Assembly (NCBI GenBank): GCA_963575745.1
Contig: CAUYUJ010016061.1
Location: 100,858 to 164,857 of the forward strand
Direction of reading: 5' to 3'
DNA: 64,000 bases
Source of the DNA: Prorocentrum cordatum
Lineage: Eukaryota > Sar > Dinophyceae > Prorocentrales > Prorocentraceae
The notes beneath the pieces were generated by a model. That model made no database searches. It saw nothing but the letters and a program-made list of their open reading frames with translations, and was not told the origin of the DNA. The position numbers were made by a program, and so were the translations under genes. Positions 1 through 64,000 of the stretch are shown here, in pieces (position 1 is the first letter of the stretch; each line of letters starts with the position of its first letter).

Positions 1-576
1 ACACGGTGAAGCACCCCGCGAAGGTAAACTTCACCCTGCCGCCCGGCAGCGCAGCCATCCTCCGGCAGGCGCCCGGCTACGAGAGCTTCGACGAGAGGAC
101 CGAGTGCCCGCGCTGCATCATGCCGAGCACGGGATGCAAGGATGCGCCCCGAGCCTTGTCCATGAAGCTCGACCGGGCCACGCGCTTAGCGGAGAGCAGT
201 ATCGAACGAGAGCAGGGACGGCGCGGGCTTGAGGTCAAACGCGAGACGTCTGGTGCCATGGCACCGGCGGCTCGGAGCCAGTTCTCTTGTTGCCCAAACG
301 CGTCGACGATCTGAAGATCGCTGCACGCGCGTCGACCGGCCCACCGGACACATCGAGAACGTCTTCGGCAAAGCAAAGGGCGTTGACGAAGACTTCACCA
401 GCTGCTGAACGCACCAGGAACGCAGTGCCGATGGCGCCGCGACGCTCGACCAGGACGAGTACATCGACGCCCTGATACCGATCAGGCACGTCGATCTGGC
501 CAAGGCCAAGGCTGACGAGCCGGCTGGAAGTCAGCGCTTAGACCTCTTCGTATCCTTCTTTGGAGCAAGGGCCTAA
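1..576 (+). pseudogene. Ty1/copia-like reverse transcriptase remnant
   Basis: This is a decayed piece of a copia-type polymerase, whose RT would copy element RNA inside cytoplasmic particles. Bases 6-185 encode LPPGS and TGCKDAPRALSMKL, which resemble the RT segment of dinoflagellate copia polyproteins as I know them. The frame then changes and VDDLKIA follows near 297-320, giving the catalytic Asp pair. A third frame (346-576) carries HIENVFG, then TGA at 406-408, then LDQDEYI and LAKAKADEPAG, which match the thumb and connection region. At least two frame changes and one in-frame stop show that it is dead. The 5' end lies outside the window. Family assignment rests on motif recall, not on a search. 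Confidence 0.68.
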
Positions 577-802
577 GGCCTAAGCGCTGCCCGCGCAGCA
601 CCGCGTCGCCGCGCGCATCGTCGGCCCTAGAAGCATCTCATTCGACGCGAGACGCAGCTCGATTCAGTCGTTCTAGTCACGCTGAAGGTCAAGGCACGCA
701 TCACATTCCCAGCAAGCGCGCAAGGCGAATCAGCGCGCACGGCGACGGGCCATTCAAGAGGGCGGAGGACAGGGTGCGGCATCAATCAGAGGGGCCGTAT
801 AC

Positions 803-1363
803 ATGCGTCTCGGCGAGCGCCACCGCGCCGGCAAACAGGCGCGCCACTTGTCGGGCGCAGTGAGCCGATCGCACAAGCTGACGCGCAGATCCCCATTCGG
901 CTCAAAGCTGCTTGCAGCATGCGGCGCAGCCGACGCTCTGCAGGCGCACCTGCTCACGCTGCGCGAGATGGCGCCCGGCCCTGCCGAGGTGATCGGGACG
1001 TTGAGAGAGGAGGGAGGTTGCGCAATCCCTGCAGATCTCGTCATCGAGGACATGCGCGTCTTTTGCGCCTGGCACATGGACCCGGCGCGGCCGCCCGCTA
1101 AGAACAGCATGGCGGGCCACTTGCGGCAGTTAGCCGACCATCTGCGTACCCAGCAGATCGAGGACCTTCTCTGGCGCAATACTCGAGACTTTCGGGCCGA
1201 CCTCATGACGAAAGGCAGCATGGGCCGGGAGCTCATGCTAAGCGCTATGCACGGCCAAATCAGCCATGACCAAGGTCAAGTTTTGCGACGAAAAGCGGAA
1301 GAAGGCCGTCCCGAGCCCCCAGCACAGTTCCCCCACCCAACGTTGCAGAGGCGACCCTCGTGA
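803..1363 (+). pseudogene. Ty1/copia-like RNase H C-terminal remnant
   Basis: An open frame of 186 codons follows the RT relic on the same strand. Its last third (LLWRNTRDFRADLMTKGSMG) matches the W-x-TRD-x-x-AD-x-x-TKGS signature that closes copia-type RNase H domains in dinoflagellate elements. Earlier, FGSKLLAACGAAD occupies the place where an FGAEL-like acidic motif is usual. The Lys where Glu is expected would remove a metal ligand, consistent with loss of function. RNase H would degrade RNA in the RNA-DNA hybrid. The 577-802 gap gives no clear homology in any frame. Together with 1-576 it is probably one degenerate element. Confidence 0.6.
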
Positions 1364-2990
1364 CTACGTCACAAGGTCGGCCTCCGTATCATTTAGTTTG
1401 CGGGCATTGACGGCGAGAGTCACGAGGAATTCGAGCACGCAAGTGAGTGTTGCTCCAGTTGGGTGCGTCAGTTGAGCAAGCGCGCGCCTGCTTGCATTCC
1501 TTCAGTAACCTCTCGCATGTATCAGGCACTTTTCATGAAAAGGCCGGTCAGCAGAGCCCTCACTGTCGCAGGCAGTTGTTAGGGGTACGGTCAGTAGAGC
1601 ACGCCAGCATAATTTCACGCGGTGGTTTCTTGGGCGGCTTGCTCATGGGAGACCATGCGACTGGCTTGAGCACCAGACTCGAACGGTGCCAGATTCCCCA
1701 TTTCACCCTGTCCTTGCCTGTATTTGCCGCTGCCATTTCAAAGGGCCGATCTTTGCGCGCCCGCCTTATCCTCACCCTACTCTGCCTTTGCAACCTCACA
1801 CGTATTGCTCCGCCTTCATGAAAAAGCTTCGCCTTTCCACCATCACTTCTTACACCCATGTCACGAGTTCCCCCAAGATGGGCGTTTGCGCGGGGGGAGA
1901 CGGGGGCAGGAGAGCCCCCCAGCCCGTGCCGCTCGGGTGCCCCGCACAACGTGCCCACCGAGGCGGAGGTGCTCGTGGAGCAGCCGCGGCTCCCAGATAG
2001 GGCCGCGGGGGGCGATCGGGCCGGACGAAGCCGAACAGCGACGAAGCGTCCCGACCTGCTTGACGGCGCCGGAGGCGCCCACCAGCGTGTCGCAGGAGAG
2101 CCCCCGCTCGATGTCCCTTCTAAAGAAAAACATTGGCATAAGCAGAACTTGTCCGAGGTCCGCGCGGAGTTCTTGGTTCGGCGCCGCGGAGCCCCCTGGC
2201 GGCGCCTCCGGCGCTGCCCTTGACGCGTGCCCCGCGCCGGACATGGGATTCCAGCGCCGAGCCCACGAAACCGCGCGGACTTACAAAAGTGTGCGGTGGG
2301 GGCCTTGGTTTACGATGGTGCCCAAGGCATCACCCCCTCGGATAGATGGAGGCGGATCTCCTCGGATGGGGGCGGCGGTGATATCCGTGTCCAAGGCACC
2401 ATCGGAGCCCCACTGGCTTCCAGAGCTTGGATTCCTGATCCTGGTTCCTTTTTCAATGTCCGAAAATGTAGGGTTGTGACGCCCCCTGTTCCTCCAAGAG
2501 CGGCCCAGGACCTTACCCAATGGCTCCTTATTCGATGTCCGACTCTGTATGGTTGTGTCGCCCGTTGTTCATCCAGGATGGGCCCGCGATGTCTTCTGCC
2601 GCCCCCAGCCCCGCCAGAGCCCTCAGTGGGTCTGTGGGAGCTTGTCGAAAGCGGCTTGGGATGAAGAGCTAGTGTTGGGAGGGAAAAAACAGACGCTAAT
2701 GATCGTCGATCCCTATGAAAAATGGGAGAGAAAAGCGGGAACGTGGAGGGGAAGACGAACATCCAGGAAGGATGAGCAATGTTGGGGATCCTGGGAGTTG
2801 TGTCTATGTATTGACGCGTGCCCCTGGGCCCCTTTCGTATCGCCCTGAAGGTCCGGGGCCGATGCCCCTCGGGACGGCTCCCGCCTCTCACTCCGGCCCC
2901 CTCGGGCTCCACCTTGGCGGCGCGCGCAGTGCTCTGGGTGGAGTCGGGCCCGACGAGAGGGCAGGATAGGGAATGGGGGGCTTAGATTCT
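1364..2990. other. gene-free stretch
   Basis: I see no convincing gene. Overlapping open frames on both strands at 1560-2480 look like products of GC-rich composition. Two similar segments of about 36 bases start near 2449 and 2528, sharing ATGTCCG and TATGGTTGTG-like cores, and may be a small direct repeat. Confidence 0.4.
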
Positions 2991-3197
2991 GGACGCCCGG
3001 AATGGGTACGGAAAGAATGGGTACAATGCCCCACAGCAGTTCCTGTTTATTTTGAACCGGATTCGCTGTCCACGCCGCCGCGGCCTGTGTCCATTCGAGG
3101 CAGAGGGCCGCCTGCCCAACAGCGGCCGCTGTTGATTTGGGACAACATTTGTTGTTGGGCATTGTATCCATTCTTTCTGTACCCATTTCGGGCGTCC
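2991..3197. mobile_element. MITE-like element with about 43-bp terminal inverted repeats
   Basis: Bases 2991-3033 and 3155-3197 are inverted copies differing at only a few positions; both outer ends read GGACGCCC. The 207-bp element encodes nothing. Its interior holds an 18-bp perfect palindrome, CAACAGCGGCCGCTGTTG (3118-3135). The flanks AGATT and AGATC just outside may be an imperfect target duplication, but this is uncertain. The structure is typical of a non-autonomous DNA transposon mobilised in trans by a transposase not present here. Confidence 0.7.
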
Positions 3198-3239
3198 AAA
3201 AAGATCAGCCACGCGCAGAAGGGGTGGGGGGGGCGGGCG

Positions 3240-3345
3240 GGCTTCTCAGAAGCACCCCTGCTTCTCAAAAGGTGCGGGCCTTGTCTATAGATGTAGGGCC
3301 GGCGCCTCCTGAGAGGCAGCCTCCTTCTGAGAAGCCCTCCCCCCT
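3240..3345 (+). repeat. dispersed direct repeat, copy A
   Basis: This stretch (TTCTCAGAAGCACCCC, then GATGTAGGGCCGGCGCC, then GAAGCCCTCCCCCCT) recurs at 4081-4185 with modest divergence. The preceding GCCACGCGCA plus G-rich lead is also shared. It may be a degraded interspersed repeat family. Confidence 0.6.
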
Positions 3346-3823
3346 CTCTCCCCCCCTTGCGCGCGCCGCCCACGAGAAAACTGCCCTGTGCAGCCGGTCT
3401 CCGCCCCGCCGCCGGGCGACTGGCACCAGGAGGCGCCAGGAGAACCAGCTAGAAGCGTTCTCTGCCCTGCCCTCTGCTGTCCTATATACGTACCCGCTTG
3501 CCCCCGGCAGAGTCCCCCGGGGGTCCAGGGCCCAGGGCCATGTTTTGTCTCCGGAGGGCTCCCGCCTTTCACTCCGGCCCCCTCGGCGGCGCGCGACGAG
3601 GGCGGGCCACAGCTGCTTCTCAGAAGGGATCGGAGCCCTCCGGAAGCTTCTCTCGGCCACGCGCGCAGGGGGGGCAAGTCAGAGGAGGAGCAGGTAACCA
3701 TGCCACTACCCTTCGCCCGTTTTGCCCCTTTCCTGGCCTTCTGGGAGGCCCTCGTCGCCCCCCCTGGATTCGCCCCGAAGTCCTGGTCAGAACGCACCCC
3801 GGGAGAGATCCGGGAGTAATGCG

Positions 3824-4013
3824 GGATGACGATTAATAAAAAACATTGGAAGAGAACGATTCAAAACATAGTTTTCTGCTATGCCTGCACAATTTTCTGA
3901 CTGGAGGAGAACGATCAAGAAATAGTTTTCCAGCCCGCGGCCGTTTTTTTCTAATCGTCATCCCAGGCGCCGCCGCGTGAACACGACCCCTGGTCATTTA
4001 TTAATCGTCATCC
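3824..4013. mobile_element. MITE-like element with 17-bp perfect terminal inverted repeats
   Basis: GGATGACGATTAATAAA at 3824-3840 is the exact reverse complement of 3997-4013. A third, imperfect copy in the inverted orientation lies inside near 3947-3964. The 190-bp element has no coding capacity and is richer in A+T than its flanks. Two internal stretches containing GAACGAT and ATAGTTTTC repeat about 55 bases apart. No clear target duplication is visible. It is most simply a small non-autonomous DNA transposon. Confidence 0.65.
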
Positions 4014-4080
4014 TCCGTTAAGGTATCAGAGCTTCCCAGAGGCTTTCTCGGCCACGCGCACAGGGGGTATGGGGGGGAAG

Positions 4081-4185
4081 GTTTCTTAGAAGCACCCCTC
4101 CTTCTCAGAAGGCGCTGGCCTCGTCTGTAGATGTAGGGCCGGCGCCTTCTGAGAAGCAGCCTGCTTCTAAGAAGCCCTCCCCCCT
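4081..4185 (+). repeat. dispersed direct repeat, copy B
   Basis: Second copy of the repeat at 3240-3345, same orientation, with the same order of TTCT-AGAAGC stems and the GATGTAGGGCCGGCGCC core. The TTCT(C/T)AGAA units are themselves short inverted repeats. Confidence 0.6.
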
Positions 4186-4844
4186 CCCCCTAAATCCCTT
4201 CTGCGCGCCGCCAACTTTCTTAGAAAGCGTGAGGGCTTCTCAGAAGCCCGCTGCCTTCTGGAAAGGCCGCCCCCGTTGCCCCCAACCCTCGCCATTTTCC
4301 GCCCTTGTTCGGCCTCCGCTAGGCTTCTCCTCGCCACGGTTAGATTCGCGACGAAATCCAGGCCAGGGCGCACCCCCATCGAGGGAGAGAAAGGGCCTGG
4401 ACTTCTCGGCGCGGCGAGAAGCGACCGGCGACGAGAAAGGGGTCCTGGGGACATTGTCGACAGTCACAGCGCTGAGTCATGATGAGCCATTATCCGATGT
4501 TGCCCTCGCATCCCTGCCCCTTTGGACCATCCTTGGCAACTTTCGCCGGCTAGCCCAATTCGAGCAGTGTCGACATGGCCTTGCAAGGCCCTGGCATCCT
4601 CATTATCGTACGTCCTGCATATCTATGTGCGTATATATGTATGCAAACATACAGATGCATCTATATATGTTTATATACATATATATCTTCCAGTAATGCG
4701 TGTCCCGCCCCCCGCTGGTCGGGCACGCCCGTGCGCCTCGCGAAGGCCTCGGGGATGGGAGCGCTACCCCCCCCTGTGGTCATGGCAATGTGAGCGTGGC
4801 GTGGTGGTTGGGGCCAGTGCTCCCCCCTGTGGGTGTGGGGTGGT
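4186..4844. other. gene-free stretch with AT-rich patch
   Basis: No gene recognised. A TATATA/GTATGC-rich patch at 4615-4690 contrasts with GC-rich flanks and ends in a pyrimidine-CAG-like TTCCAG. It could be intronic, but no flanking exon is evident. Confidence 0.35.
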
Positions 4845-5090
4845 TCGTCGTCGTCGTCGACGTCGTCGTCGTCGTCGTCGTCTTCGTCGGTCGTCGTCGT
4901 GGTCGTCGTCGGTTGGCGTCCTCGTCGGCGTCGGCGTCGGCGTCGGCGTCTGCGTCGTCGTCGGCGTCGCCGTCGTCGTCGTCGTCGTCGCGTCGCCGTC
5001 GCCATCGCCGTCGCCATCGCCGTTGGCGTCAGCGTCGGCGTCTGCGTTGTCATCGTCCTCAGCGTTGATTTCGTCGTCGTCGTCGTTGCC
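4845..5090. repeat. (GTC)n-rich trinucleotide microsatellite
   Basis: About 245 bases of GTC/GCG/CGT triplets with interruptions. Because the period is 3, long homopolymeric open frames appear on both strands (Val, Ser, Arg and Asp runs); these are not genes. Confidence 0.9.
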
Positions 5091-5204
5091 CACCCCCCCT
5101 CCCATCCCATCTAGGGGGGGGCTTTGGAAACTTGGGGCCCATCCCATCAGAGGGGGGGGCTGCGAACCCTCGATCCAGGATCATATAGGGTCATCTTGAT
5201 TTCT

Positions 5205-5960
5205 TCTGAGGCCGTCTTTGCCGTCTTTGGACCGTCTTGGAGGCCATCTTAGACGGAGAAAGGCCAATTGGGCATGGTCCACACGGGTAACTTGCGGGAT
5301 TCCCCGAGACCCCATGTTGATCTTTCTGGAAGGGCCGAAGAGTGCTAATGTTTGGCACCGTGGTTGGGTTGTGGGTCAAAGGCCTCTCAGATGCCTGTTG
5401 CTGTCCTCTGGGATGCTTCTCGGGGGCGTGTATGATTCCTATCTAGGGCCGCTTTGGAGTCTTGGGGCATCTCTGGGGCCTCTATATATCGAGCGCTTCT
5501 CGGGGGCCCTTGGGAGCATGTTGGGAAAGCAATATCTTAGGGGAAGGCTCCAAAGGCCCATTCGTTTTCTCTCTTCTAGGGTCCCTCTTGGGGCTCTTTT
5601 TGAAGCCTCTTGGGCCATTTTGGGTGGGCCAGTGGGCCGTCTTGGAGCTCTCTTCGGCCGTCTTCGGGGCCCTGTTGACCGTCATCTTGCGATCTTGGGA
5701 GCCTCTTGTGCCCTCTTTGGAGTTCTGAAGCCCGATTAGGCGAGAGCGCCCAAATCATTTAAACACACCTGGAGCAACAAGTATGTTGGCTTCTTGGGGT
5801 CCTGTTGGGGGGAATCCTGCTGCCATCTCGGGGCGTCCTGGAGGCCTCCAATGCCGTCTGGAGGCCATCTTGGGCCGTCTCGGAGCGCTTGTGAGCCGCT
5901 CTGTGGCCTCTTGGACCGTCCTGGGACCCTCCTCGGTGCCTCCTGGCCCGTCTTGGAGCC
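5205..5960. repeat. degenerate short-period repeat block (CTTGGGGCC family)
   Basis: Quasi-repeated decamers of the form GGCC-TCTTGG(A/G)-GCC fill this block. The same family appears in the opposite orientation at 45650-46060, 47210-47800 and 50580-51110. It translates into LGxxWGPLG-like strings in several frames but shows no constraint to one frame. Confidence 0.6.
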
Positions 5961-6780
5961 CCCCCCTTGGCTTCCTGGAAGCTGTCGTGCCGGACGCCCC
6001 GGGCGTCGCGCGGCGCGGTGGTGGCTCCGCCCCTCGGCAAACACCGCTCCCCGCCTGCTGCCGATGCTGCTGCGCCTTCGCTCGGGGGCCCCCCCACGCA
6101 GCGCGGCGGCCACGCTGCACGGCGAGTCGGCGAGGCTTCGGGGTCGCCGCGCGTTGGGACTCGGGCCGTTCTCCGAGCACGTCTCGGGCGACCGGGGCCC
6201 CCGAAGGCCTCCGGGACCGTGCGGCGGACAGGGCGTGCGGGTGAGACTTCCTGGGGCCGCCGAGGCCGCCGCACGGTCTGCCGGCCCCGGAGCGCCCTCG
6301 GCGGGGCGCCGCGCCCCGAGGCTCAAAAGGCCAGACCGCCGCGGAGAACGGCCGATACCCCCGCGACAACCTCGGACCTCGAGGGCCCCCCACAAACAAG
6401 GGCCAAAAATGCCCACGTTTCGACCTAATCGATTCACTCATGGGACATCGAGCGAATCATATTAAGAAAAAGATAGTATTAATAATATTAAGAAAATGAG
6501 AAGAATAGAAAGAGGAAGAGGAAAGTGCGGATAAAGCCGAACTCATGACTAGACGAGAAAAAAAACAGACCATAAGAACGAAAAGAGAATAGTAGCAGCA
6601 TAGAAGAAAAAATAATAACCACTACAAACCACATCGTGTTGACTATACTCACAACCCTCATCATACTCTCCTCATCCTCACTCACTACCTAAGTCTCAGT
6701 TCTATTTCCTCCTCCTGCTCCTTCTCTCTTCCTCCTCATCCTACTCCTCCGCACTCATCTCCTCTCCTCTCCTATCCTCC
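5961..6780. other. gene-free stretch with sharp composition change
   Basis: GC-rich sequence (5961-6440) gives way abruptly to AT-rich, purine-rich sequence (6455-6660), then to pyrimidine-rich sequence leading into (CCT)n. Frames open on both strands in the GC part look non-coding. Confidence 0.4.
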
Positions 6781-6810
6781 TCCTCCTCCTCCTCCTCCTC
6801 CTCCTCCCCT
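6776..6810 (+). repeat. (CCT)n tract, possible splice-acceptor polypyrimidine tract
   Basis: About ten CCT units followed by CCCCTGCAG. The tract ends in CAG/G immediately before a long open frame, which is what a 3' splice site would look like. Confidence 0.55.
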
Positions 6811-6814
6811 GCAG

Positions 6815-7084
6815 GAGGTGAGCCTGGCGGTCAGGCACGCCGCGCAGGCCCGCGTGGCGGCGGCGGCCGCCACAGCGGCCGCCGCGGGCTCGCGAGTGGC
6901 GGCACGCGGGGCCGTGGAGGTCGCCGCCTCCGCGAGCGCGGCGGCGGCAGGCGGCGGCGGAGAGTCCCCGTGTGGCCAGGTGCTGCAGCAGCTCGGGCTG
7001 GCCACCCTCGTCGGCGCGCTGTGCGTAGGCGGGCTGCTGCTGTGGCATCGCGCGAGGACCGCCAGGAAGCAAAAGGGGCCCTGA
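6815..7084 (+). CDS. possible terminal exon, tail-anchored membrane protein
   Basis: If 6814 is a splice acceptor, reading from GAG at 6815 gives about 89 codons ending in TGA. The first 50 residues are Ala-rich with Arg and Glu and could be helical. A hydrophobic segment (LATLVGALCVGGLLLW) near the C-terminus is followed by the basic tail HRARTARKQKGP. That is the layout of a tail-anchored or single-pass protein. No ATG starts the frame, no upstream exon was identified and no family was recognised. The Ala-rich part could simply reflect GC-rich codons, so this is tentative. Confidence 0.35.
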   Translation, partial: EVSLAVRHAAQARVAAAAATAAAAGSRVAARGAVEVAASASAAAAGGGGESPCGQVLQQLGLATLVGALCVGGLLLWHRARTARKQKGP

Positions 7085-7172
7085 GGGAGACGGGTCCCGA
7101 GGCTCCTTCGCTGCGTTCGGCCTCTGCGGGGGGCCCTCCCCGGGCCCCAGGACGGTCAGCAGCCGGCTCGGG

Positions 7173-7442
7173 ATGGCGAACTTGTTCTTGGAGAAGGCCA
7201 CGGGATTTCTTGGACCCGTTTCCCCCAGGACTTGTTTTTTTCGTGATGCCAAGAGGAGCAAGGAGCAAGTCGGGGAGGTGCTGGCCACGGCGGGCGCGTG
7301 CCAGCTGGCGGTGGTGTTCTCGGCCTCTGCGGTCTTCCTGCTGGGGCTGCTGGTAGAGCTGCCTCCCCACGTCGTCGTCTTTGCCCTGGGCACCGTCTGG
7401 AACGTGGTGACGCACAGCCCTGGCAGGCAGCTCAGCGCCTGA
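7173..7442 (+). CDS. hypothetical small membrane protein or exon
   Basis: An 89-codon frame starts at ATG and ends at TGA. Residues from about 43 to the C-terminus are markedly hydrophobic (CQLAVVFSASAVFLLGLLVE, then HVVVFALGTVW), suggesting one or two membrane segments. It lies 88 bases downstream of the possible exon at 6815-7084, on the same strand but in a different frame. The opposite strand is also open here. No homologue is recognised. Confidence 0.25.
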   Translation: MANLFLEKATGFLGPVSPRTCFFRDAKRSKEQVGEVLATAGACQLAVVFSASAVFLLGLLVELPPHVVVFALGTVWNVVTHSPGRQLSA

Positions 7443-8900
7443 ACCTCGGCCAAGCCTCTGATTCCCGACGTTTGTTTTCCCTGGACGGGGCTCGACAGCT
7501 ACTTCCCCTCGTGAAGGGTGGGACGCCAGGGAAAAAGTGTGGATTGACCCGTCTGCGCAAGTGGCAGGAGACATGTCGAGCCATGCTGCTGATACGTCCG
7601 CGAAGCTTCAGAGCCCAGGAGTGCACTCCTGTGCACAGACGCCGCGCCGTGAGCTGTGCAAGCAGGAACGGTTCTAGGCGGCGCTCCCAGCCAGCGCGCG
7701 GGTGAAGCTTCATCCGCCCAGATGCAGCCTTCTCGTCATCATCCTCCTTCCCATCTTTACCACTGCGCTGATGGTCCACTACTGTCGCCGGTGGCCTCCT
7801 CCAGCCGCGGCGACGCACGCCAGTCCACAGCCGCCCTTTCCCCCCCCCCCCACCCCGTTTGCGCTCGGCAGCGAGCTGCGCAACGAGTGGTTTCAAGCCT
7901 ACAGTCGGGGCGCTGAAGAAGGAACCCTTTTGGTTGGGGAGGGGCTCCGCGTTCCTTAATTGTTTCGCAGCTTGCCTCAGGCTTCCCTTATGTTTTCGAT
8001 CGGAAATCGAAGTTTAACGTATGGGAAAAAGGGGCCTCGTTCCTTATTTTGGGTTCCTTAGGTCAACGCCCCGACTGTACTACGGTGAAGGGAGACGGAG
8101 TCGGGTCAAGGCACCCTCTGCCACGCACCAGCCAAGAAGGGGACGTCGTGCTGCTCGGCTGCTGCTGCTGCTGCCCCTGCTGCTGCCGCCGCAGCGGCGG
8201 GCAGGATTGGTATCCATATCCACCGCGTCTTGGAGTTCCGGGTCCCTTCCACAGAAACCAGAGGCTCAGTGTCGGGGGCGGAAGAGAGGGGGGGGGGATG
8301 ACTAAGGGGGGGGTGGATATCATGGCGCCGGCCATGATATCTCCGCAGATTTCATGGCGCCTCTTCTTATTCCATTACGTCCCAGGCCCCCCCGCTGGGC
8401 CGCGCACATGCCGCCGGTCATGATTTGCACCCCCCCCTCTTGGACACCCCCCTCTTGGCCGCTCCCGACAGTGGATAAGTATGGAGAAAAGATTGGCCCC
8501 TGAGGGCTCGGGAGTTCTCGATGTCCACTGCGCCTCGGCCCCCAGGCGCCCCCTTCCCCGAAAGTCCAAGGCGCAGTTGAAGTGGATGTAAGGCGTGCGC
8601 GCAGCAATGACCCCGGCCGCCGCTGATGCTGGTGCTCGTCGTCGTCATCGCCCCTCTCATCCTGCGCATTTCCCTGCTACTGCCATGTTGCCATTCTGGC
8701 TCAGGCCTTGCCCACAATCACCCGGAGGCTGCGCGGAGCTTGTCGTCGTAGGAGAACAAGTTCTCCATCCTTGCCGCCAGGCCGCCCCACCCGCCATCCT
8801 CCGCCTCCTCATTCTCAGGCGCACATTGCTTGCAATTTTGCCTCTCGACTTAGCTGATCTTGAGTCGCTCGCCCTGCTGAGCTGTCTTCTGCCCCGGGGG
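7443..8900. other. gene-free stretch left of the gap
   Basis: No convincing gene. It contains a short CTG-rich tract (8158-8205), several C- and G-runs, and a strong hairpin at 8316-8341. Confidence 0.4.
8316..8341. repeat. inverted repeat, 11-bp arms
   Basis: GATATCATGGC and GCCATGATATC flank a four-base centre and form a perfect 11-bp stem. A weaker inverted partner lies at about 8410-8436. No terminator or gene end is associated. Confidence 0.6.
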
Positions 8901-9000
8901 NNNNNNNNNNNNNNNNNNNNNNNNNNNNNNNNNNNNNNNNNNNNNNNNNNNNNNNNNNNNNNNNNNNNNNNNNNNNNNNNNNNNNNNNNNNNNNNNNNNN
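8901..9000. other. assembly gap (100 N)
   Basis: Exactly 100 undetermined bases, the usual placeholder for a gap of unknown size. It abuts the GA microsatellite at the 3' end of retrotransposon copy 1, so further element copies or microsatellite may be missing. Confidence 0.97.
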
Positions 9001-9026
9001 GAGAGAGAGAGAGAGAGAGAGAGAGA
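9001..9026. repeat. (GA)13 microsatellite
   Basis: Pure GA repeat, truncated on the left by the gap. On the minus strand it is the (TC)n tail of retrotransposon copy 1. Confidence 0.95.
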
Positions 9027-9393
9027 TCGGACATGTAGGCGGACCAGGGTCCGTCCGCGAGGCGCACTGCGGTGCGACAACTCGCCAAACACTATTTGCG
9101 GCGGTGCAGCCTTAAGATACGAGGGCGGGCAACAAAACCCCCTCCCCCGGCGCAATGCGACAGACGCTACAGACGGCGGACAGACGGTGACGATCTCACG
9201 TGTCAGACCGCGTGAAGAAAGAGGCCCCAACAAGGAAGGCGACGTGCTGACACGTGGCTAGGCGGCTTGGCAGACCGCCAGTTGGGCGCTTGGCCGCAAA
9301 GCGGCGCGCAGGGACGGGGCACCCCCCGCCCCCACGCCCTGACACCGTGGACGCGGAGCCACGCGTACACACGGGCAGGCAGAAAGGAGGAAA
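9027..9393 (-). promoter_or_regulatory. 3' untranslated region of copy 1 with terminal hairpins
   Basis: It follows the ORF2 stop and ends at the microsatellite. Two hairpins lie beside the 3' terminus: CGGACCAGGGTCCG (9040-9053, 6-bp stem) and CGCACTGCGGTGCG (9063-9076, 5-bp stem). In LINEs whose RT recognises its own RNA, a 3' stem-loop next to a microsatellite tail is the usual recognition site; that role is inferred here. Confidence 0.6.
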
Positions 9394-12300
9394 TTAGCGC
9401 GGGGCACCAGGTGGAGCGCCGCGGAGCGATGACAGCATAGCTTGGATGGTGAGTGACGGCGCAGCACCATCGGGCGAGGGCATAAGCAGCTCGGCGAAGG
9501 CACGCCCGGCGCTGTGGAGGCGCTGGAGCAGAGGGCCTTGACGGGCTTGAGCAGCGGCGAGGTCCGCGGCGAGAGCAGCACACCTCTGCTGAAGAGCGGC
9601 CATAGCCTGGGTCAGCTCGGTTTCGCGGTCGGTGAGGGGCGGCTGCTCAGTGCCAGCGGCCGCGGGCCTCGTGGCAGGGACGAGGTCATCGGTGCGCCTG
9701 GCCAGGTGGTGGACTAGCGCAGTACGGCGCTCCGTGTGCTGACGGCCGTCACCCTTGGGAGGCGACTGGAGGGTACCACGCGGCCCCAGGGCTGGAGCCG
9801 CTAGGGCCACGCCCCGTGAGGTCGGAAGAGCCGCATCCTCGCGCCCAGCAACAGTGGAAGCGTGGACGGGGTGCGTCGGTCTGACTGGCTCGGTGCCCTG
9901 CGGGGGGGCTGGAGCCGCCCCCGCGGGCTGGCGCTGGTGGGGGGGCGGAGTGGGTGGCACGGTAGGACCAATCATGATGCCATGCGAGGGCTCGGAGGTC
10001 GGCCGCGTAGTCGGGTGGCGTCTCGATAGGGCGGCATCGTCGGTAGCGTGGGGTGTCGGCGGAGCGTCGTCTATGCTGCCACTCAGTCCGAGGGGGTCAA
10101 CCAGGTCATCGTCGGCGTCTTGACGGTGAGCGACATCATCATGTGGGTACGATGTCGCTCTCGGTGGCGGATTCGCGGTGGGCGTCGAGAGGTTGCCCGA
10201 CGGGGCAGGGTTTGCGCTGGCTGGGCCGTCGTCCAAGAAGTCCAATCCCCCGCCGAAGCCGAACGGGTCGTCCTCCTGTTCATCGAGCATCGCCCGCTGG
10301 GCCTCGGCCCAGAGCTCATCCGGGTCTTGCGGGATGAATGGTCCTGCCGCGGGTGGTGCCTGGTCCGACAGCAGGGGGGTTGGTTCCATTTTGCTGAGTT
10401 CCGCAGCTGTAAACCCAGCCCTGCGGTGTGGGAGCGGCAGAGTACGGTGTCTGCGCTCGTAGATAGCGACAGCGACCCCATGGAGCACGGTCGCTTGGCG
10501 ATGTCGTGTTTTGGCAGCTTCAACAATGTCGTCGGGAAGGTTGTGAGTGCGTGCCGCCGTTGTGGCAAGGGCGTCGGCCTGACGGTTGAACTCCTCCGCA
10601 ATGGGCCCGATGAGCCCAAGGTCGATGCCAGGTCTCCCAGGTGGCTGGCGATTTTTTCGACGCGAAACATGTTGGGCTTGGCCATAACACATCGGTGGAT
10701 CTTTTCCCAGAGCTCCGCGTGCGTGCCCTGCGGCGCTGGATGTCCGTCGATGATGCTTTGGAACCCATCGACCACCGCCTGGTTGTCCACGAAAAACGTG
10801 CACGGGCCGTTCGGCACATGCCTTAAGGTGGACAATGGCGAGGGTCTCCGCAACCTGGGCGTTCTGCGTTAGGCCGTGAACGCGTGCACTGTAGTTCATG
10901 CGGTGGTCGATGCCGTAGTAGTCGCCGTAGCCCGCTCGTGCTAGCAATGGGATGGCTTGGTTGGTGCATGCACCGTCCGTGGCAGCGTAGACCCATGTCC
11001 AACCAGTGTCATGGTCAAGGTAGGTGGTGTAGGTGTCCTGGGCTGAAGCCGCAGGATCTCCCTCAGGGGGGGGCCGCGGCATGGGCTGTGGCAACGAGTC
11101 CCTCGCGAGGTCGGCCTGCAGGTCGAGGAGGACTGGGTCTTCGTCGAAGAGCCCGCAGTGTCTTGTGTGCGGCGGAAGACGGGCCCACTGGTCGTCACTG
11201 ATGAGGGTGGTGAGAGGGAGTCTTTCTCGGGCCCAGCACTTGCAGTCGCGGACAGTGTGTTCCTGAGTTTCCTCTTCCTCGTCGCAGTAGCGGCAGATGG
11301 GGCTGGGGTCTGCCGACGTGTTTGATCGGGATCGTCGCTGTTGGGTGTGATCCCCGCCCGACAGGTAGTTCAGGAGGAGCGCCAGCTGCCAGGCAGTGCA
11401 TTTGGCTGCTCCTTTAGTTCTGGCGAGCCACGTGCTGGCGAAGAGGTCGAGGCCCTGTCTGACAGAGGCTAGGTAGCCAAGGTCGTGTCGCCGTGGCTTG
11501 ATCCTCCGCAGAAGCGCCCTGCGTTGTGAGGCCCGCAGCATGTGTAGGAAGGCGTTTTGGGGTAAATTCAGCCAGCTGATCTGGCAGCCCCAGTCGTCGT
11601 ACATGATGCCAAATGTGGGCCAGGTCCATCGGAGCTGCTGGAGCGACTGGACGAGTCGCCCGACGGGTCCTCCACCAAACAGGGTCTGGACGTGGTGTTG
11701 GAGGTCTCTGGCGAGCCCGCAGAGTGTAACGTCGCGGTTAAACTGTCGCCGCAGGCACAGGAATGCTTCACGCTGCGTGATGGCGTCGATCTCAAGGGCG
11801 TGTCCCGGCACGCACACGGCCATGAGAGTCCAGAACTCGACCCACTTGTTTCCCTTGGGGCGGATAGCCGCCTTGAGGGCGTGGTTGTAGGCAGTCTTGG
11901 CTGGGCCTGATGGTGCTTGGATGTCGGTGCCCGTGGTGCAGACGCTGGCGGCTAGGGATCGGGCGTGCCGCGCCTTGATAAGCATCGGCGACGGGAGCTT
12001 GCCAATGCGCGGCAGGCGAATAGTCGCCCTCCGTACACGGGCGTCTGCGGTGGCCGTGAGGTTAAGCGCGGCTGGAGCCGGCGCTGCCTCTGCGTTGATG
12101 TAACTCCCGACGAGCTTGAAGGAATCGACCACACGAAGGGGGCGCTCCGCCAGTGTGAGCTGGGTAACGGCGGCGTGAAGCTCGTCGGTGAGCGCCCACC
12201 CTGCCACTTTACCAGGGTGAATGCGTAGACCTGAGAATCGATCAAACTTGGCGGTTTCGTCAAGAGATTTCTGCAGCTCAGACGCGGTGTGGGTAGTGGA

Positions 12301-15300
12301 GTTGCTGTCGTCAACAAAGGTAGTGCTGAGTGATCGAGGAACGTACCGATGCTGCCTCTTTGTCCACACGCACGTGAGCAGCTTGATGTCGTCCAGGGAC
12401 CACGAGCTTCCCTGGAGGTGACCGTTAGTCCTGGCCAAGTCCTTAGAGTACGCTCCGTTCATGCGGATGTAGCGTTTGTGGTGTCTGTAGAAATTTCGGC
12501 GGACAGTAACGATGTCTTGAGGGCACCCCGCGTGCAGCGCAAGGTTAAGGCAGATGTCCGTGATGAGGTAGTCGAAACACTTCTGTCGGTCAAGGGCAGC
12601 TCCAGCTAAGGGGAGGAGTAAAGCCCTGGCGTGTTCGATGCGCAGGGCGAGAGAGGTGCTGACATCACCAATGGTGGCTTTGGGAACAGCGCCGAAGCTC
12701 GTGGCATGGGTCCATCCTTGCCGCCAGGTCGTGAGGCTACGGTAGGCTGGCGCTTCCCACGCGTACATCCAAACGGAAAGAACCGAGAGAAGTCGTTGGT
12801 CCGTCGGGAGTTCCCCTCGGCCTTTTCGGAGGCGCGGGTTTGGCACGTGTAGGAGGGGCTCGGGGATGGTGCCAGTGCGTTGCATAGCACGTAAGACGCT
12901 GGAGAAGAGGCGAAGGATGTCGTCGGGTAACTCCTTAGCCTCCTTAGTTGTCCAGCCGTCGAGTCCCCCCGCGCGGCGCGGTGAACGGGTGCGTATGAAG
13001 TGGATGAGTTGGTCGTCGGTGAGGTGGAAAGGGGCTGCTGGTGATGGCGTAGGCAGCTCTTGTCGGTACTCGTCGTAGAAGTCTGCCCACGTCGGCATAG
13101 CTTCGGCGCCATGACCTGCGCGAGCGCGATACCTGCCCAAGATGGGCTCCCAGGTGTCGACCATGAGCTTAAGCATGTCTTTGGTATTGGCAACAATGGC
13201 GTTGGCGGGGAGGGCGTCGGGAACCTGGGCAGGTGGTGGGTCACGAGTGTGGCCTTCGTCGTTGTCAGTGTCGAGCGAACTACCGTCGCTGGGGCTGAAG
13301 CCGCCAGCGTCGGTGTCGGCATCACTATCGTCCGTGCAAGCTTGGTCAGGGTTGAAGGCGGTGGTGTCGCAGTGGAGCTGTGCATCGTCAGGAGTGGTAG
13401 GCGTGCGGAGATACGCCGTGGGCGAGCAGTCGGCAGCCCGTGCGTATATGGCCGCTTTTCGCCCGCTTGGCTCGCGGACACCCTCCGCCCAAATCTTGAT
13501 GCGTTCCGCTTTGACTCGGTTTGCACGTCGCGCCAGCTCTGAGTCAAGGTGTTGGATCAGACGGTCCAGGTGCTCTCCGCGTGGTGCTGGCACGTCGGGG
13601 GCCCAGGCCTCGGGAAAGGCCAGGAGGGCCGTGGGGCGCAGCTTGTGGCAGAGAAGGCGGGCCGCGGTCCACGCGCAGTCGATGCGCTGCGCCAGGTACG
13701 GCGGGATAGCACGGCAGTCGATATGATGGTGCTGTCCGATGAAGCGAAGCTCGCAAAGTTGCCGATGGAGCTTGCGAAGGCGGTTCATGTGAATCGTGGA
13801 AGCTCCGTAGGTGGGAGAGGCGCGGGGGACGGCGGGTCGCTCCTCGAACGTGGGTGTAAGCCCGTGCATGGTAGGGGCCTTCTTTTTTGGGTGGTCTGGC
13901 GGTGGAGGTGGCAGGTCGCGCAGCCGGGTGAGATGGTACTCATGGCTGGCCTCGTTTGCCAGGGCGAACATGCGTTCCACATCGTCGCGTGTGTCAGCCT
14001 GCTCCATGCGGTCATGGTATCGCCCTGCGATGAGGGTCCCTAAAGCCTGGAGTTCGTGGTCCTCATGAGCTCCGTCGGTAGGAGGGTAAGGCGTGGGGGC
14101 AAGAAGGCGTGGGGCCGTATGGTCGAGGCGGCTAAGGTCGAGAGTGACCTGCAGGCCAACATGGGACTTCGCTGGCAAGTCACGCAGATAGCAGAAGTCG
14201 GTGACGAGGGATCGCGCCGCTTGGTTGGCGATGATATAATCGATGCGCGAAGTGCGGGGGCACTTGGTGACGCGGTCCCAGTCAGGGATGTTGCCATATG
14301 TGTGCATGGTGTGGTCCGGTGTGCCTTCAGCGACGTTAAACCATCCGTGCTGCATCATGTGCAGCAGGTGAGGATTGTCGTCGATGTTCGTGTTGGCGTC
14401 CATGCAAATGAAGTACGGGGCTGAGCCGACCCTCGCGGCGGCACAGTCAGCAGGCCGAAACAAATCGGTGCTGTCTCCTCCAGCGACCCCGTAGAGGCTC
14501 GCAATGTAGATCCCAGCGGGCCCGTGGTTGTTTCGTCGCCGCCTGCGGCGGTGCTGGGTGCAGAGCGGGAGGAAGGCCTCGTGCCATCGTTTCTTGGCCT
14601 TGAGGGTGGCGATACAGGACGCAGTGTCGTCGACGGTGGAGTCGACGATGGCGTCCTTAGAGAGGATGGCGACCCCTCCCGAGGCGCCAGTGTTGCCCTC
14701 GACCGTGTGGTCCGTGCCACCGTGAGCAGCTTTGCGCTGGGCTCGCGCCAGATCCAGGTCAGGTCCCAGACTGGCCTGGTATCCTCCGTGGTGTGGATTG
14801 GCGGCGTTGGTAGCGATGGCTTGCCTGGTAGGCTTGGCATGTCGGGTCTCCTGCAGTGCTATGACTGCGGCGTTGTGGTCGACACCTAGAGCGGTGATGG
14901 TTGGCCAGTTCGCTGGGAGACTCGTGATGTTGAGGCTGACGAGGTGGATGGAGCGACCTGGCCCGTCTCCGTCGGTGGAGCTGGGGTCGGCACGCCCCGC
15001 GCGGTGGAGGGCAGCCTGGCCCTCACCCAGGTAGAAGGCTTGGCCACAGTAGGAGCTCATGGCGTCCCTGCAGATTGGCTTGAACGGGGCTGAAGCCGCC
15101 GTCAGGCCAGAAGTATAGGCGAGGCATGGTCGACACTGCGCCAGGGGGGGTTCATAAACATCGGCAAAACTGCCTCGAAAAATCCTCCTCACTCCTGTAC
15201 CGTGGGGGACGGGGGGAGGAGAGGTGAGACGGCAGCAGAGGGAGAGGGAGGCGACTCCTCGATCCGTCCTGCCGAAAACAAGAACAAAAGCAAACCAGCG

Positions 15301-15468
15301 GCGGCGGTTCGGCGCGGCAGCGGCGCAACGCGCGCGCATATACTGCGCACGCGACACCGCTGGTCCGTCCTGCGGCGGCGCGCCCGCCCCGTCAGTACCG
15401 TGATGAGCAGCATCGGGTGGAACAGCTCGAGCGGCGCGGTCGGTGGCCTGGCGCTGAGCCTCATCCAT
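9394..15468 (-). CDS. ORF2 C-terminal part, copy 1: EEP endonuclease, RT, RNase H (broken)
   Basis: The enzyme half of the LINE polyprotein, which would nick target DNA and prime cDNA synthesis on it. The EEP domain (about 14950-14135) shows SLNITSL, ALQETR, DANTNID and SRIDYII; the usual SDH near its end reads SHV. The RT (about 13080-12170) has motif A LDRQKCFD, motif B GHLQGSSWSLDD and motif C FVDD (12307-12318). A C2HC finger CRYC-x8-H-x4-C lies at 11242-11295. RNase H begins at TDGACT (about 10990). An extra A in the run at 10792-10796 and a lost base near 10630 put about 55 codons out of frame, removing the VDNQAVVDGF catalytic Asp. The tail ends in a coiled coil. 15468 is only the first start after the upstream frame break; the ancestral frame begins at 22116. 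Confidence 0.9.
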   Translation of the reverse strand: MDEAQRQATDRAARAVPPDAAHHGTDGAGAPPQDGPAVSRAQYMRARCAAAAPNRRRWFAFVLVFGRTDRGVASLSLCCRLTSPPPVPHGTGVRRIFRGSFADVYEPPLAQCRPCLAYTSGLTAASAPFKPICRDAMSSYCGQAFYLGEGQAALHRAGRADPSSTDGDGPGRSIHLVSLNITSLPANWPTITALGVDHNAAVIALQETRHAKPTRQAIATNAANPHHGGYQASLGPDLDLARAQRKAAHGGTDHTVEGNTGASGGVAILSKDAIVDSTVDDTASCIATLKAKKRWHEAFLPLCTQHRRRRRRNNHGPAGIYIASLYGVAGGDSTDLFRPADCAAARVGSAPYFICMDANTNIDDNPHLLHMMQHGWFNVAEGTPDHTMHTYGNIPDWDRVTKCPRTSRIDYIIANQAARSLVTDFCYLRDLPAKSHVGLQVTLDLSRLDHTAPRLLAPTPYPPTDGAHEDHELQALGTLIAGRYHDRMEQADTRDDVERMFALANEASHEYHLTRLRDLPPPPPDHPKKKAPTMHGLTPTFEERPAVPRASPTYGASTIHMNRLRKLHRQLCELRFIGQHHHIDCRAIPPYLAQRIDCAWTAARLLCHKLRPTALLAFPEAWAPDVPAPRGEHLDRLIQHLDSELARRANRVKAERIKIWAEGVREPSGRKAAIYARAADCSPTAYLRTPTTPDDAQLHCDTTAFNPDQACTDDSDADTDAGGFSPSDGSSLDTDNDEGHTRDPPPAQVPDALPANAIVANTKDMLKLMVDTWEPILGRYRARAGHGAEAMPTWADFYDEYRQELPTPSPAAPFHLTDDQLIHFIRTRSPRRAGGLDGWTTKEAKELPDDILRLFSSVLRAMQRTGTIPEPLLHVPNPRLRKGRGELPTDQRLLSVLSVWMYAWEAPAYRSLTTWRQGWTHATSFGAVPKATIGDVSTSLALRIEHARALLLPLAGAALDRQKCFDYLITDICLNLALHAGCPQDIVTVRRNFYRHHKRYIRMNGAYSKDLARTNGHLQGSSWSLDDIKLLTCVWTKRQHRYVPRSLSTTFVDDSNSTTHTASELQKSLDETAKFDRFSGLRIHPGKVAGWALTDELHAAVTQLTLAERPLRVVDSFKLVGSYINAEAAPAPAALNLTATADARVRRATIRLPRIGKLPSPMLIKARHARSLAASVCTTGTDIQAPSGPAKTAYNHALKAAIRPKGNKWVEFWTLMAVCVPGHALEIDAITQREAFLCLRRQFNRDVTLCGLARDLQHHVQTLFGGGPVGRLVQSLQQLRWTWPTFGIMYDDWGCQISWLNLPQNAFLHMLRASQRRALLRRIKPRRHDLGYLASVRQGLDLFASTWLARTKGAAKCTAWQLALLLNYLSGGDHTQQRRSRSNTSADPSPICRYCDEEEETQEHTVRDCKCWARERLPLTTLISDDQWARLPPHTRHCGLFDEDPVLLDLQADLARDSLPQPMPRPPPEGDPAASAQDTYTTYLDHDTGWTWVYAATDGACTNQAIPLLARAGYGDYYGIDHRMNYSARVHGLTQNAQVAETLAIVHLKACAERPVHVFRGQPGGGRWVPKHHRRTSSAAGHARGALGKDPPMCYGQAQHVSRRKNRQPPGRPGIDLGLIGPIAEEFNRQADALATTAARTHNLPDDIVEAAKTRHRQATVLHGVAVAIYERRHRTLPLPHRRAGFTAAELSKMEPTPLLSDQAPPAAGPFIPQDPDELWAEAQRAMLDEQEDDPFGFGGGLDFLDDGPASANPAPSGNLSTPTANPPPRATSYPHDDVAHRQDADDDLVDPLGLSGSIDDAPPTPHATDDAALSRRHPTTRPTSEPSHGIMIGPTVPPTPPPHQRQPAGAAPAPPQGTEPVRPTHPVHASTVAGREDAALPTSRGVALAAPALGPRGTLQSPPKGDGRQHTERRTALVHHLARRTDDLVPATRPAAAGTEQPPLTDRETELTQAMAALQQRCAALAADLAAAQARQGPLLQRLHSAGRAFAELLMPSPDGAAPSLTIQAMLSSLRGAPPGAPR

Positions 15469-15508
15469 GCCCGCTGCCGTGAGGCACGCGTTGCGGACAG
15501 GGCTGACT

Positions 15509-16078
15509 CACGCGGGGCCGCCGCTGCCGCGGCAGCGGCTGAGGTGGCGGGGGCGCCGCCATGGCTCTGAGGAGAAAGCGGTGAGCCGCCGCCGAAGCCC
15601 GCCGCGAGGTCCTTGACGCGGTACTTGTTCTTGAAGGGGTCGAAGGTCGGCGCCTCGTCGATGGGAACGACAACGCGGGTGGGCGGTGGCAACTCCTGGT
15701 CCGTGGACGGCGTCGGCTCGAGGTCGACCTGGCCAGGTTCGATGACGCTGGCACCGAAACGTGGCACCACCTCGGGGGCTTGGCCATCAGCCTGAGTCTC
15801 GCGGGGCGGCGAGCTCGTGGAGCTCCCAGGGGCCTTGCGCGAGCTGTGGCGGCTGCAGGACCGGCTGCGCGGGACGCGCCCGCCCGTGTGGCGGTCACGT
15901 GGCGAGGTCGCCTGGGCGTTAGCGCGCGCAGAGTCCGCCCTGCTCGGGGAGCGGATCGGCGCTGCGCAGGGTGTTGGGCTGGGCTGGCGGGAGCCGCCTG
16001 TGCCGCCCGCCGCCGAGGCTGTAGCCTGGTCAGGGTCGACGGCGTCAGGGCGGGGGCTGACGTGGTGGGCACTACCCA
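15509..16078 (-). pseudogene. frame-shifted bridge inside copy 1 ORF2
   Basis: Relative to copy 2, copy 1 has an extra A at 16078 and lacks a C at about 15509. The roughly 190 codons between, beginning SAHHVSPRPDAV, are therefore read in another frame, and the main frame meets TAG at 16072-16074. In copy 2 the same residues are continuous with both sides. The segment is Pro-, Ser- and Arg-rich with no recognised domain. Confidence 0.8.
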
Positions 16079-19000
16079 TCGCTGTGCCGCGGGGAGGCGC
16101 TGTGGTGCGCCTGGGTGTACGTGAGGACGAGCGGGACGAGCGGCTGCCGCTCGCGCTCAGGGGGGCCAGGTTTTGCCTGGGCAGGGCGCAGCGCTGCGGC
16201 CACGTTTGGCGGGGGCGTGTGTTGGCGCGGTTGCCAGGCACGCACGTTCGCCTCGCGCCATCCTTCAGGGCGCCCTGTCCTGCCTCGGCTGGGTGCAGCC
16301 CCCTGGGCTGAAGCCGCAGGGGTTACCACTGCGGGCTGGTAGCTGGCGGTGCTGTCATGGCGGCCTGGGTAATTTCCCCAGGCACGCGTGGACCCTGGCA
16401 CGGGCGAGGTGGCCCGTGGGGGAGCCTGCACGCGTGCGCGCGGGTAGCCGATGACCGCTGGGTGCACCCTGGCGTGGGGGGCGTGGCCATAGCTGGAGGC
16501 GGCTGCCCCTGCCGCCGCGGGCCTGGCGCCAATGGGACCACGGTGGTGGGTGGCTCCCCCGCCGTACACCGCGTTGTCGCCTGTCGGGACGCGCGCGGGA
16601 GAGCGGTTGCGTGGCGTGCTCGGCTGACCTGCGTCGCGTTGGTCGCGCTGCTGGGTGCGCTGCTGGTGCTGTTGGTAGCGCTGCTGGTCGGCTCTCGAGA
16701 GCGGACGGGTGTCGGGGAGGATGGTGGGCACGTCGGGCCGCCGCCAGCCCTGATAGACGTGCTCGAAGGCGCGGTCTGGGTAGGTCTCCCCGACGGGTGA
16801 GTAGCGCCGCACACGCTCCACGTAGTCAATGTTCTGCGGCTCGGGGAGCACCGTGATGTTCACAGCTCGCTGGTGCGCTGGTCCATAGAGACAGAAGCTA
16901 CCACGGTTGCTGCGGTCGTGGTTCAGCTCGGCTTCGGTCGTGGCACGGCTCACCATGGCGTCGCAGAGGCGCATGTCGTAGTCGAGGGCTTGAGGCCCAG
17001 GGCCGCCCTCGGCATCCCAGTACAGTACCACGTCTCGCCAGCGGGTGCGGGTAGTGTGGATGCGCTCGGCGATAGACTCGCAGACGGTCCTGACTGTGAC
17101 ACGATCCCTATGCATGTTGGTGATGGCTAGGGAGTAAGGTCGGCGGACCGTTTTGTTGAAGATGAAGTCCTCCTTGAGGGCCTGGTGGGGGCCGAAGAGC
17201 ACGTAGCCTTCCCTCCACAGGGGTTGATCGGGAGACGGGTCTTCAGGCATCCCCGTTCCTGTGAACCCAGGTGGCCGCCTCGTGCCGTCGGGCAATCCCT
17301 GCTTGAGGACGCGACGCGGCCTCGGTGGTAGATACCATTGACCCTGGTAACCTGCTTGGCCTGGTTGTGGAGGCTCCCCCCCGGGGCCTGAAGGCGCTCG
17401 GGGGGGGTCCTTGAGGTCGTGCTGGGCTGGCGCGTTGCCGTATTGGCGGGCAAGGATGTGCGGAGGCATCCCTGTGGCACGGACGTCGAACAGGCTGTGC
17501 GGACTAGGCGGATGGGGGCACCTGCTGGAGAGGCAGCATGTGTCGGAGTCCCTGTTGTCGGTGCTGTACGCACACGTCCAGCTGTTGCAAGAGTAGTCCG
17601 TGGACCAGTCCATAAGTGCACGTAGTCCGCTGAGGGAGCAGTCTGGGCACGCTGGTTGGCCGGAGGTGCCGAGCTGCGTGTTGCGGCGGGCCGCACAGTA
17701 CTGACAGCATTGGAATCGGCACTGTAGGCATGTCCAGCGTCCTGGTAGGGGCGGGAGCGCTTGCTCGTTGGTGCCTGCGTCGTCTGGGTGGGGTCGGGGT
17801 CGATCCCACAAGGGCCAGACGTCGGCGAACCAGGACTGGCCTGTAGTGCGGACCACCTCAGCGGGGAGGCGAGCGTCGTCAGCATGGCGCTCGATCCACT
17901 GGGGCCCCAGGCCCGCTGGGATCATGACCGTGCGCCAAGTGTCGTCCGCCTTGACGTGGACTTGGGTCGGTGCCCAGAGCCTGGTAGTGGTATCGCCATG
18001 GTCGTGGTGGAGGATGACCCAGCCGTCGCGACCCGCAACCGCAGGGTCGATAACGCGGTGGCCCACGACGGTCGTCCCCCACGGTAAGTAGGCGCCGTCG
18101 TGGTGCTCGCCCGGGTCAAGCCAGACCTCGATGCCAGGGGCATTGACACGGGCCCGCACATCGCGGACGTGGAAGGCGAGGACGTGGTAGGCGGTCGGCT
18201 CCTCTTCCGTCTCGATGTGCTCCCACGTCTCGATGTCGCTGTTGTCCGAGGTGGAGTTTCCGCCGCTCTGCCGTGACGAACGCGAGGCGGATCGCCGTGG
18301 GCGGGCATGGCCTCGGGCGAGGGCGGCGGCCGCGCTGATGAGGGACGGCGTACGGCGGTCGTCGGCTCCCGATGTCGTCGATGAGCGGTCTGGACTGTGT
18401 CCCAGGGCGGCACCTGACTGGTAGGTGCGCGGTGGGCCAGACGCGGCCCCAGGGCTGGAGCCGCTGGGGCGCGGCTCTCGTGCGTCGGACTGCCCCCGCA
18501 CGGGGGCGGCTTGCAAGCCAGTGTACACCAGGTCGATCAGTGGCTGCGGGTCCAGCTGGAGCTTGCGAAGCGAGACGCGTGGACGGGGCTGGTTGGGGTC
18601 GGCCCTGGTGGCGGCTTCGGTGTCGTAGTGCTGTTTAGCCCATGCTCGCGCTGCCTCTGGTGAGTATAGTGCCTGCGGTGGTGGCCACGCTGCCGCGATG
18701 TCCAGCCTGCGCCAGGTGTTAGCTTCCTGGTCGCGGGCTTCAGCCGCCTCGCGGAGGTCTGGGTGATCGTAGCCGGCGATGTGGAGGGCGTGCGCACAGT
18801 CGCCCATGCCATAGGCCTGTGGTAGGGCACGGCACCTGGAGGCAGCTTCCGTGGGGGCACACCAGTCCATGCGGATGAGGAGGCCCAGGACCCGAGGGTA
18901 GATGAGGCGTGCTCCGTGGGCCTCCCCTTTCACGAAGTTGTGCCAGTTTTCACCGCTCGGCGGTTGGGTAGCCTCGCACATCCAGAGCGCGATGGGTCCC

Positions 19001-22000
19001 CAAGCGAGGGTGTCGTCCTCGAGGCTGTAGGGCGGGTGAGGCGGCACTGCGTACCACGCGGCCAGCGACGGGTGCACACTCACGTACGTGCGGCCAACAT
19101 TTGTGGCGGTTCGACCCTTCGCTTCACGGCGGGGGCCTGGCAGGAGGTGACCTCCGTTGAAAGCGAGACGAGCCGCAAGGTCGCCGCGGGTCCCGTGCCA
19201 GAAGACCGTGGGCGTGTCCGTGGTGGGTTGACGGAGGTCCCACGTGAGGTAGGGGAAGATCGTCTCGCCTGAGTTCCCGCCCGAGTCTTCCAGCACCCAA
19301 GTGAGTCGGTCCGGGGGCCTCTGCATGATGTCAGTCCACGGCGCCAACGCTTGGAGCGTTGGATCATGGGTGAATCGAGGATGGTCGTGGAGCCGCAGGG
19401 CGTCTTTGATGTCCTCTGTAGTTACGCCACTGTTACCAAGCGCAAAGCCGTTTTGGTACAGGGCGGTGAGGATGCTCGTCGGCGGCACGGGGACCGCTGG
19501 GTCGCGCTGGATGGTGTTGCGTAAGTTGCGCGTCGGTGGCCTGAGGGCTGGGTGGGGCGTACCAGGGCCTGGAGGCGCCTGGGGCCTGGCGGGTGATGCA
19601 TAGCGTGCTCGCCGTCGTGGTGGTTGGGTGTCCATGTCGGAAGAGGAACCACGAGCATCTGCATGTCGGAAGATGGACCACGGGCTGTCGAGGGTGCGCT
19701 CACGTGTTTCCCTTGCCTCGGCGTCGCTGGCCTGGGCTGTGGCGTCTTCGTGAGTCGGTGGGTTACCATAAGCCGCGCCGCTTATGGGGCCGTCTCGCGG
19801 GGACGGGCTGGTCGATCGTGGTGTGACAGACGAGGCTCGCGATACCGCGGCAGTGACTTCGACAATGGCGGCGGTGGTGGCGGTGGTAACGTCGGCGACC
19901 GCGGCGGCAACTGCAGCAGCATAGTGTTCCTGTAGCAGCGGGTGTCGAAGTGAGTGCACGTGCTGGCTCTCGGGTTCGTCGGGATGCGTGCGCGGCATTG
20001 TGTATGTGGCCTCGTCACGCGGCCTCCTGCTCGGTTGGCAACAGCGGAGGCACCACTGGGCCGTGGATGAGTCCAGGGCGCGCGCACAGATGCGGGCTCC
20101 TACGTGTCCGACGGCTCCTTGAGCGAGAAGTTTGGCGCCGACCAGAAGAAGACCGCACACCACTCCGCCAGTGGCAATGGCTCCGAGTTTGCCACTGGCC
20201 CATTTCAGGACACCCCCGAGGCCAGACCCGACTGCGCTGGCTCCGCCCGAGACGATATCTCTGAGTTTGGCGCTGGTCCACTTGAGAATACCCCACAGGG
20301 CGGGCATGACGTTGTATGCCGTTGTGCGTCGGGGCGTAGTGGACACAGATGTGCCTGGTGCCGCCGCTTCACGTCGTCGTCGCTGCCGGTAGCTGGGGTC
20401 TCGGCTCGGTGTCGGCAAGTACCCGTCGATCTGGTCCTTGTACGGCATGGCTACCACGATGGCATACGTGGCCACGAAGAGGCAAATGAGACAGCCGCAG
20501 CGTCGGGAGGCCGCTGCGCTGTGCGGGGCCTCGTAGGAGCCGCTGGCGTCAGGGCTCGCGTCGTCGATGGGGTCGTTGTCGATGCCAGCCTGCCAGTGGT
20601 CGACGGCGCTGGAATTGGAGTCAGTCGCGTTAGCACGGCAGACAAGGGTGCGGGGCGTGGTTCTGCCACCTGAGGTCTGAAGCCGTCCAGATCCAGCCAA
20701 TGCTGCAGCGGGGCTGAAGCCGCCACTGCGCGAGCTGGTTAGAGCTGGCGATGCAGTGGGATGGCTTGTCTCGTCGGCGGCAGTGGCGCCTTCAGCGTCG
20801 TTGAGCTGTGCGCTGGGGTCGGCCTGGGCCGAGTTGTTGGGCGGACTGCTGTGCGACAGGGGGCGCCCTATGTAGGGTTCGCTGTCACGGTCACGCTGGG
20901 CCGTGTCACCTGGCGGTGCCGTGCCGTCGCGATCCTGGGTTTGCGGTTCCATCGGTGCCGCGGCGAGCTCCGCCTCGACAAGCGGCTGCATGTCTGGCGG
21001 GTGGTGCAGGATCGCATCCGCGAGGTACGCCAGGGCGTCTTGGTCGGGTGGAGGGAGGCCTCTTGGCAGCAAGGCGTGGGCCCGTGAGAGGTATGGCGGC
21101 AATGGTGCCGTGAAAGCCTCAGGGCCGACGAGCTGGGCACGAGCGCCCTGGTATTCCAGAAGGAGGCCAAAGTAGCGGGTGGGGTACTCGCGGCTGCCCT
21201 GGATACGAGTGAGGTTGCGGTTGGTGCGCTGTCTGTCGGGGCCCGCTCTGTGCCAGATGTCCTCGCACATGTCGAACGCGGTGCGCTGGCGCAGGGCGTC
21301 GTTTTTCTCCTCGGAATCCTCATGGAAAAAGTGGTCGTACTGTGGCAGATGGAGCGTCGCCAGGATGTACGGGACGCAGTCCTCGAGCCATGCCCAGAAC
21401 ACGTCCTGGTGGTCCTCACCTGGTGCCCACGCCGCGGCGCACGGTATGAGCCGTGCTCGGATCATCATCAGGTGCCAGAAAGCGGGGTCCTCCTCGGGTT
21501 CGCCCCTGGCGCACAGAGGGGTAGTGAGACCCGTGGGGCTAAAGCGGGGCACGACAGCGGGGCTGAAGCCGCCACTGCGTGCCTGGGCCTTGTCAGCGGC
21601 CCCGTCGAGGATGTGCTGCACGACGGTCGAGGACAAGCTGAGGACGGACTGCGATGCATGTGTCGTAGTTGACGAGGACGTGCTCGTAGGAGACATGCTG
21701 GTACTCGCCGTAGCCGTCGTAGTAGCCGTCGGAGTCCCAGGGGGGCAGCGCGTGGGGCAGGGCCCCTGGTGCTGCTCAAGCCAGGCGCTCGCGATGGCGC
21801 CCAGCGGCCCGTTGCCGCACGGACCCGCGGCGGCGGTGCTGTTCACGATCGGGTCCAAAATGGCGCAGTGATCGTATTTGTAGATGCTGTCATCGTAAAG
21901 GTAGAAGAGCGTCCCACGTTCAGCGTGTCGCAGGAAAACCTCTCCTCCATGCTGGGGCGCACCGCCTGAAGACGGGTGTGCTCCAGCTAGCGAGGGGGGG

Positions 22001-22116
22001 GCCAGGCTGCAGGCAAGGCGCCACATGATGGCGAGGCCTGGCGGGCGGCGCGAGCGATGAGCCGAAAGCTGCATGTCAGCACACGTCCTCAAATACCCCT
22101 GAATGCTCATGTACAT
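16072..22116 (-). CDS. ORF2 N-terminal part, copy 1 (unusual multi-domain extension)
   Basis: About 2,014 codons from ATG 22116; an upstream GTG at 22128 is in frame but less likely. In order: a globular-looking Trp-rich N-terminus; acidic Ser/Thr/Pro linkers; a membrane-like segment LICLFVATYAIVVAMPY; a second hydrophobic stretch with GGVVCGLLLVGAKLL; an ADP-ribosyltransferase-like stretch with FWHGTR (19186-19200) and GRTYVSVHPSLAAWY; a Cys cluster CLQCRFQCCQYC and CPDC (about 17740-17660), probably zinc-binding; then Gln/Arg-rich and Pro-rich linkers. The frame ends at TAG 16072 only because of the one-base insertion at 16078. A 162-base segment present in copy 2 (54 codons after residue MEP) is missing. 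It follows ORF1 by 171 bases. Domain calls are from motif shape only. Confidence 0.85.
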   Translation of the reverse strand: MYMSIQGYLRTCADMQLSAHRSRRPPGLAIMWRLACSLAPPSLAGAHPSSGGAPQHGGEVFLRHAERGTLFYLYDDSIYKYDHCAILDPIVNSTAAAGPCGNGPLGAIASAWLEQHQGPCPTRCPPGTPTATTTATASTSMSPTSTSSSTTTHASQSVLSLSSTVVQHILDGAADKAQARSGGFSPAVVPRFSPTGLTTPLCARGEPEEDPAFWHLMMIRARLIPCAAAWAPGEDHQDVFWAWLEDCVPYILATLHLPQYDHFFHEDSEEKNDALRQRTAFDMCEDIWHRAGPDRQRTNRNLTRIQGSREYPTRYFGLLLEYQGARAQLVGPEAFTAPLPPYLSRAHALLPRGLPPPDQDALAYLADAILHHPPDMQPLVEAELAAAPMEPQTQDRDGTAPPGDTAQRDRDSEPYIGRPLSHSSPPNNSAQADPSAQLNDAEGATAADETSHPTASPALTSSRSGGFSPAAALAGSGRLQTSGGRTTPRTLVCRANATDSNSSAVDHWQAGIDNDPIDDASPDASGSYEAPHSAAASRRCGCLICLFVATYAIVVAMPYKDQIDGYLPTPSRDPSYRQRRRREAAAPGTSVSTTPRRTTAYNVMPALWGILKWTSAKLRDIVSGGASAVGSGLGGVLKWASGKLGAIATGGVVCGLLLVGAKLLAQGAVGHVGARICARALDSSTAQWCLRCCQPSRRPRDEATYTMPRTHPDEPESQHVHSLRHPLLQEHYAAAVAAAVADVTTATTAAIVEVTAAVSRASSVTPRSTSPSPRDGPISGAAYGNPPTHEDATAQASDAEARETRERTLDSPWSIFRHADARGSSSDMDTQPPRRRARYASPARPQAPPGPGTPHPALRPPTRNLRNTIQRDPAVPVPPTSILTALYQNGFALGNSGVTTEDIKDALRLHDHPRFTHDPTLQALAPWTDIMQRPPDRLTWVLEDSGGNSGETIFPYLTWDLRQPTTDTPTVFWHGTRGDLAARLAFNGGHLLPGPRREAKGRTATNVGRTYVSVHPSLAAWYAVPPHPPYSLEDDTLAWGPIALWMCEATQPPSGENWHNFVKGEAHGARLIYPRVLGLLIRMDWCAPTEAASRCRALPQAYGMGDCAHALHIAGYDHPDLREAAEARDQEANTWRRLDIAAAWPPPQALYSPEAARAWAKQHYDTEAATRADPNQPRPRVSLRKLQLDPQPLIDLVYTGLQAAPVRGQSDAREPRPSGSSPGAASGPPRTYQSGAALGHSPDRSSTTSGADDRRTPSLISAAAALARGHARPRRSASRSSRQSGGNSTSDNSDIETWEHIETEEEPTAYHVLAFHVRDVRARVNAPGIEVWLDPGEHHDGAYLPWGTTVVGHRVIDPAVAGRDGWVILHHDHGDTTTRLWAPTQVHVKADDTWRTVMIPAGLGPQWIERHADDARLPAEVVRTTGQSWFADVWPLWDRPRPHPDDAGTNEQALPPLPGRWTCLQCRFQCCQYCAARRNTQLGTSGQPACPDCSLSGLRALMDWSTDYSCNSWTCAYSTDNRDSDTCCLSSRCPHPPSPHSLFDVRATGMPPHILARQYGNAPAQHDLKDPPRAPSGPGGEPPQPGQAGYQGQWYLPPRPRRVLKQGLPDGTRRPPGFTGTGMPEDPSPDQPLWREGYVLFGPHQALKEDFIFNKTVRRPYSLAITNMHRDRVTVRTVCESIAERIHTTRTRWRDVVLYWDAEGGPGPQALDYDMRLCDAMVSRATTEAELNHDRSNRGSFCLYGPAHQRAVNITVLPEPQNIDYVERVRRYSPVGETYPDRAFEHVYQGWRRPDVPTILPDTRPLSRADQQRYQQHQQRTQQRDQRDAGQPSTPRNRSPARVPTGDNAVYGGGATHHRGPIGARPAAAGAAASSYGHAPHARVHPAVIGYPRARVQAPPRATSPVPGSTRAWGNYPGRHDSTASYQPAVVTPAASAQGAAPSRGRTGRPEGWREANVRAWQPRQHTPPPNVAAALRPAQAKPGPPERERQPLVPLVLTYTQAHHSASPRHSDG

Positions 22117-22287
22117 TGCTACAATCACGCCCCCTGCAAGACTACGGGTGTCCCTACACCAGATAGCTTGCGCGTGCTGCTGCCAAAACAGACATGAGGT
22201 GACAAGAAAGAGATACGACGCGAAGAGGGGAGAGATGCCTCTGAAGGCGCTTCCTCGGAGGGCTGAGGCGGGCTCTCTGAGGCACCT

Positions 22288-24867
22288 TCAATAGGGTTCC
22301 TGGGTGGCCCGACCCTTGTCCTTGCCTTTGTCGGCCCCTGGGGGCCCCGTCCCTGGGGTGACCTGGCCTGGCTGGTCGATCCAACCGCAGGCAGCCACGG
22401 GTTCGGCGGCCGCTGCAGCTTCCTCCTTCTTAGTTTCCAGAGTGGCCACTTGTGGCAGGTGGATGGTGCCTCCCGTGAGGTGCCCGAGGAGGGTCTGGAT
22501 GTCGCCGCGCAGTGCAGCGGCGTCGGCGGTTGCCGTCTGTTGCTGGGTGACGACGGTGGCAAGCCCCCGTTCCAGCCCTGAAACGTGCTCCGTGAGTGTG
22601 GCCTGGGAGGAGAGAACGCCCGCAAGCTGCACCTGCATGTTATCCACCGTGTTGGCTAGCAGCTCGTGCTGCTGTTCCATGTGCTGGATGCGGGTCGTGG
22701 CAGCATCGGGCGGTTTAGAGGCCGATGCGAAGCGCTCGCCGAAGGTGTTGAGTTCGTGGGAGGCCACGCTGTATTCATCACCTGATGAGAGGATCTCGAC
22801 GTCGTCGACGTCGCCTGGTACTTCGGCGGCTGTGGCAGCGTCGCCTTCGGTGTGGCCCCCACCTTCTGCCGCCGCCGTGCCAAGCCAGGAGTCATGGCCA
22901 CCTGATCCTGGGGCGGCCATCGGTTCAGCGGCTCCGTCCGTGCCGTGCGGGGGTGCAGAGGAGCTGCGGCCTGGGGCGCAGGGTGACCTTGCGTGCGGCG
23001 TGGCGTCACGTTTCCCGCTGGAGGAGCGGTGGCGCTTGGCTGAAGGCTCCTCCTTGGGGATCAGGAGCGGTGCGACGCCCTTGCCTTTGGGCGTGGCAGT
23101 CATGAGGTCGTGGAGGTAGGGGCTCTGGGCCGCTTTGGTGAGGAGTGTGCCGGTGGCGGGGCTAAAGCCGCCACCACCGGCTGGCGGCGTCACAGGCTCT
23201 GTGATGGTGGTAGGCGTGACGATGGTAACGTTGTCCCGCTTCGGCACCACCTCAGCCAGCGGGGCCTCGGCGATGCTCCACGGGATGGGGCACCCCGCGA
23301 CCTGTACCGTATAGGTGAGTGGGGGCCGATGGGCGCGCACTAAGGCAAACTGGGCCGCAGTGGCTGGGTCCCAGGCGGTGTGGTAGACCTCACAGTCCCA
23401 TTTAACGGACGGGCCCGTGAGAGTCTTGGCGAGCTGGGTCAGCGTGGCGCGGCGTGCCGCAATGCCAGTGATGCGGTAACGCGTCTTGGCGAGGGTAGCC
23501 TCGCAGCCACGGATGCTGACAGCAGCAGCCTTGGCGGCGTCGGACCCCCGTGGAACACGGATCCCCAGTAGGCCTGACTTGCCGTGCCTGACGACTCCCA
23601 GGGCCTTGAACTCCACCGACTTCTGGAACGCGTCTGCCATCGTGATGGGCTGGTCCTCAGGGAACCACACGGTCTGATACTTGTCGGCGGTGGGCTCGTC
23701 TGCACCTACGTTGCTGAGGTCGTAGGTGGCACCGAGTTGCCCTGATCCCGCCAGGACCTTGTCGACCGCTTGAAGACTGACGCCGAAGGTGGCAGCCAGG
23801 GACCTCTTTCCGACGCCCGATCCAAACCTGCCTAGGCTTTTGCAGGGTTCGAGGATGGTGACGGCTTTAAAGTTGCCGTGGAAGAGGGCCTTGAAGGTAT
23901 CCTGAAGCTGACTATCGAGCTCCTGGCGGCGAGCGTCTTTCTTGGACTCCCTGTGCTTTTGGTTTTGGCGCGCCTTGTCCTGTGGGGCGGAGTCCCCTCG
24001 AAAAGGGCCCTTGGCGCGTGGACCACCGTTCACGGGGGCACCTCCCGAGAACTGGTCCTCGAAGGCCTGGTGCATGGAGGGGACTGCGGCAATGGCCTCG
24101 GTCTCGTGTATGGTCGCCCGAATCCAGCAGACGTGGTCGGCAGGGTCGATGGTGGCGACGGCTACTTTTTCCGTGCAGGCGACCTCCTTGGTGCCCAGCT
24201 GGTACACGGTCACGGGGACGTGCGTGTGGACCACTTTGGGCGCCTTGGGGTGACGCTTCAGGACGGGGACGGCGAGCTCGGTACCGACGTAGTTGTCGTT
24301 TTTTGGGCCCATGACAGCAATCGCGAGCTGACCCGTGGCTCGCTTGCCCTGCTCGAGGTGGTGTTGCAGCAGCCGTTCACCGCTCTCGTAGTCGTGGAGG
24401 CTGATGCTGGGCTTGTACGTCTTGCCGTCGTCAGGTGATGTGGGTTCGGCGAGGACAGGGACCTTCCAAAAGGCCGGGTCCAAGGCGATGAATTGGGTGT
24501 CCGCAGCCTGAAGACGTGCGGAACCCGCTGGTGGGTGTGATGCGTCACCGCCAATGCGCTTAGGCTTGCTGCGCTGGTGATGATCGAGCGTGTAGCTGAT
24601 CTGGTTGGCGGCGCACATGCGGATCAGGGCGCTGCCAAGCTTCTTCGTGTTGGACTTGTGCATGTCGTACGTTGCCTGGAGCTCGTCTGCGTTCAGTTCG
24701 GCAAGCCCGTTGTATGCGGCCGTGGGGCGGTCAGACCCCGCTTGCTTGAACGCTGCGATGCAGTCCTGCTTGCGTTGAAGAAGAGACCCTTCAGCAGCAG
24801 GGCGCGTGGGACGGGTACTCGGAGGCTGCTTAGAAGAGCGACGGCGCTCCGGCTTCTTGGGGGCCAT
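22288..24867 (-). CDS. ORF1 protein, copy 1 (859 aa)
   Basis: Intact first ORF of the element, starting at ATG 24867 and ending QEPY-TGA. ORF1 proteins of LINEs bind element RNA and act as chaperones; that role is inferred from position. The N-terminus is basic (MAPKKPERRRSSKQ). The central part has repeated alpha/beta-looking stretches without a recognised fold, and no CCHC knuckles are visible. An acidic linker contains DDVEILSSGDE, which resembles a SUMO-interaction motif. Near the C-terminus MEQQHELLANTVDNMQVQL and following heptads predict a coiled coil suited to trimerisation. A GGGFSPATG motif echoes GGFSPA in ORF2. It has the same length as the copy 2 protein, with no indels between them. 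Confidence 0.88.
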   Translation of the reverse strand: MAPKKPERRRSSKQPPSTRPTRPAAEGSLLQRKQDCIAAFKQAGSDRPTAAYNGLAELNADELQATYDMHKSNTKKLGSALIRMCAANQISYTLDHHQRSKPKRIGGDASHPPAGSARLQAADTQFIALDPAFWKVPVLAEPTSPDDGKTYKPSISLHDYESGERLLQHHLEQGKRATGQLAIAVMGPKNDNYVGTELAVPVLKRHPKAPKVVHTHVPVTVYQLGTKEVACTEKVAVATIDPADHVCWIRATIHETEAIAAVPSMHQAFEDQFSGGAPVNGGPRAKGPFRGDSAPQDKARQNQKHRESKKDARRQELDSQLQDTFKALFHGNFKAVTILEPCKSLGRFGSGVGKRSLAATFGVSLQAVDKVLAGSGQLGATYDLSNVGADEPTADKYQTVWFPEDQPITMADAFQKSVEFKALGVVRHGKSGLLGIRVPRGSDAAKAAAVSIRGCEATLAKTRYRITGIAARRATLTQLAKTLTGPSVKWDCEVYHTAWDPATAAQFALVRAHRPPLTYTVQVAGCPIPWSIAEAPLAEVVPKRDNVTIVTPTTITEPVTPPAGGGGFSPATGTLLTKAAQSPYLHDLMTATPKGKGVAPLLIPKEEPSAKRHRSSSGKRDATPHARSPCAPGRSSSAPPHGTDGAAEPMAAPGSGGHDSWLGTAAAEGGGHTEGDAATAAEVPGDVDDVEILSSGDEYSVASHELNTFGERFASASKPPDAATTRIQHMEQQHELLANTVDNMQVQLAGVLSSQATLTEHVSGLERGLATVVTQQQTATADAAALRGDIQTLLGHLTGGTIHLPQVATLETKKEEAAAAAEPVAACGWIDQPGQVTPGTGPPGADKGKDKGRATQEPY

Positions 24868-25018
24868 TGCTGCGGGCGCTCTGGTGGGAGAGGTGACGCG
24901 AATCAGTAGGGTCCTGCTGGGGCCCCTCCGGTCTCGCGAGGCCTGGGAGTCTGACTCCGAGGCGGGGCGCTTCGCGTCGCGGCTGCGGTCTGAGTGCTGG
25001 GCACTCTCGAGCCGAGAC

Positions 25019-25020
<2 letters not shown>
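24868..25020 (-). promoter_or_regulatory. 5' leader of copy 1
   Basis: 153 bases between the GA microsatellite and the ORF1 ATG. Two perfect hairpins are present: GAGTGCTGGGCACTC (24992-25006) and GGAGTCTGACTCC (24946-24958). Both are identical in copy 2. LINE leaders often hold an internal promoter or a 5' ribozyme; I could not assign either. Confidence 0.55.

Positions 25021-25058
<38 letters not shown>
25021..25058. repeat. (GA)19 microsatellite joining the two copies
   Basis: Pure GA repeat and the only sequence between the 5' end of copy 1 (25020) and the 3' end of copy 2 (25059). Confidence 0.97.
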
Positions 25059-25060
<2 letters not shown>

Positions 25061-25425
25061 GGACAAGTAGGCGGACCAGGGTCCGTCCGCGAGGCGCACT
25101 GCGGTGCGACAACTCGCCAAACACTATTTGCGGCGGTGCAGCCTTAAGATACGAGGGCGGGCAACAAAACCCCCTCCCCCGGCGCAATGCGACAGACGCT
25201 ACAGACGGCGGACAGACGGTGAAGATCTCACGTGTCAGACCGCGTGAAGAAAGAGGCCCCAACAAGGAAGGCGACGTGCTGACACGTGGCTAGGCGGCTT
25301 GGCAGACCGCCAGTTGGGCGCTTGGCCGCAAAGCGGCGCGCAGGGACGGGGCACCCCCCGCCCCCACGCCCTGACACCGTGGACGCGGAGCCACGCGTAC
25401 ACACGGGCAGGCAGAAAGGAGGAAA
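25059..25425 (-). promoter_or_regulatory. 3' untranslated region of copy 2 with terminal hairpins
   Basis: Same length as in copy 1, with only scattered substitutions. Both hairpins are conserved (25072-25085 and 25095-25108), directly beside the (GA)19 tract. Confidence 0.6.
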
Positions 25426-28400
25426 TTAGCGCGGGGCACCAGGTGGAGCGCCGCGGAGCGATGACAACATAGCTTGGATGGTGAGTGGCGGCGCAGCACC
25501 ATCGGGCGAGGGCGTAAGCAGCTCGGCGAAGGCACGCCCGGCGCGGTGGAGGCGCTGGAGCAGAGGGCCTTGACGGGCTTGAGCAGCGGCAAGGTCGGCG
25601 GCGAGAGCAGCACACCTCTGCTGAAGAGCGGCCATAGACTGGGACAGCTCGGTTTCGCGGTCGGTGAGGGGCGGCTGCTCAGTGCCAGCGGCCGCGGGCC
25701 TCGTGGCAGGGACGAGGTCATCGGTGCGCCTGGCCAGGTGGTTGACTAGCGCAGTACGGCGCTCCGTGTGCTGACGGCCGTCACCCTTGAGAGGCGACTG
25801 GAGGGCAACACGCGGCCCCAGGGCTGGAGCCGCTAGGGCCACGCCCCGTGAGGTCGGAAGAGCCGCATCCTCACGCCCAGCAACAATAGAAGCGTGGACG
25901 GGGTGGAACGGCCTGACTGGCTCGATGCCCTGCGGGGGGGCTGGAGCCGCCCCCGCGGGCTGGCGCTGGTGGGGGGACGGAGTGGGTGGCACGGTAGGAC
26001 CAGTCATGATGTCGTGCGAGGGCTCAGAGGTCGGCCGCGTAGTCGGGTGGCGTCTCAATAGGGCGGCATCGTCGGCAGCGTGGGGTGTCGGCGGAGCGTC
26101 GTCTATGCTGCCACTCAGTCCGAGGGGATCAACCAGGTCCTCGTCGGCGTCTTGACGGTGAGCGACATCATCGTGTGGGTGCGATGTCGCTCTCGGTGGC
26201 GGAGTCGCGGTGGGCGTCGAGAGGTTGCCCGACGGGGCAGGGTTGGCGCTGGCTGGGCCGTCGTCCAAGAAGTCCAATCCCCCGCCAAAGCCGAACGGGT
26301 CGTCCTCCTGTTCATCGAGCATCGCCCGTTGGGCCTCGGCCCAGAGCTCATCCGGGTCTTGCGGGATGAATGGTCCAGCCGCGGGTGGTGCCTGGTCCGA
26401 CAGCAGGGGGTTTGGTTCCATTTTGCTGAGTTCCGCAGCTGTAAACCCAGCCCTGCGGTGTGGGAGCGGCAGAGTGCGGTGTCTGCGCTCGTAGATAGCG
26501 ACAGCGACCCCATGGAGCACGGTCGCTTGGCGATGTCGTGTTTTGGCAGCTTCAACAATGTCTTCAGGAAGGTTGTGAGTGCGTGCCGCCATTGTGGCAA
26601 GGGCGTCATCCTGACGGTTGAACTCCTCCGCAATGGGCCCGATGAGCCCAAGGTCGATGCCCATGTCCCCCAGGTGGCTGGCGATTTTTTCGACGCGAAA
26701 CATGTTGGGCTTGGCCATAACACATCGGTGGATCTTTTCCCAGAGCTCCGCGTGCGTGCCCTGCGGCGCTGGATGTCCATCGATGATGCTTTGGAACCCA
26801 TCGACCACCGCCTGGTTGTCCACGAAAACGTGCACGGGCCGTTCGGCACATGCCGTAAGGTGGACAATGGCGAGGGTCTCCGCAACCTGGGCGTTCTGCG
26901 TTAGGCCGTGAACGCGTGCACTGTAGTTCATGCGGTGGTCGATGCCGTAGTAGACGCCGTAGCCCGCTCGCGCAAGCAATGGGATGGCTTGGTTGGTGCA
27001 TGCACCGTCAGTGGCAGCGTAGACCCATGTCCAACCAGTGTCGTGGTCAAGGTAGGTGGTGTAGGTGTCCTGGGCTGAAGCCGCAGGATCTCCCTCAGGG
27101 GGGGGCCGCGGCATGGGCTGTGGCAGCGGGTCCCTCGCGAGGTCGGCCTGCAGGTCGAGGAGGGCTGGGTCTTCGTCGAAGAGCCCGCAGTGTCTTGTGT
27201 GCGGCGGAAGACGGGCCCACTGGTCGTCACTGATGAGGGTGGTGAGAGGGAGTCTTTCTCGGGCCCAGCACTTGCAGTCGCGGACAGTGTGCTCCTGAGT
27301 TTCCTCTTCCTCGTCGCAGTAGCGGCAGATGGGGCTGGGGTCTGCCGACGTGTTTGATCGGGATCGTCGCTGTTGGGTGTGATCCCCGCCCGACAGGTAG
27401 TTCAGGAGGAGCGCCAGCTGCCAGGCAGTGCATTTGGCTGCTCCTTTAGTTCGGGCGAGCCACGTGCTGGCGAAGAGGTCGAGGCCCTGTCTGACAGAGG
27501 CTAGGTAGCCAAGGTCGTGTCGCCGTGGCTTGATCCTCCGCAGAAAAGCCCTGCGTTGTGAGGCCCGCAGCATGTGTAGGAAGGCGTTTTGGGGTAAATT
27601 CAGCCAGCTGATCTGGCAGCCCCAGTCGTCGTACATGATGCCAAATGTGGGCCAGGTCCATCGGAGCTGCTGGAGCGACTGGACGAGTCGTCCGACGGGT
27701 CCTCCACCAAACAGGGTCTGGACGTGGTGTTGGAGGTCTCTGGCGAGCCCGCAGAGTGTAACGTCGCGGTTAACCTGTCGCCGCAGGCACAGGAATGCTT
27801 CACGCTGCGTGATGGCGTCGATCTCCAGGGCGTGTCCTGGGACGCACACGGCCATGAGAGTCCAGAACTCGACCCACTTGTTCCCCTTGGGGCGGATAGC
27901 CGCCTTGAGGGCGTGGTTGTAGGCAGTTTTGGCTGGGCCTGATGGTGCTTGAATGTCGGTGCCCGTGGTGCAGACGCTGGCAGCCAGGGAACGGGCGTGC
28001 CGCGCCTTGATAAGCATCGGCGATGGGAGCTTGCCAATGCGCGGCAGGCGGATAGTCGCCCTCCGTACACGGGCGTCTGCGGTGGCCGTGAGGTTAAGCG
28101 CGGCTGGAGCCGGCGCTGCCTCTGCGTTGATGTAACTCCCGACGAGCTTGAAGGAATCGACCACACGTAGGGGGCGATCCGCCAGTGTGAGCTGGGTAAC
28201 GGCGGCGTGAAGCTCGTCGGTGAGCGCCCACCCTGCCACTTTACCAGGGTGAATGCGTTGACCTGAGAATCGATCAAACTTGGCGGTTTCGTCAAGAGAT
28301 TTCTGCAGCTCAGACGCGGTGTGGGTAGTGGAGTTGCTGTCGTCAACAAAGGTAGTGCTGAGTGATCGAGGAACGTATCGATGCTGCCTCTTTGTCCACA

Positions 28401-29121
28401 CGCACATGAGCAGCTTGATGTCGTCCAGGGACCACGAGCTTCCCTGGAGGTGACCGCTAGTCCTGGCCAAGTCCTTAGAGTACGCTCCGTTCATGCGGAT
28501 GTAGCGTTTGTGGTGACTGTAGAAATTTCGGCGGACAGTAACGATGTCTTGAGGGCACCCCGCGTGCAGCGCAAGGTTAAGGCAGATGTCCGTGATGAGG
28601 TAGTCGAAGCACTTCTGTCGGTCAAGGGCAGCTCCAGCTAAGGGGAGGAGTAAAGCCCTGGCGTGTTCGATGCGCAGGGCGAGAGAGGTGCTGACATCCC
28701 CAATGGTGGCTTTGGGAACAGCGCCGAAGCTCGTGGCATGGGTCCATCCTTGCCGCCAGGTCGTGAGGCTACGGTAGGCTGGCGCTTCCCACGCGTACAT
28801 CCAAACGGAAAGAACCGAGAGAAGTCGTTGGTCCGTCGGGAGTTCCCCTCGGCCTTTTCGGAGGCACGGGTTTGGCACGTGCAGGAGGGGCTCGGGGATG
28901 GTGCCAGTGCGTTGCATAGCACGTAAGACGCTGGCGAAGAGGCGAAGGATGTCGTCGGGTAACTCCTTAGCCTCCTTAGTTGTCCAGCCGTCGAGTCCCC
29001 CCGCGCGGCGCGGTGAACGGGTGCGAATGAAGTGGATGAGTTGGTCGTCGGTGAGGTGGAAAGGGGCTGCTGGTGATGGCGTAGGCAGCTCTTGTCGGTA
29101 CTCGTCGTAGAAGTCGCCCAC
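25426..29121 (-). CDS. ORF2 C-terminal part, copy 2: RT, C2HC finger, RNase H
   Basis: The better preserved enzyme segment. RT motif A is LDRQKCFD, motif B GHLQGSSWSLDD and motif C FVDD (28339-28350), followed by IHPGKV as the primer-grip-like motif. The C2HC finger CRYC-x8-H-x4-C follows. RNase H is complete in this copy: TDGACT, AETLAIV, FVDNQAVV and NRQDDALA supply the acidic residues. The C-terminal extension of about 450 residues is Pro- and Asp-rich and ends in a coiled coil (ETELSQSMAALQQRCAAL). ATG-like 29121 is an artefact of a local frameshift: a base is missing near 29115 and one is gained near 29147, so the frame upstream stops at 29140. The true upstream continuation is the segment ending at 29140. 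Confidence 0.9.
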   Translation of the reverse strand: MGDFYDEYRQELPTPSPAAPFHLTDDQLIHFIRTRSPRRAGGLDGWTTKEAKELPDDILRLFASVLRAMQRTGTIPEPLLHVPNPCLRKGRGELPTDQRLLSVLSVWMYAWEAPAYRSLTTWRQGWTHATSFGAVPKATIGDVSTSLALRIEHARALLLPLAGAALDRQKCFDYLITDICLNLALHAGCPQDIVTVRRNFYSHHKRYIRMNGAYSKDLARTSGHLQGSSWSLDDIKLLMCVWTKRQHRYVPRSLSTTFVDDSNSTTHTASELQKSLDETAKFDRFSGQRIHPGKVAGWALTDELHAAVTQLTLADRPLRVVDSFKLVGSYINAEAAPAPAALNLTATADARVRRATIRLPRIGKLPSPMLIKARHARSLAASVCTTGTDIQAPSGPAKTAYNHALKAAIRPKGNKWVEFWTLMAVCVPGHALEIDAITQREAFLCLRRQVNRDVTLCGLARDLQHHVQTLFGGGPVGRLVQSLQQLRWTWPTFGIMYDDWGCQISWLNLPQNAFLHMLRASQRRAFLRRIKPRRHDLGYLASVRQGLDLFASTWLARTKGAAKCTAWQLALLLNYLSGGDHTQQRRSRSNTSADPSPICRYCDEEEETQEHTVRDCKCWARERLPLTTLISDDQWARLPPHTRHCGLFDEDPALLDLQADLARDPLPQPMPRPPPEGDPAASAQDTYTTYLDHDTGWTWVYAATDGACTNQAIPLLARAGYGVYYGIDHRMNYSARVHGLTQNAQVAETLAIVHLTACAERPVHVFVDNQAVVDGFQSIIDGHPAPQGTHAELWEKIHRCVMAKPNMFRVEKIASHLGDMGIDLGLIGPIAEEFNRQDDALATMAARTHNLPEDIVEAAKTRHRQATVLHGVAVAIYERRHRTLPLPHRRAGFTAAELSKMEPNPLLSDQAPPAAGPFIPQDPDELWAEAQRAMLDEQEDDPFGFGGGLDFLDDGPASANPAPSGNLSTPTATPPPRATSHPHDDVAHRQDADEDLVDPLGLSGSIDDAPPTPHAADDAALLRRHPTTRPTSEPSHDIMTGPTVPPTPSPHQRQPAGAAPAPPQGIEPVRPFHPVHASIVAGREDAALPTSRGVALAAPALGPRVALQSPLKGDGRQHTERRTALVNHLARRTDDLVPATRPAAAGTEQPPLTDRETELSQSMAALQQRCAALAADLAAAQARQGPLLQRLHRAGRAFAELLTPSPDGAAPPLTIQAMLSSLRGAPPGAPR

Positions 29122-29139
29122 GTCGGCATAGCTTCGGCG

Positions 29140-32100
29140 TCATGGCCCTGCGCGAGCGCGGTACCTGCCCAAGATGGGCTCCCAGGTGTCGACCATGAGC
29201 TTAAGCATGTCTTTGGTATTGGCAACAATGGCGTTGGCGGGGAGGGCGTCGGGAACCTGGGCAGGTGGTGGGTCACGAGTGTGGCCTTCGTCGTTGTCCG
29301 TGTCGAGCGAACTACCGTCGCTGGGGCTGAAGCCGCCAGCGTCGGTGTCGGCATCACTATCGTCCGTGCATGCTTGGTCAGGGTTGAAGGCGGTGGTGTC
29401 GCAGTGGAGCTGTGCATCGTCGGGAGTGGTAGGCGTGCGGAGATACGCCGTGGGCGAGCAGTCGGCAGCCCGTGCGTATATGGCCGCCTTTCGCCCGCTT
29501 GGCTCGCGGACACCCTCAGCCCAAATCTTGATGCGTTCAGCTTTGACTCGGTTTGCACGTCGCGCCAGCTCTGAGTCAAGGTTTTGGATCAGACGGTCCA
29601 GGTGCTCTCCGCGTGGTGCTGGCACGTCGGGGGTCCAGGCCTCGGGAAAGGCCAGGAGGACCGTGGGGCGCAGCTTGTGGCAGAGAAGGCGGGCCGCGGT
29701 CCACGTGCAGTCGATGCGCTGCGCCAGGTACGGCGGGATAGCACGGCAGTCGATATGATGGTGTTGTCCGATGAAGCGAAGCTCGCAAAGTTGCCGATGG
29801 AGCTTGCGAAGGCGGTTCATGTGAATCGTGGAAGCTCCGTAGGTGGGAAAGGCGCGGGGGACAGCGGGTCGCTCCTCGAACGTGGGTGTGAGCCCGTGCA
29901 TGGTAGGGGGCTTCTTTTTTGGGTGGTCTGGCGGTGGAGGTGGCAGGTCGCGCAGCCGGGTGAGATGGTACTCATGGCTGGCCTCGTTTGCCAGGGCGAA
30001 CATGCGTTCCACATCGTCGCGTGTGTCAGCCTGCTCCATGCGGTCATGGTATCGCCCTGCGATGAGGGTCCCTAATGCCTGAAGTTCGTGGTCCTCATGA
30101 GCTCCGTCGTTAGGAGGGTAAGGCGTGGGGGCTAGAAGGCGTCGGGCCGTATGGTCGAGGCGGCTAAGGTCGAGAGTGACTTGCAGGCCAACATGGGACT
30201 TCGCTGGCAAGTCACGCAGATAGCAGAAGTCGGTGACAAGGGATCGCGCCGCTTGGTTGGCGATGATGTAATCGATGCGCGAAGTGCGGGGGCACTTGGT
30301 GACGCGGTCCCAGTCAGGGATATTGCCATATGTGTGCATGGTGTGGTCTGGTGTGCCTTCAGCGACGTTAAACCATCCGTGCTGCATCATGTGCAGCAGG
30401 TGTGGATTGTCGTCGATGTTCGTGTTGGCGTCCATGCAAATGAAATACGGGGCTGAGCCGACCCTCGCGGCGGCGCAGTCAGCAAGCCGAAACAAATCGG
30501 TGCTGTCTCCTCCAGCGACCCCGTAGAGGCTCGCGATGTAGATCCCAGCGGGCCCGTGGTTGTTTCGTCGCCGCCTGCGGCGGTGCTGGGTGCAGAGCGG
30601 GAGGAAGGCCTCGTGCCATCTTTTCTTGGCCTTGAGGGTGGCGATACAGGACGCAGTGTCGTCGACGGTGGAGTCGACGATGGCGTCCTTAGAGAGGATG
30701 GCGACCCCTCCCGAGGCGCCAGTGTTGCCCTCGACCGTGTGGTCCGTGCCGCCGTGGGCAGCTTTGCGCTGGGCTCGCGCCAGATCCAGGTCAGGTCCCA
30801 GACTGGCCTGATATCCCCCGTGGTGTGGATTGGCGGCGTTGGTAGCGATGGCTTGCCTGGTAGGCTTGGCATGTCGGGTCTCCTGCAGTGCTATGACTGC
30901 GGCGTTGTGGTCGACACCTAGAGCGGTGATGGTTGGCCAGTTCGCTGGGAGACTCGTGATGTTGAGGCTGACGAGGTGGATGGAGCGACCTGGCCCGTCT
31001 CCGTCGGTGGAGCTGGGGTTGGCACGCCCCGCACGGTGGAGGGCAGCCTGGCCCTCACCCAGGTAGAAGGCTTGGCCACAGTAGGAGCTCATGGCGTCCC
31101 GGCAGATTGGCTTGGACGGGGCTGAAGCCGCCGTCAGGCCAGAAGTATAGGCAAGGCATGGTCGACACTGCGCCAGGGGGGGTTCATAAACATCGGCAAA
31201 ACTGCCTCGAAAAATCCTCCTCACTCCTGTACCGTGGGGGACGAGGGGAGGAGAGGTGAGACGGCAGCAGAGGGAGAGGGAGGCGACTCCTCGATCCGTC
31301 CTGCCGAACACAAGAACAAAAGCAAACCAGCGGCGGCAGCTCGGCGCGGCAGCGGCGCAACGCGCGCGCATATACTGCGCACGCGACACCGCTGGTCCGT
31401 CCTGCGGCGGCGCGCCCGCCCCGTCAGTACCGTGATGAGCAGCATCGGGTGGAACAGCTCGAGCAGCGCGGTCGGTGGCCTGGCGCTGAGCCTCGTCCAT
31501 GCCCGCTGCCGTGAGGCACGCGTTGCGGACAGGGCTGACTCCACGCGGGGCCGCCGCTGCCGCGGCAGCGGCTGAGGTGGCGGGGGCGCCGCCACGGCTC
31601 TGAGGAGAAAGCGGTGAGCCGCCGCCGAAGCCCGCCGCGAGGTCCTTGACGCGGTACTTGTTCTTGAAGGGGTCGAAGGTCGGCGCCTCGTCGATGGGGG
31701 CGACAACGCGGGTGGGCGGTGGCAGCTCCTGGTCCGTGGACGGCGTCGGCTCGAGGTCGACCTGGCCAGGTTCGATGGCGCTGGCACCGAAGCGTGGCAC
31801 CACCTCGGGGGCTTGGCCATCAGCCTGAGTCTCGCGGGGCGGCGAGCTCGTGGAGCTCCCAGGGGCCTTGCGCGAGCTGTGGCGGCTGCAGGACCGGCTG
31901 CGCGGGACGCGCCCGCCCGTGTGGCGGTCGCGTGGCGAGGTCGCCTGGGCGTTAGCGCGCGCAGAGTCCGCCCTGCTCGGGGAGCGGATCGGCGCTGCGC
32001 AGGGTGTTGGGCTGGGCTGGCGGGAGCCGCCTGTGCCGCCCGCCGCCGAGGCTGCGGCCTGGTCAGGGTCGACGGCGTCAGGGCGGGGGCTGACGTGATG

Positions 32101-34152
32101 GGCACTACCCTCGCTGTGCCGCGGGGAGGCGCTGTGGTGCGCCTGGGTGTACGTGAGGACGAGCGGGACGAGCGGCTGCCGCTCGCGCTCAGGGGGGGCA
32201 GGTTTTGCCTGGGCAGGGCGCAGCGCTGCGGCCACGTTTGGCGGAGGCGTGTGTTGGCGCGGTTGCCAGGCACGCACGTTCGCCTCGCGCCATCCTTCAG
32301 GGCGCCCTGTCCTGCCACGGCTTGGTGCAGCCCCCTGGGCTGAAGCCGCAGGGGTTACCACTGCGGGCTGGTTGCTGGCGGTGCTGTCGTGGCGGCCTGG
32401 GTAGTGGCCCCAGGCACGCGTGGACCCTGGCACGGGCGAGGTGGCCCGTGGGGGGGCCTGCACGAGTGCACGCGGGTAGCCGATGACCGCTGGGTGCACC
32501 CTGGCGTGGGGGGCGTGGCCATAGCTGGAAGCGGCTGCTCCTGCCGCCGCGGGCCTGGCGCCGATGGGGCCACGGTGATAGGCGGCGCCCCCGCCGTACG
32601 CCGTGCTGTCGCCTGTCGGGACGCGCGCGGGGGAGCGGTTGCGTGGCGTGCTCGGCTGACCTGCGTCGCGTTGGTCGCGCTGCTGGGTGCGCTGCTGGTG
32701 CTGTTGGTAGCGCTGCTGGTCGGCTCTCGAGAGCGGGCGGGTGTCGGGGAGGATGGTGGGCACGTCGGGCCGCCGCCAGCCCTGATAGACGTGCTCGAAG
32801 GCGTGGTCTGGGTAGGTCTCCCCGACGGGTGAGTATCGCCGCACATGCTCCACGTAGTCAATGTTCTGCGGCTCGGGGGGCACCGTGATGTTCACAGCTC
32901 GCTGGTGGGCTGGTCCATAGAGACAGAAACTACCACGGTTGCTGCGGTCGTGGTTCAGCTCGGCTTCGGTCGTGGCACGGCTCACCATGGCGTCGCAGAG
33001 GCGCATGTCGTAGTCGAGAGCTTGAGGCCCAGGGCCGCCCACGGCATCCCAGTACAGTACCACATCTCGCCAGCGGGTGCGGGTAGTGTGGATGCGCTCG
33101 GCGATAGACTCGCAGACGGTCCTGACTGTGACACGATCCCTATGCATGTTGGTGATGGCTAGGGAGTAAGGTCGGCGGACCGTTTTGTTGAAGATGAAGT
33201 CCTCCTTGAGGGCCTGGTGGGGGCCGAAGAGCACGTAGCCTTCCCTCCACAGCGGTTGGTCGGGGGACGGATCTTCAGGCATCCCCGTTCCTGTGAACCC
33301 AGGTGGCCGCCTCGTGCCGTCGGGCAATCCCTGCTTGAGGACGCGGCGCGGCCTCGGTGGAAGATACCATTGACCCTGGTATCCTGCTTGGCCTGGTTGT
33401 GGAGGCTCCCCCCCGGGGCCTGAAGGCGCTCGGGGGGGTTCCTTGAGGTCGTGCTGGGCTGGCGCGTTGCCGTATTGGCGGGCAAGGATGTGCGGAGGCA
33501 TCCCTGTGGCACGGACGTCGAACAGGCTGTGCGGACTAGGCGGATGGGGGCACCTGCTGGAGAGGCAGCATGTGTCGGAGTCCCTGTTGTCGGTGCTGTA
33601 CGCACACGTCCAGCTGTTGCAAGAGTAGTCCGTGGACCAGTCCATAAGTGCACGTAGTCCGCTGAGGGAGCAGTCTGGGCACGTTGGTTGGCCCGAGGTG
33701 CCGAGCTGCGTGTTGCGGCGGGCCGCGCAGTACTGACAGCATTGGAATCGGCACTGTAGGCATGACCAGCGTCCTGGTAGGGGCGGGAGCGCTTGCTCGT
33801 TGGTGCCTGCGTCGTCTGGGTGGGGTCGGGGTCGATCCCACAAGGGCCAGACGTCGGCGAACCAGGACTGGCCTGTAGTGCGGACCACCTCGGCGGGGAG
33901 GCGAGCGTCGTCAGCATGGCGCTCGATCCACTGGGGCCCCAGGTCCGCTGGGATCATGACCGTGCGCCAAGTGTCGTCCGCCTTGACGTGGACTTGGGTC
34001 GGTGCCCAGAGCCTGGTAGTGGTATCGCCATGGTCGTGGTGGAGGATGACCCAGCCGTCGCGACCCGCAACCGCAGGGTCGATAACGCGGTGGCCCATGA
34101 CGGTCGTCCCCCACGGTAAGTAGGCGCCGTCGTGGTGCTCGCCCGGGTCAAG
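29140..34152 (-). CDS. ORF2 middle part, copy 2: Cys cluster, linkers, EEP endonuclease
   Basis: Open from just after the nonsense codon at 34153 to a TGA at 29140 created by the local frameshift. It shows that the Cys-rich region (CLQCRFQCCQYC), the Gln/Arg- and Pro-rich linkers and the EEP endonuclease (about 30985-30165; SLNITSL, ALQETR, DANTNID, SRIDYII) belong to one frame, which copy 1 no longer reveals. No start codon is needed if ORF2 is a single polyprotein. The last correct residues before the break are GRYRARAG, which continue in frame after 29115 as DFYDEYRQEL. EEP nicks the target strand in LINE integration; here the expected SDH is SHV. Confidence 0.87.
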   Translation of the reverse strand, partial: LDPGEHHDGAYLPWGTTVMGHRVIDPAVAGRDGWVILHHDHGDTTTRLWAPTQVHVKADDTWRTVMIPADLGPQWIERHADDARLPAEVVRTTGQSWFADVWPLWDRPRPHPDDAGTNEQALPPLPGRWSCLQCRFQCCQYCAARRNTQLGTSGQPTCPDCSLSGLRALMDWSTDYSCNSWTCAYSTDNRDSDTCCLSSRCPHPPSPHSLFDVRATGMPPHILARQYGNAPAQHDLKEPPRAPSGPGGEPPQPGQAGYQGQWYLPPRPRRVLKQGLPDGTRRPPGFTGTGMPEDPSPDQPLWREGYVLFGPHQALKEDFIFNKTVRRPYSLAITNMHRDRVTVRTVCESIAERIHTTRTRWRDVVLYWDAVGGPGPQALDYDMRLCDAMVSRATTEAELNHDRSNRGSFCLYGPAHQRAVNITVPPEPQNIDYVEHVRRYSPVGETYPDHAFEHVYQGWRRPDVPTILPDTRPLSRADQQRYQQHQQRTQQRDQRDAGQPSTPRNRSPARVPTGDSTAYGGGAAYHRGPIGARPAAAGAAASSYGHAPHARVHPAVIGYPRALVQAPPRATSPVPGSTRAWGHYPGRHDSTASNQPAVVTPAASAQGAAPSRGRTGRPEGWREANVRAWQPRQHTPPPNVAAALRPAQAKPAPPERERQPLVPLVLTYTQAHHSASPRHSEGSAHHVSPRPDAVDPDQAAASAAGGTGGSRQPSPTPCAAPIRSPSRADSARANAQATSPRDRHTGGRVPRSRSCSRHSSRKAPGSSTSSPPRETQADGQAPEVVPRFGASAIEPGQVDLEPTPSTDQELPPPTRVVAPIDEAPTFDPFKNKYRVKDLAAGFGGGSPLSPQSRGGAPATSAAAAAAAAPRGVSPVRNACLTAAGMDEAQRQATDRAARAVPPDAAHHGTDGAGAPPQDGPAVSRAQYMRARCAAAAPSCRRWFAFVLVFGRTDRGVASLSLCCRLTSPPLVPHGTGVRRIFRGSFADVYEPPLAQCRPCLAYTSGLTAASAPSKPICRDAMSSYCGQAFYLGEGQAALHRAGRANPSSTDGDGPGRSIHLVSLNITSLPANWPTITALGVDHNAAVIALQETRHAKPTRQAIATNAANPHHGGYQASLGPDLDLARAQRKAAHGGTDHTVEGNTGASGGVAILSKDAIVDSTVDDTASCIATLKAKKRWHEAFLPLCTQHRRRRRRNNHGPAGIYIASLYGVAGGDSTDLFRLADCAAARVGSAPYFICMDANTNIDDNPHLLHMMQHGWFNVAEGTPDHTMHTYGNIPDWDRVTKCPRTSRIDYIIANQAARSLVTDFCYLRDLPAKSHVGLQVTLDLSRLDHTARRLLAPTPYPPNDGAHEDHELQALGTLIAGRYHDRMEQADTRDDVERMFALANEASHEYHLTRLRDLPPPPPDHPKKKPPTMHGLTPTFEERPAVPRAFPTYGASTIHMNRLRKLHRQLCELRFIGQHHHIDCRAIPPYLAQRIDCTWTAARLLCHKLRPTVLLAFPEAWTPDVPAPRGEHLDRLIQNLDSELARRANRVKAERIKIWAEGVREPSGRKAAIYARAADCSPTAYLRTPTTPDDAQLHCDTTAFNPDQACTDDSDADTDAGGFSPSDGSSLDTDNDEGHTRDPPPAQVPDALPANAIVANTKDMLKLMVDTWEPILGRYRARAGP

Positions 34153-37100
34153 TCAGACCTCGATGCCAGGGGCATTGACACGGGCCCGCACATCGCGGAC
34201 GTGGAAGGCGAGAACGTGGTAGGCGGTCGGCTCCTCCTCCGTCTCGATGTGGTCCCACGTCTCAATGTCGCTGTTGTCCGAGGTGGAGTTTCCGCCGCTC
34301 TGCCGTGACGAACGCGAGGCAGATCGCCGTGGGCGAGCATGGCCTCGGGCGAGGGCGGCGGCCGCGCTGATGAGGGACGGCGCACGGCGGTCGTCGGCTC
34401 CCGATGTCGTCGATGAGCGGTCTGGACTGTGTCCCAGGGCGGCACCTGACTGGTAGGTGCGCGGTGGGCCAGACGCGGCCCCAGGGCTGGAGCCGCTGGG
34501 GCGCGGCTCTCGTGCGTCGGACTGCCCCCGCACGGGGACGGCTTGCAAGCCAGTGTACACCAGGTCGATCAGTGGCTGCGGGTCCAGCTGGAGCTTGCGC
34601 AGCGAGACGCGTGGACGGGGCTGGTTGGGGTCGGCCCTGGTGGCGGCTTCGGTGTCGTAGTGCTGTTTAGCCCATGCTCGCGCTGCCTCTGGCGAGTATA
34701 GTGCCTGTGGCGGTGGCCACGCTGCCGCGATGTCCAGCCTGCGCCAGGTGTTAGCTTCCTGGTCGCGGGCTTCAGCCGCCTCGCGGAGGTCTGGGTGATC
34801 GTAGCCGGCGATGTGGAGGGCGTGCGCACAGTCGCCCATGCCATAGGCTTGTGGTAGGGCACGGCACCTGGAGGCAGCTTCCGTGGGGGCACACCAGTCC
34901 ATGCGGATGAGGAGGCCCAGGACCCGAGGGTAGATGAGGCGCGCTCCGTGGGCCTCCCCTTTCACGAAGTTGTGCCAGTTCTCACCGCGCGGCGGTTGGG
35001 TAGCCTCGCACATCCAGAGCGCGATGGGTCCCCACGCGAGGGTGTCGTCCTCGAGGCTGTAGGGCGGGTGAGGCGGCACTGCGCACCACGCGGCCAGCGA
35101 CGGGTGCACGCTCACGTACGTGCGGCCAACATCTGTGGCGGTTCGACCCTTCGCTTCACGGCGGGGGCCTGGCAGGAGGTGACCTCCGTTGAAAGCGAGA
35201 CGAGCCGCAAGGTCGCCGCGGGTCCCGTGCCAGAAGACCGTGGGCGTGTCAGTGGTGGGTTGACGGAGGTCCCACGTGAGGTAGGGGAAGATCGTCTCGC
35301 CTGAGTTCCCGCCCGAGTCTTCCAGCACCCAAGTAAGTCGGTCCGGGGGCCTCTGCATGATGTCAGTCCACGGTGCCAACGCTTGGAGCGTTGGATCATG
35401 GGTGAATCGAGGATGGTCGTGGAGCCGCAGGGCGTCTTTGATGTCCTCTGTAGTTACGCCACTGTTACCAAGCGCAAAGCCGTTTTGGTACAGGGCGGTG
35501 AGGATGCTCGTCGGCGGCACGGGGACCGCTGGGTCGCGCTGGATGGTGTTGCGTAAGTTGCGCGTCGGTGGCCTGAGGGCTGGGTGGGGCGTACCAGGGC
35601 CTGGAGGCGCCTGGGGCCTGGCGGGTGATGCATAGCGTGCTCGCCGTCGTGGTGGTTGGGTGTCCATGTCGGAAGAGGAACCACGAGCATCTGCATGTCG
35701 GAAGATGGACCACGGGCTGTCGAGGGTGCGCTCACGTGTTTCCCTTGCCTCGGCGTCGCTGGCATGGGCTGTGGCGTCTTCGTGAGTCGGTGGGTTGCCA
35801 TAAGCCGCACCACTTATGGGGCCGTCTCGCGGGGACGGGCTGGTCGATCGTGGTGTGACAGACGAGGCTCGCGATACCGCGGCAGTGACTTCGACAATGG
35901 CGGCGGTGGTGGCGGTGGTAACGTCGGCGACCGCGGCGGCAACTGCAGCAGCATAGTGTTCCTGTAGCAGCGGGTGTCGAAGTGAGTGCACGTGCTGGCT
36001 CTCGGGTTCGTCGGGATGCGTGCGCGGCATTGTGTATGTGGCCTCGTCACGCGGCCTCCTGCTCGGTTGGCAACAGCGGAGGCACCACTGGGCCGTGGAT
36101 GAGTCCAGGGCGCGCGCACAGATGCGGGCTCCTACGTGTCCGACGGCTCCTTGAGCGAGAAGTTTGGCGCCGACCAGAAGAAGACCGCACACCACTCCGC
36201 CAGTGGCAATAGCTCCGAGTTTGCCACTGGCCCATTTCAGGACACCCCCGAGGCCAGACCCGACTGCGCTGGCTCCGCCCGAGACGATATCTCTGAGTTT
36301 GGCGCTGGTCCACTTGAGAATACCCCACAGGGCGGGCGTGACGTTGTATGCCGTTGTGCGTCGGGGCGTAGTGGACACAGATGTGCCTGGTGCCGCCGCT
36401 TCACGTCGTCGTCGCTGCCGGTAGCTGGGGTCTCGGCTCGGTGTCGGCAAGTACCCGTCGATCTGGTCCTTGTACGGCATGGCTACCACGATGGCATACG
36501 TGGCCACGAAGAGACAAATGAGACAGCCGCAGCGTCGGGAGGCCGCTGCGCTGTGCGGGGCCTCGTAGGAGCCGCTGGCGTCAGGGCTCGCGTCGTCGAT
36601 GGGGTCGTTGTCGATGCCAGCCTGCCAGTGGTCAACGGCGCTGGAATTGGAGTCAGTCGCGTTAGCACGGCAGACAAGGGTGCGGGGCGTGGTTCTGCCC
36701 CCTGGGGTCTGAAGCCGTCCAGATCCAGCTAATGCTGCAGCGGGGCTGAAGCCGCCACTGCGCGAGCTGGTTAGAGCTGGCGATGCAGTGGGCTGGCTTG
36801 TCTCGTCGGCGGCAGTGGCGCCTTCAGCGTCATTGAGCTGTGCGCTGGGGTCGGCCTGGGCCGAGTTGTTGGGCGGACTGCTGTGCGACAGGGGGCGCCC
36901 TATGTAGGGTTCGCTGTCACGGTCACGCTGGGCTGTGTCACCTGGCGGTGCCGTGCCGTCGCGATCCTGGGTTTCCATGTCGTCCTGGCTATCGTCCGAC
37001 GCGTGAAAAGAGTCTAGGGATATGTTGCTGATATCGCTGGCCGCGATGTGCTGGAGCAGAAGCGGTTCGGCGTCAGCCGCGGGCTGGTCACTCGTGGCGT

Positions 37101-38310
37101 GCTGGGCGAGGGGGCCAGCTGGCGGTGGTAGGTTTAGCGGTTCCATCGGTGCCGCGGCGAGCTCCGCCTCGACAAGCGGCTGCATGTCTGGCGGGTGGTG
37201 CAGGATCGCATCCGCGAGGTACGCCAGGGCGTCTTGGTCGGGTGGAGGGAGGCCTCTTGGCAGCAAGGCGTGGGCCCGTGAGAGGTATGGCGGCAATGGT
37301 GCCGCGCAAGCCTCAGGGCCGACGAGCTGGGCACGAGCGCCCTGGTATTCCAGAAGGAGGCCAAAGTAGCGGGTGGGGTACTCGCGGCTGCCCTGGATAC
37401 GAGTGAGGTTGCGGTTGGTGCGCTGTCTGTCGGGGCCCGCTCTGTGCCAGATGTCCTCGCACATGTCGAACGCGGTGCGCTGGCGCAGGGCGTCGTTTTT
37501 CTCCTCGGAATCCTCCTGGAAAAAGTGGTCGTACTGTGGCAGATGGAGCGTCGCCAGGATGTACGGGACGCAGTCCTCGAGCCATGCCCAGAACACGTCC
37601 TGGTGGTCCTCACCTGGTGCCCACGCCGCGGCACACGGTATGAGCCGTGCTCGGATCATCATCAGGTGCCAGAAAGCGGGGTCCTCCTCGGGTTCGCCCC
37701 TGGCGCACAGAGGGGTAGTGAGACCCGTGGGGCTAAAGCGGGGCACGACAGCGGGGCTGAAGCCGCCACTGCGTGCCTGGGCCTTGTCAGCGGCCCCGTC
37801 GAGGATGTGTCGCACGACGGTCGAGGACAAGCTGAGGACGGACTGCGATGCATGTGTCGTAGTTGACGAGGACGTGCTCGTAGGAGACATGCTGGTACTC
37901 GCCGTAGCCGTCGTAGTAGTCGTCGGAGTCCCAGGGGGGCACCGCGTGGGGCAGGGCCCCTGGTGCTGCTCAAGCCAGGCACTCGCGATGGCGCCCAGCG
38001 GCCCATTGCCGCGCGGACCCGCGGCGGCGGTGCTGTTCACGATCGGGTCCAACATGGCGCAGTGATCGTATTTGTAGATGCTGTCATCGTAAAGGTAGAA
38101 GAGCGTCCCACGTTCAGCGTGTCGCAGGAAAACCTCTCCTCCATGCTGGGGCGCACCGCCTGAAGACGGGTGTGCTCCAGCTAGCGAGGGGAGGGCCAGG
38201 CTGCAGGCAAGGCGCCACATGATGGCGAGGCCTGGCGGGCGGCGCGAGCGATGAGCCGAAAGCTGCATGTCAGCACACGTCCTCAAATACCCCTGAATGC
38301 TCATGTACAT
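34153..38310 (-). CDS. ORF2 N-terminal part, copy 2 (ends at nonsense codon)
   Basis: About 1,385 codons from ATG 38310. It contains the hydrophobic segments (near 36477-36535 and 36110-36335) and the ADP-ribosyltransferase-like stretch (HGTR at about 35218-35232). Here the motif reads SLAAWCAVPP, with Cys for the Tyr of copy 1. It retains the 54-codon segment (after MEP, beginning LNLPPPAG and ending SQDDME) absent from copy 1. TGA at 34153-34155 replaces the TGG Trp codon of copy 1 by one G-to-A change, and the same frame continues beyond it. Confidence 0.85.
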   Translation of the reverse strand: MYMSIQGYLRTCADMQLSAHRSRRPPGLAIMWRLACSLALPSLAGAHPSSGGAPQHGGEVFLRHAERGTLFYLYDDSIYKYDHCAMLDPIVNSTAAAGPRGNGPLGAIASAWLEQHQGPCPTRCPPGTPTTTTTATASTSMSPTSTSSSTTTHASQSVLSLSSTVVRHILDGAADKAQARSGGFSPAVVPRFSPTGLTTPLCARGEPEEDPAFWHLMMIRARLIPCAAAWAPGEDHQDVFWAWLEDCVPYILATLHLPQYDHFFQEDSEEKNDALRQRTAFDMCEDIWHRAGPDRQRTNRNLTRIQGSREYPTRYFGLLLEYQGARAQLVGPEACAAPLPPYLSRAHALLPRGLPPPDQDALAYLADAILHHPPDMQPLVEAELAAAPMEPLNLPPPAGPLAQHATSDQPAADAEPLLLQHIAASDISNISLDSFHASDDSQDDMETQDRDGTAPPGDTAQRDRDSEPYIGRPLSHSSPPNNSAQADPSAQLNDAEGATAADETSQPTASPALTSSRSGGFSPAAALAGSGRLQTPGGRTTPRTLVCRANATDSNSSAVDHWQAGIDNDPIDDASPDASGSYEAPHSAAASRRCGCLICLFVATYAIVVAMPYKDQIDGYLPTPSRDPSYRQRRRREAAAPGTSVSTTPRRTTAYNVTPALWGILKWTSAKLRDIVSGGASAVGSGLGGVLKWASGKLGAIATGGVVCGLLLVGAKLLAQGAVGHVGARICARALDSSTAQWCLRCCQPSRRPRDEATYTMPRTHPDEPESQHVHSLRHPLLQEHYAAAVAAAVADVTTATTAAIVEVTAAVSRASSVTPRSTSPSPRDGPISGAAYGNPPTHEDATAHASDAEARETRERTLDSPWSIFRHADARGSSSDMDTQPPRRRARYASPARPQAPPGPGTPHPALRPPTRNLRNTIQRDPAVPVPPTSILTALYQNGFALGNSGVTTEDIKDALRLHDHPRFTHDPTLQALAPWTDIMQRPPDRLTWVLEDSGGNSGETIFPYLTWDLRQPTTDTPTVFWHGTRGDLAARLAFNGGHLLPGPRREAKGRTATDVGRTYVSVHPSLAAWCAVPPHPPYSLEDDTLAWGPIALWMCEATQPPRGENWHNFVKGEAHGARLIYPRVLGLLIRMDWCAPTEAASRCRALPQAYGMGDCAHALHIAGYDHPDLREAAEARDQEANTWRRLDIAAAWPPPQALYSPEAARAWAKQHYDTEAATRADPNQPRPRVSLRKLQLDPQPLIDLVYTGLQAVPVRGQSDAREPRPSGSSPGAASGPPRTYQSGAALGHSPDRSSTTSGADDRRAPSLISAAAALARGHARPRRSASRSSRQSGGNSTSDNSDIETWDHIETEEEPTAYHVLAFHVRDVRARVNAPGIEV

Positions 38311-38481
38311 TGCTACAATCACGCCCCCTGCAAGACTACGGGTGTCCCTACACCAGGTAGCTTGCGCGTGCTGCTGCCAAAACAGACATGAGGTGACAAG
38401 AAAGAGATACGACGCGAAGAGGGGAGAGATGCCTCTGAAGGCGCTTCCTCGGAGGGCTGAGGCGGGCTCTCTGAGGCACCT

Positions 38482-41061
38482 TCAATAGGGTTCCTGGGTG
38501 GCCCGACCCTTGTCCTTGCCTTTGTCGGCCCCTGGGGGCCCCGTCCCTGGGGTGACCTGGCCTGGCTGGTCGATCCAACCGCAGGCAGCCACGGGTTCGG
38601 CGGCCGCTGCAGCTTCCTCCTTCTTAGTTTCCAGAGTGGCCACTTGTGGCAGGTGGATGGTGCCTCCCGTGAGGTGCCCGAGGAGGGTCTGGATGTCGCC
38701 GCGCAGTGCAGCGGCGTCGGCGGTTGCCGTCTGTTGCTGGGTGACGACGGTGGCAAGCCCCCGTTCCAGCCCTGAAACGTGCTCCGTGAGTGTGGCCTGG
38801 GAGGAGAGAACGCCCGCAAGCTGCACCTGCATGTTATCCACCGTGTTGGCTAGCAGCTCGTGCTGCTGTTCCATGTGCTGGATGCGGGTCGTGGCAGCAT
38901 CTGGCGGTTTAGAGGCCGATGCGAAGCGCTCGCCGAAGGTGTTGAGTTCGTGGGAGGCCACGCTGTATTCATCACCTGATGAGAGGATCTCGACGTCGTC
39001 GACGTCGCCTGGTACTTCGGCGGCTGTGGCAGCGTCGCCTTCGGTGTGGCCCCCACCTTCTGCCGCCGCCGTGCCAAGCCAGGAGTCATGGCCACCTGAT
39101 CCTGGGGCGGCCATCGGTTCAGCGGCTCTGTCCGTGCCGTGCGGGGGTGCAGAGGAGCTGCGGCCTGGGGCGCAGGGTGGCCTTGCGTGCGGCGTGGCGT
39201 CACGTTTCCCGCTGGAGGAGCGGTGGCGCTTGGCTGAAGGCTCCTCCTTGGGGATCAGGAGCGGTGCGACGCCCTTGCCTTTGGGCGTGGCAGTCATGAG
39301 GTCGTGGAGGTAGGGGCTCTGGGCCGCTTTGGTGAGGAGTGTGCCGGCGGCGGGGCTAAAGCCGCCACCACGGGCTGGCGGCGTCCCAGGCTCTGTGATG
39401 ATGGTAGGCGTGACGATGGTAACGTTGTCCCGCTTCGGCACCACCTCAGCCAGCGGGGCCTCGGTGATGCTCCACGGGATAGGGCACCCCGCGACCTGTA
39501 CCGCATAGGTGAGTGGGGGCCGATGGGCGCGCACTAAGGCAAACTGGGCCGCAGTGGCTGGGCCCCAGGCGGTGTGGTAGACCTCACAGTCCCATTTAAC
39601 GGACGGGCCCGTGAGAGTCTTGGCGAGCTGGGTCAGCGTGGCGTGGCGTGCCGCAATGCCAGTGATGCGGTAACGCGTCTTGGCGAGGGTAGCCTCGCAG
39701 CCACGGGTGCTGACAGCAGCAGCCTCGGCGGCGTCGGACCCCCGTGGAACACGGATCCCCAGTAGGCCAGACTTGCCGTGCCTGACGACTCCCAGGGCCT
39801 TGAACTCCACCGACTTCTGGAACGCGTCTGCCATCGTGATGGGCTGGTCCTCAGGGAACCACACGGTCTGATACTTGTCGGCGGTGGGCTCGTCTGCACC
39901 TACGTTGCTGAGGTCGTAGGTGGCACCGAGTTGCCCTGATCCCGCCAGGACCTTGTCGACCGCTTGAAGACTGACACCGAAGGTGGCTGCCAGGGACCTC
40001 TTTCCGACGCCCGATCCAAACCTGCCTAGGCTTTTGCAGGGTTCAAGGATGGTGACGGCTTTAAAGTTGCCGTGGAAGAGGGCCTTGAAGGTATCCTGAA
40101 GCTGACTATCGAGCTCCTGGCGGCGAGCGTCTTTCTTGGACTCCCTGTGCTTTTGGTTTTGGCGCGCCTTGTCCTGTGGGGCGGAGTCCCCTCGAAAAGG
40201 GCCCTTGGCGCGTGGACCACCGTTCACGGGGGCACCTCCCGAGAACTGGTCCTCGAAGGCCTGGTGCATGGAGGGGACTGCGGCAATGGCCTCGGTCTCG
40301 TGTATGGTCGCCCGAATCCAGCAGACGTGGTCGGCAGGGTCGATGGTGGCGACGGCTACTTTTTCCGTGCAGGCGACCTCCTTGGTGCCCAGCTGGTACA
40401 CGGTCACGGGGACGTGCGTGTGGACCACTTTGGGCGCCTTGGGGTGACGCTTCAGGACGGGGACGGCGAGCTCGGCACCGACGTAGTTGTCGTTTTTTGG
40501 GCCCATGACAGCAATCGCGAGCTGACCCGTGGCTCGCTTGCCCTGCTCGAGGTGGTGTTGCAGCAGCCGTTCACCGCTCTCGTAGTCGTGGAGGCTGATG
40601 CTGGGCTTGTACGTCTTGCCGTCGTCAGGTGATGTGGGTTCGGCGAGGACAGGGACCTTCCAAAAGGCCGGGTCCAAGGCGATGAATTGGGTGTCCGCAG
40701 CCTGAAGACGTGCGGAACCCGCTGGTGGGTGTGATGTGTCACCGCCAGTGCGCTTAGGCTTGCTGCGCTGGTGATGATCAAGCGTGTAGCTGATCTGGTT
40801 GGCGGCGCACATGCGGATCAGGGCGCTGCCAAGCTTCTTCGTGTTGGACTTGTGCATGTCGTACGTTGCCTGGAGCTCGTCCGCGTTCAGTTCGGCAAGC
40901 CCGTTGTATGCGGCCGTGGGGCGGTCAGACCCCGCTTGCTTGAACGCTGCGATGCAGTCCTGCTTGCGTTGAAGAAGAGACCCTTCAGCAGCAGGGCGCG
41001 TGGGGCGAGTGCTCGGAGGCTGCTTAGAAGAGCGACGGCGCTCCGGCTTCTTGGGGGCCAT
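38482..41061 (-). CDS. ORF1 protein, copy 2 (859 aa)
   Basis: Intact, same length as the copy 1 ORF1, with only a few amino-acid substitutions, for example KRTGGDTSH for KRIGGDASH. Basic N-terminus, acidic linker with VEILSSGDE and C-terminal coiled coil are all conserved. That both copies keep ORF1 open while ORF2 is broken differently suggests recent insertion. Start at ATG 41061, stop TGA at 38482. Confidence 0.88.
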   Translation of the reverse strand: MAPKKPERRRSSKQPPSTRPTRPAAEGSLLQRKQDCIAAFKQAGSDRPTAAYNGLAELNADELQATYDMHKSNTKKLGSALIRMCAANQISYTLDHHQRSKPKRTGGDTSHPPAGSARLQAADTQFIALDPAFWKVPVLAEPTSPDDGKTYKPSISLHDYESGERLLQHHLEQGKRATGQLAIAVMGPKNDNYVGAELAVPVLKRHPKAPKVVHTHVPVTVYQLGTKEVACTEKVAVATIDPADHVCWIRATIHETEAIAAVPSMHQAFEDQFSGGAPVNGGPRAKGPFRGDSAPQDKARQNQKHRESKKDARRQELDSQLQDTFKALFHGNFKAVTILEPCKSLGRFGSGVGKRSLAATFGVSLQAVDKVLAGSGQLGATYDLSNVGADEPTADKYQTVWFPEDQPITMADAFQKSVEFKALGVVRHGKSGLLGIRVPRGSDAAEAAAVSTRGCEATLAKTRYRITGIAARHATLTQLAKTLTGPSVKWDCEVYHTAWGPATAAQFALVRAHRPPLTYAVQVAGCPIPWSITEAPLAEVVPKRDNVTIVTPTIITEPGTPPARGGGFSPAAGTLLTKAAQSPYLHDLMTATPKGKGVAPLLIPKEEPSAKRHRSSSGKRDATPHARPPCAPGRSSSAPPHGTDRAAEPMAAPGSGGHDSWLGTAAAEGGGHTEGDAATAAEVPGDVDDVEILSSGDEYSVASHELNTFGERFASASKPPDAATTRIQHMEQQHELLANTVDNMQVQLAGVLSSQATLTEHVSGLERGLATVVTQQQTATADAAALRGDIQTLLGHLTGGTIHLPQVATLETKKEEAAAAAEPVAACGWIDQPGQVTPGTGPPGADKGKDKGRATQEPY

Positions 41062-41213
41062 TGCTGCGGGCGCTCTGGTGGGGAGAGGTGACGCGAATCA
41101 GTAGGGCCCTGCTGGGGCCCCTCCGGTCTCGCGAGGCCTGGGAGTCTGACTCCGAGGCGGGGCGCTTCGCGTCGCGGCTGCGGTCTGAGTGCTGGGCACT
41201 CTCGAGCCGAGAC

Positions 41214-41215
<2 letters not shown>
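41062..41215 (-). promoter_or_regulatory. 5' leader of copy 2
   Basis: 154 bases, one G longer than in copy 1. The two hairpins are at 41187-41201 and 41141-41153, unchanged. Confidence 0.55.

Positions 41216-41270
<55 letters not shown>
41216..41270. repeat. (GA)27 microsatellite at the 5' boundary of copy 2
   Basis: Pure GA, about 55 bases, followed by unrelated sequence starting GGAAAAAAATGG. It is the outer boundary of the retrotransposon pair. Confidence 0.96.
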
Positions 41271-41276
<6 letters not shown>

Positions 41277-41329
41277 AAATGGACTGGTGGGAGCAGCGGC
41301 CCCTGTGAAATCACAGATGTTGCATTTTT

Positions 41330-41590
41330 TTCAAAGCGAGGCCTGCGCGTGAAACTCGCCTGGGGCTCTCTGGGGCGGCCCGGGGGGGGGCGCCGCGCGA
41401 GGCGGGGCCCGAGGCCTAAGGGCTGGAGGAGAACCAGAGAAGGGGAAACGGGAGGTTGAGAGCGGTTTTTTTCCCAAACGAAGCTCTCGCGCGAGACTCG
41501 CCCGGGGCTCTCTGGAGGGGCCCTGGGGGGGGCGCCCTGCGAGGCGGGGCCCGAGGCCTCTAGGGGCTGGGGGGGGCCAGGGAGGGAGGA
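41330..41590. repeat. direct repeat of about 140 bp, two copies
   Basis: The stretch containing TCGCC(T/C)GGGGCTCTCTGG and GAGGCGGGGCCCGAGGCCT occurs at about 41330-41420 and again at about 41475-41565. Each is preceded by a T-rich stretch (TTTTTTTC) and ends in a GGGGGG-rich spacer. No gene is associated. Confidence 0.6.
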
Positions 41591-42340
41591 ACGGATCATG
41601 GCAAAAAACCAACGGCGCCCACTGATCGTCTTGGACAAGGGCGGAATCGGACCAGGGCGAATCGGGAGTCTCTGAGATCTGACGGATCCAGAGAATGAAT
41701 AATGCATCGAGCGCCGTGGCCTTGTGAGAGCGCTCGGGAACGCTCTGGAACGATCTAGTACCCTGGCCCCGGCAGACCAAATCGCCGCCCGCAGAAACTG
41801 GCCACGGACAGAAATTGCGCGGCAAGGCACAAAGGAACGGAACGACCAATCAGCAGAGCACCTCGGCACCTGCGAGGTCCGCGCTAGGCGTGGTCCAAAG
41901 GTGGCAGGGTGGCTCTCGAAACCTCTGAGCGGGCTGGCAGCGATGACGAAGAGGAGGAGGAGGAGGAGGAGGAGGAGGAGGAGGAGGAGGAGGGGGAACC
42001 CATGGCGAGCGGCCCGGCGGCGGGCTTGCAATCTGGCACCAGGGAGCTCGCCAACCGGCCACGCAACTCCTGCGGGGTCTCTGAGGGCAGACACATTGTG
42101 TCCAAGGGGCCCCGTCTTCGGGGCCCCAAACGATGATAATGACTATGGTGGCGATGAGTTTCCTCGCGGTGGCCGCGTTGTTGCACGCGTGCATCAAGGG
42201 GGGCCAACCTGGGAACACATGAAATATAGCAGAGACCCCACCTATGCAGTTCAATGAAGGTGGCGAAACCATGCACAAATAAATGCGTGTCATATGTCCA
42301 AAGGAATCGCATGCAACAAGATATGTATGTAAGATGTCGC
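41591..42340. other. gene-free stretch with (GAG)n
   Basis: Holds a (GAG)n microsatellite at 41948-41993. Open frames crossing it are Glu-, Pro- or Ser-repeat artefacts of the period-3 tract. No gene seen. Confidence 0.5.
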
Positions 42341-42346
42341 GCCGAT

Positions 42347-42586
42347 CTAATCCGCAATAATGGCGGCTGCTTTGGCTGCCGCCGTCGCATGGGCCTTGGC
42401 TTTTGCCTTCGCCTTCTTCTCTGCCCGGGCTTTCGCTTTTGCTGCAGGCGTCTGCGGCAGGAAAGTAGCGGCGCGTGGGTTGAGGGACAAACGCTTATAG
42501 TCCCCAACCATCGAACTGAACACCTTATCTCTATCTCCAATGTGCTTCATAGTGTGCAGTCTTTTCAAAATCTTCCAAACGAGCAT
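42347..42586 (-). pseudogene. C-terminal fragment, Lys/Ala-rich tail, unknown
   Basis: A 79-codon frame reading VWKILKRLHTMKHIGDRDKV and then a tail of Ala/Lys repeats (AKAKARAEKKAKAKAKA) that looks basic and nucleic-acid-binding. It lies about 95 bases downstream of the fragment ending at 42681, on the same strand but in another frame. The two may be parts of one damaged or intron-containing gene. No family is recognised. Confidence 0.3.
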
Positions 42587-42680
42587 GTCCAGGGTCGTTT
42601 TGGTTACCGTTGGGTCCTGGTTAATGCGTCGCTCCTTCCAGTCGTTTGTCAGTAACCATAACTGCCATTCGAAAATCGAA

Positions 42681-43440
42681 TCAATGGCATCTGCGCGGCG
42701 CCGTGACCATGTGGCTGTCCTTCAGGAGGGATGTGAGACACACCTTGAACGCTGGCAAATTCGAAGCATTGCTGGGGCCGGGCGCGTTCTCCAAGTTCCC
42801 CAAGGCCCCGCGGAACGGTTTTACGTCCTTGCCGGTGATCTCGTCTGCCACGGCCTGCTGCTCGAATTGCCCCACGGCCAGGATATGGTCAACCAAGGTC
42901 TGTCGCTTGGCGGCTTCGACTTGTTTGATACCCGCATTGATCTCCGCAACTTCGGCTTGCTGGGCCTCCGCCGCCGGCCCGGCGGCCGGCGAAGCCGTGG
43001 AATCTTCTAGCCGCGCCCAGTCCAAGTCGAGGAGCGCTTTCTGCGGGCACGCCGCTCCTTTGTCAACCCCAGATTGATCCGGGCGGGCCCAACGGTGATG
43101 TTTTTTGACGCGAGTCTGCTGGACCTCGAACTCGGACATGATCAGGCCCATGTCGGAGGATGATTTCTCGAGGAGTTTCGCTGCCATCTCTGTGGATATC
43201 GCTCCCATTCGAATGAAGGGTGCCACATAATGTGTTTGTGGGAATGCAGCCCGCGCAGTCGATATTTCCATCGCTAAAATATAATGCGTCGGACCTCGGA
43301 CGTATCCTTTCGCAGTTACAAAGTTTCCTGCCTTGCCCATCAGCTCCGTGGCAAGTAATTTGGTCCAATCTTTGCATTGCGCGGAAAGTTCGCGAATTTT
43401 CTGATCAATGAGTAATTCTAGAATCCGCAGCGCCGACCAC
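42681..43440 (-). pseudogene. unknown protein fragment, coding-like
   Basis: The frame is open from 43664, but the part above about 43480 is Arg-rich translation of a CTC microsatellite, so the protein-like part starts near 43440 (QWSALRILELLIDQKIREL). It contains helical, charged sequence (ISTEMAAKLLEKSSSDMGLI, then EVAEINAGIKQVEAAKRQ) and ends at TGA 42681. Reading on after that stop still gives protein-like residues (FDFRMAVMVTDKRLEGATH). This suggests a nonsense mutation or an unrecognised intron. I do not recognise the family. Confidence 0.38.
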
Positions 43441-43483
43441 TGGCACGATGATGCGCGCACGTCCTGGTCTGAGTCGTTCGGGC

Positions 43484-43498
43484 CCCTCTTCTTCCTCG

Positions 43499-43533
<35 letters not shown>

Positions 43534-43556
43534 CTCCCCCTCCCCCTCCCCCTCTC
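43484..43556. repeat. (CTC)n pyrimidine tract
   Basis: Interrupted CTC/TTC/CCC triplets of about 70 bases, bounded by G-rich sequence. It accounts for a poly-Arg or poly-Ser translation on either strand. Confidence 0.85.
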
Positions 43557-43779
43557 AGGGGGGCGTGAGACCTGGGTGCAGGGGGCTCGGAAATCCCCGA
43601 CGAGGTCGTCAAAAAAATGACGAGGCCGAGCCTGCATTTTGACGAGGCCTCCCGCTGCAGACATGCCACGAAACTCCTACTCGTCAAAATCCGAGGCGCG
43701 GTCGTCAAAAAACGATGGCGAACCCGAGTCCTGGCAAACCCGGGTCTTGCGCTCCCCCGATCCTCCTGCTCGTCCCCCA

Positions 43780-44225
43780 AGGGGTAGAAGGGTAGAGAGG
43801 TAGAGAAGTCAAGGGGTGGAGGGGTGCAGGGGTAAAGGGGTAGAGGCGTATTCTTCAGATGTGAGAATTCAACAACAACAACAACCACAACAACAACAAC
43901 AATAATCGTTGTAAGACTGTTCGTTCTTATATGCTCGAGTGCCCGTTAACGCGCGCTTCCAAAACCCATCGACGCCCGCCCTTTTCGTCTTCGATCGCAC
44001 CCCTTTTGGGGGTATACCTTTCTTCCCTGCAGGCTGGGCCCCGGCCAGCGGCGGGGCGGCCGCGGGCCGTCGGCCTGGCCAGCGGCAGCGCTGATCGGCG
44101 GCAACCCGATCCCAAGAGGGACAGACAGGGGACCGACCAAGCCAGACAGGGGACCGACCAGACAGGAGTAGAGGGGTGGAGGGGTAGAGGCGTGGAGGGG
44201 CAGAGGGGTAAAAGGAGTGGAGGGC
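43780..44225. repeat. two patches of an 8-9 bp AGGGGTAG minisatellite
   Basis: Degenerate units GGGGTAGA/GGGGTGGA occur at 43780-43855 and at 44165-44222, with a short (CAA)n tract at 43870-43903 between them. The intervening bases hold no recognised gene; an imperfect duplication GGGACCGACCA occurs at 44128 and 44150. Confidence 0.55.
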
Positions 44226-44322
44226 CCGAAAGGGCCCCAGGAGGCCCCACTGGCCCACCAGAGGGCCTGAGGAGCGCCCAGGAGGGCCCCGCGAGGCCCC
44301 GAAGAAACCCCTGCGAGCACTC

Positions 44323-45712
44323 CTAGAGAGAACCAGAAAGCCCCATGCCTTGCGCGACGGCGGGAGTAGCCGTAGGCTGCTGGACGGCATGGATTTGGTC
44401 GTTTTCGCATACATCAGGGGTCCCTTTGGGAGGAGACAAATGTCTGCGGATGTGATTCTCCTGGTGGAAAATCTTGCGCCGTTCCTTGAGCCCCGTGGCT
44501 TTTGTCACTGCATCTTCATCACCGACGTGCCCTGGCGCAAAGTCTTCTTTTTGAAGCACCAGAACGTCGCAACCCTTGCAAAAAAAAGATTACGTGCTCT
44601 CTGCGCAGCGTGCGCTTGCAAACCCGGCAATATAGTTTCAACGTGGAACTGCCCGTGCACATTTCCTGTCGCGTTACTTTTGACGAGCAACACCTTGCCG
44701 AAGTCACGGGCAATCAACGCAAGAGTCGCTGCGGGCATGCCCTTGGCCAGATTTAGAGCCTTCCCTTTGTGTAGGAGGCCGAAGACGACCCCGCCCGTCC
44801 AAATCTTCCGGCCGCCTCCGAGGCGGGCAACGTGACCCTTCGGGTTCTCGGGTTCGCTCCTGTGCGTCAGCACGCCCCGTGGAGGGCGATCGTTGCATCC
44901 ATTGAACTCATCGAAAGTTTGTTGAAGCCGCACATCTCCCACTTCCTCCATTTTGTCTTTGCGCTCGCGCCAATGCCTTTCGAGGTCCTCGGTCTCCACC
45001 GACTTGGGCTCGATAGAGCTAACTGACTGGCGCTTGGCATCCAGATCTTTGACCCTCTTTGCACCCACCACCGGCTCATCTTGAGTTGCGGCCCCTCGAT
45101 CGCCGGAAGACCTGCGTCCTTCAGAGTTGCATTCCTTAGACCAACCACCGAGCGAAGGGGCGATTGAAAGCCATCGAGATCAACCCTCCGCTTCCCGGCC
45201 CGAACGTCCTGGTGCAACGCGTCGGCCTCTACAATACATTGAAGGAGCTGAGGGTGTTTCTGGATGTGCGGGGCGCGGCCGACGGTCGGCAGCGCGCGCG
45301 CGTCCCCGGCGGCGGCCCTCCTCTCGTTCAATGTGATGCGCCAATGCGTTGGAATTCGGCCTTTCGTTTTCCACCATTGTTCTCCGAGATCTTTTGCAAG
45401 CGCGGGGTCGGCGACCATGCCGCCCCAGTCCTCGCCCCGCGAGGACCTCTTCCATCCGAGAACGAAGTCGAACCGCGCACTGGGGTTGCCCGGCAACACT
45501 GGGATGGCGACTTTTCGGTCTCCAGGAGGCATGGCGCTCTTATTCCCGATCCGCCGCCCTCCGGGAGGGCGCCAGGCGTAGAAGTGGGCTGTCCCCAGGT
45601 CGCGTGCCTCATCCCTCATTACTGAGGAGTCTTGAAGGGCCCGGGACCCAAAAATTTCAAATCTGTCGGGGCCTGCCGCGAGACGGCCCAAGAAAAGCCC
45701 AAAACGGCCCAA
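44323..45712 (-). pseudogene. unknown protein, multiply frame-shifted, with CxxC pairs
   Basis: Protein-like sequence runs across three frames. Frame 1 (45712 to about 45090) includes VAIPVLPGNPSARFDFVLGW and EQWWKTKGRIPTHWRITLNE. Frame 2 (about 45080-44640) includes KRVKDLDAKRQSVSSIEPK, ERHWRERKDKMEEV and GVVFGLLHKGKALNLAKGM. The next pieces give YCRVCKRTLRREHV and CKGCDVLVLQKEDFAPGH, two CxxC pairs about 14-16 residues apart that could bind zinc, ending at 44323 with KERRKIFHQENHIRRHLS. One frame change is at the AAAAAAAA run at 44579-44586. These may be real mutations or uncorrected homopolymer errors. No family is recognised. It may join the fragment at 42681 as one gene. Confidence 0.38.
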
Positions 45713-46060
45713 GAGGCTTCAAGCAGGACTCCCAAGAGGGGGCGAAGATGCCAAAATCGTCAAATGCCAATTCGACAACGTACATTTTTATCATATACGA
45801 CTTGACGGCCCAAGAGGGGCCCAAGACGGCGCAAGAGGCCCCCAAGACGGCCCCAAGAAGAGCCCAGGAGTGGGATCCCGAACCGACGATCGGAGCCTTC
45901 CGCCCGAAGACGGTCCCAGAAGGCCCCGAGAGGCGCCCAAGAGGCCCCACGAGGCCCCCAAGAGGCCCCCAAGGAGCCCCCAAGAGGCCCCAGGAGCCCC
46001 CAAGAGGCCCAAAAGAGGCCCCAAGTACCGCTCGAGGCATGCAGCGTCTAACCCGCAACC
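45650..46060. repeat. degenerate CCCAAGAGGCC repeat block
   Basis: Quasi-periodic units CCCAAGAGGCC, GCCCAAGACGG and CCCCCAAGAGG with a period of about 10-11 bases. It is the opposite orientation of the block at 5205-5960. Its minus-strand translation gives repeated LGASWGLLG strings. Confidence 0.65.
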
Positions 46061-46228
46061 CCAGGCACCAAGGATCTCACGCCAGGAGACCCCTGCGCAC
46101 CTACGAGAGGCCACAGACCAATAAAGAAGGCACGGTGGCGGGATTGCGCTTGCGCACTAGGCACTCGTATGGGTCGTAGTAGTCGTAGTAATAGCGCTGT
46201 CGGGGCGGGCGGCTTTCGGCGCAGCTAA

Positions 46229-46912
46229 TCAGATGTAGTGGTTTTCGTGCTGAACGATGTAGCCGACCTCTTCCAAGTGCACGTAAGCCGCCATCCTGTC
46301 CGCAGAAGTGTAATATGCGTGGCCACTTTGGCGGCCCCACCCTCTCTTTTTCGGGCTGAAAGGATTGCTCGGCGTCTAGCCCAAGATCGGTTTCGCCTTC
46401 AGGGTCGCCGTGGGCGTGGTCGGCGCCGGGAGCTCGGCCGACTCCGCCGGCGCAGAAGGATAGGATGCCGCATCTGACGCAGCGGCGGTCGACGCATGCT
46501 GTTTGGTTGGTTCCGTCGTGGGAGGCGAAGGCGATGCTGGACTGGAAGGTGCGGCGGATGGCGCAGGTTGCTGGCCCTTCACGGAAGCGAAAAACAAGTC
46601 GACCTTCGATAACGGTTTGGCAATCTGGCCATCGACGCTTGCCTTCGGGCTTGGCGGAGGCGTGCCAACACAGCACGTCGGATATGGTCGAGCTGGCACA
46701 ATCAAGCCCTGAGAGACAACCGCGCCGGCAGCTCCCAGCACTGGCCAGCGCTTGCGGAGAGCCCGGGAAGTGAAGTGCACAGTAGCTTCGCACAGCTGAA
46801 ACGACAGGTAAACACTTTGGCGTTGCGAGAACCCTGGAACACTGCGGGCGAATGTCGATGAATGCCACGGTTTTTCCAACACCACCTTCGGGGATGGGTT
46901 TGCCCGTCCCAT
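46229..46912 (-). pseudogene. unknown protein, Pro/Ser linker plus C-terminal domain, in-frame TAG
   Basis: An open frame (46912 to 46379) ends in KAKPILG and TAG at 46376-46378. The same frame continues for 48 codons as TPSNPFSPKKREWGRQ, QSGHAYYTSADRMAAYVHLE and VGYIVQHENHYI, then TGA at 46229-46231. The part before the stop has a hydrophobic N-terminal section, a VDLFFASVKGQQ stretch and a Pro/Ser/Thr/Ala linker. The residues after the stop look strongly protein-like, so TAG is probably a single nonsense mutation. The N-terminal boundary is unclear because no start context or splice site is obvious. I do not recognise the protein. Confidence 0.4.
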
Positions 46913-47205
46913 ATGGGCGCGGACGGGGCCCGCAAATCTTCTCTGGATGGGCTGGAGCGGGGGTCCTCAGTCGCTTCGTGCCCTTCCTCGCCCTCCCCAT
47001 CCCCATCCAGAGCCCCCCAATCCAGCCCCCCTCCATCCCTCCAGCCTCCCTCCATCCACCCTCCCTCCAGCCTCTGGGCTAGGATGGTTAAGAGTGAGTG
47101 TTTCTTCTTCCATATTCCCCTCTTCCCCGTCGGGGAGGGCCCCCCCCCCCCCTACTTCCTCCCCAGGGCCTGCGTGGCAGGGGCGGTGACCCATTAGACC
47201 GCCCA
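46913..47205. other. gene-free stretch, C-rich
   Basis: CCCTCC/CCATCC-rich sequence (46985-47075) and a run of 12 C at about 47139-47150. Nothing coding seen. Confidence 0.4.
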
Positions 47206-47209
47206 AGAA

Positions 47210-47800
47210 AGCGCAAGATGGCTCGAAGAGGCCGAGTGCGCATCCAGGAGACGAAAATGACCTGCAAGATGGCTCAATATAAGCGAAGATGGATCCATAG
47301 TGTTTCCAACATGCCCCTAGAAACCTCAAGACAAGCCCAAGCCGGCCCCAAGTGGCCACGGAACCCTCCGAAGAAGAGCGAAGAGGCCGAAACCCTTCCA
47401 AAACCAAGCTCCATGCGGTTTGCCCTCTGACCGTTTCGGCCTTCCGACGGCACAAGAGTGCCCAAGAGACCATCAAGATCGCCCCAAGATCGCCCAATAA
47501 ACCTCCAATATTGCCCCAGGACGGCCCAAGAGGCGCCCAACACGGCCCCAAGAGAGCCCAAAGACTGCCCAAGAGGCCTCCAAGACGCCCAAGATGGCCT
47601 CCAAGACGGCCAAGACGGCCAAGATGGCCCCAAGAGAGCCCAAGGTGGCCCCAAGATGTCTCCAACACGGCGCGAGATGCACTCAAGATGGCCCAAGATG
47701 GCGCCTATATGGCCCAAGACGGCCCAACACGCCCCCAAGAGACCTCCAAAACGCCCGAAGACGCCCCCAAGGACCCCCGAGAGGCCCAAGACGGCAAGGG
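47210..47800. repeat. degenerate CCCAAGAGGCC repeat block
   Basis: Same family and orientation as 45650-46060, with CCCAAGATGGC and CCAAGACGGCC variants dominating. Open frames in it on both strands are unconstrained. Confidence 0.65.
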
Positions 47801-47804
47801 GCAT

Positions 47805-47890
47805 TGGGGAAGGGTGGCAAGGGGAAGGGTGGCAAGGGGAAGGGGGGCAAGGGGCATTGGAGAGGGGGTGGACAAGGACGTGTAAGGAGG
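47805..47890. repeat. G-rich minisatellite (GGCAAGGGGAAGGGT)
   Basis: About four to five units of GGCAAGGGGAAGGGT or GGCAAGGGGCATTGG, period about 15. Runs of four G in close succession could form quadruplexes. Confidence 0.6.
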
Positions 47891-48835
47891 GGGAAGGGAC
47901 AGGGGGAAGAACGTGCAAGTAGATGGGAGAGATGAGGATGGGAGGGAACGGATGGGGCACGGGAGGAGAAGTTGATGGAGAAGGGGGAGGGGGTGAATGG
48001 GGGTGAGGGCGACGTCTACGTGAACGTGCCAGCGCCAACATATACAGTCGAAACATGACCATGGGAACGTTGGTCAAGAACATCAAGCCCTCATTCGAGG
48101 GCCCAGTGCCCCCTCGATAGACCCGCAGCGAATGCCGCTCCAAGGAGGGAAGCCCAATCACGAAGAACAGAAGGGCACACCACCGAAGCTGAGGTTGTTG
48201 GTGGCCCTCGCGCCAAGCGGGGAGGCATGCGCCAGACAAACAACGCATCTGGACTGCAGATTCCGGCGTCCAGCTCATCGGACTAGTGACGAGTTGGACG
48301 TTGGTTTCTGGCACCGCGTGAACCTTTTCAATATACAACGACCGTCGCCTCTAGAGGTGCGTGGAAGCTCTCGACCCAATCCTAAATTCTGATTTCGCGC
48401 CGTGGCTTCCGCCCTGGGCGCGTTCAACCTTGAACGGCCGCCCTGGGATCGCCGCCGCAGCCGCGTGCCAACAGTGCGCCGGCAGCCGCGCGCAACGTAC
48501 CTATGCGCAGCGTGCCTAAGACAAGAGGCCCGAAATTGCCGCTTGACAAATCCGCCACCGTGGCCCCCTGGCACGTCGGGGCGCGCTAGAATGCCAAGAA
48601 CTGTCTGGTCGGGTTTCTGTTGCTTTTAAGGGCCGCCCACTCCTCCGCCAACGCCAACCCAGCGTGCACCGCGGTGCTGTGTACACGACAAAGCCTGCGC
48701 GCACAACTGCGCCTGTTTACACAGCTATACCCGCGCACAACGCGACAACCATGTGCACCGCAGCGCTTGCGTACACCAGTGTGCCTGCGTGCGCCACACT
48801 GCCTTCGTCCTCATCCATTTCCACCCTTTTCCTCC
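47891..48835. other. gene-free stretch
   Basis: No convincing gene on either strand. G-rich at the left, then mixed sequence with TGCGC/GTACAC-rich quasi-repeats at 48660-48790, ending in a CTC-rich tract (48830-48875). Confidence 0.4.
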
Positions 48836-48879
48836 TACTCCTCCTCCTCCTCCTCCTCCTCCTCCTCCACCTCCCTTGG

Positions 48880-50390
48880 GACCCTGCCATTGGGGCCTTG
48901 GGTGGAGCTCCCCATGGGGCAACGAGCCGTGCGAGGGGTGCGCCGACATGCATATGCGGTGGGCGGGGCGGCGCATGTGGACCCTGCCAGTGGGGCCTTG
49001 GGTGGAGCTCCCGATGGGGCCACGAACCGTGTGAGGGGTGTGCCGAAATGCACGTGCGGTGGGCGGGGGTCAGCACGTGTTACTGTCAGTGGGGCGTTTG
49101 GTGGAGCTCCCTGTGGGGCCACGAACCGTGTGAACGGTGTACCGACATGCAAATGCGGCGGGCGTGGAGCCCGCACGTGGACCCTGTCATTGGGGCATTC
49201 GGTGGAGCTCCCTATGGGGCGACGAAGCGTGTGAGGGGTGTGCATGCGGTGCGGGGGGTGGGGTGGGGCGTGTGTGTGTGTGGGGGTGGGGGGGGGGGGG
49301 GGGGAATTGCATGCGAACCTTGCCACTCGGGCCTTGGATGGAGCCCCCTAAGGGGCCAGGGGCCACGAACCGTGTGAGGGGTGTGCCGAAATGCACATGC
49401 GGTGGGCGGGGAGCCGCCTGTGGACCGCCTGAGGGGTGTGCCGAAATGAACGCGTGGTGGGCGGGACCCCGCATGCGAACTGTGCCACTCGGGCCTTGGG
49501 TGGAGCTCCCTAAGGGGCCACGAACCGTGCGAGGGGTGTGCCGAAATGGACGCGCGGTGGGCGAGACCCCGCATGCGAACCGTGCCACTGGAGCCTTGGG
49601 TGGAACTCCCTATGGGGCCGCGAACCGTGTGAGGGGTTTGCCGAAATGGACGCGCGGTGGGCGAGACCCCGCGTGCGAACTGTGCCACTGGGGCCTTGGG
49701 TGGAGCTCCCTATGGGGCCACGAACCGTGTGAGGGGCGTGCTGAAATGGGCGCGCGGCGGGCGAGACCCCGCATGCGAACCGCGTCACTGGGGCCTTGGG
49801 TGGAGCCCCATATGGGGCCACGAACCGTGTGAGGGGTGTGCCCGAATGGACGCGCGGTGGGCGAGACCCCGCATGCGAACCGTGCCACTGGGGCCTTGGG
49901 TGGAGCTCCATATGAGGCCACGAACCGTGTGAGGGGTGCGCCGAAATGGACGCGCGGTGGGCGAGACCACGCATGCGAATTTTGCCACTGGGGCCCTGGG
50001 TGGAGCTCCGTATGGGGCCACGAACCGTGGGAGGGGCGTGCCGAAACTGACGCGCGGTGGGCGAGACCCCGCATGCGAACTTTTCCACTGGGGCCCTGGG
50101 TGGAGCTCCCTATGGGGCCACGAATCGCGTGAGGGGTGTGCCGAAATGGACGCGCGGTGGGCGAGACCCCGCATGCGAACCGTGCCACTGGGGCCTTGGG
50201 TGGAGCCCCCTAAGGGGCCACGAACCGTGTGAGGGGTGTGCCGAAATGGACGCGCGGTGGGCGAAACACCGCATGCGAACTGTGCCACTGGGGCCTTGGG
50301 TGGCACCCCTGTGGGGCCACAAACCGTGTGAGGGGTGTGCCGAAATGAACGCGCGGTGGGCGAGACCCCGCATGCGAACTTTGCCATGCT
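48880..50390. repeat. satellite array, 100-bp monomer, about 15 copies
   Basis: Landmarks such as GTGAGGGGTGTG, GGCCTTGGGTGGAGC and ATGGGGCCACGAACC recur every 100 bases (for example 49629, 49729, 49829). Monomers are well conserved in the centre (49500-50300) and more divergent at the left end. A poly-G run (49285-49300) and a duplicated or shortened monomer interrupt the left third. As 100 is not a multiple of 3, each monomer is read in a different frame, yet frames stay open on both strands. Confidence 0.92.
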
Positions 50391-50579
50391 TTCCGCGAAA
50401 AAGGAGCCCTCCAAGCCCCAGGGCCACTTGGGGAACCCTAAGGTGCGCCGCGGGGACACGGAGGGGTTGCGTTTTCTAGCTTGCGCGGTTTACAAGGGTA
50501 ATGGGTCCGGCGTCTTGAATCCTGGACCCGCCAAGGATTTTAGCGTTCTCGCGTCTTCGGACTCTTCGAGGCCTGTGAC

Positions 50580-51110
50580 GGCCCAAGCAGCCTCCCAAAT
50601 GCCCCAAAACGGCCCAAGAAGCCCCCAAGAGAGCTCCCAGACCGCCCAAGAGGGCCCCAAAACGACCCAAACAGGCCCCCAAGACGGTCCAAGAAGCCCC
50701 CAAGACGGCCCAAGAGGACCCCAAGAGAGCCCCAAGGCGGCCGCGAAAGGCCCCGAAGACGGCTACCGAAGGGGCCAAACGGCGCACGAGAGCCCCAAGA
50801 CGGCCCAAGACGCCCCCATGAGGCCCCAAGAGGTCCACAGAGGCCTCCAAGAGGCCCCGAAAAGCCCCCAAGATGCTTCCAAGAGGCCCCCAAGAGGCTC
50901 CCTAGAGGCCCCACAACGACTGGACTGTACGTGCTCTGGCGTGCACATTGCGTCGCCTCGTGCCTCTTCAGGGTTTGCGCATCGCAAGACCGTCCCAAGA
51001 CGGCCCCAGGTGCGCCATAAGGGCCCCCAGCAAGCCCCTCAGCATCCCCACAGACGCCCAGAGGGAGCGTCCGAAAGGCCCACCAGAGGCCCTGAGGAGT
51101 CACGCAACGA
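50580..51110. repeat. degenerate CCCAAGAGGCC repeat block
   Basis: Fourth block of the family, same orientation as the two before it. Units such as GGCCCAAGAAGCCCCCAAGA follow without strict periodicity. An unrelated stretch with TGGACTGTACGTGCTCTGGC interrupts it at 50920-50990. Confidence 0.65.
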
Positions 51111-51267
51111 CTGGCATGCACGTGTTCCACACTTGCGCCAAGACACATCGATTGCAATCTCCGCATGTGCGATCCAGAGATCCAGCTGACTCGCAACAAC
51201 ATGACGCAATCCTTTTCCCACATCACTTCCTGGCAAGGACACGATAAGTGGCCGCCACGACAGCTTC

Positions 51268-51491
51268 GCCATCGAAGAAGCTCAAGCAAGCGGCGACAGC
51301 TCCATCCTCGACGCGGTGAAACATCTGCTGCGGGGGCATTCCAGGACATGCAATCCCGAAACGCGCGCGGGCAATCGGAGGCCATCGAAGAAGCTCAAGC
51401 AAGCGGCGACAACTCAATCGACGCGGTGAAACATCTGCTGCGGGGGCATTCCAGGACATGCAATCCCGAAGCGCGCGCGGGCAATCGGAGG
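51268..51491. repeat. tandem duplication, 113-bp unit
   Basis: GCCATCGAAGAAGCTCAAGC starts at 51268 and again at 51381. The two units are nearly identical over their length, apart from a 3-base deletion (CTCCATCCTCGAC against CTCAATCGAC) and two or three substitutions. It lies just beyond the C-terminus of the helicase gene. Confidence 0.88.
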
Positions 51492-51549
51492 CTCGGTAGT
51501 TTCGACCAGACGCAACGACAATGCAGGAAACGGGGACATGCAGGAGTCA

Positions 51550-51841
51550 CTACTGCTTGCCTCTACACTTCGTGCACAGGACGCCTCTCTTGCCACGCTG
51601 TGACGAGTTCAGAGCGTTTCGCAGAATATCGGCGTCGCACTTCTCGCACTTCAGCATCGACTCACGGCGGCAGTCTGCGCACCTCCATTGCGGCATCCTC
51701 CTGACTGAATATTTCTCCATCTTTGGTCGCGGCGTCTCGCCGCATTCTGAACAATTCGGGAACTTACACAGGTCGCAGTAGTACGCGTGCCCGTTCTTCA
51801 AGCGAGCGGCTGGCCTCCTTCCGCATCCCCCCCCCCCCCCC
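51550..51841 (-). pseudogene. C-terminal zinc-ribbon tail of the helicase gene
   Basis: Reads HAYYCDLCKFPNCSECGE, then WRCADCR, CEKC and LCTKC before TAG at 51550. Several CxxC pairs indicate one or more zinc ribbons. I recall similar CxxCKFPxCxxCG tails downstream of PIF1-like helicase domains in dinoflagellate proteins. The frame differs from the preceding segment by one base, exactly at a run of 15 C (51827-51841), a likely slippage or sequencing site. Confidence 0.5.
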
Positions 51842-52248
51842 ACAGAGGGGCATCATCTTCTGGTCGACGCACGCCGTGCAAACCAAGTCTTTCAAGCTGC
51901 GGTGCTTCTTGAACGCCGTCTCATCGAACTGCTCCTTTGGCTTCTGCACCGCGCGCTGTGAGCACTCGAAGAGGCGGGTCTCCAACGCCACGTTGAAATG
52001 GAGCCGCTCTGGATTGCAGCCGACGCAGACGGCGCGGTGAAGCTCGCCCTGCGCCTTCAGGTCGCTCACTTCCCCAAGCCTGAAATGAGTCAACTTCTTC
52101 CGCTGCCCGCGCCGGAAGCACTCGAGGACGTCCGCCCCTCGCGACGTGAAAGAAGCTGACTTGGCGGTCGCCGCGGTTGCGGCAGGTTCTCCCGCCCGCT
52201 TCTGCGCGCACAGGGCGCGCCTCCTCCATGCGCCTTGGCTCAGCACGG
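51842..52248 (-). pseudogene. Cys-containing middle region of the helicase gene
   Basis: Protein-like in the frame ending at the C-run: SQGAWRRRALCAQKRAGE, then ECFRRGQRKKLTHFRLGEV, RAVCVGCNPERLHFNVALE, LFECSQRA and LVCTACVDQKMMPLCGG. Paired Cys recall the zinc-ribbon repeats C-terminal to the helicase. It joins the helicase frame (ending 52249) by another frame change near 52250-52350, which could be an intron or an indel. Confidence 0.42.
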
Positions 52249-54330
52249 CTACGGCGTGCTCCATAGGATCGCCCGTGCTCGTGCCACTTCCTGAGAAGTT
52301 GCTCGGTTTCTCCCGTCGGCGGCAGTCGCCGCGCTGGAACGTGGCGCCCACAAATTTCTTCGACGACCTGGAAGCCGCTTCCTTCTCTGCCTTGGCCCAG
52401 GCGGTTTCGCCTGTTCCGTCGTCGTCTCCCCAGCTGCGAGGGAGCGCAGAAGCCGCGGGCCAGTCTGATGCCCCTGGCGGAAAAGCATGGGCGAGAAGGG
52501 CCGCGTGATGATCAGGTCATCTGCTCTCCTGGTGCGGCTGATGGCCACGTAGCCAGTGGGGGCCATGGACGAACGGGGCGTCGCCCGCGCGTCCAGGAGG
52601 TCGATGATGGCCCGCGGAAGAGCGCCGCCGGTGACGCAGTGGGCCGCGGCGGCGAAGCGCGGGGCGAGCGGGGACCCCGCGCGCTTCACCATGGCCTTGA
52701 AGCTGGGACTGCGATCCCAGGACACTTCCTTCAACTTCACCGGGAAAACACCAGCGGGCTGATTGCCGACGCGGGGGGCCGCGCTTCCTGGAATTCTCAC
52801 CATGATCGCATCGGGCACGTGCTGCAGGACCAGCACCGGCTCGGACCTCTGCTCGTTCACCAGCTTGGAGTCGTCGGGGTGGAGGGCCCAGCCAGTCACG
52901 GTCCCCCAGGAATGATTGCATGCCCCCGCCTCCGCATTCTCCGTGGTCGCGAAGCGCGCGCGCATCCCTTCGAAGATCGGTAGCACGCCCGGAACTCCGC
53001 CAGTCTTGTTATCTGGGTGCACGAGCCAGTTCTGCCTGGCGTGGGCGAGCGACTCCTTCGACCTGCATGCGTCGCCCCGAGCGAGGGGGGCGTCGCGCGC
53101 CACCACCCGCAGGAGCTGCTTCCCAGCATTTGCTGCCGCATTCGCCGCTCGCAGAGTCAAAATTCTGCTCTTCGGGGCGTTGTAGGGGTGCACGAACAGC
53201 GCGTCGGCGAACGCCGTGCTCACCTCCCGCTGTCTGGCATCGCTCTGAGAGGCAACGCGGCAGCGCCGACGCCGTTCCGCGCTGCAGTCGGCGCACTCAA
53301 GAGATCACATGTCCTGCCAGGGCCGACCCTCTCCGAACATCCGCGGCCACTCAGCTGACCAGAGCGCGCGGCACTTCGCGTGGCCACAGACGAAGTGCCC
53401 CTTGGAGGCCTCGGCGCTGCCGGGAGCTGCAGGCATCCAGGAGCCGGGCACGTCCGCGGGGAAGCCGCGGACAAAGTCGCACATCCTGCCCGACAGATTT
53501 CCCGCGCACGCTTCCGCGAGGAAGCTCCTCCACCGCGGGTCTGAGCAGCGGTGCGACTGACTGAGAGCAAAGCGGTGCGTCGCCGAGTGCGGCAAGCCCT
53601 CTGCCCAGAACATCTCGAGCACGCGGCCGACGTTGGCGGGCCGCTTCAGGAGAGGATTGGCAGCAATACTGAGAGTCCTCACGGGCGGTATCTGCCACAG
53701 ATCTCCGAGAAGTAACAGGTTCTGCCCGCCGAACATGGCGAACTGTTTCGGGGCGCGTGCGCCTACGGCCCACGGGTTCCCCGTGTCCCTCGTCGAGTCC
53801 TTCGCCTGCCTGTGCGCGGCGTCCAGAAGCTCCACCGACACATTTTCCACCTCGTCGATGATGAGCCAGCGCATGTGCTGGATCTTCGCGCGCAGCAAAT
53901 TCTCCGACAGCTCAGGGTCCTTCTTCCCGCCTGAGTGGACCCCCGTGATGAGCTCGATTCCGAGCTTGCTGAAGTTGTGGATGGTTCGCCCACCGATATT
54001 GCTCGCCATGGAATTCATCGGGGCGGTCTTCATGAAGGGCACCTCGTGGTCCCACCCCATGCACATGGGGAACGACCCCGCGTCCTCGTCGCACAACCAC
54101 CGGATGACCTCAGACTTCCCCGATCCCGGTAGACCGAGAACGAACAGCCGAGAGCATGGCGAACCGCGCGGCAGGTCTTGCTCTTTCGCCTCTTGGACGC
54201 ACCTGTCGGCGACGGCGTTCAAGATGCTCATCTGCTGCGGGTCGGGGGTCATCTCCTGCGTCTGGAGCCCTTCAGCGGAACAGGGAGAAGCATAGGCCGG
54301 CCTGGCTGCACAAACCATCCATGCGCACAT
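52249..54330 (-). pseudogene. PIF1-like DNA helicase with in-frame TGA
   Basis: A superfamily 1B helicase of the PIF1 type, which unwinds DNA 5' to 3'. Walker A LGLPGSGKSEV lies at about 54105-54140, Walker B LIIDEVEN at about 53841-53865, and motif III GDLWQIPPV at about 53680-53715. TGA at 53305-53307 interrupts the frame after PWQDM; beyond it the same frame continues with SLECADCSAERRRRC, FVHPYNAPKSRIL, IFEGMRARF, VRIPG, AIIDLLD and YVAISRTRRADDLIITRPFS, the PIF1 C-terminal motifs. The usual HxxQG reads HCVTG, so a conserved Gln is missing. The protein-like part begins near MTPDPQQMSILNAVADRC (about 54250); the upstream end is unclear. No Rep domain is seen, so I do not call a Helitron. 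Confidence 0.75.
53305..53307 (-). other. single in-frame stop (TGA) in the helicase
   Basis: Reading frame is the same on both sides: 55269, 53307 and 53223 are in phase. Homology to PIF1 helicases runs through it. Confidence 0.8.
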
Positions 54331-54394
54331 TTGCTTCACACCCCTTGCTGCTACGCGCTGCAAGCACCGTGCCACCTGCCTGAAATGCTCAGGT

Positions 54395-54785
54395 GTGTGT
54401 ATGTATGTGTATATATGTGTATATATATATATATATACACACGAATGTACGTGCACACGCGCACATAAATCTCCCACGGTACTCGTGGCTCGACGGAGGC
54501 ATTCAAAGCGGCCCGTGCGAAGTCCCAGCAAGTGCATCGACAAGATCCATCCACCTGTCCCGACATAGTTCGACCTACTCCGCACGCAGATCATGACGCG
54601 ACGCATAAAAGGCTCTGTGCAATCTCTGTAGGGGACATGCCGGCTCGGATGTCTATATTTACATATGTATGTATATACGTGTGCGTATACACAAATGTAC
54701 ATGTACGTGCACGCGACAATCTTCCACGGCGCTCTTGGTTCGACGGAGGCATTGAAAGCGGCCCGTGCGAAGTCCCACCAGGAGG
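54395..54785. repeat. two direct copies of a segment of about 125 bp with AT-rich head
   Basis: Copy one ends at about 54530 and copy two at about 54780. Each has a TATGTGTATATA-like head, then CACGAATGTACGTGC or CACAAATGTACATG, then a conserved block GACGGAGGCATT(C/G)AAAGCGG followed by CCGTGCGAAGTCCCA. They lie upstream of the helicase motifs on the minus strand and could be intronic duplications. Confidence 0.65.
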
Positions 54786-54789
54786 CGCG

Positions 54790-55150
54790 ATGGGACCGAT
54801 CAGGAGGGGGGCGGAAGGGAGGTCCAAGAAACCATGTGTCCCAGTGGCGTCCTCGGTGCTGTTGACGTCCTCGAACAGGCCCTCGCCCTTGAGGATGCCC
54901 TCGCCGTCCGTGACCTGCCCCTCCGTGCTCTTCGCGTCCTCGAACAAGCCCCCGTTCTCGAAAACACCGTCGCCCTCGGTCACCTGCCCCTCGGTGCTGT
55001 TCGCGCCCTCGAACAGGCCCTCGTCCTCGATGCCGCCAGTGCCCTCGGTCCTGCAGGACGGCCCAGGGCCAAACAGTAATGAAGACTCTGGCAACGTGGC
55101 GTAGTCCAAGACGGGCGGGAGCACTGGCTGGAACGCGTCTGGCACGTCTA
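54790..55150 (-). CDS. possible exon with 23-aa tandem repeats
   Basis: In the minus-strand frame open from about 55172, three 69-bp repeats (phased at 55007, 54938 and 54869) encode 23-residue units with the pattern GLFE-(G/D)-(A/V)-(N/K)-STEGQVT. A period divisible by 3 and conserved residues suggest real coding sequence. Upstream residues (DVVHHVLDVPDAFQPVLPPV) also look protein-like. In another frame just above (55235-55180) an ATG starts GKGLLVVVVVRSAIVVVIVL, a membrane-anchor-like stretch. Whether these belong to the helicase gene or to a separate one is unclear. Confidence 0.3.
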
Positions 55151-55714
55151 AGACGTGGTGGACGACGTCCAATTGCAGCCTCGAAGATTAAGACGATTAC
55201 AACGACAATGGCGGAGCGGACGACGACGACGACGAGAAGGCCTTTCCCCATCTTGTCCCACACGGACAATCAGGAGGCCCGCGGCCGCGGCCAGCAAGGA
55301 GGCCCACAGCCGCAAGCGAAGGGCGGGGAGAGCCATCGGCGCCGTGAGGCTGAGCCGGATGAGGGATAAAAGCGGGGAGGCTGAAATGTAGGAGGGGCAA
55401 CGGAGCGGGATGTAGCTGGTGGGAGGGATGGCCGAGAGCTGAGGCGCGGCCTCCAAAATGCTCTCGAGCCGGCCGCTGCGATGCGAAGAAGGGTGACGGG
55501 GAAAGGGAATATTGAGAAGGAATTGGGAAAAAGGACAGGGCATTGGGAGAGGGAGTGAAAAGACGGAATGGGGTAAGAGAGTGCGGCGATGGAGTTTTTT
55601 TGACCCCGGGGGCAGGCCATCACAATCTATAGCGTTCAGCAAGCGTGGCGGGTAAAACTTTTCCGCCTGTGCACTTGCACCCGCAAGCGGGCCTCGCATC
55701 GTAAGAGGGGCCAG

Positions 55715-55790
55715 AGGAGGAGGGGGAGGAGGAGGAGGAGGAGGAGGAGGAGGAGGAGGAGGAGGAGGAGGAGGAGGAGGGGGAAGGGAG
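55715..55790. repeat. (GGA)n microsatellite
   Basis: About 20 GGA triplets with a G-rich border on each side. Confidence 0.9.
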
Positions 55791-55904
55791 AGGCGAGAGA
55801 ATCCACTCAAACGAAACGTCGAGGGATTTCTGGTATTTCTGGTATTTCTGGTTGCGCGGCGCTCATGGTAGAACGGGTCCTTTGGCTGGCGGGCCCCAGG
55901 CGGG

Positions 55905-56060
55905 CCCCAGACTAAGTGGTAGAACGGGTCCCCAGACTGAGTGGTAGAACGGGTCCCCAGACTAAGTGGTAGAACGGGTCCCCAGACTAAGTGGTAGAAC
56001 GAGTCCCCGTGCCAAGTGGTAGAACGGGTCCCCAGACTAAGTGGTAGATCGGGTGCGTGT
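55905..56060. repeat. 25-bp tandem repeat
   Basis: AGTGGTAGAACGGGTCCCC plus AGACTA recurs every 25 bases (55915, 55940, 55965, 55990, 56015, about 56040). Degenerate AAGTGGTAGAA units continue to about 56135. Confidence 0.9.
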
Positions 56061-56123
56061 GGTAGTGGACCACTTGTAAGTGGTAGAAGGATTCCAAGGT
56101 AAGTGGTAGAACGGACCCTCGAA

Positions 56124-56278
56124 GTGATAGAACGGGGTATTTTTCACAGTTGCGACTCCGAGAGGGGAGGGGGGAGAAGGAGGAGGACGAGCGAAACAAA
56201 GTGATAGAACGGGGTATTTTTTACAGTAACGACTCCGAGAGGGGAGGGGGGAGAAGGAGGAGGACGAGCGAAAAGATG
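56124..56278. repeat. 77-bp tandem duplication
   Basis: GTGATAGAACGGGGTATTTT begins at 56124 and 56201; each unit ends in GGAGGACGAGCGAAA. It follows directly from the 25-bp array, whose unit shares the TAGAACGGG core. Confidence 0.85.
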
Positions 56279-56940
56279 AAGGAGGAGGCGACGGGCGCGC
56301 GACCTCAGTCAGTGCACAAAGTCTCAGGGAGTGCGGCGAGGGAGTGGGTAGAGGGAGGGGGGCGGAGATAGGGGGAGGGAGCAATGAAGGGCGCCAGGGA
56401 AGAGGAGCAACGAGAGCACATGGGAAAACGAGTAGAGAGGGATGGGGAGAGGGAATCGGAAAAGGGAGTGGGGAGCGTGAGTGGGAGAGGGAATAAGGAA
56501 AAGATGGGGAGCGATAGTTGGAGAGGGAACGGGATGAGGGAGAGGGCCCCGCCCCCCCTGCCCTCGCCGGAGCAAGACCTGGGAACAAGGATGCGGAGGG
56601 CCCCCGCCCTTGCCGCGGACGCGCGAACACTGCGGCCTACCGAATGGGCCAACGCCAATTTCTCCCTCAAGAACATGCGAGAGTGATCGCCTCCGCGCCA
56701 CCATCATCAACGAGCGCGCGGCTGCCAGCGGCCGCACCGTGACATCGGAACCAAAGAACGCAGAAGGGTCTTTTTGCCGACCCCGCGGACGCACGTACGT
56801 AGCCGAACCAGGAACCCCGAACCCCTGCCTTCTGAGAACGAGTGAGCGAAGAGGCCAAACTCAAGAACATCGGAGGGTACCATGACCCAGGATGCACACG
56901 AACATTCAACAAACACGATCAACATAAGGGTACCCTCCCC
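56279..56940. other. gene-free stretch, purine-rich
   Basis: GGGAGAGGGAAT-like quasi-repeats at 56340-56545, then mixed sequence. Open frames on both strands show no recognised product. Confidence 0.4.
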
Positions 56941-57520
56941 GAGAGCCTTTAAAAATCCTCTCAGAAGCCTCTCAGACACCTCTCCGAAACTTCTCAAAAG
57001 CCGCTCAACAGCTTTTCCAAAGCCTCCCGGGAGCCTTTTCGAAAGCCTTTCAGATGCCGCTCAGACGCAAGCCAAAGGCCTCTCAAAAGCAAGCCAAAAA
57101 CTTCTCAGAAGCTTGTCAAAAGCCTCTCAGGAGCCGTTCAACAGCTTTTCGAAAGCCTCTCAGAAGCCAGCCTCTGAACAGCTTTTCAAAAACCTTTCAA
57201 AAGCCTCTCAGAAGCCTTCCGACAGCCTCTCAGAAGCCTTTCAAACGCATTTCAAAACACTCAGAAGCATTTCAAAAGCGTCTCCGAAGCCTTTCAAAAG
57301 CTTCTCAGAAGCCTTTCAAAAGCCTCTCCGAAGCCTTTCACAAGCGTCTCAACAGCCTCTCAGGCGCCTTTCAAAAGCCTCTCAGGAGCCTTTTCACAAG
57401 TCTTTTCAATAAACACTTTTTAATATAAAAAAAAACTCTCTGAAGCCTTTCAAAAGCCTCAGGAGAAGCCTTTCTAAAGCATTTCAAACACCTGTTCAAA
57501 AACCTTTCCAAAGACCCCTG
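56941..57520. repeat. degenerate CCTTTCAAAAG/CCTCTCAGAAG array
   Basis: Units of 11-12 bases, CCTTTCAAAAG and CCTCTCAGAAG, alternate through about 580 bases with indels. A plus-strand frame across it reads as Ser/Lys/Pro/Leu repeats (LSKASQKP-like); as several frames behave alike, I treat it as repeat DNA, not a gene. Confidence 0.75.
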
Positions 57521-57639
57521 GGGGCCTCCTAGAGGCCTCCTAGGATATTGACCAGAACGGAGATCTGTGAAACCTCTGTGAAAGGGGCACCCCCTCATCA
57601 CTAACGCGCACCACACCAAACCACAACACGCACAAGCAA

Positions 57640-57735
57640 CGCGCGCGGGGACACCACGAAACACCACGACCACCACGAGAACCCACGATACACCACGGGG
57701 CACCACGGGACACCACGATGCACCACAGCACATCA
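57640..57735. repeat. CACCACGA minisatellite
   Basis: Degenerate ACACCACGA units; the same units return at 58225-58375 beyond the CA tract. Confidence 0.75.
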
Positions 57736-58225
57736 CATCACGCACACACACAGAGACACCAACACACAGAGACACACACACACAGACAGACACACACACA
57801 GACACACACACAGACACACACACAGACACACACACACACACACACACAGACACACACACACACAGACACACACACACACAGACACACACACAGACACACA
57901 GACACACACACGGACACACACACACACAGACACACACAGAGACACACACACCACACATACAGGCACACACAGACACACACAGACACACAGACACACACAC
58001 ACAGACACACACACACAGACACACACACACACACATACAGACACACACGCACACAGACACACACAGACACGCGCACACAGACACACACACACAGACACAC
58101 ACATACACAGACACACACACAGACACGCACACATATACACACACTGACACACACACACAGACACACACACACAAGCACACACACACAGACACACACACAC
58201 AAAGACACACACACACACCACCACC
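57736..58225. repeat. (CA)n-rich tract with regular AG interruptions
   Basis: About 490 bases of ACACACAGACAC-type sequence. Most GA interruptions are spaced 8-16 bases apart, so it is a compound of CA microsatellite and a short minisatellite. His/Thr or Cys/Val translations are artefacts. Confidence 0.93.
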
Positions 58226-58384
58226 ACCAAAACACATCACGCCTCACACACACCACACCACACCACACTACACCACGCACGCTCCACACGCACGGAGGCA
58301 CCACGAGACACCACGAGCACCACGAGACACCACGACGTACCACGAGACACCACGGGACACCACCACCAAACCGCACACACACAC

Positions 58385-58915
58385 CACCCTCGGAATCCCT
58401 GGGAATCGATCCCCAGGGATTCGAAAAGGATCCCGTGATCACCGCCAGAATCCCTGGGAATCGATTCCCCAAAGTGATCACAGGATCGTTTTTGAAAATC
58501 CCTGGGCATCGATTGATTCAAGATCCCGAATCAGACCGATTCACGATCTAGAGCGGACTGGTTCAAGATTCGGAAACGGACCGATTCACGATTTAAACCA
58601 GACAGATTCGAGAGGGCAAAACAGACCGATTCCCGATCTAAACTGGACCGATCCACGATCTAGAACGGACTGGTTCAAGATTCAGAAACGGACCGATTCA
58701 CGATTTTGAAACACACAGATTCAAGACGGCAAAACAGACCGATTCACGATCTAAACTGGACCGATTCGCGATCTAAAACGGACTGGTTCAAGATTCGGAA
58801 ACGGACCGATTCACGATTTAAAACAGACAGATTCAAGAGGGCAAAACAGACCGATTCACGATCTAAACTGGACCGATTCACGATCTAGAACGGACCGATC
58901 TCAAATCTGAACGGG
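58385..58915. repeat. tandem array with about 116-bp higher unit and 20-bp subunits
   Basis: GGACTGGTTCAAGATTC recurs at about 58556, 58665 and 58781. Within each unit ACGGACCGATTCACGATCTA-like 20-mers repeat with changes. The left end (58385-58510) holds a related pair of AATCCCTGGGAATCGAT units. Confidence 0.85.
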
Positions 58916-58984
58916 CGGGAGAACAATTCACAAATAATAAATTGCACCACCCCCTCAAAAGAAAAACGCCCTCAACCCCCCCCC

Positions 58985-60190
58985 CCCCCCAAAAAAAAAA
59001 ACCTCCAAGACGGCCCAATGAAAATACCGTTTCCGTGTCCAGTCGCAAATCCGCGCGCGCATTTCGCGGAGGATGGGTCGGAACCAATAGGAAAATTCGG
59101 AACCCGAACAAAAAAAACATTAAAAAACAAAATCCCCCTCCCAGACGGCCCATTGCAAATGCCGTTTCCGTGTCCAGTCGCGCGCGCATTTCGCGGAGGA
59201 CGGGTTGGACGCAAGAAAAAAAATCGAAACCAAAAAAATCAGGAAAAAAAACATAATTTCCCCCTCCCAAACGGCCCATTGCAAGCACCGTTTCTGTGTC
59301 CAGTCGCGAGTCCGCGCGCGCATTTCGCGGAGAACGGGTCGGAAACAATAGGAAAATTCGGAGCCGAAAAATCAAGGAAAAAAAAATTGTCACCCTCCCA
59401 GACGGCCGGAAATACCGTTTCCGTGTCCGGTCGCGAGACCGCGCGCGCATTTCGCGGAGGATGTGTCGGAAACAGGAGGAAAAAACGGAACCCGACAAAA
59501 CAGAAAAAAACCCAAATTTCCCCCTTCCAAACGGCCCATTGCAAGTACCGTTTCCGTGTCCAGTCGCGCGTCCGCGCGCGCATTTCGCGGAGGACGGGTT
59601 GGACACAAGGAAAAAAATCGAAACCAGAAAAATCATTAAAAAAAACATAATTTCCCCCTCCCAAACGGCCCATTGCAAGTACCGTTTCCGTGTCCAGTCG
59701 CGAGTCCGCGCGCGCATTTCGCGGAGAACGGGTCGGAAACAATAGGAAAATTCGGAGGAAAAATCAGAAAAAAAAAAAAAAATCGAAAACCCCCCCCCCA
59801 AAAAAAATCCCCCTCCAGACGGCCGGAATACCGCTTCCGGGCGGCTCGCGCGTCCGCGCGCGCATTTCGCGGAGGATGGTTCGGAACAAGAAAAAAATCG
59901 GAACCCGAAAAATCAGAAAAAACCATAGTTTCCCCCTCCCAAACGGCCCATTGCAAATACCGTTTCCGTGTCCAAGTCGCGCGTCCGCGCGCGCATTTCG
60001 CGGAGGACGGGTTGGACACAAGGGAAAAATCGAAACCAGAAAAATCAAAAAAGCCATTAATTTCCCCCTCCCAAACGGCCCATTGCAAGTACCGTTTCCG
60101 TGTCCAGTCGCGAGTCCGCGCGCGCATTTCGCGGAGAACGGGTCGGAAACATAGGAAAATTCGGAGCCCGAAAAATCAGAAAAAAAAAAA
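58985..60190. repeat. satellite array, about 130-bp monomer, about 9 copies
   Basis: CCCAGACGGCCCATTGCAA, CCGTTTCCGTGTCCAGTCGC and GCGCGCATTTCGCGGAG recur at about 59010, 59141, 59268, 59401, 59530, 59668, 59818, 59943 and 60074. Monomers alternate a GC-rich core with an A-rich spacer of variable length, and the variable A-runs explain the unequal spacing. Two monomers (59401, 59818) share a shortened ACGGCCGGAATACCG variant. Confidence 0.92.
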
Positions 60191-60193
60191 AAA

Positions 60194-60215
60194 ATGCTAA
60201 CGGAGTTCCCCACAT
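60194..60215. repeat. array header, copy 1
   Basis: 22 bases identical to 63016-63037 (starting ATGCTAACGG, ending CCCCACAT). Each copy sits immediately before a 77-bp satellite array. Confidence 0.85.
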
Positions 60216-60229
60216 AAAGATGTTACGGG

Positions 60230-62835
60230 GTTCCATTGCTTCTTGTCTGCGCCTCTGGTGGGGCCTCCCTGGAGGGGTGGGAGGGGCACGAAACCTGATG
60301 ACTAATATTGTGTGCGAATACCCTGCCCGCGCTGGTGGGGCCTCTCTGGAGGGGTGGGAGGGGCACGAAACCTGATAAATAATATGGTGTACGGATACCC
60401 TGCCCGCTCTGGTGGGGCCTCCCTGGAGGGGTGGGAGGGGCACGACACCTGATAAATAACATGGTGTGCGAATACCCTGCCCGCTCTGGTGGGGCCTCCC
60501 TGGAGGGGCGGGAACGGCACGAAACCTAATAATAAAATATGGCGTGCGAATACCCTGCCCGCTCTGGCGGGGCCTCCCTGGAGTGGCGGGAGGGGCACGA
60601 AACCTGATAAATAACATGGTGTGCGAATACCCTGCCCGCTCTGGTGGGGCCTCCCTGGAGGGGTGGGATGGGTATGAAACCTGATAAATCATACGGTGTG
60701 CGAATACCCTGTCCGCTCTGGCGGGGCCTCCCTGGAATGTTGGGAGGGGCGCGAAACCTGATAAATAACATGGTGTGCGGATACCCTGCCCGCTCTGGTG
60801 GGGCCTCCCTGGAGGGGTGGAGGGGCACGAAACCTAATGAATAATATGGTGTGCGAATACCCTGCCCGCTCTGGTGGGGCCTCCTGGAGGGGTGGGAGGG
60901 CCACGAAACCAGATAAATAACATGGTGTGCGAATGCCCTGCTCGCTCAGGCGGGGCCTCCCTGGAGGGGTGGGAGGGGCACGACACCTGATAAATAACAT
61001 GGTGTGCGAATACCCTGCCCGCTCTGGTGGGGCCTCCCTGGAGGGGCGGGAGGGGCACGAAACCTAATAATAAAATATGGCGTGCGAATACCCTGCCCGC
61101 TCTGGCGGGGCCTCCCTGGAGTGGCGGGAGGGGCACGAAACCTGATAAATAACATGGTGTGCGAATACCCTGCCCGCTCTGGTGGGGCCTCCCTGGAGGG
61201 GTGGGAGGGGCATGAAACCTGATAAATCATACGGTGTGCGAATACCCTGTCCGCTCTGGCGGGGCCTCCCTGGAATGTTGGGAGGGGCGCGAAACCTGAT
61301 AAATAACATGGTGTGCGGATACCCTGCCCGCTCTGGTGGGGCCTCCCTGTGTGCGAATACCCTGCTTGCTCAGGCGGGGCCTCCCTGGAGGGGTGGGAAG
61401 GGGCACGAAACCTGATAAATAACATGGTGTGCACATACCCTGCTCGCTCTGGTGGGGCCTCCCTGGAGGGGTGGGAGGGGCACGAAACCTGACACATAAT
61501 ATGGTGTGCGAATACCCTGCTCGCTCAGGCGGGGCCCCCCTGGAGGGGTGGGAGGGGCACGAAACCTCATAAATAACATGGTGTGCGAATACCCTGCTCG
61601 CTCAGGCGGGGCCCCTCTGGAGGGGTGGGAGGGGCACGAAACCTGAAACCTGATAAATATCATGGTGTGCGAATACCATGCTCGCTCAGGCGGGGCCTCC
61701 CTGGAGGAGTGGGAGGGGCAAGAAACCTGATACATACTATGGTGTGCGAATACCCTGCTCGCTCAGGCGGGGCCTCCCTGGAGGGGTGGGAGGGGCACGA
61801 AACCTGATGACTAATATTGTGTGCGAATACCCTGCTCGCTCAGGCGGGGCCCCCCCTGGAGGGGTGGGAGGGGCACGAAACCTGATAAATAATATGGTGT
61901 GCGAATACCCTGCTCGCTCAGGCGGGGCCCCCCTGGAGGGGTGGGAGGGGCACTAAACCTGATAAATAACATGGTGTGCGAATACCCTGCTCGCTCAGGC
62001 GGGGCCCCTCTGGAGGGGTGGGAGGGGCACGAAACCTGAAAACCTGATAAATACCATGGTTGCGAATACCCTGCTCGCTCAGGCGGGGCCCCTCTGGAGG
62101 GGTGGGAGGGGCACAAAGCCTGATAAATAACATGGTGCGCGAATACCCTGCTCGCTCAGGCGGCGCCCCCCTGGAGGGGTGGGAGGGGCACGAAACCTGA
62201 TAAATACCATGGTGTGCGAATACCCTGCTCGCTCAGGCGGGGCCTCCCTGGAGGGGTGGGAGGGGCACGAAACCTGATAAATAACATGGTGGGTGCGAAT
62301 CCCTGCTCGCTCAGGCGGGGCCCCTCTGGAGGGGTGGGGGGGCACGAAACCTGACAAAAAGCATGGTGTGCGAATACCATGCCTCGCTCAGGCGGGTCCT
62401 CCCTGGAGGGGTGGGAGGGGCACGAAACCTGATAAATAACATGGTGTGCGAATACCCTGCTCGCTCAGGCGGGGCCTCCCTGGAGGGGTGGGAGGGGCAC
62501 GAAGCCTGATAAATAACATGGTGTGCGAATACCCTGCTCGCTCAGGCGGGGCCTCCCTGGAGGAGGTGGGAGGGGCACGAAACCTGATAAATAACATGGT
62601 GTGCGAATACCCTGCTCGCTCAGGCGGGGCCTCCCTGGAGGGGTGGGAGGGGCGCGAAACCTGATACATAACATGGTGTGCGAATACCCTGCTCGCTCAG
62701 GCGGGGCCTCCCTGGAGGGGTGGGAGGGGCGCGAAACCTGATAAATAACATGGTGTGCGAATACCCTGCTCGCTCAGGCGGGGCCTCCCTGGAGGGGTGG
62801 GAGGGGCACGAAACCTGATACATAACATGGTGCGA
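60230..62835. repeat. satellite array A, 77-bp monomer, about 34 copies
   Basis: Each monomer has an AT-rich part (CCTGATAAATAACATGGTG) and a G-rich part (GGAGGGGTGGGAGGGGC). Exact 77-base spacing is seen, for example AACATGG at 62438 and 62515. Monomers up to about 61340 carry CCCGCTCTGGTGGGG, later ones CTCGCTCAGGCGGGG, so two subfamilies are separated along the array. A seven-monomer block (about 538 bp) is duplicated at 60440-60800 and 60980-61340. Confidence 0.95.
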
Positions 62836-62837
62836 GG

Positions 62838-62998
62838 AAAGGCATGGTAGGGTATAGGATGGTGGATGCATGGTATGGTATGGTAAGGTATGGTATGGAG
62901 TGGCATGGTATTGGTATGGTATGATACAGTATGGGATGGTGGAGGAAGCGGGAGGAGGAGGAGGAGGAGGAGGAGGAGGAGGAGGAGGAGGAGGAGAG
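62838..62998. repeat. (TATGG)n and (GGA)n microsatellites between arrays
   Basis: Degenerate GGTAT/TATGG units (62845-62940) followed by about 15 GGA triplets (62953-62998) interrupt the 77-bp satellite. Confidence 0.85.
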
Positions 62999-63015
62999 GA
63001 TGTTCTGGGAAAAGT

Positions 63016-63037
63016 ATGCTAACGGAGTTCCCCACAT
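63016..63037. repeat. array header, copy 2
   Basis: Identical to 60194-60215; precedes array B by about 40 bases. Confidence 0.85.
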
Positions 63038-63079
63038 CAAGAGATTAACGGTTTCGTGGGACCCATTTTCTTGATGCCC

Positions 63080-64000
63080 TCATCGCTCAGGCGGGGCCCC
63101 GCTGGAAGGGGGGAGGGCTACGAAACCTGGCGAAGAGTAATGGTTTCCGATACCCTCCTCGCTCAGGCGGGGCCTCCCTGGAGGGGTGGGAGGGGCACGA
63201 AACCATGTAAATAGTATGGTTTTCCGATACCCTCCTCGCTCAGGCGGGGCCTCCCTGGAGGGGTGGGAGGGGCACGAAACCATGTAAATAGTATGGTTTC
63301 CGATACCCTCCTCGCTCAGGCGGGGCCTCCCTGCAGGGGTGGGAGGGGCACGAAACCATGTAAATAGTATGGTTTGCGGATACCCTCCTCGCTCAGGCGG
63401 GGCCTCCCTGGAGGGGTGGGAGGGGCACGAAACCATGTAAATAGTATGGTTTTCCGATACCCTCCTCGCTCAGGCGGGGCCTCCCTGGAGGGGTGGGAGG
63501 GGCACGAAACAATGTAAATAGTATGGTTTTCCGATACCCTCCTCGCTCAGGCGGGGCCTCCCTGGAGGGGTGGGAGGGGCACGAAACCATGTAAATAGTA
63601 TGGTTTTCCGATACCCTCCTCGCTCAGGCGGGGCCTCCCTGGAGGGGTGGGAGGGGCACGAAACCATGTAAATAGTATGGTTTCGGATACCCTCCTCGCT
63701 CAGGCGGGGCCTCCCTGGAGGGGTTGGAGGGGCACGAAACCATGTAAATAGTATGGTTTTCGGATACCCTCCTCGCTCAGGCGGGGCCTCCCTGGAGGGG
63801 TGGGAGGGGCACGAAACCATGTAAATAGTATGGTTTCGGATACCCTCCTCGCTCAGGCGGGGCCTCCCTGGAGGGGTGGGAGGGGCACGAAACCATGTAA
63901 ATAGTATGGTATTCCGATACCCTCCTCGCTCAGGCGGGCCTCCCTGGAGGGGTGGGAGGGGCACGAAACCATGTAAATAGTATGGTTTCCGATACCCTCC
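63080..64000. repeat. satellite array B, 75-77-bp monomer, continues beyond window
   Basis: Related to array A in its G-rich half (CTCGCTCAGGCGGGGCC, then GGAGGGGTGGGAGGGGC) but different in the AT-rich half (ACCATGTAAATAGTATGG, TTTTCCGATACCCTCC). GTAAAT landmarks lie at 63207, 63284 and 63360. About 12 monomers are present and highly uniform, suggesting recent amplification. Confidence 0.95.

Follow-up and report, generated by a model that had tools for sequence, protein, structure and literature searches.

What roughly 2,400 extra residues under purifying selection do in a retrotransposon is one question raised by a giant ORF2 found in the dinoflagellate Prorocentrum cordatum, and a second is how a 16-kb RNA comes to be copied over its full length two times in the same place. 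Both arise from a single window, the whole 64,000-nucleotide stretch of DNA analyzed here. The interpretation we slightly favor is that the locus holds a retrotransposon of LINE (non-LTR) architecture of about 16 kb, present as two broken copies, with an ORF2 of about 4,250 codons and an RNA predicted to form 13–15 roughly evenly spaced hairpins of the same type that likely let an element protein coat and assemble it.

Two copies in tandem within CT repeats

The two copies, each of about 16 kb, lie head to tail on the minus strand with 98.3% identity, and all element features given below are on that strand. Copy 2 (25059..41214; 16.2 kb) has CT repeats on both sides, and copy 1 (9027..25019; 16.0 kb) is without 162 bases that are present in copy 2. 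Copy 2 is preceded by (AG)28, or (CT)28 on the coding strand (41215..41270), (AG)19.5 separates the two copies (25020..25058), and (GA)13 follows copy 1 (9001..9026) and abuts an N gap at 8901-9000. Hence all readable borders fall in CT repeats, and beyond copy 1 lies the assembly gap. The two copies adjoin and may stem from one event; a preference for CT targets is thus putative.

Self-comparison aligned 9001-20942 with 25033-36974 (98.0% identity) and 20938-25058 with 37131-41253 (99.0%). Among its matches of more than 100 bases there were no long terminal repeats at the copy ends, the sole repeat being the two copies themselves, and the element has no poly-A tail. Both copies are full length, yet each is broken, and at differing places. 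It is scarcely credible that the assembler duplicated one copy, for although a gap does occur at 8901-9000, the copies are set apart by 274 mismatches across 16,055 aligned bases, by the 162-base deletion and by single-base indels, and these between-copy changes are mostly third-position (53/52/165 overall for codon positions one to three). Searches of the flanks by tblastn with four ORF pieces found no relics of the element, the fold of the 3′ UTR was unremarkable (z -1.25), and the dinoflagellate spliced leader had no match with up to 3 mismatches.

ORF2 as one long frame

Counted from the first ATG, ORF2 of copy 2 (25426..38310) keeps a single phase over 4,294 codons, interrupted by TGA at 34155 and 29142. 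In copy 1 (9394..22116) it keeps a single net phase over 4,240 codons, and seven in-phase stops fall between 16074 and 15510. The remaining in-phase stops lie outside or at the end of ORF2, namely TGA 38484 and TAA 25428 in copy 2 and TGA 22290 and TAA 9396 in copy 1. These positions agree with an earlier note on this DNA, which had placed 38310, 34152, 29121 and 25426 of copy 2 in one phase and 22116, 15468 and 9394 of copy 1 likewise. The ORF2 phase holds 2 stops in 4,351 codons of copy 2, as compared with 51 and 106 in the other sense frames, and 7 in 4,297 codons of copy 1, as compared with 49 and 99; in 200 Markov sequences the stops averaged 81.8, with a minimum of 58. No stop inside ORF2 is common to the two copies. 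The same note had also put the length difference within ORF2 at exactly the 162-base deletion, which is correct as a net figure; three +1/-1 indel pairs are present as well and cancel (16078/15510, 13117/13084 and 10796/10630 in copy-1 coordinates).

The only two relatives found, P0001 and P0002, share 44-46% identity with the enzyme part alone, and at two of the three indel zones they tell the copy with the preserved frame from the shifted one. Copy 1 did so at 13117-13084, where it reads like P0001, and copy 2 did so at its equivalent of 10796-10630, where it reads like P0002. Since copy 1 kept the frame at the former site, TGA 29142 falls where copy 2 is frameshifted.

Selection was apparent from the changes between copies, which are mostly synonymous. 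By codon position they number 19/22/79 in the N-terminal part at 38481-31090 (p = 3.7e-13) and 15/14/60 from EEP to RNase H (p = 5.4e-11), with Ka/Ks of 0.20 and 0.16, respectively. Purifying selection has acted on the N-terminal part of ORF2 as well as on the enzymes. It was not significant in the C-terminal tail of ORF2 (11/10/15, p = 0.19; Ka/Ks 0.50) or in ORF1 (9/6/11, p = 0.22; Ka/Ks 0.47). Taken together, phase, stop counts, third-position bias and Ka/Ks support, at the level of sequence, the single ancestral frame of about 4,240-4,295 codons that had been proposed from the letters of the window. No uninterrupted full-length copy occurred among 1,559 scored protein candidates. In a literature search conducted mostly outside subscription journals, neither a LINE of this size nor a hairpin array in a LINE was met, in keeping with the earlier note, whose author knew of no LINE so large.

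The N-terminal part (31093..38310) accounts for about 2,400 residues, with hydrophobic segments at 36531 and 36213 and Cys clusters at 33762 and 33681, and no known domains were found in it. A putative ADP-ribosyltransferase-like stretch near 35240-34850, suggested by a motif, was set aside when structure prediction proved unusable (pLDDT 37.2). Downstream lie an EEP endonuclease (30247..30915; PF03372, Exo_endo_phos, 28.0 bits against a cut-off of 24.5), a putative reverse transcriptase (28228..28674; RVT_1, 16.0 bits, below the threshold of 29.6) with the motifs LDRQKCFDYL, GHLQGS and FVDD, a sub-threshold zf-RVT-like Cys/His cluster (27268..27372) and an RNase H (26626..27015; PF00075, 27.8 bits). 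Of the four domains originally read from the sequence, EEP and RNase H exceed the Pfam cut-offs when excised as single domains, and RT and zf-RVT stay below them, with the RT motifs conserved: A, B and C are kept in P0001, and motif C in P0002. The matching RT piece of P0001 itself had no Pfam RT match, and the predicted RT structure was unusable for a fold search (pLDDT 37.7). EEP lies upstream of RT in the same net phase in both copies, and the end of EEP and RT share one frame in P0001, a gene model that begins inside EEP. The protein-database searches by piece covered ORF2 from 34152 onward; for 34152-30163, the end of the N-terminal part plus EEP, there were no relatives among 7,978 protein candidates. 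No relative was confirmed in viral contigs, prokaryote genome contigs or phages.

The weakest link of the single frame is at about 31500-31000, where the N-terminal part passes into EEP and the coding evidence is thin, with only 9 between-copy substitutions in 31539-31090. One could therefore suppose that there are two proteins, one being the N-terminal part and the other an EEP-RT-RNase H product of some 1,890 codons, translated from ATG 31092 of an mRNA made by splicing or trans-splicing; the common phase would then be coincidental or a leftover. Upstream of that ATG, at 31283-31227, a pyrimidine tract precedes ACAG, which would suit such an arrangement, as would the low codon score and sparse substitutions of the region and the prediction of P0001 from within EEP only. 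On the other hand, 31500-30990 is without an in-phase stop (Markov probability 0.0275), the codon score there still prefers the ORF2 phase, and the same phase runs across the region in both copies, so that two proteins are rather unlikely.

A continuous frame could also extend the other way. ORF1 of copy 2 (38482..41061) has 859 codons and ends at TGA 38484, to which TGA 22290 corresponds in copy 1. ORF1 and ORF2 are in the same phase with no further stop between them, and the other two frames hold 5 and 4 stops in 38397-38098, as might be expected if the two formed a single polyprotein of some 5,200 codons, with TGA 38484 read through or a shared mutation. Against this, the TGA is found in both copies and the codon score of 38397-38098 is near zero; the 57 codons upstream of ATG 38310 hold one substitution, insufficient for a test. 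A polyprotein is thus very unlikely, and a separate ORF1 followed by a single-frame ORF2 is preferred.

A family of sense-strand hairpins

Each copy carries 13 predicted sense-strand hairpins by a strict definition and 15 with a covariance model. Their design comprises a variable, covarying outer stem of 5-12 bp, a bulged C, a 3-bp stem and a UYYA loop. In copy 2 the loop is UUCA in hairpins 1 (40694..40716), 3 (37748..37772), 4 (36737..36761), 7 (32332..32354), 8 (31115..31135), 9 (29319..29341) and 11 (27068..27088), UUUA in hairpin 2 (39347..39371), and UCCA in hairpins 5 (35594..35614), 6 (34478..34502), 10 (28097..28117), 12 (25932..25956) and 13 (25810..25844). The middle pair of the upper stem is flipped in hairpin 5 (GCC/GGC), and hairpin 13 has a 12-bp outer stem. 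The covariance model adds 38153..38173 (E 0.031) and 33413..33433 (E 7.3e-4), the latter dividing a gap of 2,148 bases. The copy-1 hairpins span 9778..24522 and lie at 24522-24500, 23181-23149, 21979-21959 (model only), 21578-21554, 20729-20705, 19582-19562, 18470-18446, 17401-17381 (model only), 16322-16300, 15103-15083, 13309-13287, 12085-12065, 11056-11036, 9924-9900 and 9812-9778.

All 22 CGGCTYYAGCC cores in the window lie on the element's sense strand, each with an outer stem of at least 5 bp, as compared with 0.745% of random positions. Synonymous-codon shuffling (300 rounds) yielded a mean of 0.10 hairpins and a maximum of 2, against 13 per copy, under a definition that was set after the sequence had been seen and a comparison made up of the two copies in the window only. 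The minimum-energy fold includes the hairpin at 13/13 sites, and in 6 of the 8 base pairs both partners vary, with a covariation score of 0.816 (0.157 when shuffled). Hairpins of the UYYA type were absent from 31.7 kb of flanks and from the antisense strand; with the loop rule dropped, similar hairpins numbered 17 on the copy-2 sense strand, 5 on the antisense strand and 18 in the flanks. Rfam gave no match at its cut-offs, and four sub-threshold matches in copy 2, all on the opposite strand, were taken as chance.

The hairpins occupy all codon phases and are spaced mostly 1.0-1.8 kb apart, at about 1.1 kb. This spacing is more even than uniform placement would give (P = 0.00065 for 13 sites; 0/20,000 for 14 sites), and a strict period is only weakly supported. 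The peptides encoded by the core are absent from P0001, with one loose match in P0002. The peptide GGFSP is encoded four times in frame within copy 2, where 0.003 would be expected, and was considered as a cleavage or docking motif. The DNA beneath it is also present out of frame (31118-31132), and the sequences on either side of it pair; the peptide is therefore read as a side effect of the RNA hairpin.

What the hairpins may do, and known systems

Loop and bulge are conserved and the stem sequence is variable, as in operator-like sites, and protein binding is predicted. The hairpins likely serve as sites through which a protein of the element coats its 16-kb RNA. The protein would most likely come from ORF1 or the N-terminal part of ORF2; it would bind the hairpins, and binding would pack the RNA into a particle. 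EEP would introduce a nick in a (GA/CT)n microsatellite, at which RT would copy the RNA by target-primed reverse transcription. Tandem copies split by CT repeats and lacking a poly-A tail would follow from such nicking and copying. More tentatively, the element could represent a LINE lineage with a virus-like packaging code, in which an operator-type hairpin about every 1.1 kb, in every codon phase, lets an element protein condense the RNA to form a defined particle; the lineage would also have the largest ORF2 yet observed in a LINE.

A host factor might instead read the hairpins, or they might act in RNA processing, silencing or translation. No RNA-binding domain was recognized in ORF1 or in the N-terminal part of ORF2, and even spacing would fit other functions too. 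Nevertheless, the count of zero UYYA hairpins in the flanking genomic sequence points the other way, and a role of this kind is unlikely. Still less probable is an origin of the hairpins as short palindromes that inserted and spread within the element or the host genome and are tolerated in linkers without serving the RNA. Hairpins 9-11 do sit in segments longer than those of the relatives (106 vs 38; 19 vs 13 and 13; 27 vs 23 and 23 residues). However, outer stems vary by site with pairing kept (12 distinct among 13 trimmed sequences), both between-copy substitutions within hairpins preserve pairing, and neither the even spacing nor the empty flanks under the UYYA definition would be expected of insertions.

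Symbiodinium LINEs, including SymbioLINE-Dnmt, share with this element an ORF1, an RT-encoding ORF2, the endonuclease, RT (putative here) and RNase H types (named as Exo_endo_phos, RVT_1 and RNase_H) and the absence of a poly-A tail, according to the accessible text of PMC5890265. As described there, they differ from it in the roughly 2,400 extra N-terminal residues of ORF2, the CT-repeat borders and the hairpins found here (PMC5890265). Unlike SymbioLINE-Dnmt, with its DNA methyltransferase domain in ORF1, the element gave no DNA_methylase match, either in ORF1 or in the N-terminal pieces, and shows no CpG depletion (0.95 and 0.96, vs 0.92 and 0.93 in the flanks).

An EEP endonuclease is present in the I group and L1, as in this element. 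LINE ORF2 proteins usually have 1,000-1,400 residues, and the present one, at about three times that length, is unlike those of RNase H-bearing LINEs. Kibi is a microsatellite-targeting LINE, and like Kibi and Togen the element lies in a simple repeat (CT) at every readable border. LINE RNAs are usually held to be selected in cis by their own proteins, with little sequence specificity. An RNase H domain accompanying the RT, here a putative one, is shared with the I group, plant L1, Proto1 and Dualen/RandI, as listed in the available portion of PMC4640811. Kibi is named among LINEs in the part of PMC6515669 consulted, and Togen, specific for (TG)n, is placed near NeSL, a clade with another endonuclease type (PMC4640811, in part). 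Unlike Togen, the present element is of the EEP type, and its target preference is putative, coming from two copies.

The upper stem of the MS2 hairpin has 2 bp, and that of the element hairpins has 3 bp. The MS2 packaging signals are, in the accessible sections of PMC6281560, many dispersed hairpins with a 5′-side bulged base, a loop ending in YA and variable stems, all of which recur here. The element differs from MS2 as presented there in that its bulged base is C and not A, its hairpins belong to a retrotransposon and are more evenly spaced, and their binding protein is putative (PMC6281560). The resemblance is, by analogy, one of design and not of kinship. If the proposed role is true, an evenly spaced hairpin site would mean sequence-specific packaging in retrotransposons, comparable to the packaging signals of RNA viruses.

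Element copies and their reading frame

Self-comparison of the window placed the two copies of the element head-to-tail on the minus strand, with copy 2 at 41214-25059 and copy 1 at 25019-9027. The copies are 98.0% and 99.0% identical in two blocks either side of a 162-base deletion (274 mismatches in 16,055 aligned bases), and no terminal repeats longer than 100 bases were found in them by self-comparison. On the coding strand, both are bordered by CT repeats immediately before the element and at its end: 28 units precede copy 2, 19.5 separate it from copy 1 and 13 lie past copy 1, where the repeat adjoins an assembly gap (8901-9000); a poly-A tail is absent from either copy. Elsewhere in the window, a minus-strand open frame at 53308-55269 matches a PIF1-like helicase (E 2.5e-7) and may represent either a host gene or what is left of a Helitron. 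A large array of a 77-base minisatellite occupies 60253-63998, and further arrays occur at 48881-50386 (100-base) and 59002-60189 (about 134/394-base).

ORF1 runs from ATG 41061 to TGA 38484 (minus strand, 859 codons), while ORF2, counted from its first ATG, comprises 4,294 codons in copy 2 (38310-25426, minus) and 4,240 in copy 1 (22116-9394, minus). The earlier note had proposed a giant single-frame ORF2, and this holds in both copies. In the ORF2 phase, stops number 2 in 4,351 codons of copy 2 (TGA 34155 and TGA 29142) versus 51 and 106 in the other sense frames, and 7 in 4,297 codons of copy 1 (all in 16074-15510) versus 49 and 99; within the N-terminal part, the corresponding counts are 1 in 2,464 codons versus 30 and 51. 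The internal stops differ in position between the copies, with copy 1 aligning TGG opposite both internal TGA codons of copy 2, and the stops common to both are the ORF1-ending TGA and the final TAA. ORF1 and ORF2 share one phase, their sole separator being that single TGA (38484 / 22290, minus).

An ORF2 length difference of exactly 162 bases, also claimed earlier, is correct as a net value but not as the sole change, since three +1/-1 indel pairs cancel. These six single-base indels restore the frame at 16078/15510, 13117/13084 and 10796/10630 (copy-1 coordinates), which is unexpected, both copies being dead. For two of the three pairs, protein relatives of the enzyme part decide which copy keeps the frame. 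At 13117-13084, copy 1 reads PTWADFYDEY (compare PTWQRFRDEY in the relative P0001) and copy 2 is frameshifted into TGA 29142; around 10796-10630, the RNase H of copy 2 resembles that of the second relative, P0002, and copy 1 is frameshifted. At the third pair, 16078-15510, copy 2 has an open frame and copy 1 a closed one.

Differences between the copies fall at codon positions 1/2/3 as 53/52/165 over ORF1 and ORF2. The bias is pronounced in 38481-31090, which lacks known domains (19/22/79, p = 3.7e-13), and across the enzyme domains, EEP through RNase H (15/14/60, p = 5.4e-11); it is not significant in ORF1 (9/6/11, p = 0.22) or the C-terminal tail (11/10/15, p = 0.19). The corresponding Ka/Ks values are 0.20 (38310-32112), 0.16 (EEP through RNase H), 0.47 (ORF1) and 0.50 (tail). 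Ks is low in the 5′ third, 41061-36001 (0.017, 0.022), versus 0.04-0.06 in 36000-25429, a possible sign of past gene conversion or recombination.

Enzyme domains and the junction ahead of EEP

The Pfam cut-offs were passed by EEP (28.0 bits against 24.5) and RNase H (27.8 bits against 25.8) when each domain was cut out singly; zf-RVT, treated likewise, was sub-threshold. The RT match was also sub-threshold (16.0 bits, cut-off 29.6). Whole ORF pieces, without excision, gave no significant domain match, and ORF1 and the N-terminal part gave no convincing match in Pfam, NCBIfam, PHROGs or PDB sequences. Querying 5.8 billion proteins with 29139-25429 produced 7,993 scored candidates, of which two are relatives, P0001 (1,328 aa) and P0002 (739 aa), with 46% and 44% identity to the enzyme part, respectively. 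In P0001, a single frame covers the EEP end, RT, the zinc-finger region and a portion of RNase H; the predicted start of this protein falls within EEP, and its RT piece has no Pfam match. The RNase H of P0002 exceeds the cut-off (30.8 bits), and the RT motifs LDRQKCFDYL, GHLQGS and F[VI]DD are kept in those relatives that cover them. The protein search found neither a full-length relative nor one of 34152-30163; for ORF1 and 38481-34156, the search covered viral contigs only, and it confirmed no relative there.

Where the N-terminal part meets EEP, at 31500-31000, coding evidence is at its thinnest; nine substitutions separate the copies over 31539-31090. Because of this thinness, and because a splice-acceptor-like pyrimidine tract ending in ACAG (31283-31227, minus) lies upstream of ATG 31092, a separate, spliced EEP-RT ORF is kept as a rival to the single frame. 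Against it, 31500-31000 is stop-free in the ORF2 phase (Markov probability 0.0275), and its codon score, though low, favours that phase.

A hairpin family on the sense strand

Four in-frame instances of the pentapeptide GGFSP were found, and its coding DNA, GGCGGCTTYAGCCCC, is also present out of frame, with mutually pairing flanks. The window contains 22 instances of an 11-base core, CGGCTYYAGCC, with 11 in each copy and all confined to the element sense strand; 22/22 cores have an outer stem of 5 bp or more, compared with 0.745% of random element positions. The general definition (5-12 bp outer stem, bulged C, three pairs, UYYA loop) yields 13 hairpins per copy, none antisense and none in the flanks, and 300 protein-preserving synonymous-codon shuffles gave a mean of 0.10 and a maximum of 2. 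As a control, allowing any loop gave 17 hairpins in copy 2, where shuffles averaged 2.0 and never exceeded 9, along with 5 on the antisense strand and 18 in flanking sequence; UYYA loops with a different bulged base gave zero hairpins. The hairpin appears in the minimum-energy fold at 13/13 sites (shuffle z-scores -2.1 to -5.1). Across 12 distinct trimmed sequences, 96/96 pair cells pair and six of the eight pairs vary on both sides (covariation score 0.816 versus 0.157 in shuffles); since pairing belonged to the hairpin definition, a fairer test comes from the 22/22 count of cores.

The bulged C occupies codon positions 1, 2 and 3 at 1, 7 and 5 sites. Of the substitutions that separate the copies, two lie within the 313 hairpin bases (5.3 expected), and both preserve pairing (U-G/U-A and G-C/G-U), which fits a sense-strand RNA. 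Hairpins 9-11, numbered 5′ to 3′, sit in protein segments longer than the relatives' counterparts, in agreement with signals put in tolerant linkers. The same longer segments would also agree with hairpins that arose as small insertions, a rival that is retained.

Spacing of the 13 strict hairpins ranges from 1,011 to 2,148 bases, the last pair (112) excepted, with a CV of 0.38 (P = 0.00065 versus uniform placement). A covariance model trained on them adds two hairpins in each copy, at 33433-33413 (minus, E 7.3e-4), dividing the 2,148 gap into 1,069 + 1,079, and at 38173-38153 (minus, E 0.031). One more match (E 0.47) is confined to copy 2, and outside the element the model scores no better than E 1.2. 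For 14 sites the CV is 0.324, and 0.187 minus the last, each as even in 0/20,000 draws; for 15 sites it is 0.360 (P = 0.0002). Strict periodicity, at 1,058 bases (P = 0.014), is weakly supported.

Proposed working and known systems

By architecture the element is a LINE, new in size, and the closest printed relatives seen on that basis are the LINEs of Symbiodinium, as far as excerpts of that report describe them (PMC5890265). We infer that an element protein, with ORF1 as first candidate, may bind the predicted hairpin sites and so condense the 16-kb RNA, which EEP and RT would then copy into (GA/CT)n repeats. Literature searches found no example of hairpin arrays of this operator-like kind. 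In design, the hairpins resemble the packaging signals of MS2, which, in the excerpted account of PMC6281560, likewise combine a 5′-side bulged base, a loop ending in YA and many sites on one RNA.
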